Assembly: GCF_010470675.1 (NCBI RefSeq)
Contig: NZ_VOIQ01000004.1
Span: 209,870-273,869 of the forward strand
Source of the DNA: Desulfovibrio sp. JC010
GTDB taxonomy: Bacteria; Desulfobacterota; Desulfovibrionia; Desulfovibrionales; Desulfovibrionaceae
DNA length: 64,000 bases
Direction: 5' to 3'
The notes under the pieces are model-generated. The model saw nothing but the letters and a program-made list of their open reading frames with translations, ran no database searches and was not told the origin of the DNA. Of this stretch, positions 1-64,000 are shown one piece after another. A program made the position numbers and the translations under genes. How positions within the stretch are numbered: position 1 is the stretch's first letter; every line of letters starts with the position of its first letter.

Positions 1-22
1 CCCCTCTGGTCGCCGAAGGCAA
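1..22 (-). repeat. Partial copy of the modular intergenic repeat
   Basis: The first bases (CTCTGGTCGCCGAAGGC) resemble the inner end of the repeat family described at 1911-1998, including the degenerate CGCCGAAGGC head that normally reads GCCGCCGGAGGC. It abuts the stop codon of ilvD, the usual position of these elements. The rest of the copy lies outside the window, so this call is tentative. Confidence 0.5.
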
Positions 23-23
23 A

Positions 24-1691
24 TTACTTTTTATAAACAGCACCGGTTGATGCTGAAGTTACGTTCTGGCTGTAGCGTTTGAGGAATGCGGAGGGCATTT
101 CTTTTTCAATGGGCTTGAATGCAGCGCGACGTTTTTCAAGTTCAGCTTCATCGAGCTTCACGTTGATGGAACGTCCGGGGATGTCGATTTCAATTACATC
201 TCCGGTCCGGACCAGCCCGATAGCACCGCCGGAAGCAGCTTCCGGGGAAACGTGGCCGATGGCCGCGCCGCGGGTACCGCCGGAAAAACGTCCGTCAGTG
301 ATCAGGGCCACATCTGCGCCAAGACCCATACCTGCGATAGCGGAGGTGGGGGTCAGCATTTCACGCATACCGGGGCCGCCTTTGGGGCCTTCATAAAGGA
401 TAACCACGGCATCGCCCTTGACGATCTGATTGCCGAGGATCGCTTCTACTGCTTCTTCCTCGGAATTGTAGACCTTTGCGTTGCAGGTGCGTTTCATCAT
501 TTCAGGAGCCACTGCGGACTGCTTAACAACGCAGCCGTCTTCGGCAATGTTACCGAATAGAACCGCGATACCGCCTTCTTTTGAGTAGGGATCGTCAACC
601 GGACGTACTATTTTATGGTCGGTGATTCCGGCGTTTAATTCCTTGAGGTTGTCACCTACAGACTTACCGGTAACTGTCAGCGGGTCAAGTTCGATACGGC
701 CGGATTTGGAAAGTTCGGCCATAACGCCCTGAATGCCGCCTGCTGTGTTCAGGTCTTCAATGTGGTCGGGACCTGCCGGGGAAAGCTTGCACAGATTGGG
801 TGTGTTGCGGCTGATTTCGTCAAATACGGTCAGGTCTAGCTTGAGACCTGCTTCGTTGAAAATGGCGGGCAGGTGCAGCACGGTGTTGGTGGAGCAGCCC
901 AGAGCCATGTCCATGGTTACCGCGTTCTTGAGACTTTTCTCAGTGACGATGTCGCGCGGTTTGATGTCCTTTTCGAGCAGAGTCATGATCTGGGAACCCG
1001 CAGCCTTGGCAAGGCGGGTGCGCTCAGCCATGACAGCGGGAATGGTACCGTTGCCGGGCAGGGCCAGACCGATGGTCTCGGAAAGGCAGTTCATGGAGTT
1101 GGCGGTGAACATGCCGGAACAGGAACCGCAAGTGGGGCAGGCACTCTGCTCAAGTACGGTAAGTTCGTCTTCAGTCATGTTTCCGGTCTTAACCTGACCA
1201 ACACCTTCAAATACGGTGATCAGGTCGACTTTTTTGCCGTCTTTGCGGCCTGCGAGCATGGGACCGCCGCTGATAACGATGGTCGGGATGTTCAACCGCA
1301 GGGCGGCCATGAGCATACCGGGTACGATCTTGTCACAGTTGGGGATGAGCACCAGCGCGTCAAAGGGATGCGCGGTGGCCATGATCTCGATGGAGTCGGC
1401 AATGATCTCACGGCTGGGCAGGGAGTAACGCATGCCCGCGTGGTTCATGGCCAGACCATCACAGACGCCGATGGCCGGGAATTCCATGGGCACACCGCCA
1501 GCCAGACGAACGCCGTCTTTTACCGCACGGGTGATGTTGTGCAGGTGCACGTGGCCGGGAATAATTTCATTGGATGCGTTACATACGCCGATCAGCGGAC
1601 GGTTGACCTCATCCTTGGACATGCCCAGTGCGTAAAGTAGGGAACGGTGCGGGGCCTTCTCCAGCCCTCCAGTCATTTTTTTACTTCTCAT
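24..1691 (-). CDS. ilvD: Dihydroxy-acid dehydratase
   Basis: Full-length IlvD/Edd family protein of 555 residues. It dehydrates 2,3-dihydroxy-3-methylbutanoate and 2,3-dihydroxy-3-methylpentanoate to the 2-keto acids in valine, isoleucine and pantothenate synthesis, in the cytoplasm. Visible family signatures are the CDKIVPGM segment, the [17 protein letters not shown] block carrying Fe-S cluster cysteines, and the C-terminal GRFSGGTRG motif. The ATG is preceded by a good CAGGAGAG ribosome site. No other ilv or leu gene is adjacent, so the gene stands alone between two repeat copies. It could only be confused with Edd, whose length and pathway context differ. Confidence 0.97.
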
Positions 1692-1714
1692 AGATGATTA
1701 CTCTCCTGATTGGT

Positions 1715-1816
1715 ATGCCTCCGGCGGGTCTCCGACGGCCCTGCCGGGGGCCTCTCCGAGGGCTTAAACCCTTTGAAAAGGGTTTAAGAATCCCAAACTT
1801 TTTTAATAAGCTATCG
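1715..1816 (+). repeat. Modular intergenic repeat, long-stem type A
   Basis: Contains, in order, the ATGCCTCCGGCGG head, a CCCTGCCGGGGGCC G/C hairpin, the type A stem TTAAACCCTTT/AAAGGGTTTAA, the linker GAATCCCAAACTTTTTT and a degraded AAGCT tail. It lies upstream of ilvD and faces another copy at 1911-1998, so together they form an inverted pair that fills most of the 314-base gap between ilvD and ftsX. Confidence 0.85.
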
Positions 1817-1910
1817 CTCTGTGTTGCAGTAGATAGCAGGTTAATATGAAAAATTTCCTTTTATGAGGAATGGCCTTTGGATATTGAAAATGCTCATTTG
1901 AGCTAGGAAA

Positions 1911-1998
1911 CGGCGAAGCCCTGATAAAAAGTTTTAGGAGAGTCCAGAGAACCCTTTTCCAAAAGGGTTCTTTGGTCCCCGAAGGGCCGCCGGAGGCA
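1911..1998 (-). repeat. Modular intergenic repeat behind ftsX
   Basis: Reverse-orientation copy: CGGCGAAGCC tail, AAAAGTTTT linker, a stem of the form AGAACCCTTTT/AAAAGGGTTCT, then GGGCCGCCGGAGGC. It ends seven bases before the ftsX stop codon. The stem mixes features of the two stem types (ACCC as in type A, CCAGAGAA as in type B), which suggests recombination or gradual divergence between subfamilies. Confidence 0.85.
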
Positions 1999-2005
1999 AT
2001 AAAAC

Positions 2006-2893
2006 TTAATTCTTAACAGCCACAAAGCTGCTCAGCATTCCGATCAGGGTGACGGTTCCTGCCAGTATAAGGCATTGTTCCGGGGGCAGGAAGGTCAGTT
2101 TCATGAATAGGGGCGGAAAATTCAGGATATCTGCGAAAAATTGCTGGGCAGCGTATAGGATACCTAGGGCTGTAGAACTTCCGACAAGTCCGAGCAGTGC
2201 CCCTCCGGTGAGGAGCGGAAGGCGGATAAACCATTGTCTGGCGCCAACGAGATAGAGGATTTCTATTTCGTCTTTGCGGGTCATTAGCGAAAGGCGCATG
2301 GTGTTGCCGACAACGAGTGCGACAATGAGTCCGAGGAAGCCGATGATAGGCCAGACTATGGATTGGGTCAGGCTGATCCAGCCCCTTGCAAGGTCAATCT
2401 GCAGGGGATTGTAATGCACCTTGTCCACAAAGGGAAGTGCTTTAAGGTCGTGTAATAAATCAGCGGCCCAGCGTTCATTTTCCACTCCCGGTTCCACTGA
2501 AAAAGAGAGCAATGCGGTGGGAGGCAGGGGATTGCGCGATTCGCCGAGCCATGAAAAATCGTCACTGTCGCTGAGTGCTTCGGAAAGCTGCTTGAGGGCG
2601 TTTTCCGGGGTGAAGGTACGGATATCTTTGAGCCCTTCGATGTTTTTTAGGTCGGCCCATTGTTTTTCATAATCTTCAGCCGGGGTGTTGGCGACCCAGA
2701 AAATCTGGATTTCCACCTGTCCTTTACTTTTGAGCAGTTCCTGATTGACGTTGTGCAGGGTGAGCATGAACAGCCCGGCAAGGATTGAAACCATGGTCAC
2801 GGCCACAAGGGTGAAGATGTTGGCCCACGGGTGCAGCCCCATATCGCGGATACCCCGGCCGATGAGCCTGAAAAAGAGACCTAACATTTGCAC
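2006..2893 (-). CDS. ftsX: Cell division ABC transporter permease-like protein FtsX
   Basis: A 295-residue FtsX-family membrane protein. FtsX pairs with FtsE at the septum and transmits ATP hydrolysis to periplasmic cell-wall hydrolase regulators. The sequence shows a first membrane helix near residues 24-46, a large extracytoplasmic domain up to about residue 170, and three further hydrophobic stretches near 175-200, 225-250 and 265-290, the standard FtsX topology. The start overlaps the end of ftsE by 13 bases, so the two are translationally coupled. The partner hydrolase or EnvC-like factor is not in the window. Confidence 0.93.
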   Translation of the reverse strand: MQMLGLFFRLIGRGIRDMGLHPWANIFTLVAVTMVSILAGLFMLTLHNVNQELLKSKGQVEIQIFWVANTPAEDYEKQWADLKNIEGLKDIRTFTPENALKQLSEALSDSDDFSWLGESRNPLPPTALLSFSVEPGVENERWAADLLHDLKALPFVDKVHYNPLQIDLARGWISLTQSIVWPIIGFLGLIVALVVGNTMRLSLMTRKDEIEILYLVGARQWFIRLPLLTGGALLGLVGSSTALGILYAAQQFFADILNFPPLFMKLTFLPPEQCLILAGTVTLIGMLSSFVAVKN

Positions 2894-3570
2894 AGCTCCG
2901 AGGTCAGGAATTCGGGCGGTTCGCTGAGCTGGCCGTCTTCAAGGTGGATGATCCGTGCATCAGGTACGCAGCGCAGGATTTCCCGGCTGTGTGTGGCCAT
3001 GACAACGGTGGTGCCATGGGTATGAAATTGCTTGAATACGTCCATCAAATGCAGGGAAAGTTCAAAGTCGAGGTTTCCGGTGGGTTCGTCGGCAATGATC
3101 AGTTTGGGATTGACCACCATGGCCCGGGCGATTGCCACCCGCTGCTGTTCGCCGCCGGAAAGGGAGCCGCATTTGGAATAGCTTTTCTTTTCAAGACCGA
3201 GAGCGCGGATGATGGCCCGGACCCTTTTATCAACCACAGATTTCGGCATGCTGCGCACGGTCAGGGCGAGAGATACGTTTTCGTATACCGATCTTTCAGG
3301 CAGAATTTTAAAATCCTGAAAGACCACACCCAGCTTGCGGCGCAACATGGGAATCTGGTTGCGTTTGATATTATGCAGGTCGTACCCGGCAACGGATGCC
3401 TGACCGCGGGTGAGCGGCAGGGCACCGTAAAGAAGTCGCATGAGCGTAGTCTTGCCTGCTCCGGAATGCCCGGTCAGAAAGATGAATTCCCCTTTTTCTA
3501 TATGCAGGGAAATATCTTTTAAAGCCCAGTTGGAGCCGAAGTTGTATGAAAGACGGTTCAGCCGGATCAT
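2881..3570 (-). CDS. ftsE: Cell division ATP-binding protein FtsE
   Basis: A 229-residue ABC ATPase with Walker [10 protein letters not shown] near residues 34-42, the signature [14 protein letters not shown] near 137-150, Walker [13 protein letters not shown] and a switch histidine in MATHSRE. These match FtsE/LolD-type ATPases, and the overlapping ftsX gene identifies it as FtsE. It acts on the cytoplasmic face of the divisome. A small lipoprotein gene lies 20 bases upstream on the same strand and may be co-transcribed. Confidence 0.95.
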
Positions 3571-3590
3571 TTAATATACCGTGAAAAGGG

Positions 3591-3944
3591 CTAGAATTTA
3601 ACTTTCATCTTCTGGCCGTCGGAAGTACTGCAACTGCCTGTTCCGCCGCCTTCGAATTCCTCAGCCTGTTTTTTCATTGCGAACTCGCAATTCATGCTGA
3701 CCCCGTCATGGCTGTACAGGGTGACGGTTTTTTCTCCGAAATGCATCTCACCGTTGAAAACGGTTTCATCAGGAAGCTGGGCCTTGACGGAATATGTTTT
3801 CAGCCCGCGCTGCTTGAATGCGGACATTTCCACCGGGCCGAGGGCTTCGCCTTTATCAGATGTAACTTCACCGTTCATCATTACAGGGGCGCAGGCCGCA
3901 AGGCTCAGCAGCAGGATGGTCAAAGCAAAAAATCTGTAGATCAT
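3591..3944 (-). CDS. Small lipoprotein of unknown function
   Basis: Starts at the ATG encoding MIYRFFALTILLLSLAAC, since the in-frame extension upstream is hydrophilic and lacks a ribosome site. The protein is 117 residues with a clear lipoprotein signal peptide (LAAC lipobox, cysteine near residue 18). The mature part is about 100 residues of alternating polar strands with two further cysteines (NCEF and GSCS), likely a disulfide in the periplasm. No family is recognised. It precedes ftsE-ftsX, so a link to the envelope is plausible but unproven. Confidence 0.8.
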   Translation of the reverse strand: MIYRFFALTILLLSLAACAPVMMNGEVTSDKGEALGPVEMSAFKQRGLKTYSVKAQLPDETVFNGEMHFGEKTVTLYSHDGVSMNCEFAMKKQAEEFEGGGTGSCSTSDGQKMKVKF

Positions 3945-4278
3945 ATTATTTAACTCCTCGATTGGGGTTGTAGCAGGGGTGGGACGGTTTTGCAAAAAAC
4001 ATTATCTAAAGCCGCCTTTTGGGGTTGATTTCGGTAAACGGTTAAAAAACAGAGTTGTAAAGTGGGATATCTTCCACAGAGAGATTTACGTTTTTGCTGT
4101 TTTCCATTAAGTTCGCCAGTAGAGCATGGACCTTAGTAACAATCCTGACAACTCTGCGCCCTTTTGGCGCATCTTCAGATTAAGTTTCGTAACTGGTTGA
4201 ATTTCTTGGTTACGGTACATGCTTAAGCATCGTCAATGGCCGTGGATAAACATATAACTCAAGCAGCAGGAAAGGGAT
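3945..4278. other. Divergent promoter region without recognisable genes
   Basis: A 334-base gap between the lipoprotein gene and the aminotransferase, which are transcribed apart. A small perfect hairpin (TGCGCC CTTTT GGCGCA, 4155-4171) is present, and a weak AAAGGG ribosome site precedes the aminotransferase ATG. No consensus promoter boxes could be assigned with confidence. Confidence 0.5.
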
Positions 4279-5454
4279 ATGAAAATTTCTGAAAGACTTA
4301 TGAGGGCAAAGCCGTCGGCAACTCTGGCTGTTAACGCCAAGGCACAGGAACTGCGTGCACAGGGTAAGGAAATCGTAAGCCTCGCGGTTGGCGAACCTGA
4401 CTCCCCCACACCGGAACATGTCTGCGAAGCCATGAAAAAAGCTGTTGATGACGGTTTTCATCGCTACACCGCTGTTCCGGGGCTCCCCGAACTGCGTACA
4501 GCTGTAGCCAACTATTACGGTAAATTTTACGGCGCAAAAGCCGTGGCAGATAATACCATTGTCAGCAACGGCGGTAAGCATTCCCTCTATAACCTGTTCA
4601 TGGCCCTCATTGATCCGGGCGATGAGGTGCTCATTCCTGCTCCTTACTGGGTCAGCTATCCGGCCATGGTTGAGCTGGCCGAAGGTAAGCCGGTGATCGT
4701 ACCCACAACCGCTGAATCCGGTTTTCTGGCCGAGATTAAAGACCTCGAAGCAGCATGCACTCCTAAAACCAAGCTGCTGATCCTGAACACCCCCTCCAAC
4801 CCCACCGGTGGGCACTACCCGCAGGCACAGCTGGATGAAATCGCCAACTGGGCCAAGTCCAAGGGTATTTTCATTGTTTCCGATGAAGTTTATGACCGTC
4901 TGGTTTACAAGCCTGCGGACTATTCCACCCTTGCCAATTTCTGGGAAAAGAACCCTGAAGATGTAGCCATCGTGGGCGCGCTTTCCAAGAGCTTCGCCAT
5001 GACCGGCTGGCGTGTTGGTACCACTCTGGCCCATGCCGATTTGGTTAAGGCTATGTCTAAAATTCAGGGCCAGTCTACTTCAAACGTGAACACCATGGCC
5101 CAGAAGGCCGCACTGGCAGCTTTTGAAGGTCCGTGGGATCTCATTGATGACATGTGCGTAAAGTTTCAGCGCCGTCGTGACCTTGCTTACGATATTATCA
5201 CCTCATGGCCCGGTGTTATCTGCCCCAAACCGGACGGAGCCTTCTATCTCTTCCCGGTTCTGGACGGTTTTTACACTGAAGAAACCCCGGATTCCGCTTC
5301 CATGTGCACCAAGATTCTGGAAGAAGCCGGAGTGGCTCTGGTGCCCGGTTCCGCTTTCGGTGATGACCGCTGTATCCGTTTTTCCTACGCCGTTGACGAC
5401 GAAGTTCTCAAAAATTCACTGGAAAAAATCGGCAAAGTGTTGATGGGAAAATAA
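4279..5454 (+). CDS. aspC: Aspartate aminotransferase, class I (gamma type)
   Basis: A 391-residue PLP-dependent fold-type I aminotransferase. It transfers the amino group between aspartate and 2-oxoglutarate in the cytoplasm. The PLP lysine lies in SLSKSFAMTGWRVG near residue 235. NTPSNPTGG and SDEVYDRL are the family's cofactor-binding signatures, and the N-terminal SERLMRAKPSATLAVNAKA is typical of the thermophile/Bacillus-type enzymes. The gene is followed by pgi about 100 bases downstream on the same strand. Some members also act on prephenate, which cannot be excluded from sequence alone. Confidence 0.92.
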   Translation: MKISERLMRAKPSATLAVNAKAQELRAQGKEIVSLAVGEPDSPTPEHVCEAMKKAVDDGFHRYTAVPGLPELRTAVANYYGKFYGAKAVADNTIVSNGGKHSLYNLFMALIDPGDEVLIPAPYWVSYPAMVELAEGKPVIVPTTAESGFLAEIKDLEAACTPKTKLLILNTPSNPTGGHYPQAQLDEIANWAKSKGIFIVSDEVYDRLVYKPADYSTLANFWEKNPEDVAIVGALSKSFAMTGWRVGTTLAHADLVKAMSKIQGQSTSNVNTMAQKAALAAFEGPWDLIDDMCVKFQRRRDLAYDIITSWPGVICPKPDGAFYLFPVLDGFYTEETPDSASMCTKILEEAGVALVPGSAFGDDRCIRFSYAVDDEVLKNSLEKIGKVLMGK

Positions 5455-5552
5455 AAATTACGTAAAGATAGTCATATTTGATTGATTAAAAAATCATCCT
5501 CTCCCGGTAATCATTGCCGGGAGAGGATGCAACCCATACCAGGAGATCGAAT

Positions 5553-6896
5553 ATGGCTGCCAACATTCTTGATTGGACCGACAGCTGGTACGAAAGACTT
5601 GATTCCGAATCCCATTGCGACAGTGCAGCGGGTATTGCCGCAAGATTCAGCGGAGAAGTTGCCGAAGGTAAACTGCCCTTCTGCTCCATGCCTTTTATGG
5701 CTTCCCTGCTTCACGATCTGGACGGCCTTGAAGATTATGTAAAAAGTTTCGACCACATGCTTCTGCTGGGCATCGGCGGTTCCGCCCTCGGCGCAAGAGC
5801 CCTGCAGAAAGCTTTCTTCCCGCAGCAGGACCAGCCCGGACATGAAGGTCCGTGGCTCTGGATTGCGGACAACGTCTGCGCCAAGACCCTTGACGCCTAT
5901 CTCGAAAAACTTCCCCTTGAAAAAACTCTGGTGGCGGTTGTCTCCAAATCCGGCGGCACAATCGAAACCATCAGCCAGTATTTCCTCGTCCGTGATAAAC
6001 TTAAGCAGGATCTCGGTGACAAATGGAACCGCAATCTCCTTTTCGTAACCGATAAGGAAAAAGGATTTTTGCGCGAGCAGGCCGATGAATTTTCCGTGCG
6101 CACCCTAGAAGTACCGGATTTTCTCGGCGGACGTTATTCCGTGCTGTCCGCCGTAGGGCTGCTTCCGGCCATGTTCATGGGCATTGATTATCGTTCCATG
6201 GTGGAAGGTGCTTCGGCTGTGCTCTCGCCGCTGGCCTCACCCGACCTCAACGGCGACACCCTGAATAACCACCCCGCATTCAAGCTGGCCTGCTGGGCTT
6301 CCGGTCTGATGACTGAAGGTTACAACGAACTTATTTTCTTTTCTTACATCCCGCAATGGGCCTGCTTCGGACAGTGGTTCGCTCAGCTCTGGGCCGAAAG
6401 TCTGGGTAAGGACGGCAAGGGCAGCCAGCCTCTTCCGGCTATCGGGGCCACGGACCAGCATTCCGTAAACCAGATGTTTCTGGACGGCCCGCGCAACAAA
6501 GGCTGCCTGTTTTTGACCTGCCCGTCACTTCCAGATGGTGCTGCTTTCCCGGACGATATCCCGGACAACTTCGCCTATCTTAAAGGTAAAACATTCGGTG
6601 AACTGATCCATGCCGAAGGGCTGGGCACCAAGATGGCACTTTCCGCCAACAAGGTTCCGCTGATTGAAATGCAGATGGGCGATGATTCCGAAGAAGCTGC
6701 CGGACGTTTGATGGGACTCCTCATGGCTGCAACCATCTTCACCGGCTGGCTGATCGAGATTAATCCCATTGACCAGCCTGCTGTTGAGATGGGTAAGCTT
6801 TTAGCAAAAGCCCGCCTCGGTGCAGACGGATTGCAAAAAGAAAAAGACAGTTTGAATTCTTTCCTGAATACTAAGAGAGAAGAGCAGGAATTTTGA
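5553..6896 (+). CDS. pgi: Glucose-6-phosphate isomerase
   Basis: A 447-residue phosphoglucose isomerase interconverting glucose-6-phosphate and fructose-6-phosphate. The start MAANILDW has an AGGAG ribosome site eight bases upstream, and the in-frame upstream extension is not credible. Family signatures include LLLGIGGSALGARAL, the VVSKSGGTIET sugar-isomerase (SIS) motif and the ATDQHSVNQ histidine segment. The length fits the shorter bacterial Pgi class. A strong terminator follows the stop codon. Confidence 0.95.
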   Translation: MAANILDWTDSWYERLDSESHCDSAAGIAARFSGEVAEGKLPFCSMPFMASLLHDLDGLEDYVKSFDHMLLLGIGGSALGARALQKAFFPQQDQPGHEGPWLWIADNVCAKTLDAYLEKLPLEKTLVAVVSKSGGTIETISQYFLVRDKLKQDLGDKWNRNLLFVTDKEKGFLREQADEFSVRTLEVPDFLGGRYSVLSAVGLLPAMFMGIDYRSMVEGASAVLSPLASPDLNGDTLNNHPAFKLACWASGLMTEGYNELIFFSYIPQWACFGQWFAQLWAESLGKDGKGSQPLPAIGATDQHSVNQMFLDGPRNKGCLFLTCPSLPDGAAFPDDIPDNFAYLKGKTFGELIHAEGLGTKMALSANKVPLIEMQMGDDSEEAAGRLMGLLMAATIFTGWLIEINPIDQPAVEMGKLLAKARLGADGLQKEKDSLNSFLNTKREEQEF

Positions 6897-6930
6897 TTCG
6901 TTGCGTTCTTGACGAATTATCAGTTAAACA

Positions 6931-6969
6931 AAAAAATCCGCTCTATCGATTGATAGGGCGGATTTTTTT
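6931..6969 (+). terminator. Rho-independent terminator of pgi
   Basis: The stem AATCCGCTCTATC pairs with GATAGGGCGGATT around a short loop and ends in a run of T residues. It lies 35 bases after the pgi stop. Confidence 0.9.
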
Positions 6970-7114
6970 CTGTGCACTTCTAATCTAAAAAAAGACTTCG
7001 CGACTTAATAAATTGCACAAAAGAATGAAATAGGAGCCGAATTAGTTCAGCTCCCTAGTTTCATTGCAAAATATCAAACCGGGAAAAACAAGACCGCTAA
7101 ATACGGCCCCGGAC

Positions 7115-7408
7115 TTATCCGTTCAGTTCAGCTCTGAACTTACGAGACAGTCTGAAAACAACGACCTTGCGCGCGGGCAGGGTGATCGCTTCGTTGGTCT
7201 GGGGATTGCGGCCCTTACGAGCATTTTTGTCGTAAGCTTCAAATTTACCGAAACCACTGATCAGCATGGCGTGATCTCTTTTCACGGCCTGCTTCATGAT
7301 GTCGAGGATGGATTCAACCAGTTCCTTGATCTCAGCTCTGTTCCGGTCAGTCTTTTCGTAGATGTAGTCAACAACGCTGGCTTTAGTAAGGGTGTTTCCG
7401 GTAGCCAT
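7115..7408 (-). CDS. HU/IHF-family DNA-binding protein
   Basis: A 97-residue nucleoid-associated protein. The family signature GFGKFEAYDKNARKGRNPQT spans about residues 50-70 and includes the beta-arm tip with the RNP motif that kinks DNA. The N-terminal helices match IHF-alpha more than HU (TKASVVDYIYEK, NRAEIKELVE). The ribosome site GGAAAGG precedes the ATG. It acts as a dimer in chromosome architecture and in sigma-54 promoter bending, which fits the several sigma-54 regulators nearby. Whether it works as a homodimer or with a second subunit cannot be told here. Confidence 0.93.
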   Translation of the reverse strand: MATGNTLTKASVVDYIYEKTDRNRAEIKELVESILDIMKQAVKRDHAMLISGFGKFEAYDKNARKGRNPQTNEAITLPARKVVVFRLSRKFRAELNG

Positions 7409-7536
7409 TCCTTTCCTCCGTTGTCCCCGGCCCTGCGGTCAGGGGCGGCGGTTTAAAGTTATCCGTGAGCAGAGTCCACCTTGCGCACGGCGATTAAGGT
7501 AAAAGGCGTTATCGTTCGAGAATAAATTGCTGTAAT

Positions 7537-7959
7537 TTATCCTGTTATCATCTTTTCTATCTTTTGGGCAAGGGCGGATGCTTCATCCATACTTTCATAT
7601 TCGCTCTGACCCCAATGGGCAAAGCCGTCATCCTTAAATCTGGGGATGAGATGAAAGTGGGCATGGAACACAAGCTGCCCTGCCGCTTCATTATTATTCA
7701 TAATCAGGTTCAACCCGTCAGCCCCGGTGGACTTTACAATGGCGTCCCCGGCCAGCTGGGCGGCGGTGATGATCTCCTGCCCGAGTTCAGCTGGCAGATC
7801 CCAGATGTTCTCACAGTGCTGCTTGGGGATAACCAGAGCATGTCCTTTATTGACCGGCCCGATATCCAGAAAACTGAGCACCTTATCTGTTTCATAAATT
7901 TTGAAGCAGGGGATCTCCCCGGCCACAATCTTACAAAAAATACAATCCTGATTGCTCAT
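7537..7959 (-). CDS. HIT-family nucleotide-binding hydrolase
   Basis: A 140-residue histidine-triad protein with the catalytic H-x-H-x-H stretch in LVFHAHFHLIPRF near residues 97-109. The N-terminal CIFCKIVAGEIP is the zinc/nucleotide-binding start typical of Hint-type hydrolases. Members remove the substituent from AMP conjugates such as adenosine phosphoramidates; the in vivo substrate is usually unknown. It lies 128 bases downstream of the HU/IHF gene on the same strand. The first ATG encodes MSNQDCIFC. Confidence 0.94.
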   Translation of the reverse strand: MSNQDCIFCKIVAGEIPCFKIYETDKVLSFLDIGPVNKGHALVIPKQHCENIWDLPAELGQEIITAAQLAGDAIVKSTGADGLNLIMNNNEAAGQLVFHAHFHLIPRFKDDGFAHWGQSEYESMDEASALAQKIEKMITG

Positions 7960-8131
7960 AATAATGCTTCTACTTAAGTTGCATGTTGCGCTAAATAATC
8001 TTAAACCGATCCTGAAAGCTTCAAGAGACAGTTATATTTAGATAAATAACCGACCATTTTTTTTTAATCAAGCTAATTTATTAAACAAAGGCATGATTTG
8101 TCTTATTTTTTCAGCTGAGCAGCCCTGAAAT

Positions 8132-9166
8132 ATGCGCACCACTATTTTCAAACACCCGGAACCGGCACATCCCAAGACACGTATATGGCCGGTTTTTATG
8201 CCTTTTATGGGCTGCCCATCCAAATGCATCTACTGCTCGCAGGATCGGCAGACTGGAGCTGGAACCAAAACATTAAACGAAATATATCAGGATATTGCAC
8301 AAGAAATTCCAGAGTTTTTCTTGAAAAAGGACCGCCCCCCCCTTGAACTTGCCTTTTTCGGCGGCACTTTTACTGCTCTGCCTTTTGAATGGCAGCAACG
8401 TTTTATCAAGCTGGCTGCGGAATTTAAAAAACAGGGTTTTCTGACCAAAGTTCGCTGCTCAACCCGTCCGGACTGCATTGATGCCGATCAGCTTAAAGAA
8501 TTGCGCTCATCAGGGCTCGATATGATCGAACTGGGTATCCAGAGTTTTTCAGCAGAAGTCCTGCGCCGTTCGGCCCGGAATTATTCTCCGCAAACCGCCG
8601 CCAAAGCCTGCGGTACAGTGCGCGACTGCGGCCTTTCGCTGGGAATTCAGCTGCTGCCCGGTTTGCCGGGAACAAAGCGCGGAGATTTTCAGCACGACAT
8701 CAGCCGGACCATCGAACTCTCACCCGACGCCGTACGCATCTATCCCTGCCTGACCGTAAAAGGAACCGGACTGGAAAAACTTTACCGGGCCGGAAAATAC
8801 ACTCCGTGGTCGCTAAGTCGCACTGAAGAGGAGCTGTCCCCGGCCCTGCTCCGTCTATGGATGCACAAAATCCACGTCATCCGCATAGGTGTGGCCCATG
8901 AGGATGGATTCGAAGAAAGTATTGTTGCCGGGCCGCTTCATCCTGCACTGGGCCAGATAATCCGTTCCAAAGCACTCTATTTATATCTGCGCTCCCGCAT
9001 TGCCATGCACGGCTCAACTCCCGAACATTTAGTTGTCCCGCAAAAATATTCCGGCGAACTTTGGGGCCACAAAGCCAGTCTGAAACCGCTTTACGCCAAG
9101 CTCAACATTTCTCCTGCCAAAATCATTTTTGCAGCGGTCGATATTTTCAAGTTTATCTATAAATAA
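8132..9166 (+). CDS. Elp3-like radical SAM protein without acetyltransferase domain
   Basis: A 344-residue radical SAM enzyme. The C-x3-C-x2-C cluster motif is in GCPSKCIYCSQ near residues 28-38, followed by the FFGGTFTALP strand typical of the Elp3/oxygen-independent coproporphyrinogen oxidase branch. The sequence resembles the radical SAM half of Elp3 (COG1243-like), but the C-terminal GNAT acetyltransferase domain is absent and the last 60 residues are an unassigned tail. The substrate is unknown; tRNA or another large substrate is a guess from the family. It is monocistronic on the plus strand. Confidence 0.8.
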   Translation: MRTTIFKHPEPAHPKTRIWPVFMPFMGCPSKCIYCSQDRQTGAGTKTLNEIYQDIAQEIPEFFLKKDRPPLELAFFGGTFTALPFEWQQRFIKLAAEFKKQGFLTKVRCSTRPDCIDADQLKELRSSGLDMIELGIQSFSAEVLRRSARNYSPQTAAKACGTVRDCGLSLGIQLLPGLPGTKRGDFQHDISRTIELSPDAVRIYPCLTVKGTGLEKLYRAGKYTPWSLSRTEEELSPALLRLWMHKIHVIRIGVAHEDGFEESIVAGPLHPALGQIIRSKALYLYLRSRIAMHGSTPEHLVVPQKYSGELWGHKASLKPLYAKLNISPAKIIFAAVDIFKFIYK

Positions 9167-9301
9167 TTGCTGCTATTATTGCTCTTAGGAATAATTACTG
9201 ATAATATGAGCAATGAGTTTCGGTAAAACTTCTTTTCCGAAGCCGCAAAATAAGTCATATTGATAAAAGTATTAATATAGCTGCTAATAAGGAGATACAC
9301 T

Positions 9302-10969
9302 ATGAGCACTCTGAGTGCTGAAGAAAAATACCGCAATTTCATTCCTGAAGAGAGCCGCGAATATCTTGAAAAGCTTTTTGCCGATTTTAAACGGCCCGTT
9401 ACCATTGAGGTCTACACTGCAGACGGCGAACATCGTGAATACAACGAATTCACCCTGAATATCTGCCGGGCCTTCAATGTGCTCAGCGACAAAGTTGAAC
9501 TGCGTGAATATGCCATGGACAGCGAAATGGCTAAAAACCGCAATATCATCGCCACCCCCACAGTGCTTATTTCCCCGGATGAATACGATATCCGTTTTCT
9601 CGGTGCTCCCGCAGGGGAGGAAGGCCGCGCTTTGGTTGAAGCAATCAATCTCGCCTCCAAAGGAGTGGATGGGATTTCCGATCACACACAGGAAATACTT
9701 GATCCCCTTGAAGAAGACAGGCTGATCAAAATCTTTGCCAGCCCCACCTGCCCTTACTGCCCCGGACAGGCCATCAATGCCTTTAAGGCCGCCGTCGCAA
9801 GGCCGGACAAAATTTCAGCATGGAATGTCTCCACCCTTGATAATGAAAACATGGCCCGCGAATATAATGTCGGTTCTGTCCCGCATACCAACATAAATGA
9901 TCAGGTTGATTTCATGGGACTGGAGCCGGAAGATAAATTCATGCTTCAGCTGCTCTTCCTCAAACCTCTCGAAGAAGTCATTGAAGAGCAGAAGGCCATG
10001 AAAACGTCTAAACCCGACGACACTGTCTACGAAGACATTGATCTGGTCATTATCGGCGGCGGGCCTGCCGGGATGAGTGCCGGAATCTACGCCAAACGCA
10101 GCGGCATGAGCTGCATCATCCTTGAGAAACAAGGTGTGGGCGGACAGGTGGCTCTTACTCCCAAAGTGGAAAATTATCCCGGATTCACCCAGATCCAAGG
10201 CTTTGAGCTGGTTGATATTCTCGGTGCCCATGCCCGCGAGTACACGGAGATAGAACAATTCGCAGAGGTCAAGGAAGTTAAGCACGGACCGCGCATCGAG
10301 ATCACTACTGAAGACAAAACCTACCGGGCCAAAGGCGTCATGCTTGCCACCGGGGTCAACGTGCGCATGCTAGGCGTTCCGGGCGAAGATAAACATTACG
10401 GTCATGGGGTCAGCTATTGCGCTACCTGCGACGGCAACTTTTATAAGGGCGGCAAGGCTCTCATTGTCGGCGGCGGCAACACCGCGCTTACCGATGCCCT
10501 GCACCTCAAGCATCTGGGTATTGAAACCACCATCGTACATCGTCGCGACAAATTCCGGGCCGAGAAAGTTCTGCAGGATTCCGTTGAACGCGAAGGAATT
10601 GAAATCATCTGGGATGCTCAGGTAACCGAGATTATCGGCGAAGATCAGGTGGAATCAGCCCGTATCGTCAAGAAGGACGGCACTGAGATCATTCACGACA
10701 CCGATGTGGTCTTCGTTGCCATCGGCCATACCGCCAACACCGAGCTGGCCGAAAAACTGGGTTGCGAACTGCGTGACGACGGATTCATCAAGGTCGATCC
10801 CACCCAGCGCACCAGCGTTGAACGGGTTTACGCAGCAGGTGACGTAACCGGAGGCGTGCGCCAGATCATCACCGCCACCGGGCAGGGAGCTGCCGCTGCA
10901 CTGACCGCGTTTGATGATTTCACCAGGCTCTTTGATGATACCCAGGAAGTAACTAAGAATATTTGGTAA
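9302..10969 (+). CDS. AhpF-like thioredoxin reductase with N-terminal double thioredoxin fold
   Basis: A 555-residue fusion. Residues 1-120 form a thioredoxin-like fold without a CxxC, residues 121-225 a second with CPYC at 150-153, and residues about 245-550 a thioredoxin-reductase module with FAD motif GGGPAG (252-257), redox pair CATC (373-376) and NADPH motifs GGGNTA and HRRDKFRA. This is the domain order of AhpF, which passes electrons from NAD(P)H to AhpC peroxidase or to thioredoxins. No ahpC is adjacent, so its partner is elsewhere. A clean AAGGAG ribosome site precedes the ATG. A repeat follows directly after the stop. Confidence 0.92.
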   Translation: MSTLSAEEKYRNFIPEESREYLEKLFADFKRPVTIEVYTADGEHREYNEFTLNICRAFNVLSDKVELREYAMDSEMAKNRNIIATPTVLISPDEYDIRFLGAPAGEEGRALVEAINLASKGVDGISDHTQEILDPLEEDRLIKIFASPTCPYCPGQAINAFKAAVARPDKISAWNVSTLDNENMAREYNVGSVPHTNINDQVDFMGLEPEDKFMLQLLFLKPLEEVIEEQKAMKTSKPDDTVYEDIDLVIIGGGPAGMSAGIYAKRSGMSCIILEKQGVGGQVALTPKVENYPGFTQIQGFELVDILGAHAREYTEIEQFAEVKEVKHGPRIEITTEDKTYRAKGVMLATGVNVRMLGVPGEDKHYGHGVSYCATCDGNFYKGGKALIVGGGNTALTDALHLKHLGIETTIVHRRDKFRAEKVLQDSVEREGIEIIWDAQVTEIIGEDQVESARIVKKDGTEIIHDTDVVFVAIGHTANTELAEKLGCELRDDGFIKVDPTQRTSVERVYAAGDVTGGVRQIITATGQGAAAALTAFDDFTRLFDDTQEVTKNIW

Positions 10970-10973
10970 TTTG

Positions 10974-11058
10974 ATGCCTCCGGCGGCCCTGCCGGGGGCC
11001 TTAAACCCTTTTGGAAAAAGGGTTTAAGAATCCCAAAACTTTTTGATAAGCTTCGCAT
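10974..11058 (+). repeat. Modular intergenic repeat, type A stem, full copy
   Basis: The cleanest plus-strand copy: ATGCCTCCGGCGG, then CCCTGCCGGGGGCC, then a TTAAACCCTTTT/AAAAAGGGTTTAA stem, then AGAATCCCAAAACTTTTT and the AAGCTTCGC tail. It starts five bases after the reductase stop codon, just ahead of a conventional terminator. Confidence 0.9.
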
Positions 11059-11084
11059 ATAGCTTGTTAAAATGTCATTGAATA

Positions 11085-11128
11085 TAAAACTCCCGGAATA
11101 TTTAAAAATAATCCGGGAGTTTTATTTT
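11085..11128. terminator. Bidirectional terminator between convergent genes
   Basis: The stem AAAACTCCCGGA pairs with TCCGGGAGTTTT and carries A/T runs on both sides, so it can stop transcription of the reductase (plus) and of the hydrolase (minus). Confidence 0.88.
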
Positions 11129-12008
11129 AATTTGAGAACAAATCCTGTTCTACAGCTAGAAAATTATTCACTGTTTTTCCCAATCCTATTGGGTCCTGAT
11201 ACATGAGCCAGTGGGTAGCGTTGTTGTAACGCACCAGCCAGCTTCCCTGCACCAACTCCGTAATCTCAATACTAAGCGGTTCCGGCAGGATTTCATCATC
11301 CTCTCCGGTAATTACCAGCGTTGATTTATCCAGACCGCTAAGGCGCGAACAGCTACCGGGCCAGACAATCATGGCATCGGCCTGCGCCTGCACAATTGCG
11401 GGGTCAGGAACTCTTGCCGGGCGAGGAAGCTTTTCCAGAGCATCGGGATATTTTTCAAGCCAGCCCGGCGGGAATATCATGGCCGCAATTTCCTTCATAT
11501 CCATCTTGAGCAGCTTGCGGGTGATATACTCTACGGGCTGGGCAGCACAGGATGTACCCATGAGCACCAGCTTGTTGACCTTTTCCGGGTAATGCAGGGC
11601 CATTTCCTGCGCGATAAGTCCGCCCATGGACCAGCCGAAGACGTCCGCATGCGGATAGCCCAGTTCGCGCAGCAATCCCGCGCTGTCATCTGCCATGCGT
11701 TTGATGGATATTTTTTCGGTACCGTTGCTGGAGCCGCCCATGGACCGGTTATCAAAAATGATCACTGTATGCTCTTTGCCCAGTTCGCGAATCAGCTGCG
11801 CATCCCAGATATCCATGGTCCCGGCGTAGCCCATAATCATGAGCAGCGGCGGACCTTCCCCGAAAGTGCGGTAAGCAAGCTGCACATCATCCACCTGCAC
11901 CTGTGATTTGGGCAGGGGAGTCAGGTAATGTGCCGAATCGGGAAGATTTTTCTGAACACATCCGCTCAGCAAAGCAAAAAGTGCAAAGATTAATAATATA
12001 CGGCGCAT
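11127..12008 (-). CDS. Alpha/beta-hydrolase lipoprotein
   Basis: A 293-residue alpha/beta-hydrolase fold protein carried on a lipoprotein signal (lipobox LLSGC, cysteine near residue 17), so it is anchored in the envelope facing the periplasm. The nucleophile elbow is FGWSMGG with serine near residue 125, the oxyanion strand is LLMIMGYAG, an acidic residue follows in VITGEDDEILP and the catalytic histidine lies in NNATHWLMYQ. The substrate cannot be read from sequence; esters, lactones or lipids are possible. It is followed (upstream on the map) by the phage-like gene on the same strand, 20 bases away. Confidence 0.87.
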   Translation of the reverse strand: MRRILLIFALFALLSGCVQKNLPDSAHYLTPLPKSQVQVDDVQLAYRTFGEGPPLLMIMGYAGTMDIWDAQLIRELGKEHTVIIFDNRSMGGSSNGTEKISIKRMADDSAGLLRELGYPHADVFGWSMGGLIAQEMALHYPEKVNKLVLMGTSCAAQPVEYITRKLLKMDMKEIAAMIFPPGWLEKYPDALEKLPRPARVPDPAIVQAQADAMIVWPGSCSRLSGLDKSTLVITGEDDEILPEPLSIEITELVQGSWLVRYNNATHWLMYQDPIGLGKTVNNFLAVEQDLFSN

Positions 12009-12028
12009 GGCGGCTCCATTTTTATTTT

Positions 12029-13507
12029 TTATGATTCCGGATCAGGATACTCTTCATCTTCTTTTTTGGAAAGCCGGGCCTTTTCAACATCTTTTACCAG
12101 CTTCCCGTTCTTAAAATGATCCGCTATCACTTCATTGCGCACCTTGGTTACACTGAAGGTTTCGCCTTTGCTGAGCATTACGGCTACCCGCTGAAGAAAA
12201 TCACGGATCGCCGCAGCATGATCACGCCGGTCATCTGATGCTGTAGTGCTGCGTTCGCCGATTTCCCGCAAGCCGTTGACCATCAGCCGGGCTTCAGGAT
12301 TATCCTTAAACGTGAACAGGGCCGCCAGCAACGATGCATCAGCTTCAGCGAGTCCCTGCACAATGGCTGCATAAATCTGGTATTCCTCACTGATTTCATC
12401 GTTGATCACAGCTTCAACAACCTTGATCAATACATCCTCGCTGCCTTTCTCACCCTTGCAGCTGAAAATATGCATCCACAGAGAACGCATCTCAGCGTCA
12501 AGGCCGGAATCAAGGATATCCTCGGAGCTGAGAACTCCATCCACAAATCTCTTGAACAATACCCGGCAGGCCATGTTGATGCGTTCTTCTGCTGCATTTC
12601 GTTCCGCTCTTTCACGCAACTGGCGGTCAGCGATCAGCATTTCCGCAAGTTCGCGGCGCATGTCATCATCTTTCAAATCATGCAGCTCCGCCTCAATCTG
12701 CTCGTCATCCATATTGCGCAGGAAATAGAATTCCTGCTTCATGGACTGGTTCCGGGCCAGCGGTTCAAAGAGTCCGCGCAGCCGTTCATAATTTGCTTCC
12801 CCAAGCTGTTCTTTCCAGCTGTCGGTCATGATCAGCGCACTGACCGGATCTTTGCCCCCTATTGTTTCCAGTGCTCCTGCGTACATAGCCTGCTTGGCGG
12901 TGATTAATCTCAGCTGTAAGAGTTCAGGATTACTTCCCCGGTAAAGCCGCATGATTGCCCCCTCAAGCAAGGCTTCACCATGCATGAGTGAAGCAGCATC
13001 CGGGCTGAGATTTACCGCTTTGAGCACGGAATCTATGGTCGCGGCGGCAGTACTCTCCTTCCAGTTCTGGTATTCCTGACTCTGGTGCCGGGCAACTGTA
13101 TCAATTGCTGTCCTGCGCCTTGATTCAAGAATATCCATGAACCGGGTCCGGCATTCGTCATCCGGCAATTCATCGCGCAGGCTGCCGCCTTCTTCGGTAA
13201 AATAATCATTCACCTCAAACACCGCCGACTGCGCATCCCCGGCCCGCAACTGCATGACCCCGTATTCAGGGTTGGCAAGAATTTCCTGCAACCCGGCCTC
13301 AAAACTATTGTAGGCATCCAGCACCCGCAGATCGCGCTCTTCCTCTTCCCGGTCCCGGGCACGCTGGAGCAGTTCCGGCTCAACCTTTTCCAGTGAACGC
13401 AAGCTCTCCATTTGCGGACTCATGGACGGTTCTCTTTCAGATCCGAACAGCCCGTCTTCATCCAAACCTTTCAAAAAATTACCACCTTTAGAATTCACGA
13501 CCTTCAT
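12029..13507 (-). CDS. Phage internal-virion-like protein, solitary
   Basis: A 492-residue highly charged, mostly helical protein without signal peptide or membrane helices. Residues about 65-105 (DAYNSFEAGLQEILANPEYG through the GDAQSAVFEVNDYF stretch) resemble the N-terminal region of phage internal virion or ejection proteins, where a repeated helix is followed by a 'dozen residues of linker-like LxxRAGxxA'. The rest is unassigned. It is an intact frame with normal coding style and no phage gene next to it. Alternatives are a chromosomal structural protein or a domesticated virion protein. The family link is my pattern judgement, not a search result. Confidence 0.6.
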   Translation of the reverse strand: MKVVNSKGGNFLKGLDEDGLFGSEREPSMSPQMESLRSLEKVEPELLQRARDREEEERDLRVLDAYNSFEAGLQEILANPEYGVMQLRAGDAQSAVFEVNDYFTEEGGSLRDELPDDECRTRFMDILESRRRTAIDTVARHQSQEYQNWKESTAAATIDSVLKAVNLSPDAASLMHGEALLEGAIMRLYRGSNPELLQLRLITAKQAMYAGALETIGGKDPVSALIMTDSWKEQLGEANYERLRGLFEPLARNQSMKQEFYFLRNMDDEQIEAELHDLKDDDMRRELAEMLIADRQLRERAERNAAEERINMACRVLFKRFVDGVLSSEDILDSGLDAEMRSLWMHIFSCKGEKGSEDVLIKVVEAVINDEISEEYQIYAAIVQGLAEADASLLAALFTFKDNPEARLMVNGLREIGERSTTASDDRRDHAAAIRDFLQRVAVMLSKGETFSVTKVRNEVIADHFKNGKLVKDVEKARLSKKEDEEYPDPES

Positions 13508-13579
13508 TGTTAATTTCTCCTGTTAGATATTGATTTAATGTACAAACCTCCAAACACAGGAACCAAAACTAACAACGAA

Positions 13580-13611
13580 GGCGGACCTGAATCAGGTGAT
13601 TCAGGTCCGCC
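13580..13611. other. Long perfect hairpin
   Basis: GGCGGACCTGAAT pairs perfectly with ATTCAGGTCCGCC around a six-base loop. It lies upstream of the phage-like gene. It has no strong T run on either side, so it is not a classical terminator. Confidence 0.8.
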
Positions 13612-13636
13612 CTAAAACAAACAGGTTTGAAAATGC

Positions 13637-13678
13637 AAAACGGGCGGCCTGTTTGTGGTTTAACAGGTCGCCCGTTTT
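13637..13678. terminator. Strong hairpin with flanking A/T tracts
   Basis: AAAACGGGCGGCCTGTT pairs with AACAGGTCGCCCGTTTT with one interruption. Read on the minus strand it stands after the GAPDH gene, so it could end that transcript. The T tract is short. Confidence 0.65.
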
Positions 13679-13705
13679 GGCAATCTTAAGAATCTCACTA
13701 TTCAA

Positions 13706-13774
13706 TCCGGGTCCATCCACTACCCGGACGAATGTCGGGAGGTTTTAACCCTTTCAGGAAAAGGGTTTAAAACC
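13706..13774. other. Two further stem-loops next to the GAPDH 3' end
   Basis: TCCGGGT (13706-13712) pairs with ACCCGGA (13722-13728), and GGTTTTAACCCTTT pairs with AAAGGGTTTAAAACC (13741-13774). The second stem resembles the type A stem of the modular repeat but lacks its head and tail. Together with the hairpins at 13580 and 13637 the 318-base gap is almost entirely structured. Confidence 0.6.
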
Positions 13775-13825
13775 GGCAACGGAAACATCCCGAACCGCTG
13801 CCGATCTATTATACTTGATCAGGGA

Positions 13826-14845
13826 TTACAGGCCGCACTTAGCCATGTAATCGATGAGGTCTGCCAAACGGCAGGAGTAACCCCACTCGTTGTCGTACCA
13901 TGCGTAAACCTTTGCGAGGTTGCCGCCCTGTACAACAGTGAAGTCCGCTTCGACGATACCGGAATGGGGATCGGCGAGGAAGTCGGAGGAAACAAGGGGA
14001 GCTTCGGAGTAGCCCATGATACCCTTGAGTTCGCCTTCGGCTGCGGATTTCAGGGTAGCCTTGAGTTCTTCGGTGGTAGTGTCGTTTTTGAGCACTGCAA
14101 CGAAGTCAACAAGGGATACGGTGGGTGTGGGAACACGCACGGAGTAACCTTCGAAACGGCCTGCCATTTCGGGGATTACCAGAGCAACAGCTTTAGCCGC
14201 ACCGGTGGAGGTGGGGATCATGTTGCATGCAGCAGCGCGGGCGCGACGCAGGTCCTTGTGAGGCTGGTCGAGGATACGCTGGTCGTTGGTGTATGCGTGA
14301 ACAGTGGTCATCACACCTTTCTCGATACCGAACTTCTCGTGCATGGTCTTAACGATGGGCGCGAGGCAGTTGGTGGTACAAGAAGCGTTGGAAATGATGG
14401 TGTGTTTTGCAGGATCGTAATCCTTGTGGTTTACACCCATTACAACGGTGATGTCCTCATCCTTTGCAGGAGCGGAAATAACAACTTTCTTTGCGCCGCC
14501 TTCGAGGTGCTGGGCAGCGGTGGGGCCGGTTCTGAAAATACCGGTGCATTCGATAACAATATCTACACCGCACTCACCCCAGGGAATCTGGCGGGGATCA
14601 CGCTCTGCGAAGTTTTTGATAACATAGTCGGAACCAACGTACATGGTGGTGCCTTCCACTTTTACTTCAGCGGGGAATTTACCGTAGTTGGTGTCACGTG
14701 CGAAAAGTGCAGCGTTAGTGTTGATGTCGAAGAGGTCGTTGACTGCAACAACTTCAACAGTGTCACGATGTCTTTCCCAGATGGTTTTCAGAACTTGACG
14801 GCCGATACGGCCGAAACCGTTAATACCTACTTTTACTTTGCTCAT
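13826..14845 (-). CDS. gap: Glyceraldehyde-3-phosphate dehydrogenase, type I
   Basis: A 339-residue GAPDH oxidising and phosphorylating glyceraldehyde-3-phosphate with NAD+. The start at MSKVKVGINGFGRIGRQ is chosen because upstream residues are not family-like. The NAD motif INGFGRIGR lies at residues 8-16, the catalytic cysteine in SNASCTTNCLAP near residue 153, and the histidine in VMTTVHAYTNDQ. It lies 25 bases downstream of the GAF-domain gene and is very likely in the same transcript. Confidence 0.96.
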   Translation of the reverse strand: MSKVKVGINGFGRIGRQVLKTIWERHRDTVEVVAVNDLFDINTNAALFARDTNYGKFPAEVKVEGTTMYVGSDYVIKNFAERDPRQIPWGECGVDIVIECTGIFRTGPTAAQHLEGGAKKVVISAPAKDEDITVVMGVNHKDYDPAKHTIISNASCTTNCLAPIVKTMHEKFGIEKGVMTTVHAYTNDQRILDQPHKDLRRARAAACNMIPTSTGAAKAVALVIPEMAGRFEGYSVRVPTPTVSLVDFVAVLKNDTTTEELKATLKSAAEGELKGIMGYSEAPLVSSDFLADPHSGIVEADFTVVQGGNLAKVYAWYDNEWGYSCRLADLIDYMAKCGL

Positions 14846-14870
14846 TTTAAATTCCTTATATTCACGCGGC

Positions 14871-15431
14871 CTACAGATCGTCGACGCGGTAGATGTAATC
14901 GTTTGCCAGTTCGCTTGCACGCTTCAGAGCACTGTACATGCGGGCGTTTTCAAGAGCGAGACCGGAAAGGTCGGCAACGCATTTGAGGAAGTCCAGTTCT
15001 TCTTCGGAGAACTCACGGAGTTCAGCGGAGTAAACACGCAGAACGCCGATAACTTTTTCACCGCGTGCGGTGAGGGGAAGAACTACGAGGGAGCAGAGAC
15101 CTTCTTTAGCTGCTTCTTCAGGGTACTGGAAGCGGTCATCTTTTCTTACGTCGGCGATGGATACGATCTTGCCTTCAAGAACTTCCTGATCCAGACGGCT
15201 CTTGGAAACCTCAACAGGACCTTTCTGTTCGTAACGTTCACTCAGACCGTAAGATGCGTCTGCTTTGAGCACTTCACCTTTGCGATCAAGAAGTCTGATA
15301 AAACAACCTTTCAGTTCCATTTCAGTTGCCACTTTCTCGGCAATGTTGTGCAGAACTTTTTCAGGTTCCAGGCTGGAGTTTACAGCTCTGGTGATTTCGA
15401 AAATTGCTTTGTAGAGTCTGGTTACACCCAT
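14871..15431 (-). CDS. GAF-domain sensor protein
   Basis: A 186-residue protein consisting of one GAF domain (about residues 20-165) with the typical ENAR helix at the end. GAF domains bind small ligands such as cyclic nucleotides, haem or metabolites, and here there is no output domain, so it would act by protein contact. It is the first gene of an apparent operon with gap, which suggests a role in sensing or modulating central carbon flux. That link is inference. A cysteine in LKGCFIR could be a redox site, but nothing else supports that. Confidence 0.85.
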   Translation of the reverse strand: MGVTRLYKAIFEITRAVNSSLEPEKVLHNIAEKVATEMELKGCFIRLLDRKGEVLKADASYGLSERYEQKGPVEVSKSRLDQEVLEGKIVSIADVRKDDRFQYPEEAAKEGLCSLVVLPLTARGEKVIGVLRVYSAELREFSEEELDFLKCVADLSGLALENARMYSALKRASELANDYIYRVDDL

Positions 15432-15918
15432 TTCTCATACCTGCCTTGTTTATGTTTAACCGAAAGGGCCGCTTGAAGGGCGGACCTGCGTATCAAGTTC
15501 TTGGTTAAATGCTTTCTAACAGATTTGAAAACATATTGCATGTAAAAAATGACCACTTTCTTACATTTTTATGTTTTTTGTTGCTAAATGTTTTTCGTTT
15601 ATGAAAATTTTGTTCGCTTTTGTTACGAATAAGTACCTAATAATTATTCATAATTTAAACCCCTTGAAAGTCCCCGTAAGCATTGCAGATTAGCAATCCG
15701 GCTTCAAGAAATCAGATAAAATTTATTCAATAAAAAAACTGGTCCGGGGTAGCGGGAAAACAGGAATAAGAAAGGTTCGGTTGTGAAATACGAACATGCC
15801 CCGGCCCCCTAAGATATAAAAAGAGGCAGGTTCAATAATAACAGAATCCCCCCTGACAGCAACCCATAAAGTTACGAACAGGGCACAGAAAAAAGAAAAG
15901 CCGGAAAATCCGTACGGA
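15432..15918. other. 487-base non-coding gap upstream of the GAF-gap operon
   Basis: A/T-rich DNA that must hold the promoter of the GAF-gap operon (minus strand) and the 3' end of the Fe-S gene. A short imperfect hairpin built on GCCGGAAAATCCG (about 15900-15912) may terminate the Fe-S gene. No consensus promoter, riboswitch or ORF was recognised. Confidence 0.5.
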
Positions 15919-17226
15919 TCAGGAAGTTGCTTTGCGCAGTGTGCTCAGAAAACGGGAGCGTAAAGTATCGCCCATCAAACCTTTTTTCACAGGAGAGAGC
16001 TTTAGAAAGCCGCCCAGCAGGGAACGCATGAAATCTTCACTGCGGCTGTTGGGATTGTCGAAGATGAGATTTTGCAGGGTGCCGCGTTCAAGGGATTGCA
16101 GGATAACGCGCTCAAAACTGTCTTCAGGATGGATGACCCGCTGCTTGCGTTTATCCATCTGCAAGGCCCCGGTGGGACACTTCAAGGCGCATACTCCGCA
16201 GCCGAGACAGATATCCTTGTTGATTTCTGCAAAGCGACGCGGTTTATCCGCACCGGGAATTTCTTCTTTATGGATAGTGATGGCATCAATGGGACAGGCC
16301 CGTGCGCATTTGGAGCAACCGTTGCAATCCGCAAGCTCAACTTCAGCGATAAAGGTGGAGGAAACCACAATACCCGGATACCCGGAATATTTGATCCCGT
16401 TCATCAGGTTGCAGCAGCAGCCGCAGCAGTGGCAGAAGAATCCGGCATAATCGCGGACATTATCTGTGGTAAGGGTAAAGCCCAGCTCCCGTGAACGGGC
16501 CATAATGTCGTCCATTTCCGAACGGGAAATCTCACGCGCAAAATTATTGCGGATCAGGAAATCCGCAGCTTCACCCATGGAGGTGCAGGTTTCAAGGTCG
16601 ATGCCGCACTTCTGCTCACCGAGATGCATTTTTTCATGGCGGCAGGAACAGAGGCTGACCGCAAAACGGTCCTGCTGCTCCACCAGCGCGGATGCTTTTT
16701 CATAATCGAGCACTTCCACATGATCCGCATTACGGATGGTCCCTTCATGGGGCAGGGTACGCATGATGGAAACCTGTTCATCGCTGCCGAAGTTGGCCTT
16801 AAAAAAGGACTTGTCGCCGAACATGTAGGCGTTGAACAGCTCGGCCCATTTCTTTGAATCCAGCTCGCCCTTGGTACGCATCATGGTAAATTCGAAAAAA
16901 CCGATTACGAAGGGGCTTATCATATAAAGAAAGCGGTCCTTCTCCCAGAGGTCGCAGACCAGCCCTTTATGGCACATGGATTCAAGCATGGGACGTAAGC
17001 TGCGTTCATCCATCCCGGTCAGTTTGGAGATTCGCTCCAGAGAAGACGGGCGATATGGCATGCGCACAATAAGCTCCGCCTCCGCAGGTGAATAAAGAGC
17101 TTTAAGCATTTCACACATGGAATCGGACCACGGCATACGCACGGTGGTTCCGTCCACTTTGTCACCCAGTTGGCGGTAGATATCTTTTGCTATGATGTGT
17201 CCCATGAAGAGGAAGGCTACATTCAC
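15919..17226 (-). CDS. Winged-helix-like 4Fe-4S dicluster protein
   Basis: A 435-residue cytoplasmic protein. Residues about 50-110 look like a winged-helix segment (SSLERISKLTGMDERSLRPM...LVCDL). A middle part holds cysteines in CSCRHEK and CGIDLETC and a dense FCHCCGCCC cluster. Then come two classical 4Fe-4S ferredoxin motifs, CNGCSKCARACP and CLGCGVCALKCP. Members of this family occur in sulfate reducers and other anaerobes as ferredoxin-like electron carriers with a regulator-like N-terminus; function is not established. The start ATG encodes MNVAFLFMGH. It is transcribed alone, followed 10 bases upstream by the antitoxin-like gene. Confidence 0.78.
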   Translation of the reverse strand: MNVAFLFMGHIIAKDIYRQLGDKVDGTTVRMPWSDSMCEMLKALYSPAEAELIVRMPYRPSSLERISKLTGMDERSLRPMLESMCHKGLVCDLWEKDRFLYMISPFVIGFFEFTMMRTKGELDSKKWAELFNAYMFGDKSFFKANFGSDEQVSIMRTLPHEGTIRNADHVEVLDYEKASALVEQQDRFAVSLCSCRHEKMHLGEQKCGIDLETCTSMGEAADFLIRNNFAREISRSEMDDIMARSRELGFTLTTDNVRDYAGFFCHCCGCCCNLMNGIKYSGYPGIVVSSTFIAEVELADCNGCSKCARACPIDAITIHKEEIPGADKPRRFAEINKDICLGCGVCALKCPTGALQMDKRKQRVIHPEDSFERVILQSLERGTLQNLIFDNPNSRSEDFMRSLLGGFLKLSPVKKGLMGDTLRSRFLSTLRKATS

Positions 17227-17235
17227 TGATCAGTA

Positions 17236-17430
17236 TTAGCAATTAGTTTGAGACGATTCATCAATCTCATAACCAAGTTCTTTAATTGATCTAATCACTT
17301 CTTCATGAGGAATCACTTCCCCTCTATTTAACTCATCCAATCCTTTTTGCACCTCAGACCTAAACCAAGCATCATAATCAGACCCTTCAATTGAATTTTC
17401 GTCAAAATCGGTGTTTACGATTTTCTGCAT
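17236..17430 (-). CDS. Orphan ParD/RelB-type antitoxin-like protein
   Basis: A 64-residue protein whose ATG (MQKIVNTDFDENS) has an excellent GGAGGAATGT ribosome site; the longer in-frame upstream extension is unlikely. The segment WFRSEVQKGLDELNRGEVIPHEEVIRSI is the hallmark C-terminal half of small type II antitoxins, where it wraps the toxin. Normally a RelE/ParE toxin gene follows within a few bases, but here the next gene is the Fe-S protein. It is therefore an orphan, either a decayed module or a regulator acting in trans. Confidence 0.7.
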   Translation of the reverse strand: MQKIVNTDFDENSIEGSDYDAWFRSEVQKGLDELNRGEVIPHEEVIRSIKELGYEIDESSQTNC

Positions 17431-17479
17431 ACATTCCTCCATGATGCACTGATACACATAAAGATAACATATAAGAATA

Positions 17480-18838
17480 CTACTTGAACAATATTTCCCG
17501 CAAAATCCCAAGTCCCTTGCGCAACTCCTCAATATCCTTGGGCCCGCTTAGGGAAAGCCGGATCTTGGCCGGAACCGGGCCGCCGCCCACGGCGAATTTT
17601 TCGGCTCCGAAGATATTCAGTCCGGCCTCGCGGGCGCGTTGTTCAACCATGTATCCTTTCCAAGGTTCGGGCAGGTCCAGCCAAAGAAAAAATCCGGACG
17701 GGTTAGCACCAAGCCCCATGCCATCCAGCAAATCCCTGACCGCATCAAAACGCTGCCGGGCAGCCTGACGTTTGAGCTTGACCGTAATATCAGCCGTACC
17801 GTCCTGTATCCATTGCGCGATCAATTCAGCATTGAGCGGTGGGGTCATCCACACAGAATTCAAAATGGCATGAGCCAGTGCCGTGAACCGCTCACCCTCA
17901 GCAACCATGAAAGCCACCCGCAGCCCCACGGCAATTGACTTGGAAACCCCGGCGATGAACACACTCCGTTCCGGGGCAAAGGATGTGACCGGAGGCAGGC
18001 TGCTTTCCACGGTCAGAGCATAGGCATCATCTTCAATGATGGTCAGGTCGTGATTGCAGGCAATCATGGCAATCTGCTCCCGCCGTTCATAAGACATGCA
18101 GGCCGAGGTGGGGTTCTGTACACCGGGCATGAGCGAAACTCCGTTGATCTTTTCCCTGCGGCAGATTGTATCCAGCTGTTCGGGAATCATACCCTGCTCA
18201 TCCATGGGAACCGGAACAAGCCGGATACCGAGCATATTGGCCAAAGTCTTCATGCCCGGATAGATCAAGGCATCCGTGGCAATACGGTCCCCGGCCCGGA
18301 ACAGGCTGCTCAGGCAACAGGTCAAAGCATGCTGCGCCCCGGAACAGACCAGCACATTCCCGGCAGTTGTCTCCAGCCGATACCTCTTCGCCCACTCAGC
18401 CCCAACCTCACGGTGCTCCGGCAAGCCCTGCGGGTCGGTATAGCGGAGAAATGCATTCAGATTACGGCGGCGGGTCAGCCGCTTCATGCCTTCCTGAATA
18501 TCCGGGTCCAGATCATAGAAGGTATTGACCATACCCAGCTCAATCATGCCCGGCGCATGCGGTTCAAAAGTGACCATTGATGACGACGTGATCGCATCGG
18601 AAGCAATGAACGTCCCCCGGCCCACGGTGCCGCTGATAAGCCCCCGTTTTTCAGCCTCGGCGTAACCGCGGGTGATTGTGCTCACGTTCATCTTCAGCTC
18701 ATCAGCAAGATCACGGTGGGTAGGCAGCTTGTCTCCAGGACTGAGCTTCCCGGCGTAAACATCACGCTCGATGGCATCGGCCAGTTGCTTGAACTTGGGG
18801 CGCGTACTTTCTTCCAATTCAGGTATCCATTTTGTCAT
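17480..18838 (-). CDS. MocR-type GntR regulator with aminotransferase domain
   Basis: A 452-residue fusion of an N-terminal GntR winged helix (residues 1-70, PTHRDLADELKMNVSTITRGYAEAEKRGLI) and a class I aminotransferase domain (about 90-450) with PLP lysine in AGVSKSIAVGLRVAF. MocR regulators bind PLP or an amino-acid aldimine and control genes for amino-acid, vitamin B6 or exporter metabolism. The start MTKWIPEL is chosen as the upstream extension is not family-like. The divergent lysE-family exporter, 186 bases away on the opposite strand, is the most likely target. Confidence 0.9.
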   Translation of the reverse strand: MTKWIPELEESTRPKFKQLADAIERDVYAGKLSPGDKLPTHRDLADELKMNVSTITRGYAEAEKRGLISGTVGRGTFIASDAITSSSMVTFEPHAPGMIELGMVNTFYDLDPDIQEGMKRLTRRRNLNAFLRYTDPQGLPEHREVGAEWAKRYRLETTAGNVLVCSGAQHALTCCLSSLFRAGDRIATDALIYPGMKTLANMLGIRLVPVPMDEQGMIPEQLDTICRREKINGVSLMPGVQNPTSACMSYERREQIAMIACNHDLTIIEDDAYALTVESSLPPVTSFAPERSVFIAGVSKSIAVGLRVAFMVAEGERFTALAHAILNSVWMTPPLNAELIAQWIQDGTADITVKLKRQAARQRFDAVRDLLDGMGLGANPSGFFLWLDLPEPWKGYMVEQRAREAGLNIFGAEKFAVGGGPVPAKIRLSLSGPKDIEELRKGLGILREILFK

Positions 18839-18933
18839 GCAGACAATAATCCATTTGACTGCATACAATGTCAAGAGCTATGAATACAATGAAGCAATCA
18901 AAAGCACACAATTATCCCTAACAAAGAACACAA

Positions 18934-19018
18934 AGCGGCGAAGCCTAATAAAAGGTTTTGGGATTCTTAAACCCTTTTGCAAAAGGGTTTAAGGCCCCCG
19001 GCAGGGCCGCCGGAGGCA
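18934..19018 (-). repeat. Modular intergenic repeat supplying the lysE ribosome site
   Basis: A reverse copy: AAGCGGCGAAGCC tail, AAAAGGTTTTGGGATTC linker, TTAAACCCTTTT/AAAAGGGTTTAA stem, GGCCCCCGGCAGGGCC hairpin, then GCCGCCGGAGGC. The GGAGG at the end lies eight bases before the lysE ATG and is the only Shine-Dalgarno candidate. Confidence 0.9.
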
Positions 19019-19024
19019 ACCAAA

Positions 19025-19615
19025 ATGCAAGAAAATTTCTGGGCTTTCCTTATATTTGTCATTGTCATGACCGGAACTCCCGGTCCGGGCAACATAGCAT
19101 CCATGGCCCTTGGGCAGGCTGTGGGGTTCAAACGTTCCATCCCCTTTCTTTCCGGTGTGGTTATCGGCGGCATGACCATGGATTTCCTGACCGCCATGGG
19201 TCTGGCTCAGCTGTTCATGGCCTACCCGCAGGTCTCGGCGGTGCTGAAAATCGGCGGCATGATTTACATACTCTACCTTGCGTGGAAGGTGCTGAACATG
19301 CAGGCTGATTCTTCCGGTAAACCAAAAGCTTTCAAGTTTGTGGAAGGTCTGGCCCTGCACCCGCTGAACCCGAAACATTACGCCATGACCGTTTCGGCCT
19401 TCGCTCAATTTGTCGATCCCAGCGCAAACCAGACAACGGAAATCCTGATCTTTGTGGCCACCTTCACCTGCGGGGCGGCCTTCTTTCATTCCCTGTGGTG
19501 CTTTGCAGGGGAATCGTTTATGAAAATGTTGCGCTCGCCCATGGTTCGCCACAGTGTGAATATCTCCATGGTGGTGCTCATGGTCGGAGCCACGGCTTAC
19601 GCATTATATAAATAG
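19025..19615 (+). CDS. LysE/RhtB-family amino-acid exporter
   Basis: A 196-residue membrane protein with about six hydrophobic segments. The N-terminal MQENFWAFLIFVIVMTGTPGPGN carries the GTPGPGN signature of the LysE/RhtB family, which exports amino acids or related small molecules across the inner membrane. The ribosome site is the GGAGG from the adjacent repeat (19011-19018). It stands divergent to the MocR regulator, a common arrangement for exporter control. The specific substrate cannot be told. Confidence 0.9.
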   Translation: MQENFWAFLIFVIVMTGTPGPGNIASMALGQAVGFKRSIPFLSGVVIGGMTMDFLTAMGLAQLFMAYPQVSAVLKIGGMIYILYLAWKVLNMQADSSGKPKAFKFVEGLALHPLNPKHYAMTVSAFAQFVDPSANQTTEILIFVATFTCGAAFFHSLWCFAGESFMKMLRSPMVRHSVNISMVVLMVGATAYALYK

Positions 19616-19617
19616 TT

Positions 19618-19725
19618 GATGCGCTATCGCGCTTTTTAATAAAAAAATTTCGCCTCCGGCGGCTTAAACCCTTTTTGAAAAAAGGGTTTAAGAATCCCAA
19701 AAACTTTTATTTGAGCTTCGCTGCG
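19618..19725 (+). repeat. Modular intergenic repeat with full head hairpin
   Basis: This copy shows the outer module best: GATGCGCTATCGCGCTTTTT head hairpin, ATTTCGCCTCCGGCGG, the type A stem TTAAACCCTTTTTG/AAAAAAGGGTTTAA, AGAATCCCAAAAACTTTT and GCTTCGCTGCG. It starts two bases after the lysE stop. Confidence 0.9.
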
Positions 19726-19753
19726 TATAATTTCAAAATGAGGATTTAATATT

Positions 19754-20629
19754 ATGAGCAAGAAAATCGGATGGATCGGAACTGGAGTTATGGGTGCTTC
19801 CATGTGCATGCACCTTATCAAAGCTGGCAATGAAGCATACGTGTACAACCGCACCAAATCCAAAGCTGATGCGCTGGTGGCCGAAGGCGCAACATGGTGC
19901 GAATCCCCGGCGGAAGTCGCCAAGAATGCGGACATAATATTCACAATTGTGGGCTATCCCGTGGATGTGGAACAGACCATACTCGGTGAAAACGGCGTGT
20001 TGGCAAATGCTGATTCCGGCAAAATTATCGTTGATATGACCACTTCCGAACCGGCATTGGCCCAACGCATTGCCGAAGAAGCTGCTGCTAAAGGCGTGGG
20101 CGCACTTGATGCCCCGGTATCCGGCGGCGACCTCGGCGCACGCAATGCCACGCTGGCAATCATGGTCGGCGGGGAACAGAAAACTTTTGATGAAGTGAAT
20201 CCGCTTTTTGAAGTGATGGGCAGCAATATCAGGCTTATGGGCAAACCGGGCGCAGGTCAGCACACTAAAATGTGCAACCAGATTCTCATCGCCGGAACCA
20301 TGATCGGAGTGGTGGAATCCCTGCTTTACTCCCACAAAGCGGGCATGGACCTTAATGAAGTGATCGATGTGATCGGCTCCGGCGCGGCCGGATCATGGTC
20401 CATAAACAATCTCGGTCGCCGCATTGCCGATGACGATTTCAACCCCGGCTTTTTCATCAAACACTTTGTTAAAGATATGGGCATCGCCCTTGATGAGGCC
20501 AAACGCATGAACCTGTCCCTGCCCGGCCTGGCACTGGTCAACCAGTTCTACATCTCAGCCATGGCACTTGGCTATGAGGAGCTTGGCACTCAGGCTTTGT
20601 ATAAGGTATTGGAAAAGATGAACGGGTAA
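19754..20629 (+). CDS. Beta-hydroxyacid dehydrogenase family oxidoreductase
   Basis: A 291-residue NAD(P)-dependent enzyme of the 3-hydroxyisobutyrate/tartronate-semialdehyde/glyoxylate reductase family. The nucleotide motif WIGTGVMGASM lies at residues 6-16, the substrate-binding DAPVSGGDLGA near 118-128 and the catalytic lysine in GAGQHTKMCNQI near 171. It interconverts a beta-hydroxyacid and its aldehyde/keto form; the exact substrate is not determinable. The ribosome site is a moderate GAGGA upstream of the ATG. It lies downstream of the exporter on the same strand with a repeat between. Confidence 0.92.
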   Translation: MSKKIGWIGTGVMGASMCMHLIKAGNEAYVYNRTKSKADALVAEGATWCESPAEVAKNADIIFTIVGYPVDVEQTILGENGVLANADSGKIIVDMTTSEPALAQRIAEEAAAKGVGALDAPVSGGDLGARNATLAIMVGGEQKTFDEVNPLFEVMGSNIRLMGKPGAGQHTKMCNQILIAGTMIGVVESLLYSHKAGMDLNEVIDVIGSGAAGSWSINNLGRRIADDDFNPGFFIKHFVKDMGIALDEAKRMNLSLPGLALVNQFYISAMALGYEELGTQALYKVLEKMNG

Positions 20630-20690
20630 GGAAGAATATAGTTAGGGCTAATTAAAATAATCAATTTTAATTTTAGCTCACAAATAATTA

Positions 20691-20719
20691 TTGACTTCGT
20701 TTTGCGTTCTGCGTAGAAA
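20691..20719 (+). promoter_or_regulatory. Promoter of tRNA-Phe (copy 1)
   Basis: TTGACT (20691-20696) and TAGAAA (20714-20719) are separated by 17 bases and placed 14 bases before the tRNA 5' end, a good sigma-70 arrangement. Confidence 0.75.
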
Positions 20720-20732
20720 CATTTCTTCCGGC

Positions 20733-20808
20733 GCCGAGGTAGCTCAGTCGGTAGAGCAGGGGACTGAAAATCCCCGTGTCGGCAGTTCAATTCTGTCCCT
20801 CGGCACCA
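20733..20808 (+). tRNA. tRNA-Phe (GAA)
   Basis: A complete 76-nt tRNA: acceptor GCCGAGG/CCTCGGC, D-arm AGCTCAGTCGGTAGAGC, anticodon stem GGGGA/TCCCC with loop CTGAAAA giving anticodon GAA, T-arm with TTCAATT, and encoded CCA end. It is base-for-base identical to the inverted copy at 23733-23808. Confidence 0.97.
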
Positions 20809-20820
20809 CCTGCCTAGAAT

Positions 20821-20854
20821 AGCCCTTGTGAAAATTCACAAGGGCTTTTTCTTT
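20821..20854 (+). terminator. Terminator of tRNA-Phe (copy 1)
   Basis: AGCCCTTGTGAA pairs with TTCACAAGGGCT around two bases, followed by a T-rich run ending at the luxS stop. The TTGTGAA...TTCACAA core recalls a Rex site, but the spacer is only two bases. Confidence 0.88.
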
Positions 20855-21334
20855 TTATTCAGGATAGTTCAAATTATCCAGGCCGATCCCATCCAACACT
20901 TCTTCGTAATATTTCGCAGCTTCCAACTTTGCCAACGGCAAATCCATAAATGTATAGTTTCCGCACTCAACTGCGGACTCGCCGGGCACATCCCCCGCAA
21001 AATCAGCAGCAAATTTAAACAATTCTTGAATCAGGCCCACAACATCCTTTGAATCATAGCGGCCATTTAGCAACAGATAAAACCCTGTCATACAACCCAT
21101 GGGGCCGAAATAAATGATCTTATCCCCGTACTCTGCATGATTGCGCAGGAAAGTGGCCCCCATATGCTCAAGGGTATGCGCAGCAGCAGGATCAAGGGCA
21201 GGTTCATTGTTGGGTTCTTTTACGCGCAGGTCAAAAGTGGTGATATTTTCAGAACCGATCTCATCACGGCGCGAAACATAAATACCGCGTTTAAGCTTGG
21301 TGTGATCTATTTTGAAACTTTCTATCTTATTCAT
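20855..21334 (-). CDS. luxS: S-ribosylhomocysteine lyase (autoinducer-2 synthase)
   Basis: A 159-residue LuxS. It cleaves S-ribosylhomocysteine into homocysteine and the AI-2 precursor 4,5-dihydroxy-2,3-pentanedione. The metal-binding HTLEH (near residues 56-60) with the following cysteine in [10 protein letters not shown] is complete, and the N-terminal [16 protein letters not shown] is a family signature. It lies next to mtnN, which makes its substrate, on the same strand with a repeat between, so they probably form a unit of the activated methyl cycle. A weak AGAGAG ribosome site precedes the ATG. Confidence 0.96.
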
Positions 21335-21352
21335 TTGCTCTCTCTAAAACAA

Positions 21353-21460
21353 AGCGGCGAAGCCTATTAAAAGTTTTTGAAGAGTCCAGAGAAACTTTTT
21401 CCAAAAAGTTTCTTTGGCCGCCGGAGGCGAAATCGTTCCATAAAAGCGCGAAGCGCATCA
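21353..21460 (-). repeat. Modular intergenic repeat, type B stem, between luxS and mtnN
   Basis: Reverse copy with tail AAGCGGCGAAGCC, AAAAGTTTTTGAAGAGTCC linker, AGAGAAACTTTTT/AAAAAGTTTCTTT stem and GGCCGCCGGAGGCGAAATC plus the AAAAGCGCGAAGCGCATCA head. The head overlaps the mtnN stop (TGA from TGATGCGC), so the repeat contributes the stop codon. Confidence 0.9.
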
Positions 21461-22153
21461 TAATTCTTTCAACATAGACAAAACCATGCGCACAGAATTG
21501 GCGGCGGCTTTTTCCATGCTTTGCTCGTAGACAGCACTGCTACCGTCTTCGTGCACTTTATCTGAAATGGAGCGGATCAGGATAAAGGGCACGTTGAACA
21601 GAAACCCGGTCTGGGCGATGGCCGCACCTTCCATTTCCACGGCCATGACATCGGGGAATTTCTGCTCGATGGCGGAAATCTGCTGCGGGGTATGGATGAA
21701 AGAATCACCCGAAAGTACGGGTCCCTGATGCACGTTAATGGTGTCCTCGTTGATCCAAGCCTTCTGCGCCAATCCGAGCAAAAGCTTGTCAGCCTGATAA
21801 GCAGCGGGCATCTGGGGAATCTGGCCCATCTCGTAATCAAAGGCGGTGGCATCAGCATCGTAATGACGCACCTCCGATGAAACCACGATATCACCGACAT
21901 TAATGTTGCCGGGAAAAGCTCCGGCCACTCCGGTGTTGATCAAGTAGTCGGGCTTGAATTTATCCAGCAGCAGGGTAGTTCCTACAGCAGCGTTGACCTT
22001 ACCGATTCCGCACAAAAACAAAGCCACCTCAACGCCGTTTATCTTTCCGGTGTGGTAGGTAAACTGGCCGAATGATTCAGCGTTCGGCGTGTCTAATTTA
22101 TTGACCAGCAATGCAAGTTCCTCTTCCATTGCCGCGATGATTCCTATCTTCAA
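21458..22153 (-). CDS. mtnN: 5'-methylthioadenosine/S-adenosylhomocysteine nucleosidase
   Basis: A 231-residue Pfs/MtnN enzyme. It hydrolyses S-adenosylhomocysteine and methylthioadenosine to adenine and the thioribose product, feeding LuxS. Family signatures are MKIGIIAAMEEE, the GVAGAFPG substrate loop and the catalytic MEMEGAAIAQ and RSISDK segments near the C-terminus. The stop codon is TGA formed by the adjacent repeat. It is divergently transcribed from the LysR gene. Together with luxS it degrades SAH and makes AI-2. Confidence 0.95.
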   Translation of the reverse strand: MKIGIIAAMEEELALLVNKLDTPNAESFGQFTYHTGKINGVEVALFLCGIGKVNAAVGTTLLLDKFKPDYLINTGVAGAFPGNINVGDIVVSSEVRHYDADATAFDYEMGQIPQMPAAYQADKLLLGLAQKAWINEDTINVHQGPVLSGDSFIHTPQQISAIEQKFPDVMAVEMEGAAIAQTGFLFNVPFILIRSISDKVHEDGSSAVYEQSMEKAAANSVRMVLSMLKEL

Positions 22154-22288
22154 AACAATTTTCCTCTTATCTGTTCCGGCACATCAGTTGCCGTGTTCGT
22201 GCTTGAAAGATAACGGCATTCCGTGTAATTAGTAAAATTAATAGTTCTACTTTTTTTGATTATTAAAACTTACCAACTAGGCAAAACA

Positions 22289-23230
22289 ATGCTTCCCGAC
22301 CTGAACAGACTGAAAGTCTTCTTCCACATATTTAATGAACAGAGCAGCACCGGGGCGGCCAAAAAACTGCACATCACCCAGTCCGGGGTCAGCCAGCATT
22401 TAAAAAAACTGGAAGAAGAACTGCAGACAGAATTATTTACGAGGGTCAAACGCAGACTTGTGCCCACTGCCGCAGGCAGAAAACTGTATAGCATTGTGCA
22501 GGGGTTCATGGATGAACTGGAGCAGGGCGTGCGCCATATCAATGATGGGCTGGAAACGCCTTCGGGGCCGCTTAGGATCGGCGCACCCACGGAATTCGGA
22601 AAAATATACCTGCCGCCCATCTTCGGATCATTCCGGCGGAAATATCCGGGCGTAACCATGCAGCTCGAACTGGATGAACCAAAGGTGCTTTTTGAAAAAG
22701 TTGCTGCCGGGGAGCTTGATTTTGCCTACATCGACATTCTGCCCTTTTTCATGGACACACCGGGGGGAACTTCGGCCTATTCAATCGAACCTGTGGTACG
22801 CGAAGAGTTTGTACTGGCCTGCTCCAAAGAATATTACTGGGCAAGGGTCAACGGCACAGGCTACGAACATCTGAAACAGCTGGATTTCATCGGCTACAAA
22901 GATGATATCGCCCTTTTCCGCAGCTGGTTCAAATTACATTTCAACCGCGAACCGCAACAACTGAACCTTGTGTTCATTGCGGACAGCTCCGAGGCCATTG
23001 TTTCAGCCGTTAAAGCGGGACTGGGAGCGGGGATCACAGTCAGCCACCTGATGAACAGGGAAATTGCAACCGGGAAAATTATCGCCATCCGCCCGGATGA
23101 AGAAAAGCTGCAGAACACCATTGCCTGCGTGCAGTTCAAGGACAAGCAGCCGAGCATTACCGAAACAGCCTTTCAAGAACATTTCCGGCTTGAACTCAAT
23201 CAAAATTATGCGAAACTGGGGGTGGAGTAA
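22289..23230 (+). CDS. LysR-family transcriptional regulator
   Basis: A 313-residue LysR-type regulator with an N-terminal winged helix (residues 1-60; LPDLNRLKVFFHIFNEQSS and TQSGVSQHLKKLEEEL) and a periplasmic-binding-like ligand domain. The ATG encoding MLPDLNRLK is chosen over an upstream in-frame start, as family members begin there. It is divergent to mtnN and plus-strand alone, so its targets could be mtnN-luxS or itself. No ligand can be assigned. No convincing operator was identified in the 135-base divergent gap. Confidence 0.88.
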   Translation: MLPDLNRLKVFFHIFNEQSSTGAAKKLHITQSGVSQHLKKLEEELQTELFTRVKRRLVPTAAGRKLYSIVQGFMDELEQGVRHINDGLETPSGPLRIGAPTEFGKIYLPPIFGSFRRKYPGVTMQLELDEPKVLFEKVAAGELDFAYIDILPFFMDTPGGTSAYSIEPVVREEFVLACSKEYYWARVNGTGYEHLKQLDFIGYKDDIALFRSWFKLHFNREPQQLNLVFIADSSEAIVSAVKAGLGAGITVSHLMNREIATGKIIAIRPDEEKLQNTIACVQFKDKQPSITETAFQEHFRLELNQNYAKLGVE

Positions 23231-23336
23231 GTTGGGCTGAAAATCATCACAAGTTAACCTTGCACATTCAGTTTATCCAAAATATCGATCAACAAAACCC
23301 TGCCACATAAATAAACACACATGGAGAGCATAAACG

Positions 23337-23657
23337 ATGTTCAAAATATTTCTTACTTCCGCATTTCTAATTTTCTTTCAGCTTTTTAGCCTGCTGGGCG
23401 TAACCGACACAGCCTTCAGTGAGGACAGCGTTGAAAATCAGATCATAGTCAGATTTGAAAAAGGGGTCAGTGAAAATGATGCCCGGATCATTGCCGCAGA
23501 TGAAAACATGAGAGTAATTGAGGTGCTCGACAGGCCGAACGGTAAATACGGGCAATGCATATTTCTGCTTGGCTCCCATCTCAGGCTGCAGGAGATGATC
23601 GAAAAGATTTCCGCCCATGAAGAAGTGGATTCATCTGCCCCGAACTTCGTAAATTAG
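23337..23657 (+). CDS. Secreted stand-alone subtilase-propeptide-like protein
   Basis: A 106-residue protein with a signal peptide (about residues 1-28; hydrophobic core up to GVTDTAFS). The remaining part has the pattern IIVRFEKGVSENDARIIAADE...VIEVL...IEKISAHEEVDSSAPNFVN, which is the I9-type propeptide/inhibitor fold normally found at the N-terminus of subtilisin-like proteases (strand, helix, strand, helix, ending in a D/SAPN-like tail). No protease follows. It may act as a free inhibitor or chaperone of an envelope protease. The fold assignment is by pattern recognition. Confidence 0.72.
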   Translation: MFKIFLTSAFLIFFQLFSLLGVTDTAFSEDSVENQIIVRFEKGVSENDARIIAADENMRVIEVLDRPNGKYGQCIFLLGSHLRLQEMIEKISAHEEVDSSAPNFVN

Positions 23658-23686
23658 GGTGAAGTGGATTCACAGGATTAGAACAC

Positions 23687-23717
23687 GAAAAAGCCCTCAT
23701 GATTTCTCATGAGGGCT
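23687..23717 (-). terminator. Terminator of tRNA-Phe (copy 2)
   Basis: AGCCCTCATGA pairs with TCATGAGGGCT, followed on the minus strand by CTTTTTC. It mirrors the arrangement after copy 1 with a different stem. Confidence 0.85.
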
Positions 23718-23732
23718 ATTCTAGGCACTTAG

Positions 23733-23808
23733 TGGTGCCGAGGGACAGAATTGAACTGCCGACACGGGGATTTTCAGTCCCCTGCTCTACCGACTGAGCT
23801 ACCTCGGC
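23733..23808 (-). tRNA. tRNA-Phe (GAA), inverted copy
   Basis: Identical over all 76 bases to the copy at 20733-20808, with anticodon GAA and encoded CCA. The identity extends a few bases upstream (CGGCGCCGAGG) and a similar TGCCTAGAATAGCCCT segment follows the 3' end of both. Confidence 0.97.
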
Positions 23809-23823
23809 GCCGCTGAGGAGAGA

Positions 23824-23852
23824 TAACTAACCAAACAGCGCCTGCTTGGCAA
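23824..23852 (-). promoter_or_regulatory. Promoter of tRNA-Phe (copy 2)
   Basis: On the minus strand TTGCCA and TAGTTA are separated by 17 bases and lie 16 bases before the tRNA. The boxes differ from those of copy 1. Confidence 0.7.
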
Positions 23853-23867
23853 GTACTTTTTTTAATT

Positions 23868-25643
23868 TTATTCATTTTTTTTCAGACCGAGACCCCCGAG
23901 AGCCTCATCCGAGACCAGTTCGCAAATTCTGCGCCCATATTCATATTTCAATTTTTCCAGATATTCCGGGTCTGTTTTGCCCTTCCAAGTGGTTATTTCA
24001 TGGTAACGCTTGGGGATGCTGATCTTCTGCGGATCATATCCGGTTTCAAAACGTATTTTCCAACGCATGGCCCGGACCCTTTCCCCGATAAGATCCATAT
24101 TTTCAGCTATTTCATCATAACCTACGGACTTCAAACATTCGGCAAGGACCTCATCCTTGTAGACCCCGCGCCCGAAGAGACAGGAAACCATGGAAGTCAG
24201 GAAGGCCCGTCCGGTTTCATCGCTGATCAGGAAATCACAGACCTCGTCTGCATCCTTGCGGTCGTTCTTCTGGTCCCAGGAATACCCCCCGGAATCCAGA
24301 TGGGAATGACGAAAGCCCAGTCCTTCGGCAACGTAGAATGCTTCTCCCGTGGCATACCCGGCCATTTCCTGACCGAGCACGCAGGCAAAGTCCTCTCCGC
24401 CATATTTTGCGGCCGCCACCAGAGAACCTTTGCCCAATGCGGTGTAGAATTCATTTTCCGCACTGCCCATGTACTGCACTGCTTTCTTGTAATTTTCAGC
24501 GTCACCGAAAGCGAGAGGGATAATTGTTTCAGTCTCACTGACCAGCCCCTTTTCATAAGCCTCGGTAGCCCATGCAAGGGCCACCCCGCCGGACATGACA
24601 TCCAGCCCGGCCTTTTCCACTTCATCCATGATACCCAGCACCTTAAAGGCGTCAGTCACTCCAAGCATGGACCCGGTGGCGAAAATCGGCTCGTAATCAT
24701 AAGCCACCTGACGGTAGAGGTACTGGTTATCCTCCATGAATTTTTCGCGCACAAAACCGATATGGATACAGCCCACCGGACATCCGGCGCAGGCCGCATT
24801 GCGCAGCAGGGTATCGTCGGCAAATTTCTTTCCGGTAATCCCGCTAATCTCCTCGTCCTTGGTGGCCTGCAGATTGCGCCACGGCAGGGATTCCAGCTCA
24901 TTGAGTGCGTCCAGATTAGCTGCAGTACCGAGGTTATGGTACTTGCTCATCATGTCGGTGGCGGTCATCTTCTCGTAAACCTGCTGGTAAATCTTGGCAT
25001 ATTCCTTACTTTCCGGCAGTGCAAAGGAACCGTCACCCTGAATGACAATCCCCTTGAGATTCTTGGCCCCCATGACCGCGCCGGAACCCAGCCGCCCGAA
25101 ATGGCGGTAGGTATCGGCATTGATGCAGGCCATAGCCGAAAGGTTCTCCCCGGCAGGACCGATACGCAGAATGGAGCGATGCCCGGATCCGGGAAACATG
25201 GAACGCAGAATTTTGCCGGTACTGAAGACATCCTTCCCGGCCAGAAACTGCACGTCCTTTACTTCCAGATGTTTCATCCCAAGGGAGAGGCAGGATAAAC
25301 GCTCAGCACGTCCGGTGATGACCAGCGCATCATAATCCGCAAAACGGATGGCCAGTGCCGAACGTCCCCCGGCATGGCTCTCGGCAAACTGGTCGTGGTA
25401 GGGAGATTTGAATGAACAGACCGTCTTGCTCATGAGCGGAAACAGTCCGGTCAAAGGACCGATGGAAAAAATGAGCGGCTGGTCCGGATCGTCCCAAGCA
25501 CGGTCAGCATGCCCGTATTTCTCAAAAAGCAACGCCCCAAGCCCGCTGCCGCCTGCAAATTCGTTGCGTCCGTCAACCTTGACCACCCTGCCTTTGCCGC
25601 TGCCCAGATCAACAACGAGGACCCTGAAATAATCACGTATCAT
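23868..25643 (-). CDS. Aldehyde:ferredoxin oxidoreductase family protein
   Basis: A 591-residue AOR-family enzyme expected to bind a tungstopterin (or molybdopterin) cofactor and one 4Fe-4S cluster. The N-terminal domain ends in SKTVCSFKSPYHDQFAESHAGG, and the cluster motif CAGCPVGC lies near residue 285. These enzymes oxidise aldehydes to acids or reduce acids with ferredoxin. It is followed by a four-cluster ferredoxin gene with two bases between, so electrons probably pass there. The exact substrate is not predictable; the length is slightly below the classical 605-residue AOR. Confidence 0.88.
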   Translation of the reverse strand: MIRDYFRVLVVDLGSGKGRVVKVDGRNEFAGGSGLGALLFEKYGHADRAWDDPDQPLIFSIGPLTGLFPLMSKTVCSFKSPYHDQFAESHAGGRSALAIRFADYDALVITGRAERLSCLSLGMKHLEVKDVQFLAGKDVFSTGKILRSMFPGSGHRSILRIGPAGENLSAMACINADTYRHFGRLGSGAVMGAKNLKGIVIQGDGSFALPESKEYAKIYQQVYEKMTATDMMSKYHNLGTAANLDALNELESLPWRNLQATKDEEISGITGKKFADDTLLRNAACAGCPVGCIHIGFVREKFMEDNQYLYRQVAYDYEPIFATGSMLGVTDAFKVLGIMDEVEKAGLDVMSGGVALAWATEAYEKGLVSETETIIPLAFGDAENYKKAVQYMGSAENEFYTALGKGSLVAAAKYGGEDFACVLGQEMAGYATGEAFYVAEGLGFRHSHLDSGGYSWDQKNDRKDADEVCDFLISDETGRAFLTSMVSCLFGRGVYKDEVLAECLKSVGYDEIAENMDLIGERVRAMRWKIRFETGYDPQKISIPKRYHEITTWKGKTDPEYLEKLKYEYGRRICELVSDEALGGLGLKKNE

Positions 25644-25645
25644 TT

Positions 25646-26062
25646 TTAGTCCCTCCCCTTATCTGATTCAACCAGCTCAAGACATTCATGCGGACAGAAT
25701 TCAACACAACGCCCGCAATGGATGCACACGTAAGGACGGTCTTTCAAATCCAGATAAATGGCGTCCACCGGGCAGGCTTCCGCGCATTTACCGCAACGGA
25801 TACAGAGGTCCTTTTTATGGATGACTCCGCCTCCTTTCTTGCGCGCTTTCATGGCCCCGGTGGGGCAGGCTTCAGCACAGGGAGCCGGAGAGCAGGCCAG
25901 ACAGACCTTGGCCATAAATCCGGTGGAAAGTCCGCCGGAAGAAGCAATCCTGATACCTGCGGTATTCCACGACAAAAGTTTATGCACCAGCCGGGCGCAG
26001 GCAAAGGAACAGGAATGGCAGCCTATGCAGCGTTCCATGCGGGAAGCAGTCAATGTTTTCAT
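25646..26062 (-). CDS. Four-cluster 4Fe-4S ferredoxin partner of AOR
   Basis: A 138-residue HycB/DmsB-like polyferredoxin starting at MKTLTASRMERCIGC, with a GGAG ribosome site; the longer upstream start is unlikely. Four cysteine groups are visible: CIGCHSCSFAC, CLACSPAPCAEACP, CIRCGKCAEACP and CIHCGRCVEFCP. It would carry electrons between AOR and ferredoxin pools or a membrane complex. It is the upstream gene of the AOR operon (ferredoxin, then AOR), with two bases between them. Confidence 0.9.
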   Translation of the reverse strand: MKTLTASRMERCIGCHSCSFACARLVHKLLSWNTAGIRIASSGGLSTGFMAKVCLACSPAPCAEACPTGAMKARKKGGGVIHKKDLCIRCGKCAEACPVDAIYLDLKDRPYVCIHCGRCVEFCPHECLELVESDKGRD

Positions 26063-26180
26063 ATGGTCTCCGGGAAATATATTGATTGGTGACACCAAGA
26101 AAATCAGAAGATGATTTTAACACAGCCCTGTTAAATTAAAAACACTATTCGGAAACGGGGATTATACTATTTGAGACATA

Positions 26181-26210
26181 AAAAACAGGCTGCCGAAAAT
26201 CGACAGCCCG
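26181..26210 (-). terminator. Terminator of fabD
   Basis: On the minus strand the stem GGCTGTCG/CGGCAGCC closes a short loop and runs into TTTTTTAT. It lies downstream of fabD after a repeat copy. Confidence 0.8.
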
Positions 26211-26222
26211 TTTATATAATTC

Positions 26223-26328
26223 GGTGGCGAAGCCCTACTAAAACGTTTTGGGATTCTTAAACCCTTTTGGAAAAGGGTTTAAGTCGCCGGAGGCAAAATC
26301 AATTCATCAAAAGCGCAAAGCGCATCTA
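26223..26328 (-). repeat. Modular intergenic repeat, type A stem, behind fabD
   Basis: GGTGGCGAAGCCC tail, AAAACGTTTTGGGATTC linker, TTAAACCCTTTT/AAAAGGGTTTAA stem, TCGCCGGAGGC and the AAAAGCGCAAAGCGCATC head. The G/C hairpin module is missing in this copy. Confidence 0.88.
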
Positions 26329-26337
26329 GTATCTTTC

Positions 26338-27261
26338 TTACTTAAAAGCGTCAGCCTGTTCCAGATTGCCGATGCCTTTTCCTTCGTATTCCTTGCCCTT
26401 GAGGTTGGCCACCAGCAGTTTGGTCAGCACGCCTTTGGGCCCCAGTTCGAGGAAGTTGCGTGCTCCGGCAGCGTACTGGTTGGTTACGATTTCAATCCAG
26501 CGCACGGAGGAGGTCATCTGGGAAGACATGATCTTCTTGATTTCTTCAGGGTTGGACTGTGCAGCGGCAGTGACATTGAAGTAAACAGGAAATGCGGGTC
26601 CGTTCCAATCCAGTTTGCCGAGGTAGGCAGCGAATTCATCAGCTGCTTCCTGAATGAGCGGGCTGTGGAATGCGCCGCTGACCGGCAGGGGAATTGCGCG
26701 GCCTTTCTTTTCCTTGATCACGGTTCCGGCGGCCTCGATGGCTGCTTTTTCACCGCTGATCACATACTGGGCCGGGGAGTTGTAGTTGGCTACACGCAGT
26801 TCTTTTCCGGTTTCGGATGCACCGAACTCAACAGCTTCTTCCACTGCAGCCTGATCCATTTTGAGCACAGCGGCCATGCCGTGATCTTCGTTGGCAACCT
26901 GAGACATAAGTTTACCGCGCAGGGAAACAGCCTTGATGGTGTCTTCAATGGAAAGAACGCCGGAAGCACCGAGGGAGGCAAATTCACCGAGACTGTGCCC
27001 GGCAGTTGCCGCAGGCTTGAGGCTTTCCTTGAGGTAAGACCAGATGGACAGGTTGACCACGGTCAGGCCGGGCTGCAGGGCATCGGTCTTGGCCATATCT
27101 GCGGCATCACCTTCCCAGTAGATTTCACGCAGGGGCAGGCCGGACTCGGCTTCAGCAAACTTCCACATATCCATGGCAGCAGACCATTTTTCAGCAAGAT
27201 CACGGCCCATGCCGGGTTCCTGAGAACCCTGACCGGGAAAAAGTATAGATAAATCAGACAT
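26338..27261 (-). CDS. fabD: Malonyl-CoA:ACP transacylase
   Basis: A 307-residue FabD. It loads malonyl groups from CoA onto acyl carrier protein to start each round of fatty-acid elongation. The active-site serine lies in TAGHSLGEFASL (S90), the catalytic histidine in SGAFHSPL near residue 199, and the N-terminal ILFPGQGSQ is the family mark. No other fab genes are adjacent. An unannotated 176-base gap separates it from the receiver-domain gene. Confidence 0.95.
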   Translation of the reverse strand: MSDLSILFPGQGSQEPGMGRDLAEKWSAAMDMWKFAEAESGLPLREIYWEGDAADMAKTDALQPGLTVVNLSIWSYLKESLKPAATAGHSLGEFASLGASGVLSIEDTIKAVSLRGKLMSQVANEDHGMAAVLKMDQAAVEEAVEFGASETGKELRVANYNSPAQYVISGEKAAIEAAGTVIKEKKGRAIPLPVSGAFHSPLIQEAADEFAAYLGKLDWNGPAFPVYFNVTAAAQSNPEEIKKIMSSQMTSSVRWIEIVTNQYAAGARNFLELGPKGVLTKLLVANLKGKEYEGKGIGNLEQADAFK

Positions 27262-27437
27262 GTTAAATACTCCTTAAATTGATACCGGGACTGTCCGGCT
27301 ATATATAATGAACATATAAATGCACTTTCACGCAGGAAAACTGCCTCTAAAAAGCAGATTTACCCTGCTTATTCAAGCTCAAATTAAAATACACCTGCGT
27401 ATTTTTCTGCTGCCTTTATTCAATTTTAATGCGTCAG

Positions 27438-27797
27438 CTAAGTTTCCAATACTGTAGCGACTTTGGCTTCCAGCTCTTCTTTATCAATGGGCTTGACGCA
27501 ATATTCGTTGGCCCCGTGCTTAAGGGATTCGCGGGCGGTTTCAAGGGTCGGATACCCGGTAAGCATGATCACTTTCAGTTCCGGAAGGATTTTTTTCATT
27601 TCCTCCAGAACTTCCACCCCGGTCATCTTCTTGAGCTTAATATCAAGGATAGCCAGCTCGACATTGTTGCCGTCCACAAATGCAAGGGCCTCTTCCTCTT
27701 CGGAAAAAACACTCACTTCATGCCCCTTGCGTTCCAGAATGCGCTTGAGGAGTATGCCTGCGTCCACAACATCATCAAGAACAAGAATATGTGCCAT
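27438..27797 (-). CDS. Stand-alone response-regulator receiver domain
   Basis: A 119-residue single REC domain of the CheY type with the acid pair DD (8-9), the phosphoacceptor D52 (ILDIK), the threonine in MLTGYP and the lysine in CVKPID. It has no output domain and would act by protein contact with a kinase, phosphotransfer protein or motor. No histidine kinase is adjacent. It is transcribed alone. Confidence 0.92.
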   Translation of the reverse strand: MAHILVLDDVVDAGILLKRILERKGHEVSVFSEEEEALAFVDGNNVELAILDIKLKKMTGVEVLEEMKKILPELKVIMLTGYPTLETARESLKHGANEYCVKPIDKEELEAKVATVLET

Positions 27798-28218
27798 AAC
27801 GACTCCTTAAAGTTATCCGGCAAAGCATAATATCAACATGGGCTTTAGTCGAGCACTCTGTTTTGAGCACTCTTCTGCTCCCATGTAGGAACAGTAAAAT
27901 TTTTGGATTGTTTCCAGTAAAATGCTATTTCCGAATATTTTCTTTAATGCAGCTTTTGTTTTCGATACACGAAAAATATACATGTATAAATTTCATTTTT
28001 CTTATTTATACATTTTAGATATGCAAAATAATATTGCGACTACACTCAAACTCCAATCGATTCCGGAAATCAGCTGCCGAATTTGATGGACAATAATCGA
28101 AATGTATTCTATGCGGTATGCTCAATTGTGCGTTTAGCACATTTTACATATAGTTTTTGCTGATTCAGTAAAATGGTTGCTGATTTCAGTTGGTTTTTTC
28201 TTAAGGAGTTCAAACAAC
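27798..28218. other. A/T-rich divergent regulatory region before the NSS transporter
   Basis: The 421-base gap holds two structured elements. One is ACATGGG (27836-27842) pairing with CCCATGT (27880-27886), enclosing a direct repeat of GAGCACTCT (27851 and 27865). The other is a perfect inverted repeat at 27982-28013. The rest is A/T-rich. It presumably holds the promoters of the REC gene and of the transporter. Confidence 0.55.
27982..28013. promoter_or_regulatory. Perfect inverted repeat, candidate operator
   Basis: ATGTATAAAT (27982-27991) and ATTTATACAT (28004-28013) form a perfect ten-base inverted repeat with a 12-base spacer, about 200 bases before the transporter start. No factor can be named. 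Confidence 0.5.
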
Positions 28219-29727
28219 ATGCAAAAAAGAGAAACTTGGGGTTCCCGTTCCGGATTCATTCTGGCTGCGGTAGGCTCTGCAATCGGGTTGGGTAACATCT
28301 GGCGTTTTCCCTACATGGTTTATGAAAACGGCGGTGGTGCATTCCTCATCCCTTACTTTGTGGCAATGCTTGCTGCGGGTATCCCCTTCATGATCCTTGA
28401 ATTCGGTCTCGGCCAGAAATTCAAGGGTTCCGCGCCAAAAATTTTCTCATCCATTTCCAGAAAATGGGAATGGCTCGGCTGGTGGCAGGTAGTGGTATCA
28501 TTCATCATTGCCTCTTATTATGTAGTAGTTATCGCATGGGCGATGAACTACGTGGGCCTTGCCTTCACTCAAGGATGGGGAGACGCTCCCAAGGACTTCT
28601 TCTTCGGAAGCTTCCTCGGTCTGACCGATTCCCCCATGAACATGGGCAACGTGCAGGGTTCCATCTTCCTGGCAACTGCCGCAGCCTGGGCATTCACCTT
28701 TGTTGCCTTATTTACCGGGGTTAAGGCCGGTATTGAAAGGGTCAACAAGATCTTCATGCCCCTTCTCTTCCTGCTTGTGTTTATCTTCATCGGCAGAGGG
28801 CTCATGCTTCCCGGTGCCATGGACGGCCTGAACTGGCTCTTCAAGCCTGATTTTGCAGCCATCATGGACGGCAAAGTCTGGGCTGACGCATTCGGCCAGA
28901 TCTTCTTCAGCCTCTCTATCGGCTTCGGTATCATGCTGTCCTACTCCAGCTACCTGCCCAAAGAGTCCGACATCAACAACAACGCCTGCATGACTGTATT
29001 CATCAACTGCGGATTCAGTATCATCTCCGGTATCATGATCTTCAGTGTGCTTGGCTACATGGCCCAGCAGCAGGGCGTGCCCATCAAGGATGTTGCCGGT
29101 GCAGGCGTTGGTCTGGCATTTGTCACCCTGCCCACCGCAATCAACCTGATGCCCGCTCCCGCCTTCTTCGGTGTGCTCTTTTTCGCAGCACTCACAGTAG
29201 CAGGCCTTTCTTCCATGATTTCCATCAACGAAGTTGTGGCTTCTTCCGTCATCGATAAATTCGGTGTTTCCCGCAAGAAAGCAGTTTCCATCTGTTGCGC
29301 TCTCGGCTTTCTGGTAAGTCTGGTTTTCACCACCGGCGGCGGCCTGCTGCTGCTGGATATTGTTGACCACTTTGTCAACAACTTCGGTATCCTCATTGGC
29401 GGATTCCTTGAAATCGTATTCATCGCCTGGTTCTGCAACCTCGATGAAATGCGCGTTCACGTGAACAAAACCTCTGAAATCACCGTCGGCAACCTCTGGC
29501 TGAACAGCCTGCGCTTTGTGGTTCCGGCCATGCTCGGGTTCATGATCGCAACCAACTTCATCGGTGACATCTCCAAGAACTACGGTGGATACTCCAACAC
29601 AGCCATCATCGCATTCGGCTGGGCATCCCTTGCCCTCTGCCTTGCTGTGGGCTTTGCGCTTTCCAGCAGAGAAAGTGCATTTGCCAATGTATCTTCCACC
29701 AACAGTGACTTCCTCAAAAGGAGATAG
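28219..29727 (+). CDS. Sodium-dependent neurotransmitter:sodium symporter (NSS)
   Basis: A 502-residue LeuT-type transporter starting at MQKRETWGSRSGF with a TAAGGAG site; the earlier in-frame start is unlikely. The signature FILAAVGSAIGLGNIWRFPY spans helix 1 and includes the sodium and substrate contacts, and about 12 membrane helices are visible. NSS members take up amino acids with Na+. The next gene encodes a MetS-like small subunit, which points to the MetP-type methionine/alanine uptake subgroup. Confidence 0.92.
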   Translation: MQKRETWGSRSGFILAAVGSAIGLGNIWRFPYMVYENGGGAFLIPYFVAMLAAGIPFMILEFGLGQKFKGSAPKIFSSISRKWEWLGWWQVVVSFIIASYYVVVIAWAMNYVGLAFTQGWGDAPKDFFFGSFLGLTDSPMNMGNVQGSIFLATAAAWAFTFVALFTGVKAGIERVNKIFMPLLFLLVFIFIGRGLMLPGAMDGLNWLFKPDFAAIMDGKVWADAFGQIFFSLSIGFGIMLSYSSYLPKESDINNNACMTVFINCGFSIISGIMIFSVLGYMAQQQGVPIKDVAGAGVGLAFVTLPTAINLMPAPAFFGVLFFAALTVAGLSSMISINEVVASSVIDKFGVSRKKAVSICCALGFLVSLVFTTGGGLLLLDIVDHFVNNFGILIGGFLEIVFIAWFCNLDEMRVHVNKTSEITVGNLWLNSLRFVVPAMLGFMIATNFIGDISKNYGGYSNTAIIAFGWASLALCLAVGFALSSRESAFANVSSTNSDFLKRR

Positions 29728-29730
29728 AAC

Positions 29731-29826
29731 ATGACTACCAGCGCAATCATCATGATGCTCTTCGGTCTCGGTATTACCTGGGGCGGAGCAATCGCCTGTT
29801 TCCGTATTGCTTTTAAAAACAAATAG
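29731..29826 (+). CDS. MetS-family small NSS transporter subunit
   Basis: A 31-residue protein, MTTSAIIMMLFGLGITWGG plus a positively charged tail ending FKNK, with one membrane helix. It starts three bases after the transporter stop codon, preceded by AAAAGGAG. MetS-like subunits of this kind accompany bacterial NSS transporters such as MetP of Corynebacterium and are needed for transport. The gene is short enough to be missed by gene callers. Confidence 0.9.
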   Translation: MTTSAIIMMLFGLGITWGGAIACFRIAFKNK

Positions 29827-29850
29827 CAGTTCGGACAGAAATAAAAATCA

Positions 29851-29887
29851 AAGAAAGGGTGCACCTCGTAAGAAGTGCACCCTTTCT
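29851..29887 (+). terminator. Terminator of the NSS-MetS operon
   Basis: AAGAAAGGGTGCAC pairs with GTGCACCCTTTCTT around nine bases, followed by CTTTA. Confidence 0.88.
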
Positions 29888-29903
29888 TCTTTAGGAAAGG
29901 ATA

Positions 29904-29946
29904 GGCGGTGCCGAACGGTTTAGCGAGGGAGGAGAACGGCACCGCC
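29904..29946. other. Isolated ten-base-pair inverted repeat
   Basis: GGCGGTGCCG (29904-29913) and CGGCACCGCC (29937-29946) pair perfectly around 23 bases. It stands alone between the transporter terminator and an A/T-rich region. Confidence 0.75.
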
Positions 29947-30215
29947 AAGGGGTTGGACTGCAAAATAACCAAAAGTATTTCAGACCAAATCAGGGGTGTG
30001 ATTATGGATAGAATATAACAATAGAGATTTTAATCAAGCACTATTTAAAATTAATCATACTCCTGCATAAATATTTAAAGCAAATCCGATTCCCTCCTGC
30101 CATATCAGAAGAAAGGACAAGTCTTATATTCAGACAAAAAGATGATCCGCTTTTTCGCAGCGTCGTGCTATAAAGTGACATTCATGAAATCAAACCATTA
30201 ACGGAGATAATAAAA

Positions 30216-30725
30216 ATGGATGTATTTGAAGCTATTTATTCCCGCAGAAGCGTAAGAAAATTCGAAGATAAACCTGTTTCCGAAGAAGACATCAAAGACC
30301 TTCTCGGTGCAGCCATGATGGCTCCCAGCGCAGGCAACCAGCAGCCCTGGCAGTTCATTGTGGTGGACGACAAGGAAAAACAGACCGCCATCACCAAGAT
30401 CAATGAATATGCCCCTATGGCCGATAAAGCACCCATCGGTATTCTGGTCTGCGGTGATACCAGCCTTGAAAAATATGCCGGATACTGGGTGCAGGATTGC
30501 TCCGCAGCCATTCAGAATATGTTGCTGGCTGTTCACGCCAAGGGGCTCGGCGCAGTCTGGACCGGAATCGCCCCCATGGAAGACAGAATTGAAGGCTTCA
30601 AAAAACTTTTCAACCTGCCCGAATCCGTAATCCCGCTGGGCTACATCGTCATCGGCCACCCCGGCCACGCATCCAAAAAACTGGACCGTTACAAAGAAGA
30701 AAGGGTTCGCCGCAACAGCTGGTAG
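30216..30725 (+). CDS. Nitroreductase-family flavoprotein
   Basis: A 169-residue FMN-dependent nitroreductase. The N-terminal MDVFEAIYSRRSVRKFEDKP and APSAGNQQPWQF motif contact the flavin phosphate, and GLGAVWTG is the second flavin segment. Members reduce nitroaromatics, quinones or flavins with NAD(P)H as cytosolic dimers. It is monocistronic. It is close in length to the shortest family members, so it should be considered complete. Confidence 0.92.
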   Translation: MDVFEAIYSRRSVRKFEDKPVSEEDIKDLLGAAMMAPSAGNQQPWQFIVVDDKEKQTAITKINEYAPMADKAPIGILVCGDTSLEKYAGYWVQDCSAAIQNMLLAVHAKGLGAVWTGIAPMEDRIEGFKKLFNLPESVIPLGYIVIGHPGHASKKLDRYKEERVRRNSW

Positions 30726-30751
30726 GAACTTGTTATATATATGTTCTCTGG

Positions 30752-30789
30752 AACCCCCCGGTGCTTGAATTCAGGTGCCGGGGGTTTTT
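30752..30789. terminator. Bidirectional terminator between nitroreductase and hipA
   Basis: AACCCCCCGG pairs with CCGGGGGTTTTT (one G:T) and carries T tracts on the plus side; it lies between convergent genes. Confidence 0.87.
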
Positions 30790-30790
30790 G

Positions 30791-32056
30791 TTAATTCAGT
30801 CGGATAGCAAGTTTACTTGTATACTTTTCAATGTGCGTAATAATTTTTCCAATGCACTGCTGCTCATCATAAAGTTGCGGCCATGTTTCCTGAATTTGCT
30901 TTGCGGTCTTTTCTGCTGCTTCAGGAAGCTGTTTGACTATCTGCAGGCAATGTTTGCGCACGGTCTTGAACGGAATATTTATTTCATCCGCAAATCGTTC
31001 CCAATGACGCTCCTGAATCCAATCCGGTCTGTTTTCGCGTCCGATTTTCATAGCCAGCCTGTCGCTGGTATTTTCGTAAATGATTGTGGATAGCAGATCG
31101 TAATACGGAGCAAGGGTCGGGGCTGCATGGGTGTAAAGTAGAGAAAAATTCTTACCATGCGCGTCCATGTTGCCGATGCAGTAATTAAAAATAAACATGC
31201 GCAACAGGGAAAGCCGATCTTTTGCAGGCTGGGCTGAGAAATCCTGTAAAATATGAAAACACTGCCCGGCGTTAACTCCACCATCAGCCTCGTATTTCTG
31301 ATGTGCGGAAAGCCCTAGTGCCTGACAGAAATCCTCCTGATGCAAACGCTGCATGCCGTCCTTCTGCAACCTGCGGTCATATCGAGATATGCAGAATAGA
31401 AATGAGTCATCAAACGGCAACGGCATAACATCCGGCACAGCAAAATCCATGTTTTTTGCCAGCAACATGCAAAACAACTCATTGGCAACAGTATCGGGAA
31501 AATCGCGCATGGGAGGTTTGACGATGTGGGTGCTTGGTAATCCGCCCTGCGGTATGGCGATGATTTCACCATCATAATAAATAGGCAGTTTCTGCTGCGC
31601 GCCGGCAAGTGAAAGGCGTATACCTTCTTTCTCCACCAAAAAAGGACGTTGCGGAAGTTCATTAACCAGATCTACAAATTTGGGCAGTGTAAGTGCCTTA
31701 TATTCAGGGATTGTCTGCTCTAAGCCATGTTCACCCTTTTTTTCTGTATACAGAGAAATCCGTCCGGCACACTCACCACCTAAAGACTCAAGCAAAGCCC
31801 GGCTGTTTTCTTCCGAAACCCCTAAACGTCTGGCAATGACCGTACGAAGACTTGATTCAGGCAGAAGGTTACTGAAATAATTATATACAAGTTCAGCAAT
31901 GAATGGTTCTTCCTGTAAGGGCATTGAACATGAAAGATTGAAGCTAGTCTTGGACTGCAGCCACTCATCACTGTAGCTGAAGCTCCATTCAGAAACCTTC
32001 GCAGGGCAATAAAGCGTTCCCAGCAAAATTTCAGCGTCATATACGTAAAGATACAC
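30791..32056 (-). CDS. hipA: HipA-family serine/threonine kinase toxin
   Basis: A 421-residue HipA-like kinase. Family members phosphorylate glutamyl-tRNA synthetase (E. coli HipA) or other targets, halting growth. Visible kinase parts are the glycine-rich SLAGAQQKLP near residue 149, the lysine in THIVKP, the YDRR segment, the catalytic NMDAHGKN with D-x-H-x-K-N, and the magnesium-binding aspartate in PYYDLLS. All catalytic residues are present, so it should be active. It follows hipB with two bases between. Confidence 0.93.
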   Translation of the reverse strand: MYLYVYDAEILLGTLYCPAKVSEWSFSYSDEWLQSKTSFNLSCSMPLQEEPFIAELVYNYFSNLLPESSLRTVIARRLGVSEENSRALLESLGGECAGRISLYTEKKGEHGLEQTIPEYKALTLPKFVDLVNELPQRPFLVEKEGIRLSLAGAQQKLPIYYDGEIIAIPQGGLPSTHIVKPPMRDFPDTVANELFCMLLAKNMDFAVPDVMPLPFDDSFLFCISRYDRRLQKDGMQRLHQEDFCQALGLSAHQKYEADGGVNAGQCFHILQDFSAQPAKDRLSLLRMFIFNYCIGNMDAHGKNFSLLYTHAAPTLAPYYDLLSTIIYENTSDRLAMKIGRENRPDWIQERHWERFADEINIPFKTVRKHCLQIVKQLPEAAEKTAKQIQETWPQLYDEQQCIGKIITHIEKYTSKLAIRLN

Positions 32057-32058
32057 TG

Positions 32059-32286
32059 CTAAAGACCTTCATCTTTGCGGGTGGATAGATGCATTGTGAT
32101 ACCTAATCCCTCCATTACAGTGAAGATTTTACCAATCTGGGCTGTTTCCTTACCTCGTTCCAAATCAACAAGAAATTTTTTGCTGGCAAAGACAAGATCA
32201 GTCAACTCTTCCTGAGTAATCCCTTCTTCCTTGCGGCAAGAACGAATAAATGCGCCAAGTTCTTCTGGAGATGAAATTTTGCTCAT
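32059..32286 (-). CDS. hipB: HipB-like helix-turn-helix antitoxin
   Basis: A 75-residue Xre-type HTH protein (EEGITQEELTDLVFASKKFLVDLERGK) with a short C-terminal tail, the usual HipB layout. It would repress the hipBA promoter and hold HipA inactive. The GGAGAG ribosome site is clear. Three matching operators lie directly upstream at 32301, 32351 and 32401. Confidence 0.92.
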   Translation of the reverse strand: MSKISSPEELGAFIRSCRKEEGITQEELTDLVFASKKFLVDLERGKETAQIGKIFTVMEGLGITMHLSTRKDEGL

Positions 32287-32300
32287 AAAAAACTCTCCTA

Positions 32301-32324
32301 AAAAGTGTACGATCGGTTACTTTT
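32301..32324 (-). promoter_or_regulatory. HipB operator 1
   Basis: Core GTGTACGATCGGTTAC flanked by AAAA and TTTT. It overlaps the -10 region of the promoter called at 32322-32349, so bound HipB would block transcription. Confidence 0.82.
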
Positions 32325-32349
32325 ACAGACAAAAAGGCAAAAAAGTCAA
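32322..32349 (-). promoter_or_regulatory. hipBA promoter
   Basis: On the minus strand TTGACT (32344-32349) and TGTAAA (32322-32327) are 16 bases apart, between operators 1 and 2. The spacing is slightly short, but no better pair is visible. Confidence 0.62.
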
Positions 32350-32350
32350 C

Positions 32351-32374
32351 AAAAGTGTACGATCGGTTACTTTT
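32351..32374 (-). promoter_or_regulatory. HipB operator 2
   Basis: The same 24-base element as operator 1 (core GTGTACGATCGGTTAC), exactly 50 bases upstream and abutting the -35 box. Confidence 0.82.
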
Positions 32375-32400
32375 TCTAAAAACAAAGCACAACACGCGCA

Positions 32401-32424
32401 AATAGTAACCGTTCGGTTACTTTT
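32401..32424 (-). promoter_or_regulatory. HipB operator 3
   Basis: AGTAACCGTTCGGTTACT is a nearly perfect dyad and shares CGGTTACTTTT with the other two. It starts exactly 50 bases beyond operator 2 and overlaps the stop codon of the dienelactone hydrolase gene. Confidence 0.78.
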
Positions 32425-33106
32425 CACCAATCCAACCCAGCACCTTCCCCCACATTTCTTCCGCCAACCGTTCATCAAACCCCTCATCTTCGGGGTTCGC
32501 AAAGCCGTGCTGTGCATCGTCAAGCCGGATCAGCTCATACTCTACGCCCGCATCATTCATTTCATTTTCAAACATATGCAAGTGCTCTTCAGGAACCACG
32601 GGATCACTATTTACATGGACCACAAGCAGCGGGCATTTTATATCTTTTGTGGAAACGGGATGAGTAGTATCCAGATAACCGTACACTGATGCCGCACCTT
32701 TCAAATCAGCCCCGGTGCGGGCCAGCTCCAATGCCGCACCTCCTCCGAATGAGAAGCCGAGAGCATAAACCCGGGATGGATCAATATCCGGTTGACCACA
32801 CAAAGCAGCAAGGCAAGCCTTGGCCCGCTCACGCATAAGCAAACGGTTATTGCGATAGATGCGGTGAGTGGTGCGTGCTTCATCTATAGTAGAAGGACGA
32901 TTGCGGACTCCATAGAAATCAACAGCAAGTACAGCATATCCTGCTGCGGCCAGTCTGCGGGCATGGTCGACTGTTGCTTCAGTCAGCCCGGTATATTCAT
33001 GGAAAAGCAGCACAGCCGGAAATGGTCCTTTGCCATCAGGAAGCAACAGAATGGATTCAAGTTCTGTATCCAGATGGATGTGATTGATTTTACACTTTAT
33101 AACCAT
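32417..33106 (-). CDS. Dienelactone hydrolase family protein
   Basis: A 229-residue DLH-type alpha/beta hydrolase. The family motif LLFHEYTGL and the nucleophile elbow GFSFGGGAA (serine here in place of the DLH cysteine) are visible, with a histidine in DDAQHGFANPEDE. The start is the ATG encoding MVIKCK; a TTG six bases upstream is an alternative. It follows the CDF exporter gene within 6 bases and is probably co-transcribed. The substrate is unknown; many relatives are generic esterases. Confidence 0.87.
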   Translation of the reverse strand: MVIKCKINHIHLDTELESILLLPDGKGPFPAVLLFHEYTGLTEATVDHARRLAAAGYAVLAVDFYGVRNRPSTIDEARTTHRIYRNNRLLMRERAKACLAALCGQPDIDPSRVYALGFSFGGGAALELARTGADLKGAASVYGYLDTTHPVSTKDIKCPLLVVHVNSDPVVPEEHLHMFENEMNDAGVEYELIRLDDAQHGFANPEDEGFDERLAEEMWGKVLGWIGEK

Positions 33107-33112
33107 CAGCAA

Positions 33113-34063
33113 CTATTCCTTTTCCCCAAGCTTTTCATTCAGCCGGATCATGGAACCGCATAGCCCTCCGGTCTCCTCACAATCGTAGGAAGCAGCATCT
33201 TCCTTTGGCTCCACATGAATGGTCACATGGCAATTCCTCAAATCCGATTTGATACAGTCTTCAATTTCATTACATAAATCATGGGAGACGGTAATGGTGG
33301 ATTCCCCGGGCAGCAACAGGTGGAAATCCACAAAACGCTGCGATCCGGCCTTGCGGGTACGCAGGCCATGGTAGAGTGCATCTTCACCTGCGCAACTGCG
33401 GATGGCGGAATCTATGACCATCAGCTCTTTACGGGGCAGGGTGTTGTCCATAAGTCCGGAATAGGATTTTTTAATCAGGGAGAATCCGGTGAAAACAATA
33501 TTTGCGGCCATAATCATGGCAATGAGCGGATCAATGAAGGCCCACGACGGCGGGGTAAAGAGCATGATACCTAGCCCGGCAACCAATCCCACAGAAGTCC
33601 AGACATCGGTCAGCAGGTGTTTGGCGTCAGCTTCTAGAATGATGGAATCGTGCACCTTAGCACCTTTGAGCATAATCTTGGCAGTGACGAAATTCACCAC
33701 TGACGAAAGCAATGCTATACCCAGACCCAAGCCGAGATTCAGCGGCACTGCCGGATTCATAAATCTTTCCACCGAGGCATAGACAATCCCCACGGCGGCC
33801 ACGAGGATAAGCATCCCTTCCGCACCGCTGGAAAAATACTCCGCCTTGCCGTGACCGTAGGCATGCTGCTCATCAGCCGGCTTCAGGGCCAGAGTCAGGG
33901 TTGCCAATGCGAAAAGCGCAGCCGAAAGGTTGACCAGAGTTTCCAATGCATCGGAAAGCAGCCCCACTGAATCAGTAACGTACCAGGCCCATGTTTTAAG
34001 GATCATGGTGATAATCGAAGCCGCAATCGAGTAGTAAATGTACTTCCGAGGTGATTCTGCCAT
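33113..34063 (-). CDS. Cation diffusion facilitator family transporter
   Basis: A 316-residue CDF exporter with about six membrane helices (residues 8-200) and a C-terminal cytoplasmic ferredoxin-like domain. The HxxxD/DxxxD metal-binding motifs appear in DSVGLLSDALETLVNLSA and in DAKHLLTDVWTS. Such proteins export divalent metals such as zinc, iron or manganese out of the cytoplasm in exchange for protons. The histidine-rich loop YGHGKAEYF is typical. Metal specificity cannot be decided from sequence. Confidence 0.92.
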   Translation of the reverse strand: MAESPRKYIYYSIAASIITMILKTWAWYVTDSVGLLSDALETLVNLSAALFALATLTLALKPADEQHAYGHGKAEYFSSGAEGMLILVAAVGIVYASVERFMNPAVPLNLGLGLGIALLSSVVNFVTAKIMLKGAKVHDSIILEADAKHLLTDVWTSVGLVAGLGIMLFTPPSWAFIDPLIAMIMAANIVFTGFSLIKKSYSGLMDNTLPRKELMVIDSAIRSCAGEDALYHGLRTRKAGSQRFVDFHLLLPGESTITVSHDLCNEIEDCIKSDLRNCHVTIHVEPKEDAASYDCEETGGLCGSMIRLNEKLGEKE

Positions 34064-34467
34064 GCTTTTTTCCTGTTTTACTGTTTAAATTCCATATTTT
34101 TTATTTGATAGTTACTCATACAATAAGGTTAGCTATTTTACGTTTTCGTTAAAAATTAAGCTATTTTTTAATTAATCCGGAAAAACAGACTGTACATTTT
34201 TCGATATCGACCCATATTAACCTAATGCACTGTTTGAACATTCATTCAGTTTCACAATTGAAATCGGCAACAATACAATATTAACCCAATGTTGCGCAAC
34301 TATCTATGCTTGTGTTTTGCTTATTAATTTTTTGCTGAATACGAAAAAAACATAGCCTCAAATTAATCAATGGCTTATTTTAAACAAATTTGTTGACAAC
34401 TTTCACAACATCTACCTATGAGGAAGCCGTCTAGCATAAATTTTTTTTTAAAACACGGGGGATAAAC
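34064..34467. other. 404-base A/T-rich region upstream of sstT
   Basis: It carries two copies of ATATTAACCYAATG (about 34214 and 34278), 65 bases apart, and a palindromic TTGCGCAA within the second. No consensus promoter or gene was recognised. It must hold the divergent promoters of the CDF exporter and sstT. Confidence 0.5.
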
Positions 34468-35709
34468 ATGACTCAAACTTCCAACATCTTTAAGCGCATT
34501 GCATCCGGCAGTCTGGTAGTCCAGATCATGGTCGGTATTGCAGCAGGTATAGCTCTGGCAACCGTTGCTCCTGAAGCAGCAAATTCCGTAAGCATTCTGG
34601 GCAGCCTCTTCGTTAAGGGCTTGAAAGCAGTTGCACCCATTCTTGTTTTCGTAATTGTTGCAGCGTCTATCGCCAACCAGAAGAAAGGCGCACACACCAA
34701 CATGCGCTCCATTATTTCTCTCTATCTCGTAGGTACTTTCATGGCTGCCCTCGTTGCAGTTACCATGAGCTTCCTCATGCCTACCACCCTGACTCTGGTT
34801 GCTACCGACACCAGTGCAACCCCTCCGGGCGGCATTGCTGAAGTTCTGAACACCCTGCTCTTCAAGATCGTGGATAACCCGGTCAACGCCCTCTACACCG
34901 GTAACTTCATCGGTATCCTTGCCTGGGCCCTTGCTCTCGGCTTCTTTTTCCAGCATGCAAGCGATTCCACCAAGCAGATGCTCAACGACCTCTCCGACGG
35001 CGTTTCCGGCATTGTTAAGCTGGTTATCCGCTTTGCTCCTCTGGGTATTTTCGGTCTGGTATCCAACACCATCGCCACCACCGGTTTTTCCGCACTGGCA
35101 GGATATAGCCACCTGATCATGGTTCTGCTCATCTCCATGGGTACCATGGCCCTGATCATCAACCCGGCCATCGTTTTCTTCAAGACCAAGCGCAACCCCT
35201 ACCCGCTGGTGCTGACCTGCCTGCGTGAATCCGGTATCACCGCATTCTTTACCCGCAGCTCCGCAGCAAACATTCCGGTGAACATGGAACTGTGTAAGAA
35301 ACTCGACCTGCACGAAGATACTTACTCCGTATCCATCCCGCTGGGTGCTACTGTAAACATGGGCGGCGCGGCTATCACTATCACCGTGATGACCCTTGCT
35401 GCTGTTCACACCCTCGGTATTCAGGTTGATATCGCAACCGCACTGCTGCTCAGCCTCATCGCTTCCGTATCCGCATGCGGTGCTTCCGGTGTTGCCGGCG
35501 GCTCCCTGCTGCTGATTCCCCTCGCATGTTCCCTGTTCGGCGTTCCCAACGAAATCTCCATGCAGGTTGTTGCTGCAGGTTTCATCGTGGGCGTAATTCA
35601 GGACTCCGCTGAGACCGCACTGAACAGCTCCACCGACGTTATCTTCACCGCAGCTGCCGACATCGCAGCCAAACGCGGCGAAGTTGCAGCTGAAACTGTA
35701 AAGGCATAA
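34468..35709 (+). CDS. sstT: Serine/threonine:sodium symporter
   Basis: A 413-residue SstT of the dicarboxylate/amino-acid:cation symporter family. Hallmarks are the serine-rich re-entrant loop [11 protein letters not shown], the VNMGGAAIT segment (family NMDGT-like) and the [19 protein letters not shown] re-entrant region. It takes up serine and threonine with Na+. The ribosome site GGGGGAT precedes the ATG. A truncated repeat and a terminator follow. Confidence 0.94.
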
Positions 35710-35713
35710 AACA

Positions 35714-35753
35714 ATGCCTCCGGCGGCTTAAACCCTTTTATTTGGGCTTCGCC
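35714..35753 (+). repeat. Truncated modular repeat
   Basis: ATGCCTCCGGCGGC followed by TTAAACCCTTTTATTTGGGCTTCGCC: only one arm of the stem is present, joined directly to the tail. An internal deletion between the two arms explains it. Confidence 0.85.
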
Positions 35754-35765
35754 AACTTAGCTTAT

Positions 35766-35803
35766 AAAAAGGACCGTGTGTTTATTCGCACGGTCCTTTT
35801 TTC
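35766..35803 (+). terminator. Terminator of sstT
   Basis: AAAAGGACCGTG pairs with CACGGTCCTTTT (nine-base loop) and is followed by a T run. Confidence 0.88.
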
Positions 35804-35875
35804 TTGACGAAATATGATTACATGATGACTCTATTTTCCTGCCACCAACAAAGAAATAAACCTATTTTAACTAAT

Positions 35876-35980
35876 AGGGATTCCAAAGGGGCTTAGCTCC
35901 TTTGACCGCCGGAGGCGAAATCTTTTCATGAAAAAGCGCGATAGCGCATCAAGTCAAAGCCCCCGGCAGGGCCGTCGGAG
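35876..35980 (-). repeat. Modular repeat with partial tandem head, upstream of the helicase
   Basis: GGGATTCCAAAGGGGC... reduced stem, GACCGCCGGAGGCGAAATC, AAAAAGCGCGATAGCGCATCA head, then a second partial GCCCCCGGCAGGGCCGTCGGAG. The final GGAG lies seven bases before the TTG start at 35988. Reading frames that start inside this element are artefacts. Confidence 0.8.
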
Positions 35981-35987
35981 ACATCAA

Positions 35988-38864
35988 TTGAGTCATCAAG
36001 ACAGAATACAGGAATATATAAGCTCGCTGCTTGCTTCACCCACAATGGGTGATCAGGTGGTTCATCACCGGACCATGGACGGGACCGATGCCTCCTACGG
36101 AGAGCCGCGCCGCCCTTTTTCGCCGTCCGTGAATTCCGTGCTCAGCTTTCGGGATATTGAACAGCTCTACTCCCATCAGGTTGAAGCAACCGATTACGCC
36201 CGCGCCGGACGCAATGTTGTTGTGGCTACGCCCACAGCCAGCGGGAAGACACTCACTTACAATCTGCCCGTGCTGGAACAATGTCTGCGTGATTCTGATT
36301 CCCATGCCCTCTACCTTTTTCCGCTCAAAGCCTTGGCGCAGGACCAGCTGAAGACTTTTAATGAGATGGCTGCTCTTTTGCCTGAGCACGTGCGTCCTGA
36401 AGCGGCTATCTATGACGGGGATACTTCCCCCTACCGCCGCAAAAAAATCCGCGACACCCCGCCCGCAGTGATCCTGACCAACCCGGAAATGCTCCATCTT
36501 TCCATGCTGCCCTATCATGAAAAATGGGCACCCTTTCTCGCCGGACTGACCCATATTGTGGTTGATGAAGTCCATACTTACAGAGGGGTCATGGGTTCGC
36601 ACATGGCCATGGTTTTCCGCAGGCTGCTTAGAATCTGCAAATATTACGGGGCCGAGCCGTCTTTTATCTTTTCTTCTGCAACCGTGGGCAACCCGGCGGA
36701 GCTTTGCCACGACCTCACCGGGCTGGAAGTGAGTCCCATTACTGAATCAGGGGCCGCTTCCGGTAAACGCAATTATATCTTTTTCAATCCGCAGGTTTCG
36801 CCCTACAGCGCGGCCATCCAGCTGCTTAAAGCCGGGTTGGCCCGTGGCTTGCGGACTATCGTCTACACCCAATCGCGCAAGATGACCGAGCTCATCGCCA
36901 TGTGGGTTAATGAAAAGGCCGGGGAATACAAGGATCGCATCAGTGCTTACCGGGCCGGATTCCTGCCTGAAGAACGACGTGAGATCGAACAGAAGATGTC
37001 CTCCGGCGAACTGCTGGCGGTGATTTCCACCAGTGCCCTTGAGCTGGGTATCGACATCGGCGGACTCGATCTGTGCATTCTGGTGGGCTACCCCGGATCG
37101 GTAATGCAGACCCTTCAACGCGGGGGCCGTGTTGGCCGCAGCCAGCGCGAATCAGCAGTTATCCTCATCGGTCAGGAGGATGCTTTAGATCAATATTTCA
37201 TGCGCAACCCTGATGACTTCTTTTCCCGTCCGGCGGAAAACGCGGTGCTCAATCCCTACAACCCGGTGATCATGCAGCGTCATCTGGTCTGCGCCGCAGC
37301 GGAGCTTACCCTGCGCGACAACGATTACCTGCTCCGTGATGAGAAAATCAGGAAACGGGTCAGCGAGCTGGAAAAAGAAGGCGTGCTCCTGCGCAACAAA
37401 CGCGGTGATGAAATATACTCCACCCGCAAACGTCCGCATCGCGATGTCTCCCTGCGTGGGGCCGGGGCGACTATGCACATTGAGGATTCTGCCAGCGGTG
37501 CCACCATCGGCACCATCGATGAAGTGCGGGCCTACAGTGAAGCTCACGAAGGCGCGGTCTACATCCACCGAGGCTCCACCTACTGCATCAAGGAACTGGA
37601 TCTCGGAGCCAAGAAAATCAAGGCCGCCAAGGAACGGGTCGGCTACTACACCCGCGCCCGCAAAAATAAATCCACGGAAATTCTTGAAGTCTACGACCAG
37701 AAAAAAGTTTTCGGCATTGTCATGCGTTTCGGCAGACTGCGGGTTACCGAACAGGTCACCGGATATGAAAAACGGGCCGTAAAAGGCGGTAAGCTGCTCG
37801 GTATCGTACCTCTGGACATGCCTCCGGTGGTCTTCGAGACTCAAGGGTTGTGGATGGAGATTTCCCCGGAAATCAAACGCCGCGCTGAAGAGGATTTTAT
37901 CCATTTCATGGGCGGCATCCACGCGGTGGAACATGCGGCCATCGGCATCACTCCGCTCATGGTGCTCACCGACCGCAATGACCTCGGCGGTATTTCCACC
38001 CCCATGCATGAACAGGTCGACGGTCCGGCGGTCTTCATCTACGACGGTATACCCGGCGGCGCAGGGCTGACCATGCAGGCTTTCGCGCAGGCTGAGGAAC
38101 TCCTTGAACGCACCCTGCAGGTCATTGTGGATTGCGAATGTGAACTGGGTTGCCCCACCTGTGTGCATTCCCCCAAATGCGGCTCCGGCAACAGACCCAT
38201 CGATAAAGCTGCGGCCATCTATGTGCTGGAAAATATGGTTAACGGACAACCACCGGAAAAGATTGAGGATTTAGCTATGGTACTGGTTCCCTTCGGCGAA
38301 GAGGTAAAAAAGGAAGAAAGCTCCAAAGAACCCAAGAGCTTCGGCGTGCTCGATGTGGAAACCCGTCGCTCCGCACAGGATGTGGGCGGCTGGAACAAGG
38401 CCGAACGCATGGGTATCTCCATTGCAGTACTCTACGATTCCACGGAAGATAAATTTTTCGAATATGAAGAAGAACAGATCCCGGATATGATGGAGCGGGT
38501 TAAGAATCTGGACCTGATCATCGGCTTCAACATTGAACGGTTCGACTACAAGGTCCTTTCCGGTATTCACGCCTTCAACTACAAAGGTCTGCCCACACTG
38601 GACCTGCTGCTCAAGGTTTATGAACGGCTCGGTTACCGCCTCAAGCTGGACAACATTGCTCAGGCCACTCTCGATGCCGCCAAAAGCGCGGACGGATTGC
38701 AGGCCCTTGAGTGGTGGAAAGAAGGGCGTCTGGACCTGATCACCGAATACTGCAAGCAGGACGTGGCTGTGACCCGCGATGTCTACCTGTTTGGCAAAGA
38801 GCATGGATACGTGCTATTTACAAATAAAGAGAAAAAGAAAGTACGGCTTCCTGTAGACTGGTAA
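35988..38864 (+). CDS. MrfA-like DEAH helicase fused to MrfB-type exonuclease
   Basis: About 958 residues from a TTG start with GGAG seven bases upstream; a longer ATG start at 35928 lies in repeat sequence and is less likely. The N-terminal two-thirds is an SF2 helicase: Walker A TPTASGKT (near residue 81), DEVH (near 193), then DUF1998-type zinc site CECELGCPTC...C around 716-731. From about residue 784 to the end lies an RNase H-like exonuclease with DVET, GFNIERFD and YCKQD (DEDD residues). In B. subtilis MrfA (helicase) and MrfB (exonuclease) are separate and repair mitomycin damage; here they are one chain. Confidence 0.85.
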   Translation: MSHQDRIQEYISSLLASPTMGDQVVHHRTMDGTDASYGEPRRPFSPSVNSVLSFRDIEQLYSHQVEATDYARAGRNVVVATPTASGKTLTYNLPVLEQCLRDSDSHALYLFPLKALAQDQLKTFNEMAALLPEHVRPEAAIYDGDTSPYRRKKIRDTPPAVILTNPEMLHLSMLPYHEKWAPFLAGLTHIVVDEVHTYRGVMGSHMAMVFRRLLRICKYYGAEPSFIFSSATVGNPAELCHDLTGLEVSPITESGAASGKRNYIFFNPQVSPYSAAIQLLKAGLARGLRTIVYTQSRKMTELIAMWVNEKAGEYKDRISAYRAGFLPEERREIEQKMSSGELLAVISTSALELGIDIGGLDLCILVGYPGSVMQTLQRGGRVGRSQRESAVILIGQEDALDQYFMRNPDDFFSRPAENAVLNPYNPVIMQRHLVCAAAELTLRDNDYLLRDEKIRKRVSELEKEGVLLRNKRGDEIYSTRKRPHRDVSLRGAGATMHIEDSASGATIGTIDEVRAYSEAHEGAVYIHRGSTYCIKELDLGAKKIKAAKERVGYYTRARKNKSTEILEVYDQKKVFGIVMRFGRLRVTEQVTGYEKRAVKGGKLLGIVPLDMPPVVFETQGLWMEISPEIKRRAEEDFIHFMGGIHAVEHAAIGITPLMVLTDRNDLGGISTPMHEQVDGPAVFIYDGIPGGAGLTMQAFAQAEELLERTLQVIVDCECELGCPTCVHSPKCGSGNRPIDKAAAIYVLENMVNGQPPEKIEDLAMVLVPFGEEVKKEESSKEPKSFGVLDVETRRSAQDVGGWNKAERMGISIAVLYDSTEDKFFEYEEEQIPDMMERVKNLDLIIGFNIERFDYKVLSGIHAFNYKGLPTLDLLLKVYERLGYRLKLDNIAQATLDAAKSADGLQALEWWKEGRLDLITEYCKQDVAVTRDVYLFGKEHGYVLFTNKEKKKVRLPVDW

Positions 38865-38874
38865 GGAGGTGGCT

Positions 38875-39531
38875 ATGCCCAGAAAGTTGCTGCTTGGTTT
38901 GATGGTTCTGTTTTTAGTTCTGCTGACCGCTTGCAGTCAGCAGGAAGCGACTTTCTACGAACTCAGCTTTGAGCAGGATAAAATAATACTAATCGACAGC
39001 AATAAGCCTTTCAGCGGCATATATACCGAATATTACGACTCTGGACAGCAGTTTCCCAAAAGCCGGATCATAATAAAAAACGGGGTCATGAACGGCAGGT
39101 TCTACCATTATTACCCGGACGGCAAGATGCGTGAAAAGGGAACCAACCGAGACGGTAAAATATACGGTTACCATTCCCTGTACTGGCCCAACGGCAAGAT
39201 CAAAGAAAAGTTCTTTGTAGGTCGTGACAAGGCCGGATATAACTACGAATATTTTGACAACGGCAAGATCAGGGAAATGCGCCATTACAACGCGCTAAGT
39301 CAATTGAACGGAAAATCCTTCACCTTCCACCGCAACGGCAAGGTCAAAGAAGAAATGAACTATCGTGACGGCAAGCGCGACGGCTTACTCATCATCAGGG
39401 ACAAAGCCGGATTTCTGGTCAAGGTCTTTGAGTATCGCGATGACGTGTTGCAGGAGCGCGCCCGAGAGCATGATGACCTCTCGGATCACTCCAAATATTC
39501 AGCCATGGTGACCATGTTTTATAATTTTTAG
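38875..39531 (+). CDS. MORN-like repeat lipoprotein
   Basis: A 218-residue lipoprotein, start MPRKLLL with AAGGAGG five bases upstream (a GTG six bases earlier is the alternative). Lipobox LLTAC near residue 19. The mature part is built of about five MORN-like/YwqK-type units such as YYPDGKMREKG, YWPNGKIKEKF and FHRNGKVKEEM. YwqK relatives are annotated as putative antitoxins in Bacillus, but no toxin is next to it. It follows the helicase with ten bases between and is probably co-transcribed. Its role in the envelope is unknown. Confidence 0.83.
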   Translation: MPRKLLLGLMVLFLVLLTACSQQEATFYELSFEQDKIILIDSNKPFSGIYTEYYDSGQQFPKSRIIIKNGVMNGRFYHYYPDGKMREKGTNRDGKIYGYHSLYWPNGKIKEKFFVGRDKAGYNYEYFDNGKIREMRHYNALSQLNGKSFTFHRNGKVKEEMNYRDGKRDGLLIIRDKAGFLVKVFEYRDDVLQERAREHDDLSDHSKYSAMVTMFYNF

Positions 39532-39623
39532 TGCCTTCGGCGGTGCTTTCAGCGGGACCAGAGAAACCTTTGAAAAGGTTTCTCTGGACTCTTCCAAACT
39601 TTTTTGTCGGGGCTTCGCCGCTT
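39531..39623 (+). repeat. Modular intergenic repeat, type B stem, behind the lipoprotein
   Basis: GTGCCTTCGGCGG head fused to the stop codon, a GCTTTCAGCGGG segment, the CAGAGAAACCTTT/AAAGGTTTCTCTG stem, GACTCTTCCAAACTTTTTT and the GGGCTTCGCCGC tail. Confidence 0.9.
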
Positions 39624-39642
39624 CGTATTAAAAATAGTGCAA

Positions 39643-39689
39643 AAATTAAAACCGCAATATCATGTAAGATATTGCGGTTTTAATTTTAT
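39643..39689 (+). terminator. Terminator after the helicase operon
   Basis: A perfect 19-20 bp stem rich in A/T ends (AAAACCGCAATATC/GATATTGCGGTTTT) with flanking A and T tracts, usable in both directions. Confidence 0.85.
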
Positions 39690-39710
39690 TAATTGTTTCG
39701 TCAATTTATA

Positions 39711-39833
39711 TGCGAAGCTTACTAAAAAAGTTTGGGATTCTTGCACCAGCCCTTAGGCGAGCGGCTTCCGCGAGTCTTAGGGATGGCGACAGTGGAACAA
39801 ACCCTTTCCAAAGGGTTTAAGCCGCCGGAGGCA
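39711..39833 (-). repeat. Modular repeat interrupted by a 56-base insertion
   Basis: Outer parts match the family (ATGCGAAGCTT tail, AAAAAAGTTTGGGATTC linker, AACCCTTT/AAAGGGTTTAAGCCGCCGGAGGC). Between GGGATTCTT and AAACCC sits about 56 bases (39743-39798) with its own CCCTTAGGC/GTCTTAGGG symmetry, absent from the other copies. Confidence 0.85.
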
Positions 39834-39836
39834 TTC

Positions 39837-41210
39837 TTACTTCCCAGAAATCTTATATTTCTTCAATTTATACTGCAGCAGGCTCTTGGAGATACCCAGC
39901 ATTTCAGCGGCATCAACTTTTACAAAGTTGCTGGCAACCAGTGCCCGGCGCACCAGCGTGGCTTCGATCTTGTCCAGCGTATCGGCAAGATTAAGCTTTG
40001 CGGGCAGCAAATCTACCGCGCTTTTGAACTGAGCTTCTTCATCCTTGATTTCAGCAGGCAGATCTTCGGTATTAATGACCGTACCGGAAGTGAGCACAAC
40101 ACAACGCTCCACAACGTTCTGCAACTGACGCACGTTTCCGGGCCATTCGTAGGCAGTCATGTAATCCATTGCAGCCGGGGCGAACCCGTCAAATTCCTTG
40201 TTATTGTCAGCGGAATAAGTGGCAAGGAAGTGATCCACCAGAAAAGGAATGTCCTCGCGCCGTTCACGCAAAGGCGGCATTTCAATACTGACCACATTTA
40301 AACGGTAGTAAAGGTCTTCACGGAATTCGCCCTTTTCCACCGCTTCCTTGAGATTCTTGTTGGTGGCGGCAACAATACGGATGTTAACCTTGATCGGTTC
40401 TCCCCCGCCCACACGCTCAATGGTTTTTTCCTGCAATACACGCAGCAGCTTAACCTGCATGTCGTGGGAAATTTCACCGATTTCGTCGAGGAAGAGTGTA
40501 CCCTGATCGGCAGCCTCAAAACGGCCGCGCTTACGGGCCACGGCTCCGGTGAAGGAACCTTTCTCATGACCAAAGAGTTCACTTTCCAGCACCCCGGCAT
40601 TAAAAGCCATGCAGTTTACAGAGACAAAAGGTTTGTCGCAACGCGGTGAAGCCTGATGGATAGCCTGTGCAACAAGTTCCTTACCGGTTCCGGATTCCCC
40701 GGTGACCAGCACGGTGGAGCTGCCCGGAGCGGCTTTGCTGATCATATCAAAAACCTGCATCATGGGTTTGGAGCGACCGATGATGTTGCTCGGTGAATAG
40801 CGGTCCTTGATCTGCTCGCGCAGTTGTCTGTTCTCCTGCTGCGCTTTGGCGAACTGGGCCGCCTTGGTCACAGAAAGAAGCAGTTCTTCATTGGCGAAGG
40901 GTTTGGTGATGTAATCAAAGGCCCCGATTTTCATGGCCTCCACAGCGGATTCAATAGAACCGAAGGCAGTCATAATGATCACCGGAATGTGCGGAAAATT
41001 TTTTTTCACATGCTCCAGCACATCCTGTCCGGTCAACTTGGGCATTTTCATGTCAGTGATGACCATGTCAACTTCCGATTCATCAAGATAGGCCAGTCCG
41101 GTTTCCGGGTCGGAAAGTGCGGTTATGGTATAGCCCTCATCTGAAAGCAGTGCTTCCAGAATAAGCAGGTAGTTCTGTTCATCGTCCAGTATGAGAATAT
41201 TTGCAGACAT
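39837..41210 (-). CDS. Sigma-54-dependent response regulator (NtrC family)
   Basis: A 457-residue regulator with REC domain (phosphoacceptor D53), AAA+ sigma-54 interaction domain with Walker A GESGTGKE near residue 170 and GSFTGA in place of GAFTGA, and a C-terminal Fis-type HTH (about 415-455, RRALVASNFVKVDAAEMLGISKSLLQYKLKKY). It activates sigma-54 promoters after phosphorylation. It is encoded directly downstream of its histidine kinase, three bases apart, so the two form a two-component pair. The signal and target genes are not identifiable here. Confidence 0.95.
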   Translation of the reverse strand: MSANILILDDEQNYLLILEALLSDEGYTITALSDPETGLAYLDESEVDMVITDMKMPKLTGQDVLEHVKKNFPHIPVIIMTAFGSIESAVEAMKIGAFDYITKPFANEELLLSVTKAAQFAKAQQENRQLREQIKDRYSPSNIIGRSKPMMQVFDMISKAAPGSSTVLVTGESGTGKELVAQAIHQASPRCDKPFVSVNCMAFNAGVLESELFGHEKGSFTGAVARKRGRFEAADQGTLFLDEIGEISHDMQVKLLRVLQEKTIERVGGGEPIKVNIRIVAATNKNLKEAVEKGEFREDLYYRLNVVSIEMPPLRERREDIPFLVDHFLATYSADNNKEFDGFAPAAMDYMTAYEWPGNVRQLQNVVERCVVLTSGTVINTEDLPAEIKDEEAQFKSAVDLLPAKLNLADTLDKIEATLVRRALVASNFVKVDAAEMLGISKSLLQYKLKKYKISGK

Positions 41211-41213
41211 TTT

Positions 41214-42647
41214 TTAACAATCTTTTTTTTCAGGTAAAAATATTTCCAGACGCGCCCCGCCTTCAGAATTGTTCCCGATGCGCAGCTTTCCGTTATGGCT
41301 TTCCACAATATTGGTCACAATGGCAAGCCCCAAGCCTGTTCCGTTATCCTTGGTGGTAAAAAACGGATCTTTGACCTTTTCTATAATTTCGTCCGGGAAT
41401 CCCGTGCCGGAGTCGGAAACAATCACATTGATTCCACCGTCAGTTTCAGCAATGGAAACAGCGATATGTCCATCCTTTTCCACGGCCTGCATGGCATTGC
41501 CGATGAGGTTGTAAAAGGCCCGGTAAAGCAGGTCTTCGTCAGCGCAGACCTGATGCCCCGGTATATAATCACGTCGCAGTTCAATATTGCTTTCCCTGCA
41601 TTTGGATTCCAGAAACATATAAATTTTATCCAGCAGCTCGGCAGGATCAAGTGCGTGCATGGCAATCTTGCGCGGTCTTGCGTAATCAAGAAAATCGCTT
41701 ACTGTGCGGCTGAGCCGCTTGGTTTCCTCATGAATGGCTCCCAGGATTTTCACATTGACCGGATCACTGTCTTTCATCCTTTTAAGCAGCAATTCCGAAC
41801 TGGAACGGATAATACCCAGCGGATTACGAATTTCATGAGCCACCCCGGAAACCATACGCCCGATGCTGGCCAGTTTTTCACTCTGGTTCAGTTCTTTTTC
41901 AAACTGCCTGCGTTCCAGCATACGCTGTTCATTTACAATGTCAGCGCGGCGGATTATGGCCATAATGGTGGCAAAAAGAATGAGTGCCGAAAAGCTGGAG
42001 GTGAACAGAATCAAGCGTTCAAAGTTAATAACCGACTGATAGTCATCAGTAATATCCTGAGTTAGCTCCATCACGCCCATAATAATGTTTTCTTCGATAT
42101 TCAGGCTCTTTTCCGAACGCAGCGGGTAAACAATCTTAAGCTGCATTGTTCCCGGACGCATATGGAAATCAAAGATCAGGGCCAGGGTGGATTTCTTTTT
42201 AATGAATTCATAACGCGGCTTACCGCTCTCAAGGACTTCCTTGATAAATTCACCGGCAAGTTCTTTATTCCCGATTTTCTCAGTATCAGTGGAATAGGAA
42301 ATAGTCAGTTCCGGGTCATAGATACGTACTTCATTGACCTTGAAGCTGTGTATTGTGGAACGGACCACCTGATTCAGACGGTCCATCTGTTCCTCGTTTT
42401 TCAGCCCGATACGACCGTATCCGATAAGTGTAGGCAGAATAAAACGGCGGTAAATCTGGTGGTTCAGGTTTTCAGCCTGCAAAAGCGCGAATTCCTTCTG
42501 TTTCTCCAGAAGGGTTTCATCCGCGTGCTTAGCCAGAAATACGGAAAGCCCCAGACTGCTGGCAATGATGACGATCAGCAAAGTCCACGATAAAAGCTTA
42601 ACAAGCTGGAATGATTTTACTTGTAGGTCCTGATGTTGTGAATCCAA
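41214..42647 (-). CDS. Membrane sensor histidine kinase
   Basis: A 477-residue kinase with one helix near residues 19-40, a periplasmic sensor of about 160 residues, a second helix near 210-232, a HisKA domain with phosphorylated H271 in VAHEIRNP and an ATPase domain with GTGLGLAIV. The start codon is TTG, with GGAGG six bases upstream supplied by the adjacent repeat. Its partner is the sigma-54 regulator downstream. The sensor domain has a PAS-like strand pattern ([13 protein letters not shown]), so a small-ligand cue is plausible. Confidence 0.93.
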
Positions 42648-42650
42648 AGA

Positions 42651-42732
42651 ATGCCTCCGACGGCCCTTTCAGGGGGACCAAAGAAATTTTTTGTAAAAAG
42701 TTTCTCTGGACTCTTCAAAAACTTTTAATAGG
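42651..42732 (+). repeat. Modular repeat, type B stem, upstream of the kinase
   Basis: ATGCCTCCGACGG head, GCCCTTTCAGGGGG hairpin, CAAAGAAATTTTTT/AAAAAGTTTCTCTG stem, GACTCTTCAAAAACTTTT and AATAGG. Its reverse complement ends in CCGTCGGAGGC just before the kinase TTG. Confidence 0.88.
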
Positions 42733-42786
42733 TATAATTGAGTAATAGCTGGACTATTCGTGCCTTAAAGCTGGCTGCTAGTAAAG

Positions 42787-42825
42787 AAAAAGGGGAAACT
42801 AAGGTGCGCAACCTTTAGTCTCCCC
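42787..42825 (-). terminator. Terminator of rlpA
   Basis: On the minus strand GGGGAGACTAAAGGT pairs with ACCTTAGTTTCCCC and is followed by TTTTTC. Confidence 0.85.
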
Positions 42826-42873
42826 AATGGTAACAACTAATTATCAAAAAGCGCGTAGCGCATCAAATAATTT

Positions 42874-43743
42874 TTATTCAGTAACTAAAATAACATTGCC
42901 GTACTCATTGCCAAGGGTAGCCATGGCGTCTTCGGCAGCGGGGATGTTGTAGAAGTATCCGGCCTGTACGCGCATGAACTTCTGTCCGTTCACGTCCACT
43001 TCCACCATGCGGGATTCTTTGTATCCGCTGTCACGAAGAGATTGCAGCACTGCGGTTGCGCGGTCATGGTCGGTGAATGCGCCAACCTGAATGTAGTAGT
43101 GGGCCTGTGCGGTTGCTTCTTCAGTGATGATGATTTCCTCAACTTCGGGAGCGGCCTCAACTGTTTCTTCCACCACGGCCTCTTCTGTGGGAGCAGCGGT
43201 TTCAGCTACTATTTCAGCAGCTTCCACGGGTTCCACATTTACATCTTCAATGGCCCGCAGTTCCACCGGGGTCAGTCCTTTATTGACGATACCCAGCTTG
43301 GATGCTGCGGCATATGAAAGATCAATGATGCGCAGATCCGGGTCGGCAAAGGGACCGCGGTCGTTGACGCGTACAATTACCTTGCGTCCGCTGTGGCGGT
43401 CGGTGACCTCAAGCATGGTGCCCATGGGCAGGGTGCGGTGGGCGGAGGTCATGGCGTACATGTTGTAAGTTTCGCCGTTGGCGGTTGTTTTGCCGTGGAA
43501 ATCATCACCGTACCATGAAGCCAGACCCTGTGCTTTGTAGCCCTTGGAGCTTAAATGCGGCACGTAGGTCCTGCCGTGCACAGTGTAGGGGTCGGTTTTC
43601 AGCACCGGCTTGACCACATTGGGGGAGTCCTGCTTTTTCACTTTATGATGCGAAACAGCGGGAGTGGAATAAATTCTTTTCTTTGCGCAACCTGCGGAAA
43701 AAAGGAGCAGCAGGCAGGAAAGCACAACAACATATTTTGACAT
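42874..43743 (-). CDS. rlpA: RlpA-like septal-ring lytic transglycosylase lipoprotein
   Basis: A 289-residue lipoprotein (lipobox FSAGC). The double-psi beta-barrel (about residues 75-160) has GLASWYGDDFHGKTTANGE and the active-site-like DRGPFADPDLRIIDLSYAA. The C-terminal SPOR domain (about 215-285) binds denuded peptidoglycan at the septum. RlpA cleaves such glycan strands. A low-complexity acidic linker separates the domains. Some homologues lack catalytic activity, but the visible motif residues are intact here. Confidence 0.93.
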   Translation of the reverse strand: MSKYVVVLSCLLLLFSAGCAKKRIYSTPAVSHHKVKKQDSPNVVKPVLKTDPYTVHGRTYVPHLSSKGYKAQGLASWYGDDFHGKTTANGETYNMYAMTSAHRTLPMGTMLEVTDRHSGRKVIVRVNDRGPFADPDLRIIDLSYAAASKLGIVNKGLTPVELRAIEDVNVEPVEAAEIVAETAAPTEEAVVEETVEAAPEVEEIIITEEATAQAHYYIQVGAFTDHDRATAVLQSLRDSGYKESRMVEVDVNGQKFMRVQAGYFYNIPAAEDAMATLGNEYGNVILVTE

Positions 43744-43965
43744 TTGAGCCTCCGTGATCAGGAAAAATCTTTATTTACCGATACGCTAAGAGCGCAATCA
43801 AGTAACCCATGCATAGTGTTTGAATGGGTTAAAGTCCAGTTCAATGAATTATAATTGGGTAATAAGTACCCGCTAGATTCATTTATTGCTTACTGGACCG
43901 CATGTTTTTGCTGTGTCAGATTCACGAGCATAAATCTATTTAATCGGAATAAGGATTAGAGCAGT

Positions 43966-44658
43966 ATGGGAAGCATATGTGACCAGTGTGCAGCAGGGAG
44001 CTTTGTCGGCACAAGCAAGTGTTTGAAAGATCTATGGATATTTGAGCATTTCAGCGAAAGCCAGCTTAAGGAATTGCAAACCATAGGTATCAGGAGGGAG
44101 ATATCCGCCGGGCAGCTTGTATTCAGTCAGGGCGGGAAGGCTGATGAGTTGTTTCTCGTGAAGTCGGGGAGAATCAAGCTTAGTAAAGTCAGCGAAGAGG
44201 GCAGTGAAGTTACTCTTGATTTCAGAAAGCACGGGGACATTCTTGGTGAGGATCTTTTTTCCGGTATTGATATTTACCCGGTGAGTGCCCGAGCAATGGA
44301 GGAAACAGTAACCTGCGGCTTTAACCTGAATAATTTCCAATCCCTTGTCCTGCAAAATCCTGAGATCGGCCTGAATGTTATAAAATCCATGAGCAACAGG
44401 ATTTCATCATTGTCCGGCAGGATTGAAAGTCTTGCGGAGGTCAGCCTTGCGGACAGGTTATATAGTGTCCTTTCCGGTATTTCCAAAGAGCATGGATGCG
44501 TGGTCGGAGATAGCTGCAGGATTCCTTTTAAGTTAACCCATGATGAGCTTGCTTTTCTGGTGGGAGCCCATCGGGTCAGTATTACCAAGGCCATGCAGGT
44601 TCTTGTTTCCAAAGGAAGGATCAGCTCTAAAAATAAAATTATTACCTTGAAAATTTGA
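43966..44658 (+). CDS. FNR/CRP-type regulator with four candidate Fe-S cysteines
   Basis: A 230-residue Crp/Fnr regulator: cyclic-nucleotide-type beta-barrel (about 25-130), dimer helix and a C-terminal winged helix (KLTHDELAFLVGAHRVSITKAM). Cysteines lie at 5, 8 and 19 (CDQC...C) and at 117 (VTCGF). In E. coli FNR the oxygen-sensing 4Fe-4S cluster is held by three N-terminal cysteines plus C122. The spacing here is close but not identical (2 and 10 residues in place of 2 and 5), so FNR-like sensing is likely, not proven. Confidence 0.83.
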   Translation: MGSICDQCAAGSFVGTSKCLKDLWIFEHFSESQLKELQTIGIRREISAGQLVFSQGGKADELFLVKSGRIKLSKVSEEGSEVTLDFRKHGDILGEDLFSGIDIYPVSARAMEETVTCGFNLNNFQSLVLQNPEIGLNVIKSMSNRISSLSGRIESLAEVSLADRLYSVLSGISKEHGCVVGDSCRIPFKLTHDELAFLVGAHRVSITKAMQVLVSKGRISSKNKIITLKI

Positions 44659-44759
44659 AGATGTAGTCTTCGCTACAGAAATATTTCATTCGTTTCTTTA
44701 GATATCCGGTCATCGTCTCAGCAGGAGACATAAATCTGATAATACTTAAGGAGCGATCA

Positions 44760-45041
44760 ATGTCTGTAAAATTTCCAGCCATCGGCAGCAGGGTTGTGGC
44801 AAAAGTTATCGAGACTGAAGGGACCTGCACTATTGGAATGAAACCCGGTGATGAGTTTGAACTCAGCACCCATAAGTGCGGTGATTTTTGCGGATTGTTT
44901 TACAGCAATATTGCAGGATGGGTGACAACGCTGCAATTGGGGGGAACTTTTCCCTTTGGTGATGATCCGGATGTTCAGGTCTGGGAATGTCCCAACCTCA
45001 ACAACAGGGTCAAAGTGGAGCTTCGACGTATCAAAGAATAA
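44760..45041 (+). CDS. TIGR04076-family small protein
   Basis: A 93-residue soluble protein with the family pattern VIETEGTCTIGMKPGDEFEL and CGDFCG, plus a later WECPN. Such proteins are widespread in anaerobes and often carry metal-binding or redox cysteines, with unknown role. It has an AAGGAG ribosome site and lies 101 bases downstream of the FNR-like gene, so co-transcription or direct control is possible. A terminator follows. Confidence 0.88.
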   Translation: MSVKFPAIGSRVVAKVIETEGTCTIGMKPGDEFELSTHKCGDFCGLFYSNIAGWVTTLQLGGTFPFGDDPDVQVWECPNLNNRVKVELRRIKE

Positions 45042-45044
45042 TTT

Positions 45045-45075
45045 ATCCGGCTCTTTTATAAGGGCCGGATTATTT
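45045..45075 (+). terminator. Terminator after the TIGR04076 gene
   Basis: ATCCGGCTC and GGGCCGGAT form the stem and a TTATTTATT run follows. Confidence 0.78.
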
Positions 45076-45094
45076 ATTAATAAGCGGGTGCCGG

Positions 45095-45610
45095 TTATTT
45101 ACTGGATCGTGAAAGGGCCAGCGCAAGGGCGGTGGTCAGTTTGACCAGTTCAGTATTGTTGCGGCGCACTGTGGCGGCCAGCCTTTTGCTGATGGTCATA
45201 AGCATCTTGCCGCCGATGGGCGGATGAGCTGCAGCAAGCTCAAAAAATTTCATGCGGTCGGTGACCAGAAATTCGGAATCCTGCACCACGGTCACTGTGG
45301 CTGAGCGATGGTCGCGGTCAATGAGGGCGATTTCCCCGAACATGGGGTAGCTGCTGTCATCGAGGTTGGCCAGTACTTTGCTGGTGTTTTTGATTTCTGT
45401 GAGCGGCAGGGTCATGCCTTTCATGAGCATGGCTTTGGTGATGCGTACCTTTCCATCCACAAGGATGAACATTTCGTCCCCTTCTTCACCTTCGGAAATA
45501 ATGTCCGTGCCGGAACGGACCGCGATGCTGGCAAAGATGGGTTTGACCTGCTGCAATTCTTCCTCGTCCAGATTCTGGAAAAGGGGGATGGATTGCCAGT
45601 AATCAGCCAT
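45095..45610 (-). CDS. Cyclic-nucleotide-binding-domain protein
   Basis: A 171-residue single cNMP-binding domain (about 10-150) with the phosphate-binding cassette GEIALIDRDHRSATV: the glycine-glutamate and the arginine-serine of ligand binders are present. No DNA-binding or kinase domain follows. The gene overlaps the potassium-channel gene by eight bases, so the two are translated together. It would be a free regulatory subunit of the channel or of another protein. Ligand identity (cAMP, cGMP, c-di-nucleotide) cannot be read. Confidence 0.85.
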   Translation of the reverse strand: MADYWQSIPLFQNLDEEELQQVKPIFASIAVRSGTDIISEGEEGDEMFILVDGKVRITKAMLMKGMTLPLTEIKNTSKVLANLDDSSYPMFGEIALIDRDHRSATVTVVQDSEFLVTDRMKFFELAAAHPPIGGKMLMTISKRLAATVRRNNTELVKLTTALALALSRSSK

Positions 45611-46751
45611 GTTCCACTCCTGTGGAACTGCTGATAACGAGCAGGGCGTCGTACTCGTCCATGGGTTCGTTGTCCGGGGGATTCATCTGGACTTTCGGGC
45701 CCTGCATGCCCAGCGAGGTGTCCTGCCCGGAAGTCTTGAAAAGTTCCATGATGAACTGGTCCAGTGCCGAGCCTTCGTCCAGCACATCCTGAAGACTGAG
45801 GTTTTTGCCCAGTTTGCAGGCCGCTACCGGAAGGTCTCCGCTGCTGTTTCTGATCCGGGTGCTCAGTTCACCCCAGTCCAGTTGCTGTTCTTCATTGTTG
45901 CAGGGCCGGAAAGTAAGCATGCCTGAATCACCGAGTCCGATGAGGTTGCGGAAAAAGGACCACATGGAAGGGCTGGCACCCATCATGCCCATCATGCGCC
46001 CGGATATTTCCCCGCGGACGAGGATTTCATTGGCCCCGGCCCGGAGCAGGTGTTCTTTATTTTCCTGGCGGGCAATTTCCGCATAGACCGGAACCTTCGG
46101 GGCCAGAGTGCGCAGGGCCAGCACCGCGTATATTGCCTGCTGGTCGGATTCTTTGCTGTCCAGACCGCTCTGGCAGAGTACGTAGACATTGCGGGCCACG
46201 GACGGGTTGGCTCTTGAAATGACATTGGCCTGACTGATGTTGCCGTGAACGAAGTTCAGCCGGTCACCCATGTCCAGCCTGAAGGCTATTTCGTCGCGGA
46301 CTTCGCTTTCAAGGCTGCTGACTATGACCAGTTGCAGCTTGCGCGGATCGGTCTGTTCGGTAAGTGATTCGATAAGCCCGAAGGCATAGTCGTTCCAGCC
46401 CAGTATGATTACGTGGTCGCTGACTTTCACAGATAGCAGCCCCTTGCGTTTTTTGGCTTTCTGCTCCACCAGCATGGAAGCCATGTTACCGGTAAGTGAT
46501 GCAACTAGCCCTATGCCGAAAATCATGACCAGTGCGCCGAGAATTCTGCCAGGCATTGAGTTGGGGACCATATCGCCATAGCCCACAGTGGTCACGGTTA
46601 CGATTGTCCACCATAATGCATGGGAAAGCCGGGCATCCTCGCCTTCATGGAGTTCTATCCAGTAGAAAGCAAGGGTGCTTAAGATGAGCAGCAGGGCCGT
46701 GGCAATAACAAGCTTGCCGAATCCCGATTTAAGCCAATTGGTAAATTTCAT
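45603..46751 (-). CDS. Potassium channel with RCK-type regulatory domain
   Basis: A 382-residue channel: helix 13-31, pore loop with selectivity filter TVGYGD (55-60), helix about 69-90, then a TrkA-N/RCK-like domain (about 108-240) whose nucleotide loop reads GWNDYA instead of GxGxxG, and a second C-terminal domain. The degenerate loop suggests NAD is not bound in the usual way. It overlaps the cNMP-binding gene by eight bases. The ribosome site GGAGG is supplied by the adjacent repeat. Confidence 0.87.
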   Translation of the reverse strand: MKFTNWLKSGFGKLVIATALLLILSTLAFYWIELHEGEDARLSHALWWTIVTVTTVGYGDMVPNSMPGRILGALVMIFGIGLVASLTGNMASMLVEQKAKKRKGLLSVKVSDHVIILGWNDYAFGLIESLTEQTDPRKLQLVIVSSLESEVRDEIAFRLDMGDRLNFVHGNISQANVISRANPSVARNVYVLCQSGLDSKESDQQAIYAVLALRTLAPKVPVYAEIARQENKEHLLRAGANEILVRGEISGRMMGMMGASPSMWSFFRNLIGLGDSGMLTFRPCNNEEQQLDWGELSTRIRNSSGDLPVAACKLGKNLSLQDVLDEGSALDQFIMELFKTSGQDTSLGMQGPKVQMNPPDNEPMDEYDALLVISSSTGVEHG

Positions 46752-46756
46752 GTGTT

Positions 46757-46853
46757 ATGCCTCCGGCGGCCTCGCGGGGCGCCCTGCCGGGGGCCTTAAA
46801 CCCTTTTGCAAAAGGGTTTAAGAATCCCAAAACCTTTTATTAGGGCTTCGCCT
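46757..46853 (+). repeat. Modular repeat, type A stem, upstream of the channel gene
   Basis: GCCTCCGGCGGCCTCGCGGGGCGCCCTGCCGGGGGCC double G/C module, TTAAACCCTTTT/AAAAGGGTTTAA stem, GAATCCCAAAACCTTTT and GGGCTTCGCC. Its minus-strand end CCGCCGGAGGC gives the channel's Shine-Dalgarno. Confidence 0.9.
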
Positions 46854-46918
46854 CTGGTGATAGAAAGTTATTCTTATTTATATATCCTGTAATTACTCTT
46901 AAATTCAAGCATAAGAAA

Positions 46919-46955
46919 AAAGAAAGCCCGGTCTCCTTTTCAGGAAACCGGGCTT
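46919..46955 (-). terminator. Terminator of the LysM gene
   Basis: AAGCCCGGT pairs with ACCGGGCTT around a 14-base loop, with TTTCTTTTTT after it on the minus strand. Confidence 0.85.
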
Positions 46956-46977
46956 GTGCATTCGTATACTTGTATTT

Positions 46978-47454
46978 CTACAGGTAACCGAGAGCAGCTT
47001 TCATTTCGCCGGGAACCATTGCGTTCTCAGCGGGCTCAAGAGCTTTCCAGGAAGCACCGGCCTGTTTGCGTACATCCTTAACTTCGTCAAGGGTGAAGCC
47101 GGCGCGGGGAACTTCAAGGGACTGACCGGGGTAAATCAGGTCAGGGTTCTTGATCTGGTCACGGTTTGCTTTGTAAATAAGGGGCCACATGAAAGGATCA
47201 TTGTAAATCTGCTGATATTCAGCGATCCACCAGAGGCATTCGCCTTTGGTTACTACGTGGGAAGTGGGCAGACTTTTGTACTCACTTTCGTAGATTTCCA
47301 TGGGAGTCGGGGGAACAGTTGCGGGCTCTTCCTCAACAACTACAACTTCGGTTTCTTCTACAACCACCACTTCTTCCTGCTGGACCTGCTTTTTAGCACA
47401 TCCTAATGTAAACATCAGGCTGAACGCGATTGCGAGCAAGATCAGTTTTTTCAT
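46978..47454 (-). CDS. LysM-domain lipoprotein
   Basis: A 158-residue lipoprotein beginning MKKLILLAIAFSLMF with a GGAGG site eight bases upstream; the upstream in-frame start is less likely. Lipobox FTLGC near residue 19. A glutamate/valine-rich linker is followed by a LysM domain (about 70-120; VVTKGECLWWIAEYQQIYNDP ...DQIKNPDLIYPGQSLEV), which binds peptidoglycan. It lies upstream of nothing but a helical protein gene on the same strand, 46 bases away. Confidence 0.88.
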   Translation of the reverse strand: MKKLILLAIAFSLMFTLGCAKKQVQQEEVVVVEETEVVVVEEEPATVPPTPMEIYESEYKSLPTSHVVTKGECLWWIAEYQQIYNDPFMWPLIYKANRDQIKNPDLIYPGQSLEVPRAGFTLDEVKDVRKQAGASWKALEPAENAMVPGEMKAALGYL

Positions 47455-47500
47455 TTTCAAGGCCTCCTGCAATTATTTTAGAATTTGTTCGCTTGCTTAG

Positions 47501-48271
47501 TCATACTTTAACTGTTTTCGTCCAATTATCAACAATTTCTTTTTCTTGCAACACCCTGAGGTTGTTCGGGTTTAATTTATAGGCCAGTTCGGTGGCCTCC
47601 ACGGCCTTTTCCATCCATCCGCCCCGGCGCAGGCTGCGGGCGGCGAGAACATAAAGCATCTCAGGCTCATCTCCATAGATGGTGTCGATAAGTGTTTCGT
47701 ATTCTTCACGAAAAACTTCTACTATCAGATGGTTCTGGGAAAAGAGCAAACGCCCCAGAAGTCCGTTATCCTTGTGAATTTTTAAGTAAATGGGAAAAAG
47801 TTTGCGGCATCTGGCAATAATGAACCTGATACGGCTGATTTCGCGGTCCATACTTTCTTCGGTCTGCTCGACAACCTGTACAAAATCCTGCCCGATCATT
47901 GATTCAGGCAGGGTGGTGTCTTTGCCGCGCAGGTTTGAAAAGAGCGGGGCGTAGTTAAGATTCTGGTAGGCATCTTCACGCAGCTTGAAAGCCTCATGAA
48001 AAATATAACCCATGCCCCAGTCCAGAAAACGCCCGGAAAGGGGATCGCCCTCTTCATTGCGGAAGAGCAGGTGGGCGGTATCTTTCAAACGCCAGAGCAG
48101 CCCTTTGTTCATTTTGGTGCCGATGAGATCATCAAGCACTTCAAAACTGACGCTGCGTTCGCGGTCGAATGTTTCGAACTGTTCTTCCAGCGCGCTGCCC
48201 GCCAGGCAGAAATCCCTGAAAGTGTCACGGACAAATTCAGGCATTTTGGCCTGTATCCATGAATTGGACAT
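47501..48271 (-). CDS. Helical protein with C-terminal TPR-like segment
   Basis: A 256-residue soluble, mostly helical protein. The last 45 residues (MYVLAARSLRRGGWMEKAVEATELAYKLNPNN) fit a TPR-like helix pair, which would mediate protein contacts. The rest is not recognised. It follows the Lon-like protease by 18 bases and probably forms an operon with it, so an adaptor or substrate-handling role is possible. That role is inference only. Confidence 0.7.
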   Translation of the reverse strand: MSNSWIQAKMPEFVRDTFRDFCLAGSALEEQFETFDRERSVSFEVLDDLIGTKMNKGLLWRLKDTAHLLFRNEEGDPLSGRFLDWGMGYIFHEAFKLREDAYQNLNYAPLFSNLRGKDTTLPESMIGQDFVQVVEQTEESMDREISRIRFIIARCRKLFPIYLKIHKDNGLLGRLLFSQNHLIVEVFREEYETLIDTIYGDEPEMLYVLAARSLRRGGWMEKAVEATELAYKLNPNNLRVLQEKEIVDNWTKTVKV

Positions 48272-48289
48272 ATTAATTTCCTGTCTGGT

Positions 48290-50701
48290 TTATTTTTTAC
48301 ATTCGTGGAGGCTGGCCAGTCTTGCCAGTTCCGCCAGTCTGTCGTCAGCTTTGCGGTATAGTGTCCCTTCCGGGAATTTTCCGTCTTCACCCCTGGTTCC
48401 GGCTTCCGTTCCGGTGAGGATGTAGATGGCATCTTCAATTGTTTTAACCGGGTAAATATGGAATTCACCATTTTCCACGGCCTGAACCACCTCGCTTCTG
48501 AGCATGAGGTTTAGCACATTATCCGCCGGAATGAGAACACCCTGTTTACCGTTTAAACCCCGGCGGCGGCAGACTTCAAAGAAACCTTCGATCTTGCGGC
48601 TGACCCCGCCCACGGCCATGATGGTCCCGGACTGGCTGACCGCCCCGGTGAAGGCATAGTCGAATTTAATGGGTACTCCGGAAATCCCGGAAAGCAGGGC
48701 CGCCAGTTCGGCTCCGGACGCGGAGTCGCCCTCGATTCCGGCATAGCTCTGTTCAAAGCAGAGGGACCCGGTAAGCACGATGGGTTTATCCTGCGCGAAA
48801 AGCCCCACAAGGTAGCTTTTGATGATCATCATGCCCTTGGTATGGATAGGGCCGCCCATGCGCGCTTCGCGTTCAAGGTCCAGAATTCCGCCGTGCCCCA
48901 CTCCGATGGTACAGGAAATACGGTGCGGCAAACCGAATTCATAATTACCGAAAAGGGTTACGGAAAGGCCGTTGGCCATGCCGACACCTTCGCCGGAAGT
49001 CTCAACCTTGATGACCTCGCGGTCATATTCGCTCATATATTCATCTTCATAAAGATTGGAGCGGAAATCCTTCATGGAAATGGCATCTTCAAGAGCGGGA
49101 AGGTCAACGAACCCCTTGTCGTCCAGTTTAGCCAGAGCCGAGGCTTCAACCATCATTTCCTTCAAAAGCGGGATGCGCAGGGAAAGCTTTTTCTGGTCTT
49201 CGGCCAAGCGGCTGGAATAATCCACGATCCTTGCCAGAGAGAGCCGATCAAAAGGCAGCAGCTTGGAATCATCAATGATTTTGCCCAGTACGCGTACAAA
49301 ACGCTCCACATTATCAGGGGTGCGCTGGGCGGAAAGCTGCATGTGCGCCTTGAGCTTGAAATATTTCCCGAACCTTTCATCATTATAGAGCAGCAGTTCG
49401 TATGTTTCCTCGGAACCGATCAGAATGACGGTCAGGTCCAGCGGGATGGCTTCCGGTTCAATGGTTTTGGTGCGAACCTGATCCCCTTCACCGGGGTCTT
49501 CGATCTTGGATTGCCCGGTGCGCAGGGCACGGAGCAGCCCTTCCCATGAAGAGGGAGTGGTCAGGATGTCGTCAGCGTAGACAATGAGGTAGCCGTGGTT
49601 GGCCTTGTGGATGGCCCCGGCCCGGATCAGGGTGAAGTCGGTATACAGGGCACCCATTTCAGATTCCCGTTCAATGGAACCGAGCAGGTTGAACAGGGTC
49701 GGGTGGTCGGCCATGACCACGGGCGCGCCTTCTGTCTTGCTGTTGTCAACAAGCAGGTTGACCTCAAAACGGGCAAACAGCTCTTCTGTCGGCGAACTTT
49801 CCGGCAGTTGCAGGCCGGGGATGGGAGACGCGGCCTGAGCTTCCTTGGGCATGAACAGATCGATGTTGTCGAGTAGTTCCTCCTCAAGCTCGCCGAGATA
49901 GCCTTTAATGCGCTCGAATTCACCGAAGTTTTCATGCAGCGGCTTGAGCAGGTCTTTGAGCAGTTCCTTTGCAGAATCCTGATGCAGCTTGCGTTCATCC
50001 TTGCGGAAACCTTCTTCGGTCTTGCTGATGCGGCGCAGGATGGTTGTCACTTCGGCCAGCAGGTCATCGGCGGCATTGCGCAGGGTTTTGCGTACTTCAG
50101 GCTCAAGACGTTCGAATTCGTCATCATTGAGGATGCGTCCTTCCACCAGCGGAATCAGGGTTAGTCCGCCGTGATCATCGATTTCAAGGCTGAAGCCGCG
50201 TTCCTTGGCCAGCTCTTCCATGTTGGCGAAAAGGTCTTCCCGCTCATCCTGAAAGGTGCGCGAAATCTGCTCAAGGGCTTTTACATGCGGCTCCCGTTCA
50301 AACCATGTGGGCAGCTGTTCTTTGATCTGGGAGACAGTCTCGGACATGGCGTCTTTGAATTTTTTGCCCTGTCCGGCCGGCAGGCTGACCGCAATGGGGT
50401 GGTCCTGCCGGGAAAAGTTGTGCAGGTAGAGCTGGTCGGGAGGAGTGTCCTGCTTCGCAGCGCGAAGCTCAAAATATTCACGGGCAAAGTAGCTGCGGCC
50501 GAGGTTCGGGTCCCCGGAAAGGTACAGGTTGTGGCAGGTGCCCTTGATGGCCAGAGCCATGCGGAAAGCCTGCAGGGCACGGGGCTGGAACTGGTCGTAA
50601 TCGTATTTTGATTCCGGTATATCGGAACTGGTGCTGTATTTGATTTCAGCAGGCTCCTGTCTGGAGCTGAGTCTGTCTAAGGATAGTTCTTTGATGCTCA
50701 T
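48290..50701 (-). CDS. Lon-family ATP-dependent protease without classical N-domain
   Basis: An 803-residue protein starting at MSIKELSLDRLSSRQEPA; the in-frame upstream extension is not supported. It has the AAA_32-type ATPase region and a C-terminal Lon peptidase domain with catalytic serine in EGDSASGAELA and lysine in SRKIEGF. Such LonB-like/'Lon protease family' proteins lack the standard Lon N-terminal substrate domain and are common in deltaproteobacteria; substrates are unknown. A coiled-coil region of about 90 residues lies near 190-290. The helical/TPR gene is 18 bases downstream. Confidence 0.85.
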   Translation of the reverse strand: MSIKELSLDRLSSRQEPAEIKYSTSSDIPESKYDYDQFQPRALQAFRMALAIKGTCHNLYLSGDPNLGRSYFAREYFELRAAKQDTPPDQLYLHNFSRQDHPIAVSLPAGQGKKFKDAMSETVSQIKEQLPTWFEREPHVKALEQISRTFQDEREDLFANMEELAKERGFSLEIDDHGGLTLIPLVEGRILNDDEFERLEPEVRKTLRNAADDLLAEVTTILRRISKTEEGFRKDERKLHQDSAKELLKDLLKPLHENFGEFERIKGYLGELEEELLDNIDLFMPKEAQAASPIPGLQLPESSPTEELFARFEVNLLVDNSKTEGAPVVMADHPTLFNLLGSIERESEMGALYTDFTLIRAGAIHKANHGYLIVYADDILTTPSSWEGLLRALRTGQSKIEDPGEGDQVRTKTIEPEAIPLDLTVILIGSEETYELLLYNDERFGKYFKLKAHMQLSAQRTPDNVERFVRVLGKIIDDSKLLPFDRLSLARIVDYSSRLAEDQKKLSLRIPLLKEMMVEASALAKLDDKGFVDLPALEDAISMKDFRSNLYEDEYMSEYDREVIKVETSGEGVGMANGLSVTLFGNYEFGLPHRISCTIGVGHGGILDLEREARMGGPIHTKGMMIIKSYLVGLFAQDKPIVLTGSLCFEQSYAGIEGDSASGAELAALLSGISGVPIKFDYAFTGAVSQSGTIMAVGGVSRKIEGFFEVCRRRGLNGKQGVLIPADNVLNLMLRSEVVQAVENGEFHIYPVKTIEDAIYILTGTEAGTRGEDGKFPEGTLYRKADDRLAELARLASLHECKK

Positions 50702-51075
50702 ATTTTCGTGATCTTCCTGTGTTAAATCGGTATCCGGTTTGAGTAATAAGATTACGTGCATATGAAAAAAAAGTCACTGTGCAGCTGAAATAAGTGAATT
50801 TTTTGATACAGGCTGATTGTGAAAATTTTTACAAATTAAAATTGTGTGTAATATTAAAGAGTTCTTTGAAAAATAAAGATAAAAATGCGCTGAATATACG
50901 TTCAAAATAGATTTTGCAGTTGCGCGTATTGATTTTCAGGGCTATGAATTTCAGGTGTTTTCTGTTGCGAGGTGGGTTCCTCTGCTGATCTTTGGAATAA
51001 ATTTTCAGTTAAATAGAGCTTCTGGATAAAGAATCCGTTGACTCTTATTTGATGATCGTGCTAGACGGAACTCAC

Positions 51076-51093
51076 TTGTGAAGGTTTGCGCAA
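51076..51093. promoter_or_regulatory. Possible weak Rex site in the atp leader
   Basis: TTGTGAA-GGTT-TGCGCAA has a perfect left half and two mismatches in the right half compared with the TTGTGAAnnnnTTCACAA consensus. It overlaps the hairpin below, so it could be fortuitous. Confidence 0.4.
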
Positions 51094-51108
51094 AGTCCGC
51101 TTTGCGCA
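51087..51108 (+). other. Leader hairpin upstream of atpZ
   Basis: TGCGCAAAG pairs with CTTTGCGCA around four bases (TCCG). There is no T run, so it is not a terminator but could act as an mRNA or operator structure. Confidence 0.7.
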
Positions 51109-51148
51109 CCAAATTCCATCCCGGATAAAATAAAGGACCGGAAGCAAC

Positions 51149-51418
51149 ATGTTCTTTTTGAAAGGGAATAAAGAGGCTTTCGATCTGCTCGGCAATGCCG
51201 CTACGATCGGAACTCACTTAGTTGTATCCACCTTTGTCGGGTTGGGTATCGGGTGGTATCTCGATAAATGGTTGGGAACGAAGCCTTGGCTTCTAATTGT
51301 TTTCTTGTGTTTCGGAATCGCTGCCGGCTTCAAGAATGTTTTCGATGAAGTTCAGCGCATTCAGAAAAAGGATCAGGGGAAAGGTCCTGGAACCAATGAA
51401 AATAAATCAGAAGATTGA
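51149..51418 (+). CDS. atpZ: AtpZ/AtpI-family ATP synthase accessory protein
   Basis: An 89-residue membrane protein with two helices (about 14-37 and 47-66), separated by the family's DKWLGTKP loop, and a charged C-terminal tail. It is the first gene of the membrane-sector operon. Members assist c-ring assembly or magnesium handling. It overlaps atpI by 23 bases. Confidence 0.87.
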   Translation: MFFLKGNKEAFDLLGNAATIGTHLVVSTFVGLGIGWYLDKWLGTKPWLLIVFLCFGIAAGFKNVFDEVQRIQKKDQGKGPGTNENKSED

Positions 51419-51818
51419 ATCATTCCTCCACAGGCGGGGCTTCACTCATCCGGACGTACGCAGCTTGGTACGAAATCAATTGTACATCGCTGCGGGAACA
51501 TGCCTTATCGCTGCCGTAGTATCCATCGGGTTTGCCTCTTGGGCACTGGGTCTGGCAGCAGGAGCGGTTCTAGTTACGTTCAACTTCTGGTCGCTGGCCA
51601 AGTTCGGTCAGCATCTGGCTTATATGCGCAAGGGCGCGGTTGTGTCCTTGTTAATTCGCTTCTACGGTCGGCTCATTTTATCCGGGCTGGTCATCTACGG
51701 GCTAATAGTCTGGGGACAGTGTTCAATTTACGCTCTTCTGGCAGGTCTTAGTACGGTAGTTGTGAATGCGATATTTTGGGGCGTAGCCGGGTTACGGCAA
51801 AAAGTGAAGGAGGCATAA
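51396..51818 (+). CDS. atpI: ATP synthase subunit I-like protein
   Basis: A 140-residue membrane protein, start [15 protein letters not shown], with about four hydrophobic segments. Its position directly before atpB and its helix pattern match AtpI-type accessory subunits, which help assemble the c-ring. The start overlaps atpZ, indicating coupled translation. Sequence conservation in this family is low, so the name rests on context as well. Confidence 0.8.
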
Positions 51819-51823
51819 GGATC

Positions 51824-52510
51824 ATGGCTGGAGGTTTACCACATCCATTATTGATCATGACAGAGCTTAACCACGCTCTGGGAACTCACATCCCCAACCA
51901 CGTGTGGTACACATGGTTCGGAATGAGTGTTCTTTTCGTACTGGGTTTCATCGTATCCAGAAGGCTCAGTCTGGTTCCCGGCGGGGTGCAGAACCTTGCC
52001 GAGATCGTCATCGGGGGATTGGAAGATTTTGTCGTCACAAACGTCGGTGAGGGCGGACGTCAGGTATTTCCTTTCATGTGTACTCTTTTTGTATACATCC
52101 TCGTACTGAACCTCATGGGTCTTATTCCCGGTTTTGACGCTCCTACTGCGAACGTCAACACCAACGCAGCAATGGCTGTATGTACTTTTCTTTACTACAA
52201 CTACATCGGCATCAAACTTCATGGTGCCCACTACATCAAGCATTTCATGGGCCCCATTCCGGCTCTTGCTCCCTTGATGTTCATCATCGAAGTGGTTTCC
52301 CACATCTCTCGTCCGCTTTCGCTGACTCTGCGTCTGTTCGGTAACATTCGCGGTGAGGAAATCGTTCTCGTACTTCTGTTCCTGCTTGCTCCTGTAGTTT
52401 CCACCCTGCCCATGTACTTCCTGTTCATGCTGGCAAAGGTTATCCAGGCTTTCATTTTCTTCATGCTGACCATGATTTATCTGAAAGGTTCTCTGGAAGA
52501 AGCTCACTAG
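51824..52510 (+). CDS. atpB: ATP synthase F0 subunit a
   Basis: A 228-residue a-subunit with five to six helices. The essential arginine lies in [14 protein letters not shown] near residue 167, and NLMGLIPGF is the family signature. It forms the ion half-channels against the c-ring. The start [10 protein letters not shown] is five bases after the atpI stop. Confidence 0.96.
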
Positions 52511-52558
52511 GATTCAAGCACTTAATTTGGGGAAATGGTCTAACGACCTGTTAAATAA

Positions 52559-52906
<348 letters not shown>

Positions 52907-52928
52907 TTCCAAGGATTTGGAAATATTT

Positions 52929-52958
52929 AAAGGAGGTCTTCGGACCTCCTTTTTTTTC
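52929..52958 (+). terminator. Terminator of the atp membrane operon
   Basis: AAAGGAGGTC pairs with GACCTCCTTT around a UUCG-type loop (TTCG) and ends in eight T residues. Confidence 0.92.
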
Positions 52959-52966
52959 CACAACAA

Positions 52967-52984
52967 TTGTTAATTTTTTCACAT
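52967..52984. promoter_or_regulatory. Rex operator between atpE and rex
   Basis: TTGTTAA-TTTT-TTCACAT has the 7-4-7 architecture of the Rex consensus (TTGTGAA/TTGTTAA left half, TTCACAA right half) with one mismatch at the last base. It lies 246 bases before the rex start, right behind the terminator of atpE. Confidence 0.72.
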
Positions 52985-53229
52985 GGTTTGATGCCGGTAT
53001 CGGGGTTTTACGGGCATTCGGGCTATAATCCCCTGCATAAATTAATATTATGCACTCCACGGGGTAGCCTAAACCAAGGGTTTTAGTGTATATTATTTTA
53101 ATTGAGGGTGGCGGAAAAGGTTGCGTTTGAAATGTCCCTCCAGTAGGGGAGTGATCGGACTTAATACCTCCAACTACCAGCTGATACTTTTCGTGCAAGT
53201 ACATTTGTCATGGAAAATAGGAAACTAAA
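52985..53229. other. Rex leader region
   Basis: About 245 bases before rex. A TATAAT-like box is present in GGGCTATAATCCCC (about 53022-53035), flanked by small G/C inverted arms. CCCTCC/GGGGAG pairs may fold. No riboswitch family was recognised. Confidence 0.5.
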
Positions 53230-53859
53230 GTGAAAACCCAGAATATCCCCAAAGCGACCATTAAAAGGCTTGCTGTTTACATACAGGTTTTAACAGGACT
53301 TAAAAGGGACGGAGTAGAGGTTATATCCTCTGAAAAACTGGCCCGGGCCTGTTCGGTCAACCCTTCTCAGATTCGTAAGGATCTGGCATATTTTGGTGAA
53401 TTCGGAGTGCGCGGCGTCGGTTACTACGTGCACGAGCTGATCTCATCCATCAAGCAGTCCCTCGGTGTAGACCGGGTCTGGGGCTGCGCCCTTGTGGGTG
53501 TCGGTAACCTCGGACGCGCCCTGCTGCGCCACAAGGAATTCGCCCTGCGCGGTTTTTCCATCCGCGCGGCATTTGACTGCGACCCATATAAAATCGGGGA
53601 AGTTGTTTCCGGGCTTGAGGTTGTCTGTACCCGCCAGTTCAAGGCCAGAGTGGAAGAGCTCGGTCTTGAGATCGGGATCATCACCACCCCGCCGGAAAGG
53701 GCGCAGCGTGCGGCCAACTATCTGGTGGATGGCGGAATTAAGGGCATTGTCAACTTTGCGCAGGCAAGGATTGATGTCCCCAAGAATGTTCCTGTTGAAT
53801 ACGTTGACTTCACCCACCATTTTTATTCCGTGGCTTTTAATATCAGTTCCATGGAATAG
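53230..53859 (+). CDS. rex: Redox-sensing transcriptional repressor Rex
   Basis: A 209-residue Rex with an N-terminal winged helix (PKATIKRLAVYIQVL, VNPSQIRKDLAYFGEFG) and a Rossmann domain with the NADH motif GVGNLGRA near residue 90. It binds DNA when NADH is low and is released by NADH. The start is GTG. In Desulfovibrio vulgaris Rex represses sat and other energy genes, and the same atpB-atpE-rex order occurs there. A near-consensus operator upstream points to autoregulation. Confidence 0.96.
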   Translation: MKTQNIPKATIKRLAVYIQVLTGLKRDGVEVISSEKLARACSVNPSQIRKDLAYFGEFGVRGVGYYVHELISSIKQSLGVDRVWGCALVGVGNLGRALLRHKEFALRGFSIRAAFDCDPYKIGEVVSGLEVVCTRQFKARVEELGLEIGIITTPPERAQRAANYLVDGGIKGIVNFAQARIDVPKNVPVEYVDFTHHFYSVAFNISSME

Positions 53860-53877
53860 ATAAGTTCAGGTTTGCGG

Positions 53878-53928
53878 AAAAACGAATCCCCTGTGACAGG
53901 CTGTCGCAGGGGATTCGTTTTTTTTATG
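53878..53928. terminator. Bidirectional terminator between rex and the sigma-54 regulator
   Basis: AAACGAATCCCCTG pairs with CAGGGGATTCGTTT with an internal small arm; T tract on the plus side. Confidence 0.9.
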
Positions 53929-53929
53929 G

Positions 53930-55405
53930 CTAATCAATTGAGTACTGCTTCTTTATATTATGCTTCTTGAGCAGGGCGTATAGTCTGGAAACGGATATGC
54001 CCGATGTTCTGGCTGCTTCAGCCATATTGGCCTTGCTGACCAGTACCAGCTGTTCAAGGTATAATTTCTCGGCATTGTTGACCGCTTCATCCCGGTATTC
54101 CTTAAAAGATGGAAGTTTGTTTGAGTCCGGTACATTGATTTCCGGAAAAGAGACGTCTTCATTCTGGGACTGGTTTCTTCGGGGCAGGTTGCCCTTGATA
54201 ACAGTCAGGGTATTGCGGGGTGTCTGTTTAGGCAGAACCGATGCCTGGGCGGCTGATACACGCAACCTCACAGGAAGATGGATAGGCAGGAATTCCCCGG
54301 CTTCAGGGTTGGCGGTAAAGACCTGTTCCAGCACATTGAAGAGTTCGCGCACATTCCCCGGCCAGGAGTACGATTTCAGCGCGTCGAGGAATTCTTCGGA
54401 AATGGCTATGGGCGGGGCGTTGAAGTCCGCGGCAAGTTTGTTCAAATAATAGCGGGAAAGCCTGTGTATATCTTCACCCCGCTGGCGCAGGGGCGGAAGT
54501 TCGATGGTGAATGCCTGCAGCCTGTAAAGCAGGTCCTGCCGGAATCTTCCACTTTGGACCAGTGCTTCGAGGTCACGGTTGGTGGCTGCCACCAGCCTGA
54601 AATCACTTTGCTTTTCCTCGTTGCCACCCACAGGGCGGTAGGTCCGTTCCTGCAGGACCCGGAGAAATGATTTTTGCAGGGATACCGGAAGTTCGCCAAC
54701 CTCATCAAGGAAAAGGGTCCCGCCGTCCGCCTTGGCGATGAGTCCGTCCTGACTTTTGTCCGCACTGGTGAAGGCACCGCGCTCGTGGCCGAAAAGAATG
54801 GATTCCACGAGATTTTCAGGAATGGAAGCGCAGTCCACAATGATAAACGGCCCATTGCGGCGCATGCTGTTGTCGTGAACCGCACGGGCGAAAAGTTCCT
54901 TGCCGGTGCCTGTTTCACCCAGCAGGAGCACGCCCACATGACTTTCAGCTGCTTTGGCGGCCTGCCCGAGACAGCGCACTATTGAATCGGAGCGGCCTAC
55001 AATATTATGATGTCCGAGTTTGGGACTGGAACTTTGTTTTTCGCTGCGGTACTGGAAGACCCTTTTCATGTGCAGCATGTATTCTTCCTGACTGGCAGGC
55101 TTGGCAATATAATCCCATGCCCCGGAATTGATAGCCAGCTCCGCGCCCTTGGAATCACCTTTCCCGGTAATGATTATCACTTCCGGCATATTGTTCAGCT
55201 GTTGCAGCTCCGGGAGTGCATCCAGTCCGTTACCGTCGGGCAGAATTACATCAAGAAAGACAACATCAAAGCGTTCTTCACGGGCAAGGGCCAGCCCCTC
55301 TTTGAGGGTCAGGGCTTTTTCTCCGTCATGGTTCAGAGCTTCAGCAATGGCGATCAGCAGTTCCCCTATAAACGGGTCATCATCAATAATTAAAACATTG
55401 GCCAT
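53930..55405 (-). CDS. Sigma-54-dependent response regulator, GAFTSA variant
   Basis: A 491-residue NtrC-family regulator: REC (phosphoacceptor D52), AAA+ domain with GETGTGKE and GERGAFTSA-like loop (HERGAFTSADKSQ, so the sigma-54 contact motif reads GAFTSA rather than GAFTGA), and a C-terminal Fis-type HTH. No histidine kinase is adjacent. It is transcribed alone, convergent with rex. GAFTSA occurs in other Desulfovibrio-type regulators, so activity is likely kept. Confidence 0.93.
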   Translation of the reverse strand: MANVLIIDDDPFIGELLIAIAEALNHDGEKALTLKEGLALAREERFDVVFLDVILPDGNGLDALPELQQLNNMPEVIIITGKGDSKGAELAINSGAWDYIAKPASQEEYMLHMKRVFQYRSEKQSSSPKLGHHNIVGRSDSIVRCLGQAAKAAESHVGVLLLGETGTGKELFARAVHDNSMRRNGPFIIVDCASIPENLVESILFGHERGAFTSADKSQDGLIAKADGGTLFLDEVGELPVSLQKSFLRVLQERTYRPVGGNEEKQSDFRLVAATNRDLEALVQSGRFRQDLLYRLQAFTIELPPLRQRGEDIHRLSRYYLNKLAADFNAPPIAISEEFLDALKSYSWPGNVRELFNVLEQVFTANPEAGEFLPIHLPVRLRVSAAQASVLPKQTPRNTLTVIKGNLPRRNQSQNEDVSFPEINVPDSNKLPSFKEYRDEAVNNAEKLYLEQLVLVSKANMAEAARTSGISVSRLYALLKKHNIKKQYSID

Positions 55406-55537
55406 CAGTATTTCCGATCGAATTCAATTTGAGGTATAGTGTAAATAATCAAGAGCCCTAAGAGGCATATGAGCACACGTTTGACAGCTAATCAACTATT
55501 TTTGTTTTTCGGTTGACTGGGTGGTCCCAGTAGGTTA

Positions 55538-55566
55538 GTTGACAAGTCAACGGTTGACTGATCAAC
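55538..55566. promoter_or_regulatory. Tandem operators of the MarR regulator
   Basis: GTTGACAAGTCAAC (55538-55551) is a perfect dyad, and GTTGACTGATCAAC (55553-55566) an imperfect one, 15 bases centre to centre. A further GGTTGACTG half-site lies at 55511. They sit just before the marR gene. Confidence 0.78.
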
Positions 55567-55584
55567 AAACAAAGAGCATTGGAA

Positions 55585-56043
55585 ATGGTAAAAAAACACG
55601 TTTCATTCGGATTCATGAATAGCCAGATGGCCAGATTGCATAAAGCTATTCTAGCGGAAAAATTAAAAGATCTGGGCATCACCTACGGACAGATCGGTTT
55701 CATCATGCAGGCGACAAGGTATCCGGGGCGGTCGCAGGATGAACTCTCAACTGTTTTGAGTATAGATAAAGCTGCTACGGCCAGAGCTGTAGCAAAATTG
55801 ATCAAAGAAGGCTTTTTGTACCGCAAGGAAAACCCTGACAATAAGCGGCAGAAGCTGGTTTACCCTACCGGGAAAGCACTGGCTGTAAAAGAAGACCTTC
55901 ACCGGGAACTGATGGATTCCAACCGGAGCATGCTGTCCGGGCTTACAAAAGAAGAAGCTGAAAAGTTTATAGAATTAATGGTCAAAGTAATTGATACAAG
56001 CCGGGAAAATCTGGGCATGCCGCGGGTTTGGGATTATTTATAG
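55585..56043 (+). CDS. MarR-family transcriptional regulator
   Basis: A 152-residue MarR regulator starting at ATG MVKKHVSF (a TTG six bases upstream is the alternative). The winged helix is GRSQDELSTVLSIDKAATARAVAKLIKEGFLYRKENPDNKRQKLV. It is likely an autorepressor of the downstream drug-efflux MFS gene, as in classic MarR-MFS pairs. The tandem operators just upstream support this. The inducing ligand is unknown. Confidence 0.92.
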   Translation: MVKKHVSFGFMNSQMARLHKAILAEKLKDLGITYGQIGFIMQATRYPGRSQDELSTVLSIDKAATARAVAKLIKEGFLYRKENPDNKRQKLVYPTGKALAVKEDLHRELMDSNRSMLSGLTKEEAEKFIELMVKVIDTSRENLGMPRVWDYL

Positions 56044-56063
56044 GAATATTTCTGGAGAATTTT

Positions 56064-57488
56064 ATGGATGATGCAAAGAAGAAAGCCGTCATATTTACAG
56101 TGGCGGTAACCCAGTTCACCATGCCGTTCATGTTTTCGGCAGTGGGGATAACCCTTCCGGTCATGGGGCGTGAATTCGGGGCCAGCGGCCTTGATCTCAG
56201 CCTTGTGGAATCAGTTTATATCGGAAGTGTGGCCGCATTGCTGCTTCCTTTGGGCAGGCTGGCCGACATGCACGGCAGGCAGCCCATGTTCCGGCTGGGT
56301 GTGCTTTTATTTTCAATTTTTACCATGCTGATCGGCTTTGCCCACAACATTGAAACCGTAATCGGGCTGCGTATGATTCAGGGTATGGTCGGCGGTATGG
56401 GTATTGCCACAAACATGGCCCTGCTGACCAATTCCGTTCCCGCAGAAGAGCGCGGAAAAGCCATGGGCTGGGCTGTGGCCGCAGTTTATGTGGGGCTGTC
56501 CGCCGGGCCGTATGTGGGCGGGCTGGTCACTTCCCATCTGGGCTGGCGTTGGCTTTACTTTCTGGGCATGATTCCGCTGGGGATTTCCTACTATGTTGCC
56601 CACCGCAATTTGAATGGCAGGTTCCGTGCTTCGGATGAAAAATTTGACTATCCCGGCAGTATCGTTATTGCCCTTTCTGTAGCGGCCATTGTTTTCGGCG
56701 GAACCAGCCTCGGTGCCGGATGGTTCGGGCCTGTGGCCCTGATCGCGGGGCTGGCCGGGGTGGCACTGTTCATCTACATGCAGAACAAGGCCGAATACCC
56801 GCTGGTGGAACTGACCCTGTTCAATGAACGTCGTGATTTTTCCGATGCCGCACTGGTACAGTTCATCAACTACGCCGGGACCTTCGGCATTGTTTTCCTG
56901 TTCAGTCTGTACATGCAGTCGGTAAAAGGGTTCACTCCTCATGATGCCGGGCTGGTGCTGGTTATTCAGCCCATTGTTCAGGCCGTACTTTCACCGCTTT
57001 GCGGCAGGCTGGCCGATAAATTTTCCCCGCGTATTCTCGCGCTGCTGGGCATGTTGGCCTGCACAGCAGGAACCATCATGGGGGCCATGGTTACTTCCCA
57101 GACGACCCTTCCTTATCTGTACACCATGTTTGTGGTGTTGGGGATCGGCTTTGCCCTTTTCTCCTCCCCGAATATGATTATTCTCATGAGCAGCGTACCG
57201 CCTTCCCGTTACGGGTTTGCATCGGCTATTTCCGGGGGCTTACGGACCATCGGAATGGTTTTCAGCATGGTCATTATCGCCATTTTTCTGTCCACTATCA
57301 TGGGCAAGGCTCCGGTCACTCCGCAGTCCGCTGCTGAATATTTGACTGTAATGCGTTTTTCCCTGTCCAGTCTTGCAGTTCTATGCGGTCTTGCGGTGCT
57401 TATTTCCATCCGTTCCGTGTTGAAAAAACACAGAGTTGCCAAGAACGGTCTTTGTGTGCAAAGTGCCGGGAACAGCAAGGAGGGCTAA
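56064..57488 (+). CDS. DHA2-type MFS multidrug efflux transporter
   Basis: A 474-residue, about 14-helix transporter of the EmrB/QacA (DHA2) family. The motif A-like GRLADMHGRQPMF and motif C-like GPYVGGLV are visible. It probably exports hydrophobic or cationic compounds with H+ antiport. The start MDDAKKK has a TGGAGA site. It overlaps the start of rsmG (TAATG), indicating coupled translation. Confidence 0.92.
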   Translation: MDDAKKKAVIFTVAVTQFTMPFMFSAVGITLPVMGREFGASGLDLSLVESVYIGSVAALLLPLGRLADMHGRQPMFRLGVLLFSIFTMLIGFAHNIETVIGLRMIQGMVGGMGIATNMALLTNSVPAEERGKAMGWAVAAVYVGLSAGPYVGGLVTSHLGWRWLYFLGMIPLGISYYVAHRNLNGRFRASDEKFDYPGSIVIALSVAAIVFGGTSLGAGWFGPVALIAGLAGVALFIYMQNKAEYPLVELTLFNERRDFSDAALVQFINYAGTFGIVFLFSLYMQSVKGFTPHDAGLVLVIQPIVQAVLSPLCGRLADKFSPRILALLGMLACTAGTIMGAMVTSQTTLPYLYTMFVVLGIGFALFSSPNMIILMSSVPPSRYGFASAISGGLRTIGMVFSMVIIAIFLSTIMGKAPVTPQSAAEYLTVMRFSLSSLAVLCGLAVLISIRSVLKKHRVAKNGLCVQSAGNSKEG

Positions 57489-58177
57489 TGGCGGAAATTA
57501 ATATCAGTGCTGCGGATATTCTGGGCGCGGCAAGCAAGGCCGGGCGTAAGCTTAGGGACAATCCTGCACAGGATGAAGGGTTCAAGGCAGCAACCGATCA
57601 GGCAAGGGTACTGGCCTACTACGTGACCCTGCTGGTCAAGTGGAACAAGTCCATGAATCTGGTCGGTCCGCAGGGCTGGGAGCAGATTTTTCATTCCCTG
57701 ATTATCGACAGCCTGCATCTGGCAGATTCTCTTGATTCGCTGGATCTGCCCAATGATCCGGTCACCCTCGACCTCGGAGCCGGGGCCGGTTTGCCCGGAA
57801 TCCCTCTGCGCTGTCTCTGGCAGGCCGGGGATTACCATTTGGTGGAAGCGCGCCAGAAGCGTTCCGTGTTCATGCGCACTGCCCTGCGGATGATGAAGCT
57901 GCCGCGTATAGAAGTTTTTCAAGGCCGTGCGGAAAAATTTCCACAGGAAAAACTTCCCGCTGATTTGATTCTCAGCAAAGCCTTTATGCCGTGGAAGGAT
58001 CTGCTGGAATTCGTAAAACCCATGCTGGCAGAGTCGGGCCGGATAGTGATTTTATCTAACGACCCTGCGCCCTCAGAGCAGGAATTTGAAGAATTAGGAC
58101 ATACTCTGCAAGATTCCATGCAGTACAAGGCCGGGGATAAAAAGCACTACTTCTGGTGCTTGAGGGCGTTAGGATAG
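57488..58177 (+). CDS. rsmG: 16S rRNA m7G527 methyltransferase RsmG
   Basis: A 229-residue RsmG (GidB). It uses SAM to methylate G527 of 16S rRNA; loss gives low-level streptomycin resistance. The SAM motif LDLGAGAGLPGIPL lies near residues 96-109, and NLVGPQGWEQIFHSLIIDSL is a family signature. The ATG overlaps the TAA of the MFS gene. Being in a drug-efflux operon is unusual and may only reflect operon shuffling. Confidence 0.95.
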   Translation: MAEINISAADILGAASKAGRKLRDNPAQDEGFKAATDQARVLAYYVTLLVKWNKSMNLVGPQGWEQIFHSLIIDSLHLADSLDSLDLPNDPVTLDLGAGAGLPGIPLRCLWQAGDYHLVEARQKRSVFMRTALRMMKLPRIEVFQGRAEKFPQEKLPADLILSKAFMPWKDLLEFVKPMLAESGRIVILSNDPAPSEQEFEELGHTLQDSMQYKAGDKKHYFWCLRALG

Positions 58178-58182
58178 GTCAA

Positions 58183-58491
58183 TCAGTTGTCGTTTCCATA
58201 TGCCTGGTCACATCCCTTTTTGCAATTTGCGTTGTCTGCGGGCTTGCCTGAATATCTCCTGCATATAAGTGAATAACATTCATTTTTAGCAGCTTCTTTG
58301 GGTCTGTTGAAGTCAACACGTCTATGCATATAGCCGTAGCATCCATAGTACGAAGCACCGGAAGTTCCACCGCAATAACGTTTTCTTAATTCAGCGGCAA
58401 AGCTTCCTGCTTTTCCGGCAAAGCAGGGAGTACTGAAGAGCAGTGTGAAAACAACCGTAAGCAAGAAAATATTTTTTCCATGTTTAACCAT
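58183..58491 (-). CDS. Small secreted cysteine-rich protein
   Basis: A 102-residue protein with a signal peptide (about residues 1-25, ending PCFA). The mature part carries six cysteines (YCGG, GCYG, ECYS, ICRR, NCKK, GCDQ), fitting three disulfides in the periplasm. No family was recognised. The AAGGAG ribosome site is good. It is the tail-to-tail neighbour of rsmG. Confidence 0.82.
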   Translation of the reverse strand: MVKHGKNIFLLTVVFTLLFSTPCFAGKAGSFAAELRKRYCGGTSGASYYGCYGYMHRRVDFNRPKEAAKNECYSLICRRYSGKPADNANCKKGCDQAYGNDN

Positions 58492-58521
58492 CGAAGAAAT
58501 CTCCTTGTTTGAATTAGAAAA

Positions 58522-58743
58522 CTACTCTTCTTCCTGCCCAGCCCCTGAAAGAGCCTCCAGCAAACCGCCTTTGAAGATCAGCTTGGTGGCATGTTCGTCA
58601 GCAATTTCAGCCACGTCCATGAGCTTCTCAAGGAATTCGAGAATTTCAAATCTCTTCTCTTCAGTCCCGTTATCAAATTCAAATTTCATATCACCGGAAG
58701 TCATGTATTTTTCCAGTCTTTCAAGGTAATCCATCTTAAGCAT
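58522..58743 (-). CDS. Small acidic protein of unknown function
   Basis: A 73-residue, strongly acidic, mostly helical protein without cysteines, signal or recognised family. The ribosome site GGAGAG is well placed before the first ATG. It lies 30 bases upstream of the cysteine-rich gene on the same strand and may be co-transcribed with it. Confidence 0.75.
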   Translation of the reverse strand: MLKMDYLERLEKYMTSGDMKFEFDNGTEEKRFEILEFLEKLMDVAEIADEHATKLIFKGGLLEALSGAGQEEE

Positions 58744-58772
58744 AAGTCTCTCCAGTAGCGGGAATTATATAT

Positions 58773-58860
58773 CCCGGCGGCCAAAGAAACTTTTTTCAAA
58801 AAGTTTCTTTGGCCGCCGGAGGCGAAATCTATTGATCCAAAAGCGCGCAGCGCCTCAAGT
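58773..58860 (-). repeat. Modular repeat, compact type B copy with mirrored ends
   Basis: CCGGCGGCCAAAGAAAC/GTTTCTTTGGCCGCCGG forms an almost perfect long palindrome, then AGGCGAAATC and the AAAAGCGCGCAGCGCCTCA head. The outer CTTCGCCGC tail is missing and replaced by a second CCGGCGG arm. It lies 14 bases from the rlmH stop. Confidence 0.88.
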
Positions 58861-58874
58861 CTGTCTTTCTATCT

Positions 58875-59345
58875 TTAAACATGATGGTAAGGAGACCCGC
58901 GAAGTATGGAAGCAGCGCGGTAGAGCTGTTCCAGCAGCATGGTCCGGGCCAGTTCGTGGGGCAGGGTCATTTTGCTTAAGCTGAGCTTGACCCGGGCCGC
59001 GTTTTTGACCTCGTCCGCGAGTCCGAAGGGGCCGCCGATAACGAAAGTGGGGGTGAGGTTCGGGTCCTCGGTCCAGCGTTGCAGCTGCTTGGAAAGCTCC
59101 ACCGAAGTCATTTCCTTGCCTTTCTCATCAAGGCAGATAAGCATATCCGAGGGCTTGATTTTGGCCATGATGGCCTTGCCTTCGTGCTGAACTTTGTCCA
59201 TGGGCGGCAGTTTGCCGGGGGCATCCTTGAGGATGGTTTCTTCCAGCTTGTGGAAACGGCCCAGTTTTTTTGTGTAATGGGCGCAAGCATCGCGGAAAAA
59301 GGGTTCCTTGAGTTTGCCGACCCAGACGAATCTAAGTTTGCTCAT
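58875..59345 (-). CDS. rlmH: 23S rRNA pseudouridine-1915 N3-methyltransferase
   Basis: A 156-residue SPOUT methyltransferase. It methylates the pseudouridine at position 1915 in helix 69 of 23S rRNA. The knotted SAM site shows FVIGGPFGLADEV near residues 101-113 and the C-terminal LSKMTLPHELARTMLLEQLYRA segment. It is adjacent to the phosphoesterase gene (2 bases apart) in one operon. Confidence 0.96.
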   Translation of the reverse strand: MSKLRFVWVGKLKEPFFRDACAHYTKKLGRFHKLEETILKDAPGKLPPMDKVQHEGKAIMAKIKPSDMLICLDEKGKEMTSVELSKQLQRWTEDPNLTPTFVIGGPFGLADEVKNAARVKLSLSKMTLPHELARTMLLEQLYRAASILRGSPYHHV

Positions 59346-59347
59346 GG

Positions 59348-60019
59348 TTATATCTGTTTAAGGGTTGCATCCAGCCTGCCGTTATCAATGGAGACGAGTA
59401 CATACCCGCCGCCGGAAGCCATGCCGGGATTGAAAATTCTGGATTTGCCGACGCTGTCTTCGCCTCTGGATTCATGGATGTGCCCGCAGAGAACTATTTC
59501 AGGCTGATGCTTTTCTATGAATGCGCGCACGGCCTTGCTGCCCACGTGCATGCCGTTGCCGATGACATCCAGACTGGTGTTAAAGGGGGCATCGTGGACA
59601 ACCAGCAGCAGCTGTTCATAATCACCGAGCCTGGCGTGAGTGTCTTCAAGGTACTGAGCCATTTCCTCTTCGGTGATTTCACCGGGAGTGCCGAAAGGGG
59701 TCGGGATAGAACAGCCCACGCCCATGACTTTAATACCCGGTTCCAGTTCACGGAACTCGCAATGCAGGTTGGCATTTTTTTCTTTCAGGAATTCAGTAAC
59801 GTTGGTCCGGTCCATGTTGCCCTGCTGGGCGAGGATGTTGGGGTTCCTGCTATAGATGGCTTCCCAGACCTTTTCAACGGCTCCGGCCGGGGAGTGGTTG
59901 GTCAGGTCTCCGGTTACGATAACCCCGGAAGCTTTTTCCAGCTCCGGGAGCAGATCCACGAATTTCAGGCTTTGGTGAATATCACCGAAAGCAATCCATG
60001 TTTTTGGGGCTTCAGACAT
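59348..60019 (-). CDS. Metallophosphoesterase
   Basis: A 223-residue calcineurin-type phosphoesterase, start MSEAPKTWIAFGDIHQ with GGAG upstream; the earlier in-frame start is unlikely. Metal-binding motifs are GDIHQ, GDLTNH, GNMDR, a histidine in VVHDAP and GHIHE. It hydrolyses phosphate mono- or diesters with two metal ions; the substrate is unknown. It is followed by rlmH. Confidence 0.9.
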   Translation of the reverse strand: MSEAPKTWIAFGDIHQSLKFVDLLPELEKASGVIVTGDLTNHSPAGAVEKVWEAIYSRNPNILAQQGNMDRTNVTEFLKEKNANLHCEFRELEPGIKVMGVGCSIPTPFGTPGEITEEEMAQYLEDTHARLGDYEQLLLVVHDAPFNTSLDVIGNGMHVGSKAVRAFIEKHQPEIVLCGHIHESRGEDSVGKSRIFNPGMASGGGYVLVSIDNGRLDATLKQI

Positions 60020-60092
60020 GCTGTCTCCGCTTATATGTAGCTGAGTTGTTAGTTTTGTTTTCCTGTTTCCAGAAGGTCTTTGAATAGCACTA

Positions 60093-60139
60093 TTGGTTCC
60101 AAAAACCAATATCAGGCGGGGCGGGCAGGGGCTGATATT
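60093..60139. other. Two nested hairpins between the phosphoesterase and fthC genes
   Basis: TTGGTT/AACCAA (60093-60109) and AATATCAG/CTGATATT (60108-60139), the second followed by TTTTCG. The gap of 203 bases between divergent genes holds no gene; these may be promoter structures. Confidence 0.5.
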
Positions 60140-60222
60140 TTCGTTATTGTCGCACTTGGTGATTGCTTTTTGTCACAGGGTTGTGCTTAATTTTCTTTAC
60201 AGATTATGAAAATTAAACACAG

Positions 60223-60807
60223 GTGGCTGTTTTGGATAAAGAAATAATCAGGCGGCAATTGCTGGAAAAACGTTCCGCCATGCGCGGGCCGGATGTGGAT
60301 TCCATGAGCCGCAGCATAGTGGATACGGTCATGTCCCTTGAGCAGTGGGGCCGGGCGCAGGAGGTCCTGCTTTACTGGCCCATCAGGAACGAGGTCGATG
60401 TACGCCCGTTGCTGGAGGATGCATGGGGAGGCGGCAAGAAGCTTTTCATGCCCTGCTGCCGCAAGAATGAGCCGGGCCAGATGGATTTCGGCGTGGTTCG
60501 CGCTGAGGCTGACCTTGCTTCCGGTTCATTCGGTATCAAGGAACCCTGCCGCAGCCGTTGCGAATTTCCCGATGCGGTTTCCCCGGATCTGATCGTTGTT
60601 CCCGGGGTGGGTTTTGACCGCAAGGGCTACCGGATCGGATTCGGCGGTGGTTACTACGACCGTTTTCTGGCCCGTCCGCAAAAGGACGGATTCCTTTCCG
60701 TGGGAGTCTGCTATGATTTTCAGCTTGTTGAGGGTTTTTCCATTGAACCGTGGGATAAAAATGTGCAGTTGCTCTGCACTGACAAGGAAATGATATGGCA
60801 AAAATAA
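60223..60807 (+). CDS. 5-formyltetrahydrofolate cyclo-ligase
   Basis: A 194-residue MTHFS-type enzyme (YgfA/FthC family). It uses ATP to convert 5-formyl-THF to 5,10-methenyl-THF. The signature GFGGGYYDRFL lies near residues 145-155, and YWPIRNEVDVRPL near 45. The start codon is GTG. It overlaps the YfiH gene by 13 bases. A TTG three codons later is a weaker alternative. Confidence 0.92.
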   Translation: MAVLDKEIIRRQLLEKRSAMRGPDVDSMSRSIVDTVMSLEQWGRAQEVLLYWPIRNEVDVRPLLEDAWGGGKKLFMPCCRKNEPGQMDFGVVRAEADLASGSFGIKEPCRSRCEFPDAVSPDLIVVPGVGFDRKGYRIGFGGGYYDRFLARPQKDGFLSVGVCYDFQLVEGFSIEPWDKNVQLLCTDKEMIWQK

Positions 60808-61541
60808 ATTTTATACCTTTTGTTTTTCCGGGGCTGGATAAGGTCTCGGTGGCGTTCAGCACCAGAAGCGGCGGTTGCTGCAAACCCCCTTTTGACGGCG
60901 GCAATATTTCTTATGATGTGGGGGACGATGCCTATGATGTGCGGGCCAACCGCACTGAACTGGCCGCAACTCTGTCCATTTCCCATTGGCATGAGTGCAT
61001 TCAGGTCCATGGCGATGTGATGCATTATGACCTTGGGGAAGGTTCCCCGGCGGATAAGCCTGTGCTGGAGGGGGACGGTCTGGCCACCACTTCTGCGGGA
61101 CACGCCCTTGTGGTCAAGACCGCCGATTGCCAGCCGATCATGATCGCCCATAAAAATGGTGATTTTGTGGCCGGGCTGCACAACGGCTGGCGGGGTAATG
61201 CCATCAATTTTCCGGGAAAGGGTGTGGCTGATATCTGCGAACGTTACAGCTGCGATCCCGAGGATCTGCTGGCCGTGCGCGGACCGAGCCTGAGTCCCGC
61301 AGCGGCCCAGTTTGTTAACTTTGAATCTGATTTCGAACCGGGATTCGAAGCCTATTTTGACAAGACCAGCAGCACGGTTGATCTCTGGAAGCTGACCATT
61401 GACCAGCTTGTGGAGGCCGGGCTGCGAAGACGTAACGTCCACTCAATTGATATGTGCACCTACTCCATGGAGCGGACTTTCTTCTCCTACCGCAGGGATA
61501 AGGTTACCGGACGTCAGTGTTCATTAATCTGGATAAAATAA
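60795..61541 (+). CDS. YfiH-type laccase-domain nucleoside phosphorylase/polyphenol oxidase family protein
   Basis: A 248-residue protein of the YfiH/LACC1 (Cu-oxidase_4) family. The zinc/copper-site motifs are KTADCQPIMIAH and LHNGWRGN, with a further histidine in the conserved IQVHGDVM strand. Recent work assigns purine nucleoside phosphorylase activity to many members; older names are polyphenol oxidase. It overlaps fthC, so the two are co-translated. Function in this organism cannot be decided between those activities. Confidence 0.9.
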   Translation: MAKINFIPFVFPGLDKVSVAFSTRSGGCCKPPFDGGNISYDVGDDAYDVRANRTELAATLSISHWHECIQVHGDVMHYDLGEGSPADKPVLEGDGLATTSAGHALVVKTADCQPIMIAHKNGDFVAGLHNGWRGNAINFPGKGVADICERYSCDPEDLLAVRGPSLSPAAAQFVNFESDFEPGFEAYFDKTSSTVDLWKLTIDQLVEAGLRRRNVHSIDMCTYSMERTFFSYRRDKVTGRQCSLIWIK

Positions 61542-61560
61542 CGGATTCTTTAAACGACAA

Positions 61561-61606
61561 AATCAAATCCCCCGCAAAGTCTGACTTTGCGGGGGATTTG
61601 ATTTTG
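61561..61606. terminator. Bidirectional terminator between the YfiH and cheV genes
   Basis: AATCAAATCCCCCGCAAAGT pairs with ACTTTGCGGGGGATTTGATT around a tiny loop. Two convergent genes flank it. Confidence 0.92.
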
Positions 61607-61624
61607 CTATGATTTAAAATACTG

Positions 61625-62587
61625 TTAGCTTTCGGCCTTTTCGATGAGTTTGAATACCCTTTCAGCCAACTGGTTGATTTCAGCTTTGGAAATCTGGTCG
61701 TCAGCACCGACGGATTCGCCCTTGTGAAAGAGGGTGTCGGTGATGATGGAGGAACAGAGCAGTACCGGGATGTGCCGTAGTTCAGGATCATCCTTGATGC
61801 GTTTGGTCAGGTTGTGACCGTCCATGACCGGCATTTCAATGTCTGTGACCATGATATCAAGGTAGTCATTGATGGTCTTGCCTTCAGCTTCGGCTGTCGC
61901 TTTCCACTCAACGATTTTATCCCAGGCGGCTTTACCGTTATGGGTTCTGGTGACCCTGAATCCGGCATCTTCCAGCATTTGGCCGATCATGCGGCGGATC
62001 ATGGTGGAGTCATCGGAGATAAGAGCCTTGAGCTGGCGTTTTTCGATCTTATCGACCAGAGATGCTTCGGGCACGTCGGTCAGGTCCATATCCGGGTTGA
62101 GATCGGCAACGATCTTTTCAAGGTCAAGGAGGAAGACGATGCGTCCTTCAAGTTTGACCACCCCGGTGATGGAGTTTGCGGTCAGTGATGATACTTGCCT
62201 GCTCGGAGCTTCAACCTGTTCCCAACTGATACGGTGGATTCTGGTGACGCCGGAAACGAGGAAGGCGGTGGAAATTTTATTGAATTCGGTGACGATGACC
62301 TTGGGAGCCTCGTCTTCAATTCTGTTTTTACCGACCCTGCGGCTCAAGTCGATCAGGGGTATGATTTCCGACCTGAGGTCAAAAGCACCCAGAACTGCGT
62401 CGTTGGCAGCATCCGGCATGTCGGTCAGGTCAGGCAACCTGATAATTTCAACGACCTTGGCGACGTTGATTCCGTAATAGCTGCGACGGGTTGAGCCGTC
62501 ATGGACATTGTCGACTTCGTCAATGTAAAATTCAACTATTTCAAGTTCATTGGTGCCTGATTCAAGTAGAATATTAGTTTGGGACAT
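61625..62587 (-). CDS. Chemotaxis protein CheV
   Basis: A 320-residue CheV: an N-terminal CheW domain (about 15-165) coupling receptors to CheA, and a C-terminal REC domain (about 180-315) with DD acid pair, phosphoacceptor aspartate in IMVTDIEMPVMDG and the switch lysine. Phosphorylation lets it buffer receptor signalling. No other che genes are adjacent, so it is one of several scattered chemotaxis genes. Confidence 0.94.
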   Translation of the reverse strand: MSQTNILLESGTNELEIVEFYIDEVDNVHDGSTRRSYYGINVAKVVEIIRLPDLTDMPDAANDAVLGAFDLRSEIIPLIDLSRRVGKNRIEDEAPKVIVTEFNKISTAFLVSGVTRIHRISWEQVEAPSRQVSSLTANSITGVVKLEGRIVFLLDLEKIVADLNPDMDLTDVPEASLVDKIEKRQLKALISDDSTMIRRMIGQMLEDAGFRVTRTHNGKAAWDKIVEWKATAEAEGKTINDYLDIMVTDIEMPVMDGHNLTKRIKDDPELRHIPVLLCSSIITDTLFHKGESVGADDQISKAEINQLAERVFKLIEKAES

Positions 62588-62808
62588 TGTCTATCCTCCC
62601 CTGAAAAAAGAATGTATCGAGCAAGCTTCATATAATAGAACAGCCTCTGCTCCTTATAATGTTAGCCTGAAATGCTTGTTAATGAAAGATTTTTCTTATC
62701 TTCATATTGTGGTTAATAAATCAGTTCCAGTTTAAACACGGAAAAAAGTCAACCCGGAGAACGTGAAATTTTTGGAAATATATAAAAAAATAACACGAGA
62801 ATGCCAAA

Positions 62809-63894
62809 TTACACCAGATTGTAGTAAATTTTTATGTAATCCCCCAGCATTCTTTGGCAGGAAAACCGTTTCTTTCCTTTCTGGAATCCCCTGCTGCCCA
62901 TCTCCCGGGCTAATCGGCTGTTTTTCAACAGCATAGATACCTTTTCGGTAAATATCTGTTTTTCATAAGGGGGAACCAGAATTCCGTTTTCCCCGTCTGA
63001 AATCTGTTCAACCACCCCGCCTACGGCGTAGCTGACCGGGGCAAGGGACTGGGCCATGGCTTCCAGCAAGATCAGCGGGTGGTTGTCGCTGAGTGTTGGA
63101 TAGGCCAGTACGTCCGCTGCGCCCAGAAATTTGTTCAGTGTAGGGCTGTCCACATAGGGAATGGAGATGAAATCACCTTCCCGGCTGCTTTCTTTGCCCC
63201 CGATTGCAAAGCAGAGAGCTTCCGGCACGGCTGATTTGATTGTCTGCCAGTAGCTTTTCCATTGCGGTCCGGATTTATAGGCTGCCTCCACTCCGCCATG
63301 GGCGACAAAGAGCATGACTTTTGAGGACGGATGAATCCTCAGCTCGCGACGGAGCTGGTTTTTGTCCGCAGGCTGTTCGGGCCATTCAATGCCGTTGGGA
63401 ATTATTTTGACCTTTAGTTCCGGTGCTGCCTTACGCACTATCCTGCCCAGCCATGCGGAGGGGGAAACAAGTACGGTCTGTGAATCGATGATAGCCTCTA
63501 TCCGTTCCCGGCGCACATTTTCAGAATCCGGAAAGGAGCGCGGGCATTCCCGGCATTGAAGATTGAATGAGGGGCAATCCAGAGGATAGGCACAGCCTCC
63601 GCTGACCAGCTGGGTATCGTGCAGGGTAATAACTGTCTTAACGCTTGCCGGCAGTGCCCGCAGAAAGCGGACCGGATCAGCAGAGGAGTGCAGATGAACG
63701 ATGCTTTTTTCCGGTACGGCCCGTGCCGCTTCTTCCGGCTGAATCAGCTTGTCTCCGGGGTTCTCCGAAGCCTCAAAGGAGTGGACTGACTTGTGGCCTG
63801 CATCAAGCAGTCCCTCATGGATCATCAGCCCGACTCTTGTGGCCCCGCCGCTTTTTCCAAGGGCGGTATGGTGTACCAGCGGACGGCTCAGCAT
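62809..63894 (-). CDS. Glycosyltransferase family 4 (GT4-type) protein
   Basis: A 361-residue GT-B glycosyltransferase with the N-terminal GKSGGATRV and the C-terminal donor-binding EAMAQSLAPVSYAVGGVVE (E-x7-E-like) motif. A cysteine group (CPSFNLQCRECP) suggests a zinc site in the acceptor domain. It transfers a sugar to an unknown acceptor, probably in exopolysaccharide or lipopolysaccharide synthesis. The start ATG overlaps the upstream gene's TGA (ATGCTGA), which settles the start. Confidence 0.87.
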   Translation of the reverse strand: MLSRPLVHHTALGKSGGATRVGLMIHEGLLDAGHKSVHSFEASENPGDKLIQPEEAARAVPEKSIVHLHSSADPVRFLRALPASVKTVITLHDTQLVSGGCAYPLDCPSFNLQCRECPRSFPDSENVRRERIEAIIDSQTVLVSPSAWLGRIVRKAAPELKVKIIPNGIEWPEQPADKNQLRRELRIHPSSKVMLFVAHGGVEAAYKSGPQWKSYWQTIKSAVPEALCFAIGGKESSREGDFISIPYVDSPTLNKFLGAADVLAYPTLSDNHPLILLEAMAQSLAPVSYAVGGVVEQISDGENGILVPPYEKQIFTEKVSMLLKNSRLAREMGSRGFQKGKKRFSCQRMLGDYIKIYYNLV

Positions 63895-64000
63895 ATTTTT
63901 TCCAGAACATCGTGTTTCAAACACCAGAGGATGTGGAACTCGCAATCGCGGTCGTCCATATTTCCGGCCATGGATTTCATTTTTTCAGCAAGCTCTGCAG
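63888..64000 (-). CDS. C-terminal end of an upstream gene (partial)
   Basis: The reading frame entering from the right edge gives 36 residues ending VLEKIC and a TGA at 63888-63890, with good coding character (MAGNMDDRDCEFHILWC). It overlaps the glycosyltransferase start, so both are in one operon. Function cannot be determined from this fragment. Confidence 0.7.
   Translation of the reverse strand, partial: AELAEKMKSMAGNMDDRDCEFHILWCLKHDVLEKIC

What the first reader, a model, noticed from the sequence alone, without database searches (positions are those of the whole stretch)
1715..58860. A modular intergenic repeat family with about 15 copies in 64 kb
Copies (e.g. 1715, 1911, 10974, 18934, 19618, 21353, 26223, 35714, 35876, 39531, 39711, 42651, 46757, 58773) share an order of modules: GATGCGCT...CGCGCTTTT head hairpin, CGCCTCCGGCGG, optional CCCTGCCGGGGGCC hairpin, one of two long stems (type A TTAAACCCTTTT/AAAAGGGTTTAA followed by GAATCCCAAAACTTTT, type B CAGAGAAACTTTTT/AAAAAGTTTCTCTG followed by GACTCTTCAAAACTTTT) and a GCTTCGCCGC tail. 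Stem type and linker change together, modules can be lost, and nearly every copy lies within a few bases of a stop or start codon. This is more organised than ordinary REP sequences.
Basis: seen in the sequence. Interest (0 to 1): 0.8.

Follow-up and report, generated by a model that had tools for sequence, protein, structure and literature searches.

The report
Gene-end repeats with a triple-helix code
A bacterial genome carries hundreds of short repeats, many of them pressed against the ends of genes, and their sequence follows a three-strand matching rule which suggests that each can fold into a DNA triple helix.

Summary
The window has 14 copies of a modular repeat, and its genome has 312 exact S modules (GCCTCCGGCGGCY) against 0 of the reversed control. 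At least one S match occurs in 132 of 149 family genomes; 58 of 149 have 20 or more (my count of that table). No genome from other families of the order has more than 5.

'Stem and linker change together' has a specific form: read in parallel with the stem's 5' arm, the linker follows A→T, G→C, T→A, C→C. Of 256 letter codes this one scores highest in own, same-genus and other-genus arms (leaving out a constant turn base; with it, 13th in other genera). Hairpins away from S show no significant relation. On the opposite strand the code reads as triplex triads without third-strand C: like bacterial intrastrand triplex motifs, but switching strands within the arm. Own copies fail a homopurine definition (0 of 49); 30 of 49 fit the strand-switching one. 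Triplex formation is inferred.

The head/S end abuts ORFs: 32 of 54 within 10 nt (7.3 expected); tail ends 1 of 54. No Y1/RAYT transposase was found in this genome. Mobility and function remain unproven.

The parts
1715..1812 (+). copy: S plus extra mini-hairpins, type A stem with T3 apex and linker AATCCC-AAA-C
1911..1998 (-). copy: S, CCC/GGG mini-hairpin, type B stem (AACCC), linker ACTCTCCTAAAAC, tail; S end close to the end of minus-strand ORF 2006-2893
   Evidence: at this site the nearest relative L023 has a copy of another make, with head, where its contig ends
10974..11056 (+). copy: S, CCCTGCCGGGGG hairpin, type A stem, linker, tail; begins just after the stop codon of ORF 9302-10969
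18934..19018 (-). copy: S, CCCTGCCGGGGG hairpin, type A stem (apex GC), linker AATCCCAAAACC, tail
19618..19724 (+). full copy: head GATGCGCTATCGCGC, S, type A stem (T5), linker (A5), tail
21353..21457 (-). full copy: head, S, type B stem, linker ACTCTTCAAAAAC, tail
26223..26326 (-). full copy: head, S, type A stem (apex CC), linker AATCCCAAAACG, tail
35714..35756 (+). short form: S and 5' arm joined directly to the tail at CTTTT; starts just after the stop codon of ORF 34468-35709
35876..35945 (-). copy: head, S, stem CAAAGGAGC/GCCCCTTTG and linker GAATCCC, resembling the form of other genera
35950..35983 (-). S plus CCCTGCCGGGGG fragment upstream of the helicase gene
39531..39624 (+). copy: S, mini-hairpin, type B stem (AAACC, T3), linker ACTCTTCC-AAA-C, tail; shortened internally in the nearest relative (L023)
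39711..39833 (-). copy with an insertion at the apex of the type A stem; S end just after the stop codon of minus-strand ORF 39837-41210
42651..42732 (+). copy: S, mini-hairpin, type B stem, linker; in reverse reading its GGAGG lies at ribosome-binding distance from the TTG start of ORF 41214-42647
   Evidence: alignment with L023 breaks inside it
46757..46854 (+). copy: S, two GC mini-hairpins, type A stem, linker, tail; in reverse reading GGAGG lies 8 nt before the ATG of ORF 45603-46751
58773..58850 (-). truncated copy: head, S and type B stem, linker lost

Best explanation
The repeat is a non-coding mobile or formerly mobile DNA element whose core is an intrastrand triple-helix motif. On the strand that carries GGAGG in the S module, the order is third strand, arm, loop, opposite arm (class I of Holder et al. 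2015). The two arms form a Watson-Crick hairpin and the 5' third strand folds back into its major groove. Where the adjacent arm is purine the third strand reads A.A:T and G.G:C (antiparallel); where the arm turns to pyrimidine it switches to the purines of the other arm and reads T.A:T and G.G:C (parallel). It needs no protonated C. Shown: the repeat family, the three-way sequence code, its spread through the family, and the one-sided anchoring at gene ends in this genome. Inferred: that the triplex forms in cells, probably when the DNA is transiently single-stranded; that evolution keeps the three strands matched because the folded form is what a host or mobilising factor recognises; and that copies spread by an unidentified trans-acting factor other than a RAYT.
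For: Own genome 312 S modules against 0 control. 31 unique arm/linker pairs from other genera: linker matches the mirror of the 3' arm at 143 of 180 positions (shuffled mean 105.0, 0 of 5000 reach it); antiparallel Watson-Crick 21 of 180, like shuffled. Of 256 letter codes, A→T G→C T→A C→C has the highest score in other genera (70 arms, z 11.0), genus (12 arms, z 3.6; the largest of 5000 shuffles reached it), own genome (29, z 7.6) and pooled (111, z 16.1, inflated by composition differences among genomes). Hairpins away from S: z 0.39 (n 74, own), 0.56 (n 72, mostly other orders), 1.65 (n 213, family loci); the top three of the last are further code-obeying elements, e.g. arm GGGGGAAAACCCCTTTT with linker CCCCCTTTCCCCAAAA. 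Arm T-run against linker A-run: rho 0.89 own, 0.60 other, 0.78 together. At the purine-to-pyrimidine junction a run of n A faces n-1 T in 24 of 30 combinations. Strand-switching triads, 8 or more with at most 1 mismatch: 30 of 49 own cores against 0 of 245 with shuffled linkers. Apparent internal deletions between CTTTT repeats fit a structure that obstructs replication.
Against: No biophysical or in-cell evidence; Holder et al. 2015 found no support for a stable triplex in vivo for the E. coli motif. Parallel G.G:C next to T.A:T is mutually destabilising (PMC4807104 passages), though here they lie in blocks. The C→C rule is clear in the own genome (49 of 52) but not in other genera (16 of 28), where C→G ranks first once background is subtracted and the code 4th (likewise). 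The code ranked only 13th by score in other genera before I left out the constant turn base. A direct-repeat relation to the 3' arm is also above shuffled in other genera (98 of 180, 47 of 5000 shuffles as high), though far below the mirror. Own copies share descent, so their associations are not independent. 19 of 49 own and 10 of 16 same-genus cores do not reach 8 triads. In one search, 82 further arm matches had no such linker (not sorted; they include opposite-strand readings and unrelated sequence). In one search several loci (such as L195, L200, L213, L222) had the linker-like sequence without a matching arm. The linker runs on about 4 nt past the apex (CTTTT), which the hairpin model does not explain. 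No mover was found and no empty site with target duplication was seen.
Confidence: 0.6

Rival explanations
1. An RNA element: transcribed copies form hairpins in 3' and 5' untranslated regions that protect or terminate mRNA, and in reverse orientation the S module serves as ribosome-binding site.
For: Copies lie against stop codons (22 of 29 within 10 nt) and start codons (10 of 25); in 8 of the 10 start-side copies listed the S module ends 4-9 nt before the start codon; copies 35714, 39531 and 39711 lie between a stop codon and a terminator-like hairpin (by eye).
Against: 1 of 60 own cores has a T-rich stretch after the stem in each reading. The arm/linker code is parallel, which RNA secondary structure does not use; purine-motif triplexes cannot form in RNA (stated in PMC4666352). 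Start-side anchoring is weak in the genus (3 of 16 within 15 nt) and absent in other genera (0 of 20).
Confidence: 0.13
2. An ordinary REP/MITE-like mobile palindrome. Stem and linker are linked only because copies descend from a few founders.
For: Few subfamilies within the own genome; there even a decoy code looks significant (z 4.0); copy number in nine same-genus genomes runs from 2 to 312.
Against: Descent does not predict one letter code in differing arms of other genera, yet that code has the highest score among 256 there too. No Y1_Tnp was found in the own genome. No terminal repeats or target duplications were noticed.
Confidence: 0.13
3. The linker covaries because it competes by antiparallel base pairing with one arm, an alternative-hairpin switch.
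For: In type B the 3' arm AAAAGTTT and linker AAACTTTT can pair (visible).
Against: Antiparallel Watson-Crick agreement in other genera is 21 of 180, like shuffled; the order of linker blocks matches the arm in parallel.
Confidence: 0.06
4. The G-rich strand is selected for a G-quadruplex or a protein site, and mirror symmetry is a by-product.
For: Many arms in GC-rich genera are G-runs.
Against: A and T positions follow the code too, and own-genome arms with T and A runs have few G-tracts.
Confidence: 0.05

Closest known systems
Intrastrand triplex motifs of bacteria (PIT elements, BoxC, TM-ECO; Holder et al. 2015, PMC4666352)
   Same: Interspersed and intergenic; three consecutive segments that can fold as arm, arm and third strand in one DNA strand; large copy-number differences between relatives; no transposase partner found; deletions at the site.
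   Different: Here the order is class I, not class II; the sequence is unrelated (0 TM-ECO consensus matches in the sequences held); arms vary widely with the third strand following; own-genome arms switch from purine to pyrimidine; the core sits in a modular element with head, S and tail; anchored to gene ends in this genome, whereas TM-ECO shows no preferred distance.
REP/BIME sequences and RAYT
   Same: Short palindromic interspersed repeats outside genes, hundreds of copies, some in inverted pairs.
   Different: Third-strand segment and mirror code; no Y1_Tnp found in the own genome.
Designed alternate-strand triplexes (de Bizemont 1996, Brodin 1999, seen only as references in PMC4807104; PMC3660596, passages)
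   Same: Third strand switches between purine tracts on opposite strands.
   Different: Those are designed oligonucleotides, in PMC3660596 with a peptide; this would be a natural, single-strand version repeated through genomes.

Membership tests
Intrastrand triplex motif (ITxF/PIT definition) | Homopurine central arm with AAT/GGC/TAT triads, stems 6-15, short loops, at most one mismatch | tested here: not met
   Own copies: 0 of 49 at 8 or more triads, 2 of 49 at 6 or more; same genus 0 of 16; other genera 11 of 70 and 34 of 70. My loop-2 limit was 9 nt, theirs 6; class I only.
Intrastrand triplex motif (ITxF/PIT definition) | Intergenic, interspersed, over-represented | tested here: met
   312 against 0 control; 66 of 86 sampled S matches outside ORFs
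Intrastrand triplex motif (ITxF/PIT definition) | Forms a triplex in vitro | not testable with these tools
   needs CD, NMR or footprinting
TM-ECO / BoxC | Consensus CCCTCNCCC-N3-6-GGGNGAGGG-N3-GGGNGAGGG | tested here: not met
   0 in window for the first two arms; 0 for the whole in the 225 sequences held, two of them skipped as duplicates
REP with RAYT | Y1_Tnp (RAYT-type) transposase in the genome | tested here: not met
   0 in own genome (99.96% complete draft) and in 5 of 6 other same-genus genomes tested; 7 of 19 genomes tested have a match
MITE | Terminal inverted repeats and target-site duplication | tested here: inconclusive
   No flanking duplication noticed by eye; relatives too diverged for clean empty sites
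Intrinsic terminator | Stem followed by a T run | tested here: not met
   Long stem: 1 of 60 own cores in each reading; the small head hairpin followed by TTTT was not tested

The most novel reading that the evidence does not exclude
These repeats are natural alternate-strand intrastrand DNA triplexes whose three strands co-evolve across a bacterial family, so that a DNA triple helix is itself the selected form, placed at the edges of genes and recognised by an unknown factor.
Probability: 0.42. Interest if true: 0.9.

Novelty: new variant of a known kind. Interest (0 to 1): 0.72.

Why it matters
The best-studied bacterial triplex repeat, TM-ECO, has near-identical copies, which cannot show whether the triplex matters. 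Here many different arms exist and the third strand follows them: the equivalent, for a triple helix, of covariation evidence. It gives precise, cheap tests (oligonucleotides with matched and mismatched third strands), a genus whose genomes hold 2 to 312 S matches for finding the mover, and a handle on why such repeats sit flush against genes.

Tried and rejected
Rfam: at gathering thresholds no match for the repeat, only two tRNAs. REP/RAYT: rejected as mover for the own genome. Chance composition: rejected. Terminator: weak. Antiparallel switch: rejected for other genera. A first, noisy hairpin scan with long loops gave mostly hairpins that look like coding sequence and was replaced. Trinucleotide counts beyond GGAGGC were not decisive in this AT-rich background, so the ORF-based placement test is used. 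A covariance model was not built, because arms differ in length and a third strand is not a base pair that such a model can hold. Literature: the S sequence occurs in 4 papers, unrelated by their listings; nothing on Desulfovibrio intergenic palindromes or natural alternate-strand triplex repeats was recognised in the listings (one search found 105 papers, 8 listed); the library holds open-licence PMC papers only. PMC4666352: abstract and outline, passages, results part 1 of 4, introduction part 1 of 2, ITxF method, sections 18 and 16, discussion part 1 of 2. PMC4807104 and PMC3660596: passages. PMC9473520: listing only; a term search in it found nothing.

Rows dropped: arms not starting with family-like letters, linkers with N, L175 (same as L023) in the code tests, alignments scoring under 5 in the triad table, and the constant turn base (result before dropping it).
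Full report
WHAT IS THERE. Full copies read: head GATGCGC-TTC-GCGCTTTT, about 8 variable bases, GATTTC, S module GCCTCCGGCGGC, optional CCC-N3-GGGG mini-hairpins, a long stem, a linker, and a GGCTTCGCC tail. Read on the other strand, the head, S and tail mini-hairpins often close GAA or GGA loops. The genome (4.39 Mb, 64 contigs) has 312 exact S modules and none of the reversed control. A BLAST with one copy listed 53 matches; 40 of 323 candidates were scored.

SPREAD. GCCTCCGGCGGCY has at least one match in 132 of 149 genomes and 38 of 44 genera of the same family, but a few matches are within chance, as the controls show. By my count of that table, 58 of 149 genomes, in 20 genera, have 20 or more (controls at most 8), up to 372 in G080. 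No genome of the five other families of the order has more than 5. Named loci with elements put the family in Desulfovibrionaceae (Solidesulfovibrio, Pseudodesulfovibrio, Halodesulfovibrio and others). In nine genomes of the own genus the count runs from 2 to 312. A 15-base piece of the homopurine unit was found in 7 of 297 genomes of the phylum: 4 family members (1 to 28 matches) and 3 others with one each, of which the two looked at are not such units. Of 30 plasmid records matching a 41-base composite query I looked at two, on a Novosphingobium and an IncP plasmid; both carry a similar unit, so the unit may be wider.

THE CODE. In other genera the arms are quite different (CCAGGAGGGGG, CCGGGAGGGG, CCAGAGGGCT, CCAAGGGGC), and the linker changes with them (ACCTCCCC, ACCCTCCCC, ACTCCCC, AACCCC). 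The linker is close to the mirror of the 3' arm, that is, the parallel complement of the 5' arm: 143 of 180 positions in 31 unique pairs, shuffled mean 105.0 (sd 4.4), 0 of 5000 shuffles as high. A direct repeat of the 3' arm scores 98 of 180 (47 of 5000 as high), antiparallel Watson-Crick 21 of 180, like shuffled. Scoring all 256 letter codes with a gapped alignment, A→T, G→C, T→A, C→C has the highest score in 70 arms of other genera, 12 of the genus, 29 of the own genome and all 111 together (568.5 against a shuffled mean of 307.3, sd 16.2, the pooled figure being inflated by composition differences). This leaves out the first linker base, a nearly constant A at the turn. With it in, the code ranks 13th in other genera, 2nd in the genus and 1st in the own genome. 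By score minus background it ranks 4th in other genera, where C→G comes first. In the genus set (z 3.6) the largest of 5000 shuffles reaches the observed score. Hairpins not linked to S give z 0.39, 0.56 and 1.65. The last set's three highest scorers proved to be elements without a nearby S, with arms such as G5A4C4T4 and linker C5T3C4A4. A search for that linker found 10 of 149 family genomes; among the loci printed some have such arms and others (such as L195, L200, L213, L222) do not.

FINE DETAILS. T-run length in the arm equals A-run length in the linker in 34 of 38 own haplotypes and 13 of 16 others, including lengths 3, 6 and 7 (rho 0.89 own, 0.60 other). Where the arm turns from purine to pyrimidine, n A face n-1 T in 24 of 30 distinct combinations and C runs are equal in 19 of 30; in that looser set T and A runs are equal in only 14 of 30, and 82 further arm matches had no such linker. 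Own-genome triads: arm A faces T 37, A 12, C 1, gap 11; G faces C 20 of 20; T faces A 111 of 114; C faces C 49 of 52. Other genera: G faces C 116 of 122, A faces T 21 of 30, T faces A 31 of 35, C faces C 16 of 28.

READING AS A TRIPLEX. On the strand with GGAGG the third strand lies 5' of the hairpin and reads A, G, T, G against arm A, G, T, C. These are A.A:T and G.G:C where the adjacent arm is purine, and T.A:T and G.G:C on the purines of the other arm where it is pyrimidine (triad geometry from established triplex chemistry, partly recalled). No third-strand C is needed. On the opposite strand arm C against linker C has no standard triad, so the GGAGG strand fits better; this rests mostly on own-genome copies. 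Class names follow Holder et al. 2015 (PMC4666352): class I here, class II for E. coli TM-ECO. Under a homopurine class I rule like theirs 0 of 49 own cores have 8 triads (2 of 49 have 6); with strand switching 30 of 49 do, against 0 of 245 with shuffled linkers; same genus 6 of 16; other genera 11 of 70 under either rule, and at 6 triads 34 of 70 homopurine and 25 of 70 strand-switching. So the elements work like intrastrand triplex motifs, but own copies are not members by the published definition.

PLACEMENT. For 54 own copies with a recognisable tail or linker end, the head/S end lies within 10 nt of an ORF boundary in 32 (22 of 29 at stops, 10 of 25 at starts), with 7.3 expected for random placement in the same free space and 0 of 200000 simulations as high; tail ends 1 of 54. 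In 8 of the 10 start-side copies listed, S ends 4 to 9 nt before the start codon, so its GGAGG sits where a Shine-Dalgarno sequence would. In the genus 10 of 19 headless copies at stops and 3 of 16 at starts are within 15 nt; in other genera 17 of 65 and 0 of 20. ORF calls are simple, and start positions are uncertain.

INSTABILITY AND MOVEMENT. Three short forms (35714 in the window, one at 18224 in L006, one at 3702 in L023) lack the 3' arm and linker between CTTTT repeats; for L023 the own orthologue at 39531 is intact. Alignment with L023, the nearest named relative, breaks inside copy 42651, but the other side of that junction lies at window 6902, where I saw no copy. At two orthologous sites in 16 genus loci the repeats are present, absent or of different type. 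No Y1_Tnp was found in the own genome or in five of six other genus genomes tested; the one that has it has 2 S matches. The mover, if any, is unknown.

VERDICT. The repeat family and its code are firm at the sequence level. Triplex folding as the cause is the best available explanation (0.6). Function and mechanism of spread are open. I found no description of it in the listings of the open-access searches made.

Noticed in passing
window 32291-32424: Three direct repeats of about 50 bp carrying a GTACGATCGGTTACTTTT-like motif; possibly a regulator or iteron-type site.
   Followed up: no
window 39711-39833; L023 about 3735-3950; L013 about 17389; L162; L223: A further insertion at the stem apex with a (C)ACTGTC-like motif; present in own copy and L023 with sequence differences between them, and similar inserts in other loci.
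   Followed up: partly
window 42651-42659 and 6902 against L023 6765 and 6870: Synteny with the nearest relative breaks inside a repeat copy on one side; the other side has no copy that I saw.
   Followed up: partly
linkers of most own copies, e.g. window 19690-19706: The linker continues past the stem apex as CTTTT, so that it ends in AAAANNTTTT of near constant length; not explained by the triplex model, and it provides the direct repeat seen in the short forms.
   Followed up: partly
L193 about 1498-1540 (Novosphingobium humi plasmid); L194 about 1500 (IncP plasmid pBS228): Single units of hairpin plus mirrored linker in other Proteobacteria, the first with an S-like sequence.
   Followed up: partly
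L145, L144, L169 (other genera): Two hairpin-plus-linker units in tandem after one S module, each with its own matching linker.
   Followed up: partly
window 13733-13770: A TTTTAACCC/GGGTTTAA hairpin resembling the type A stem without S or linker; possibly a decayed copy.
   Followed up: no
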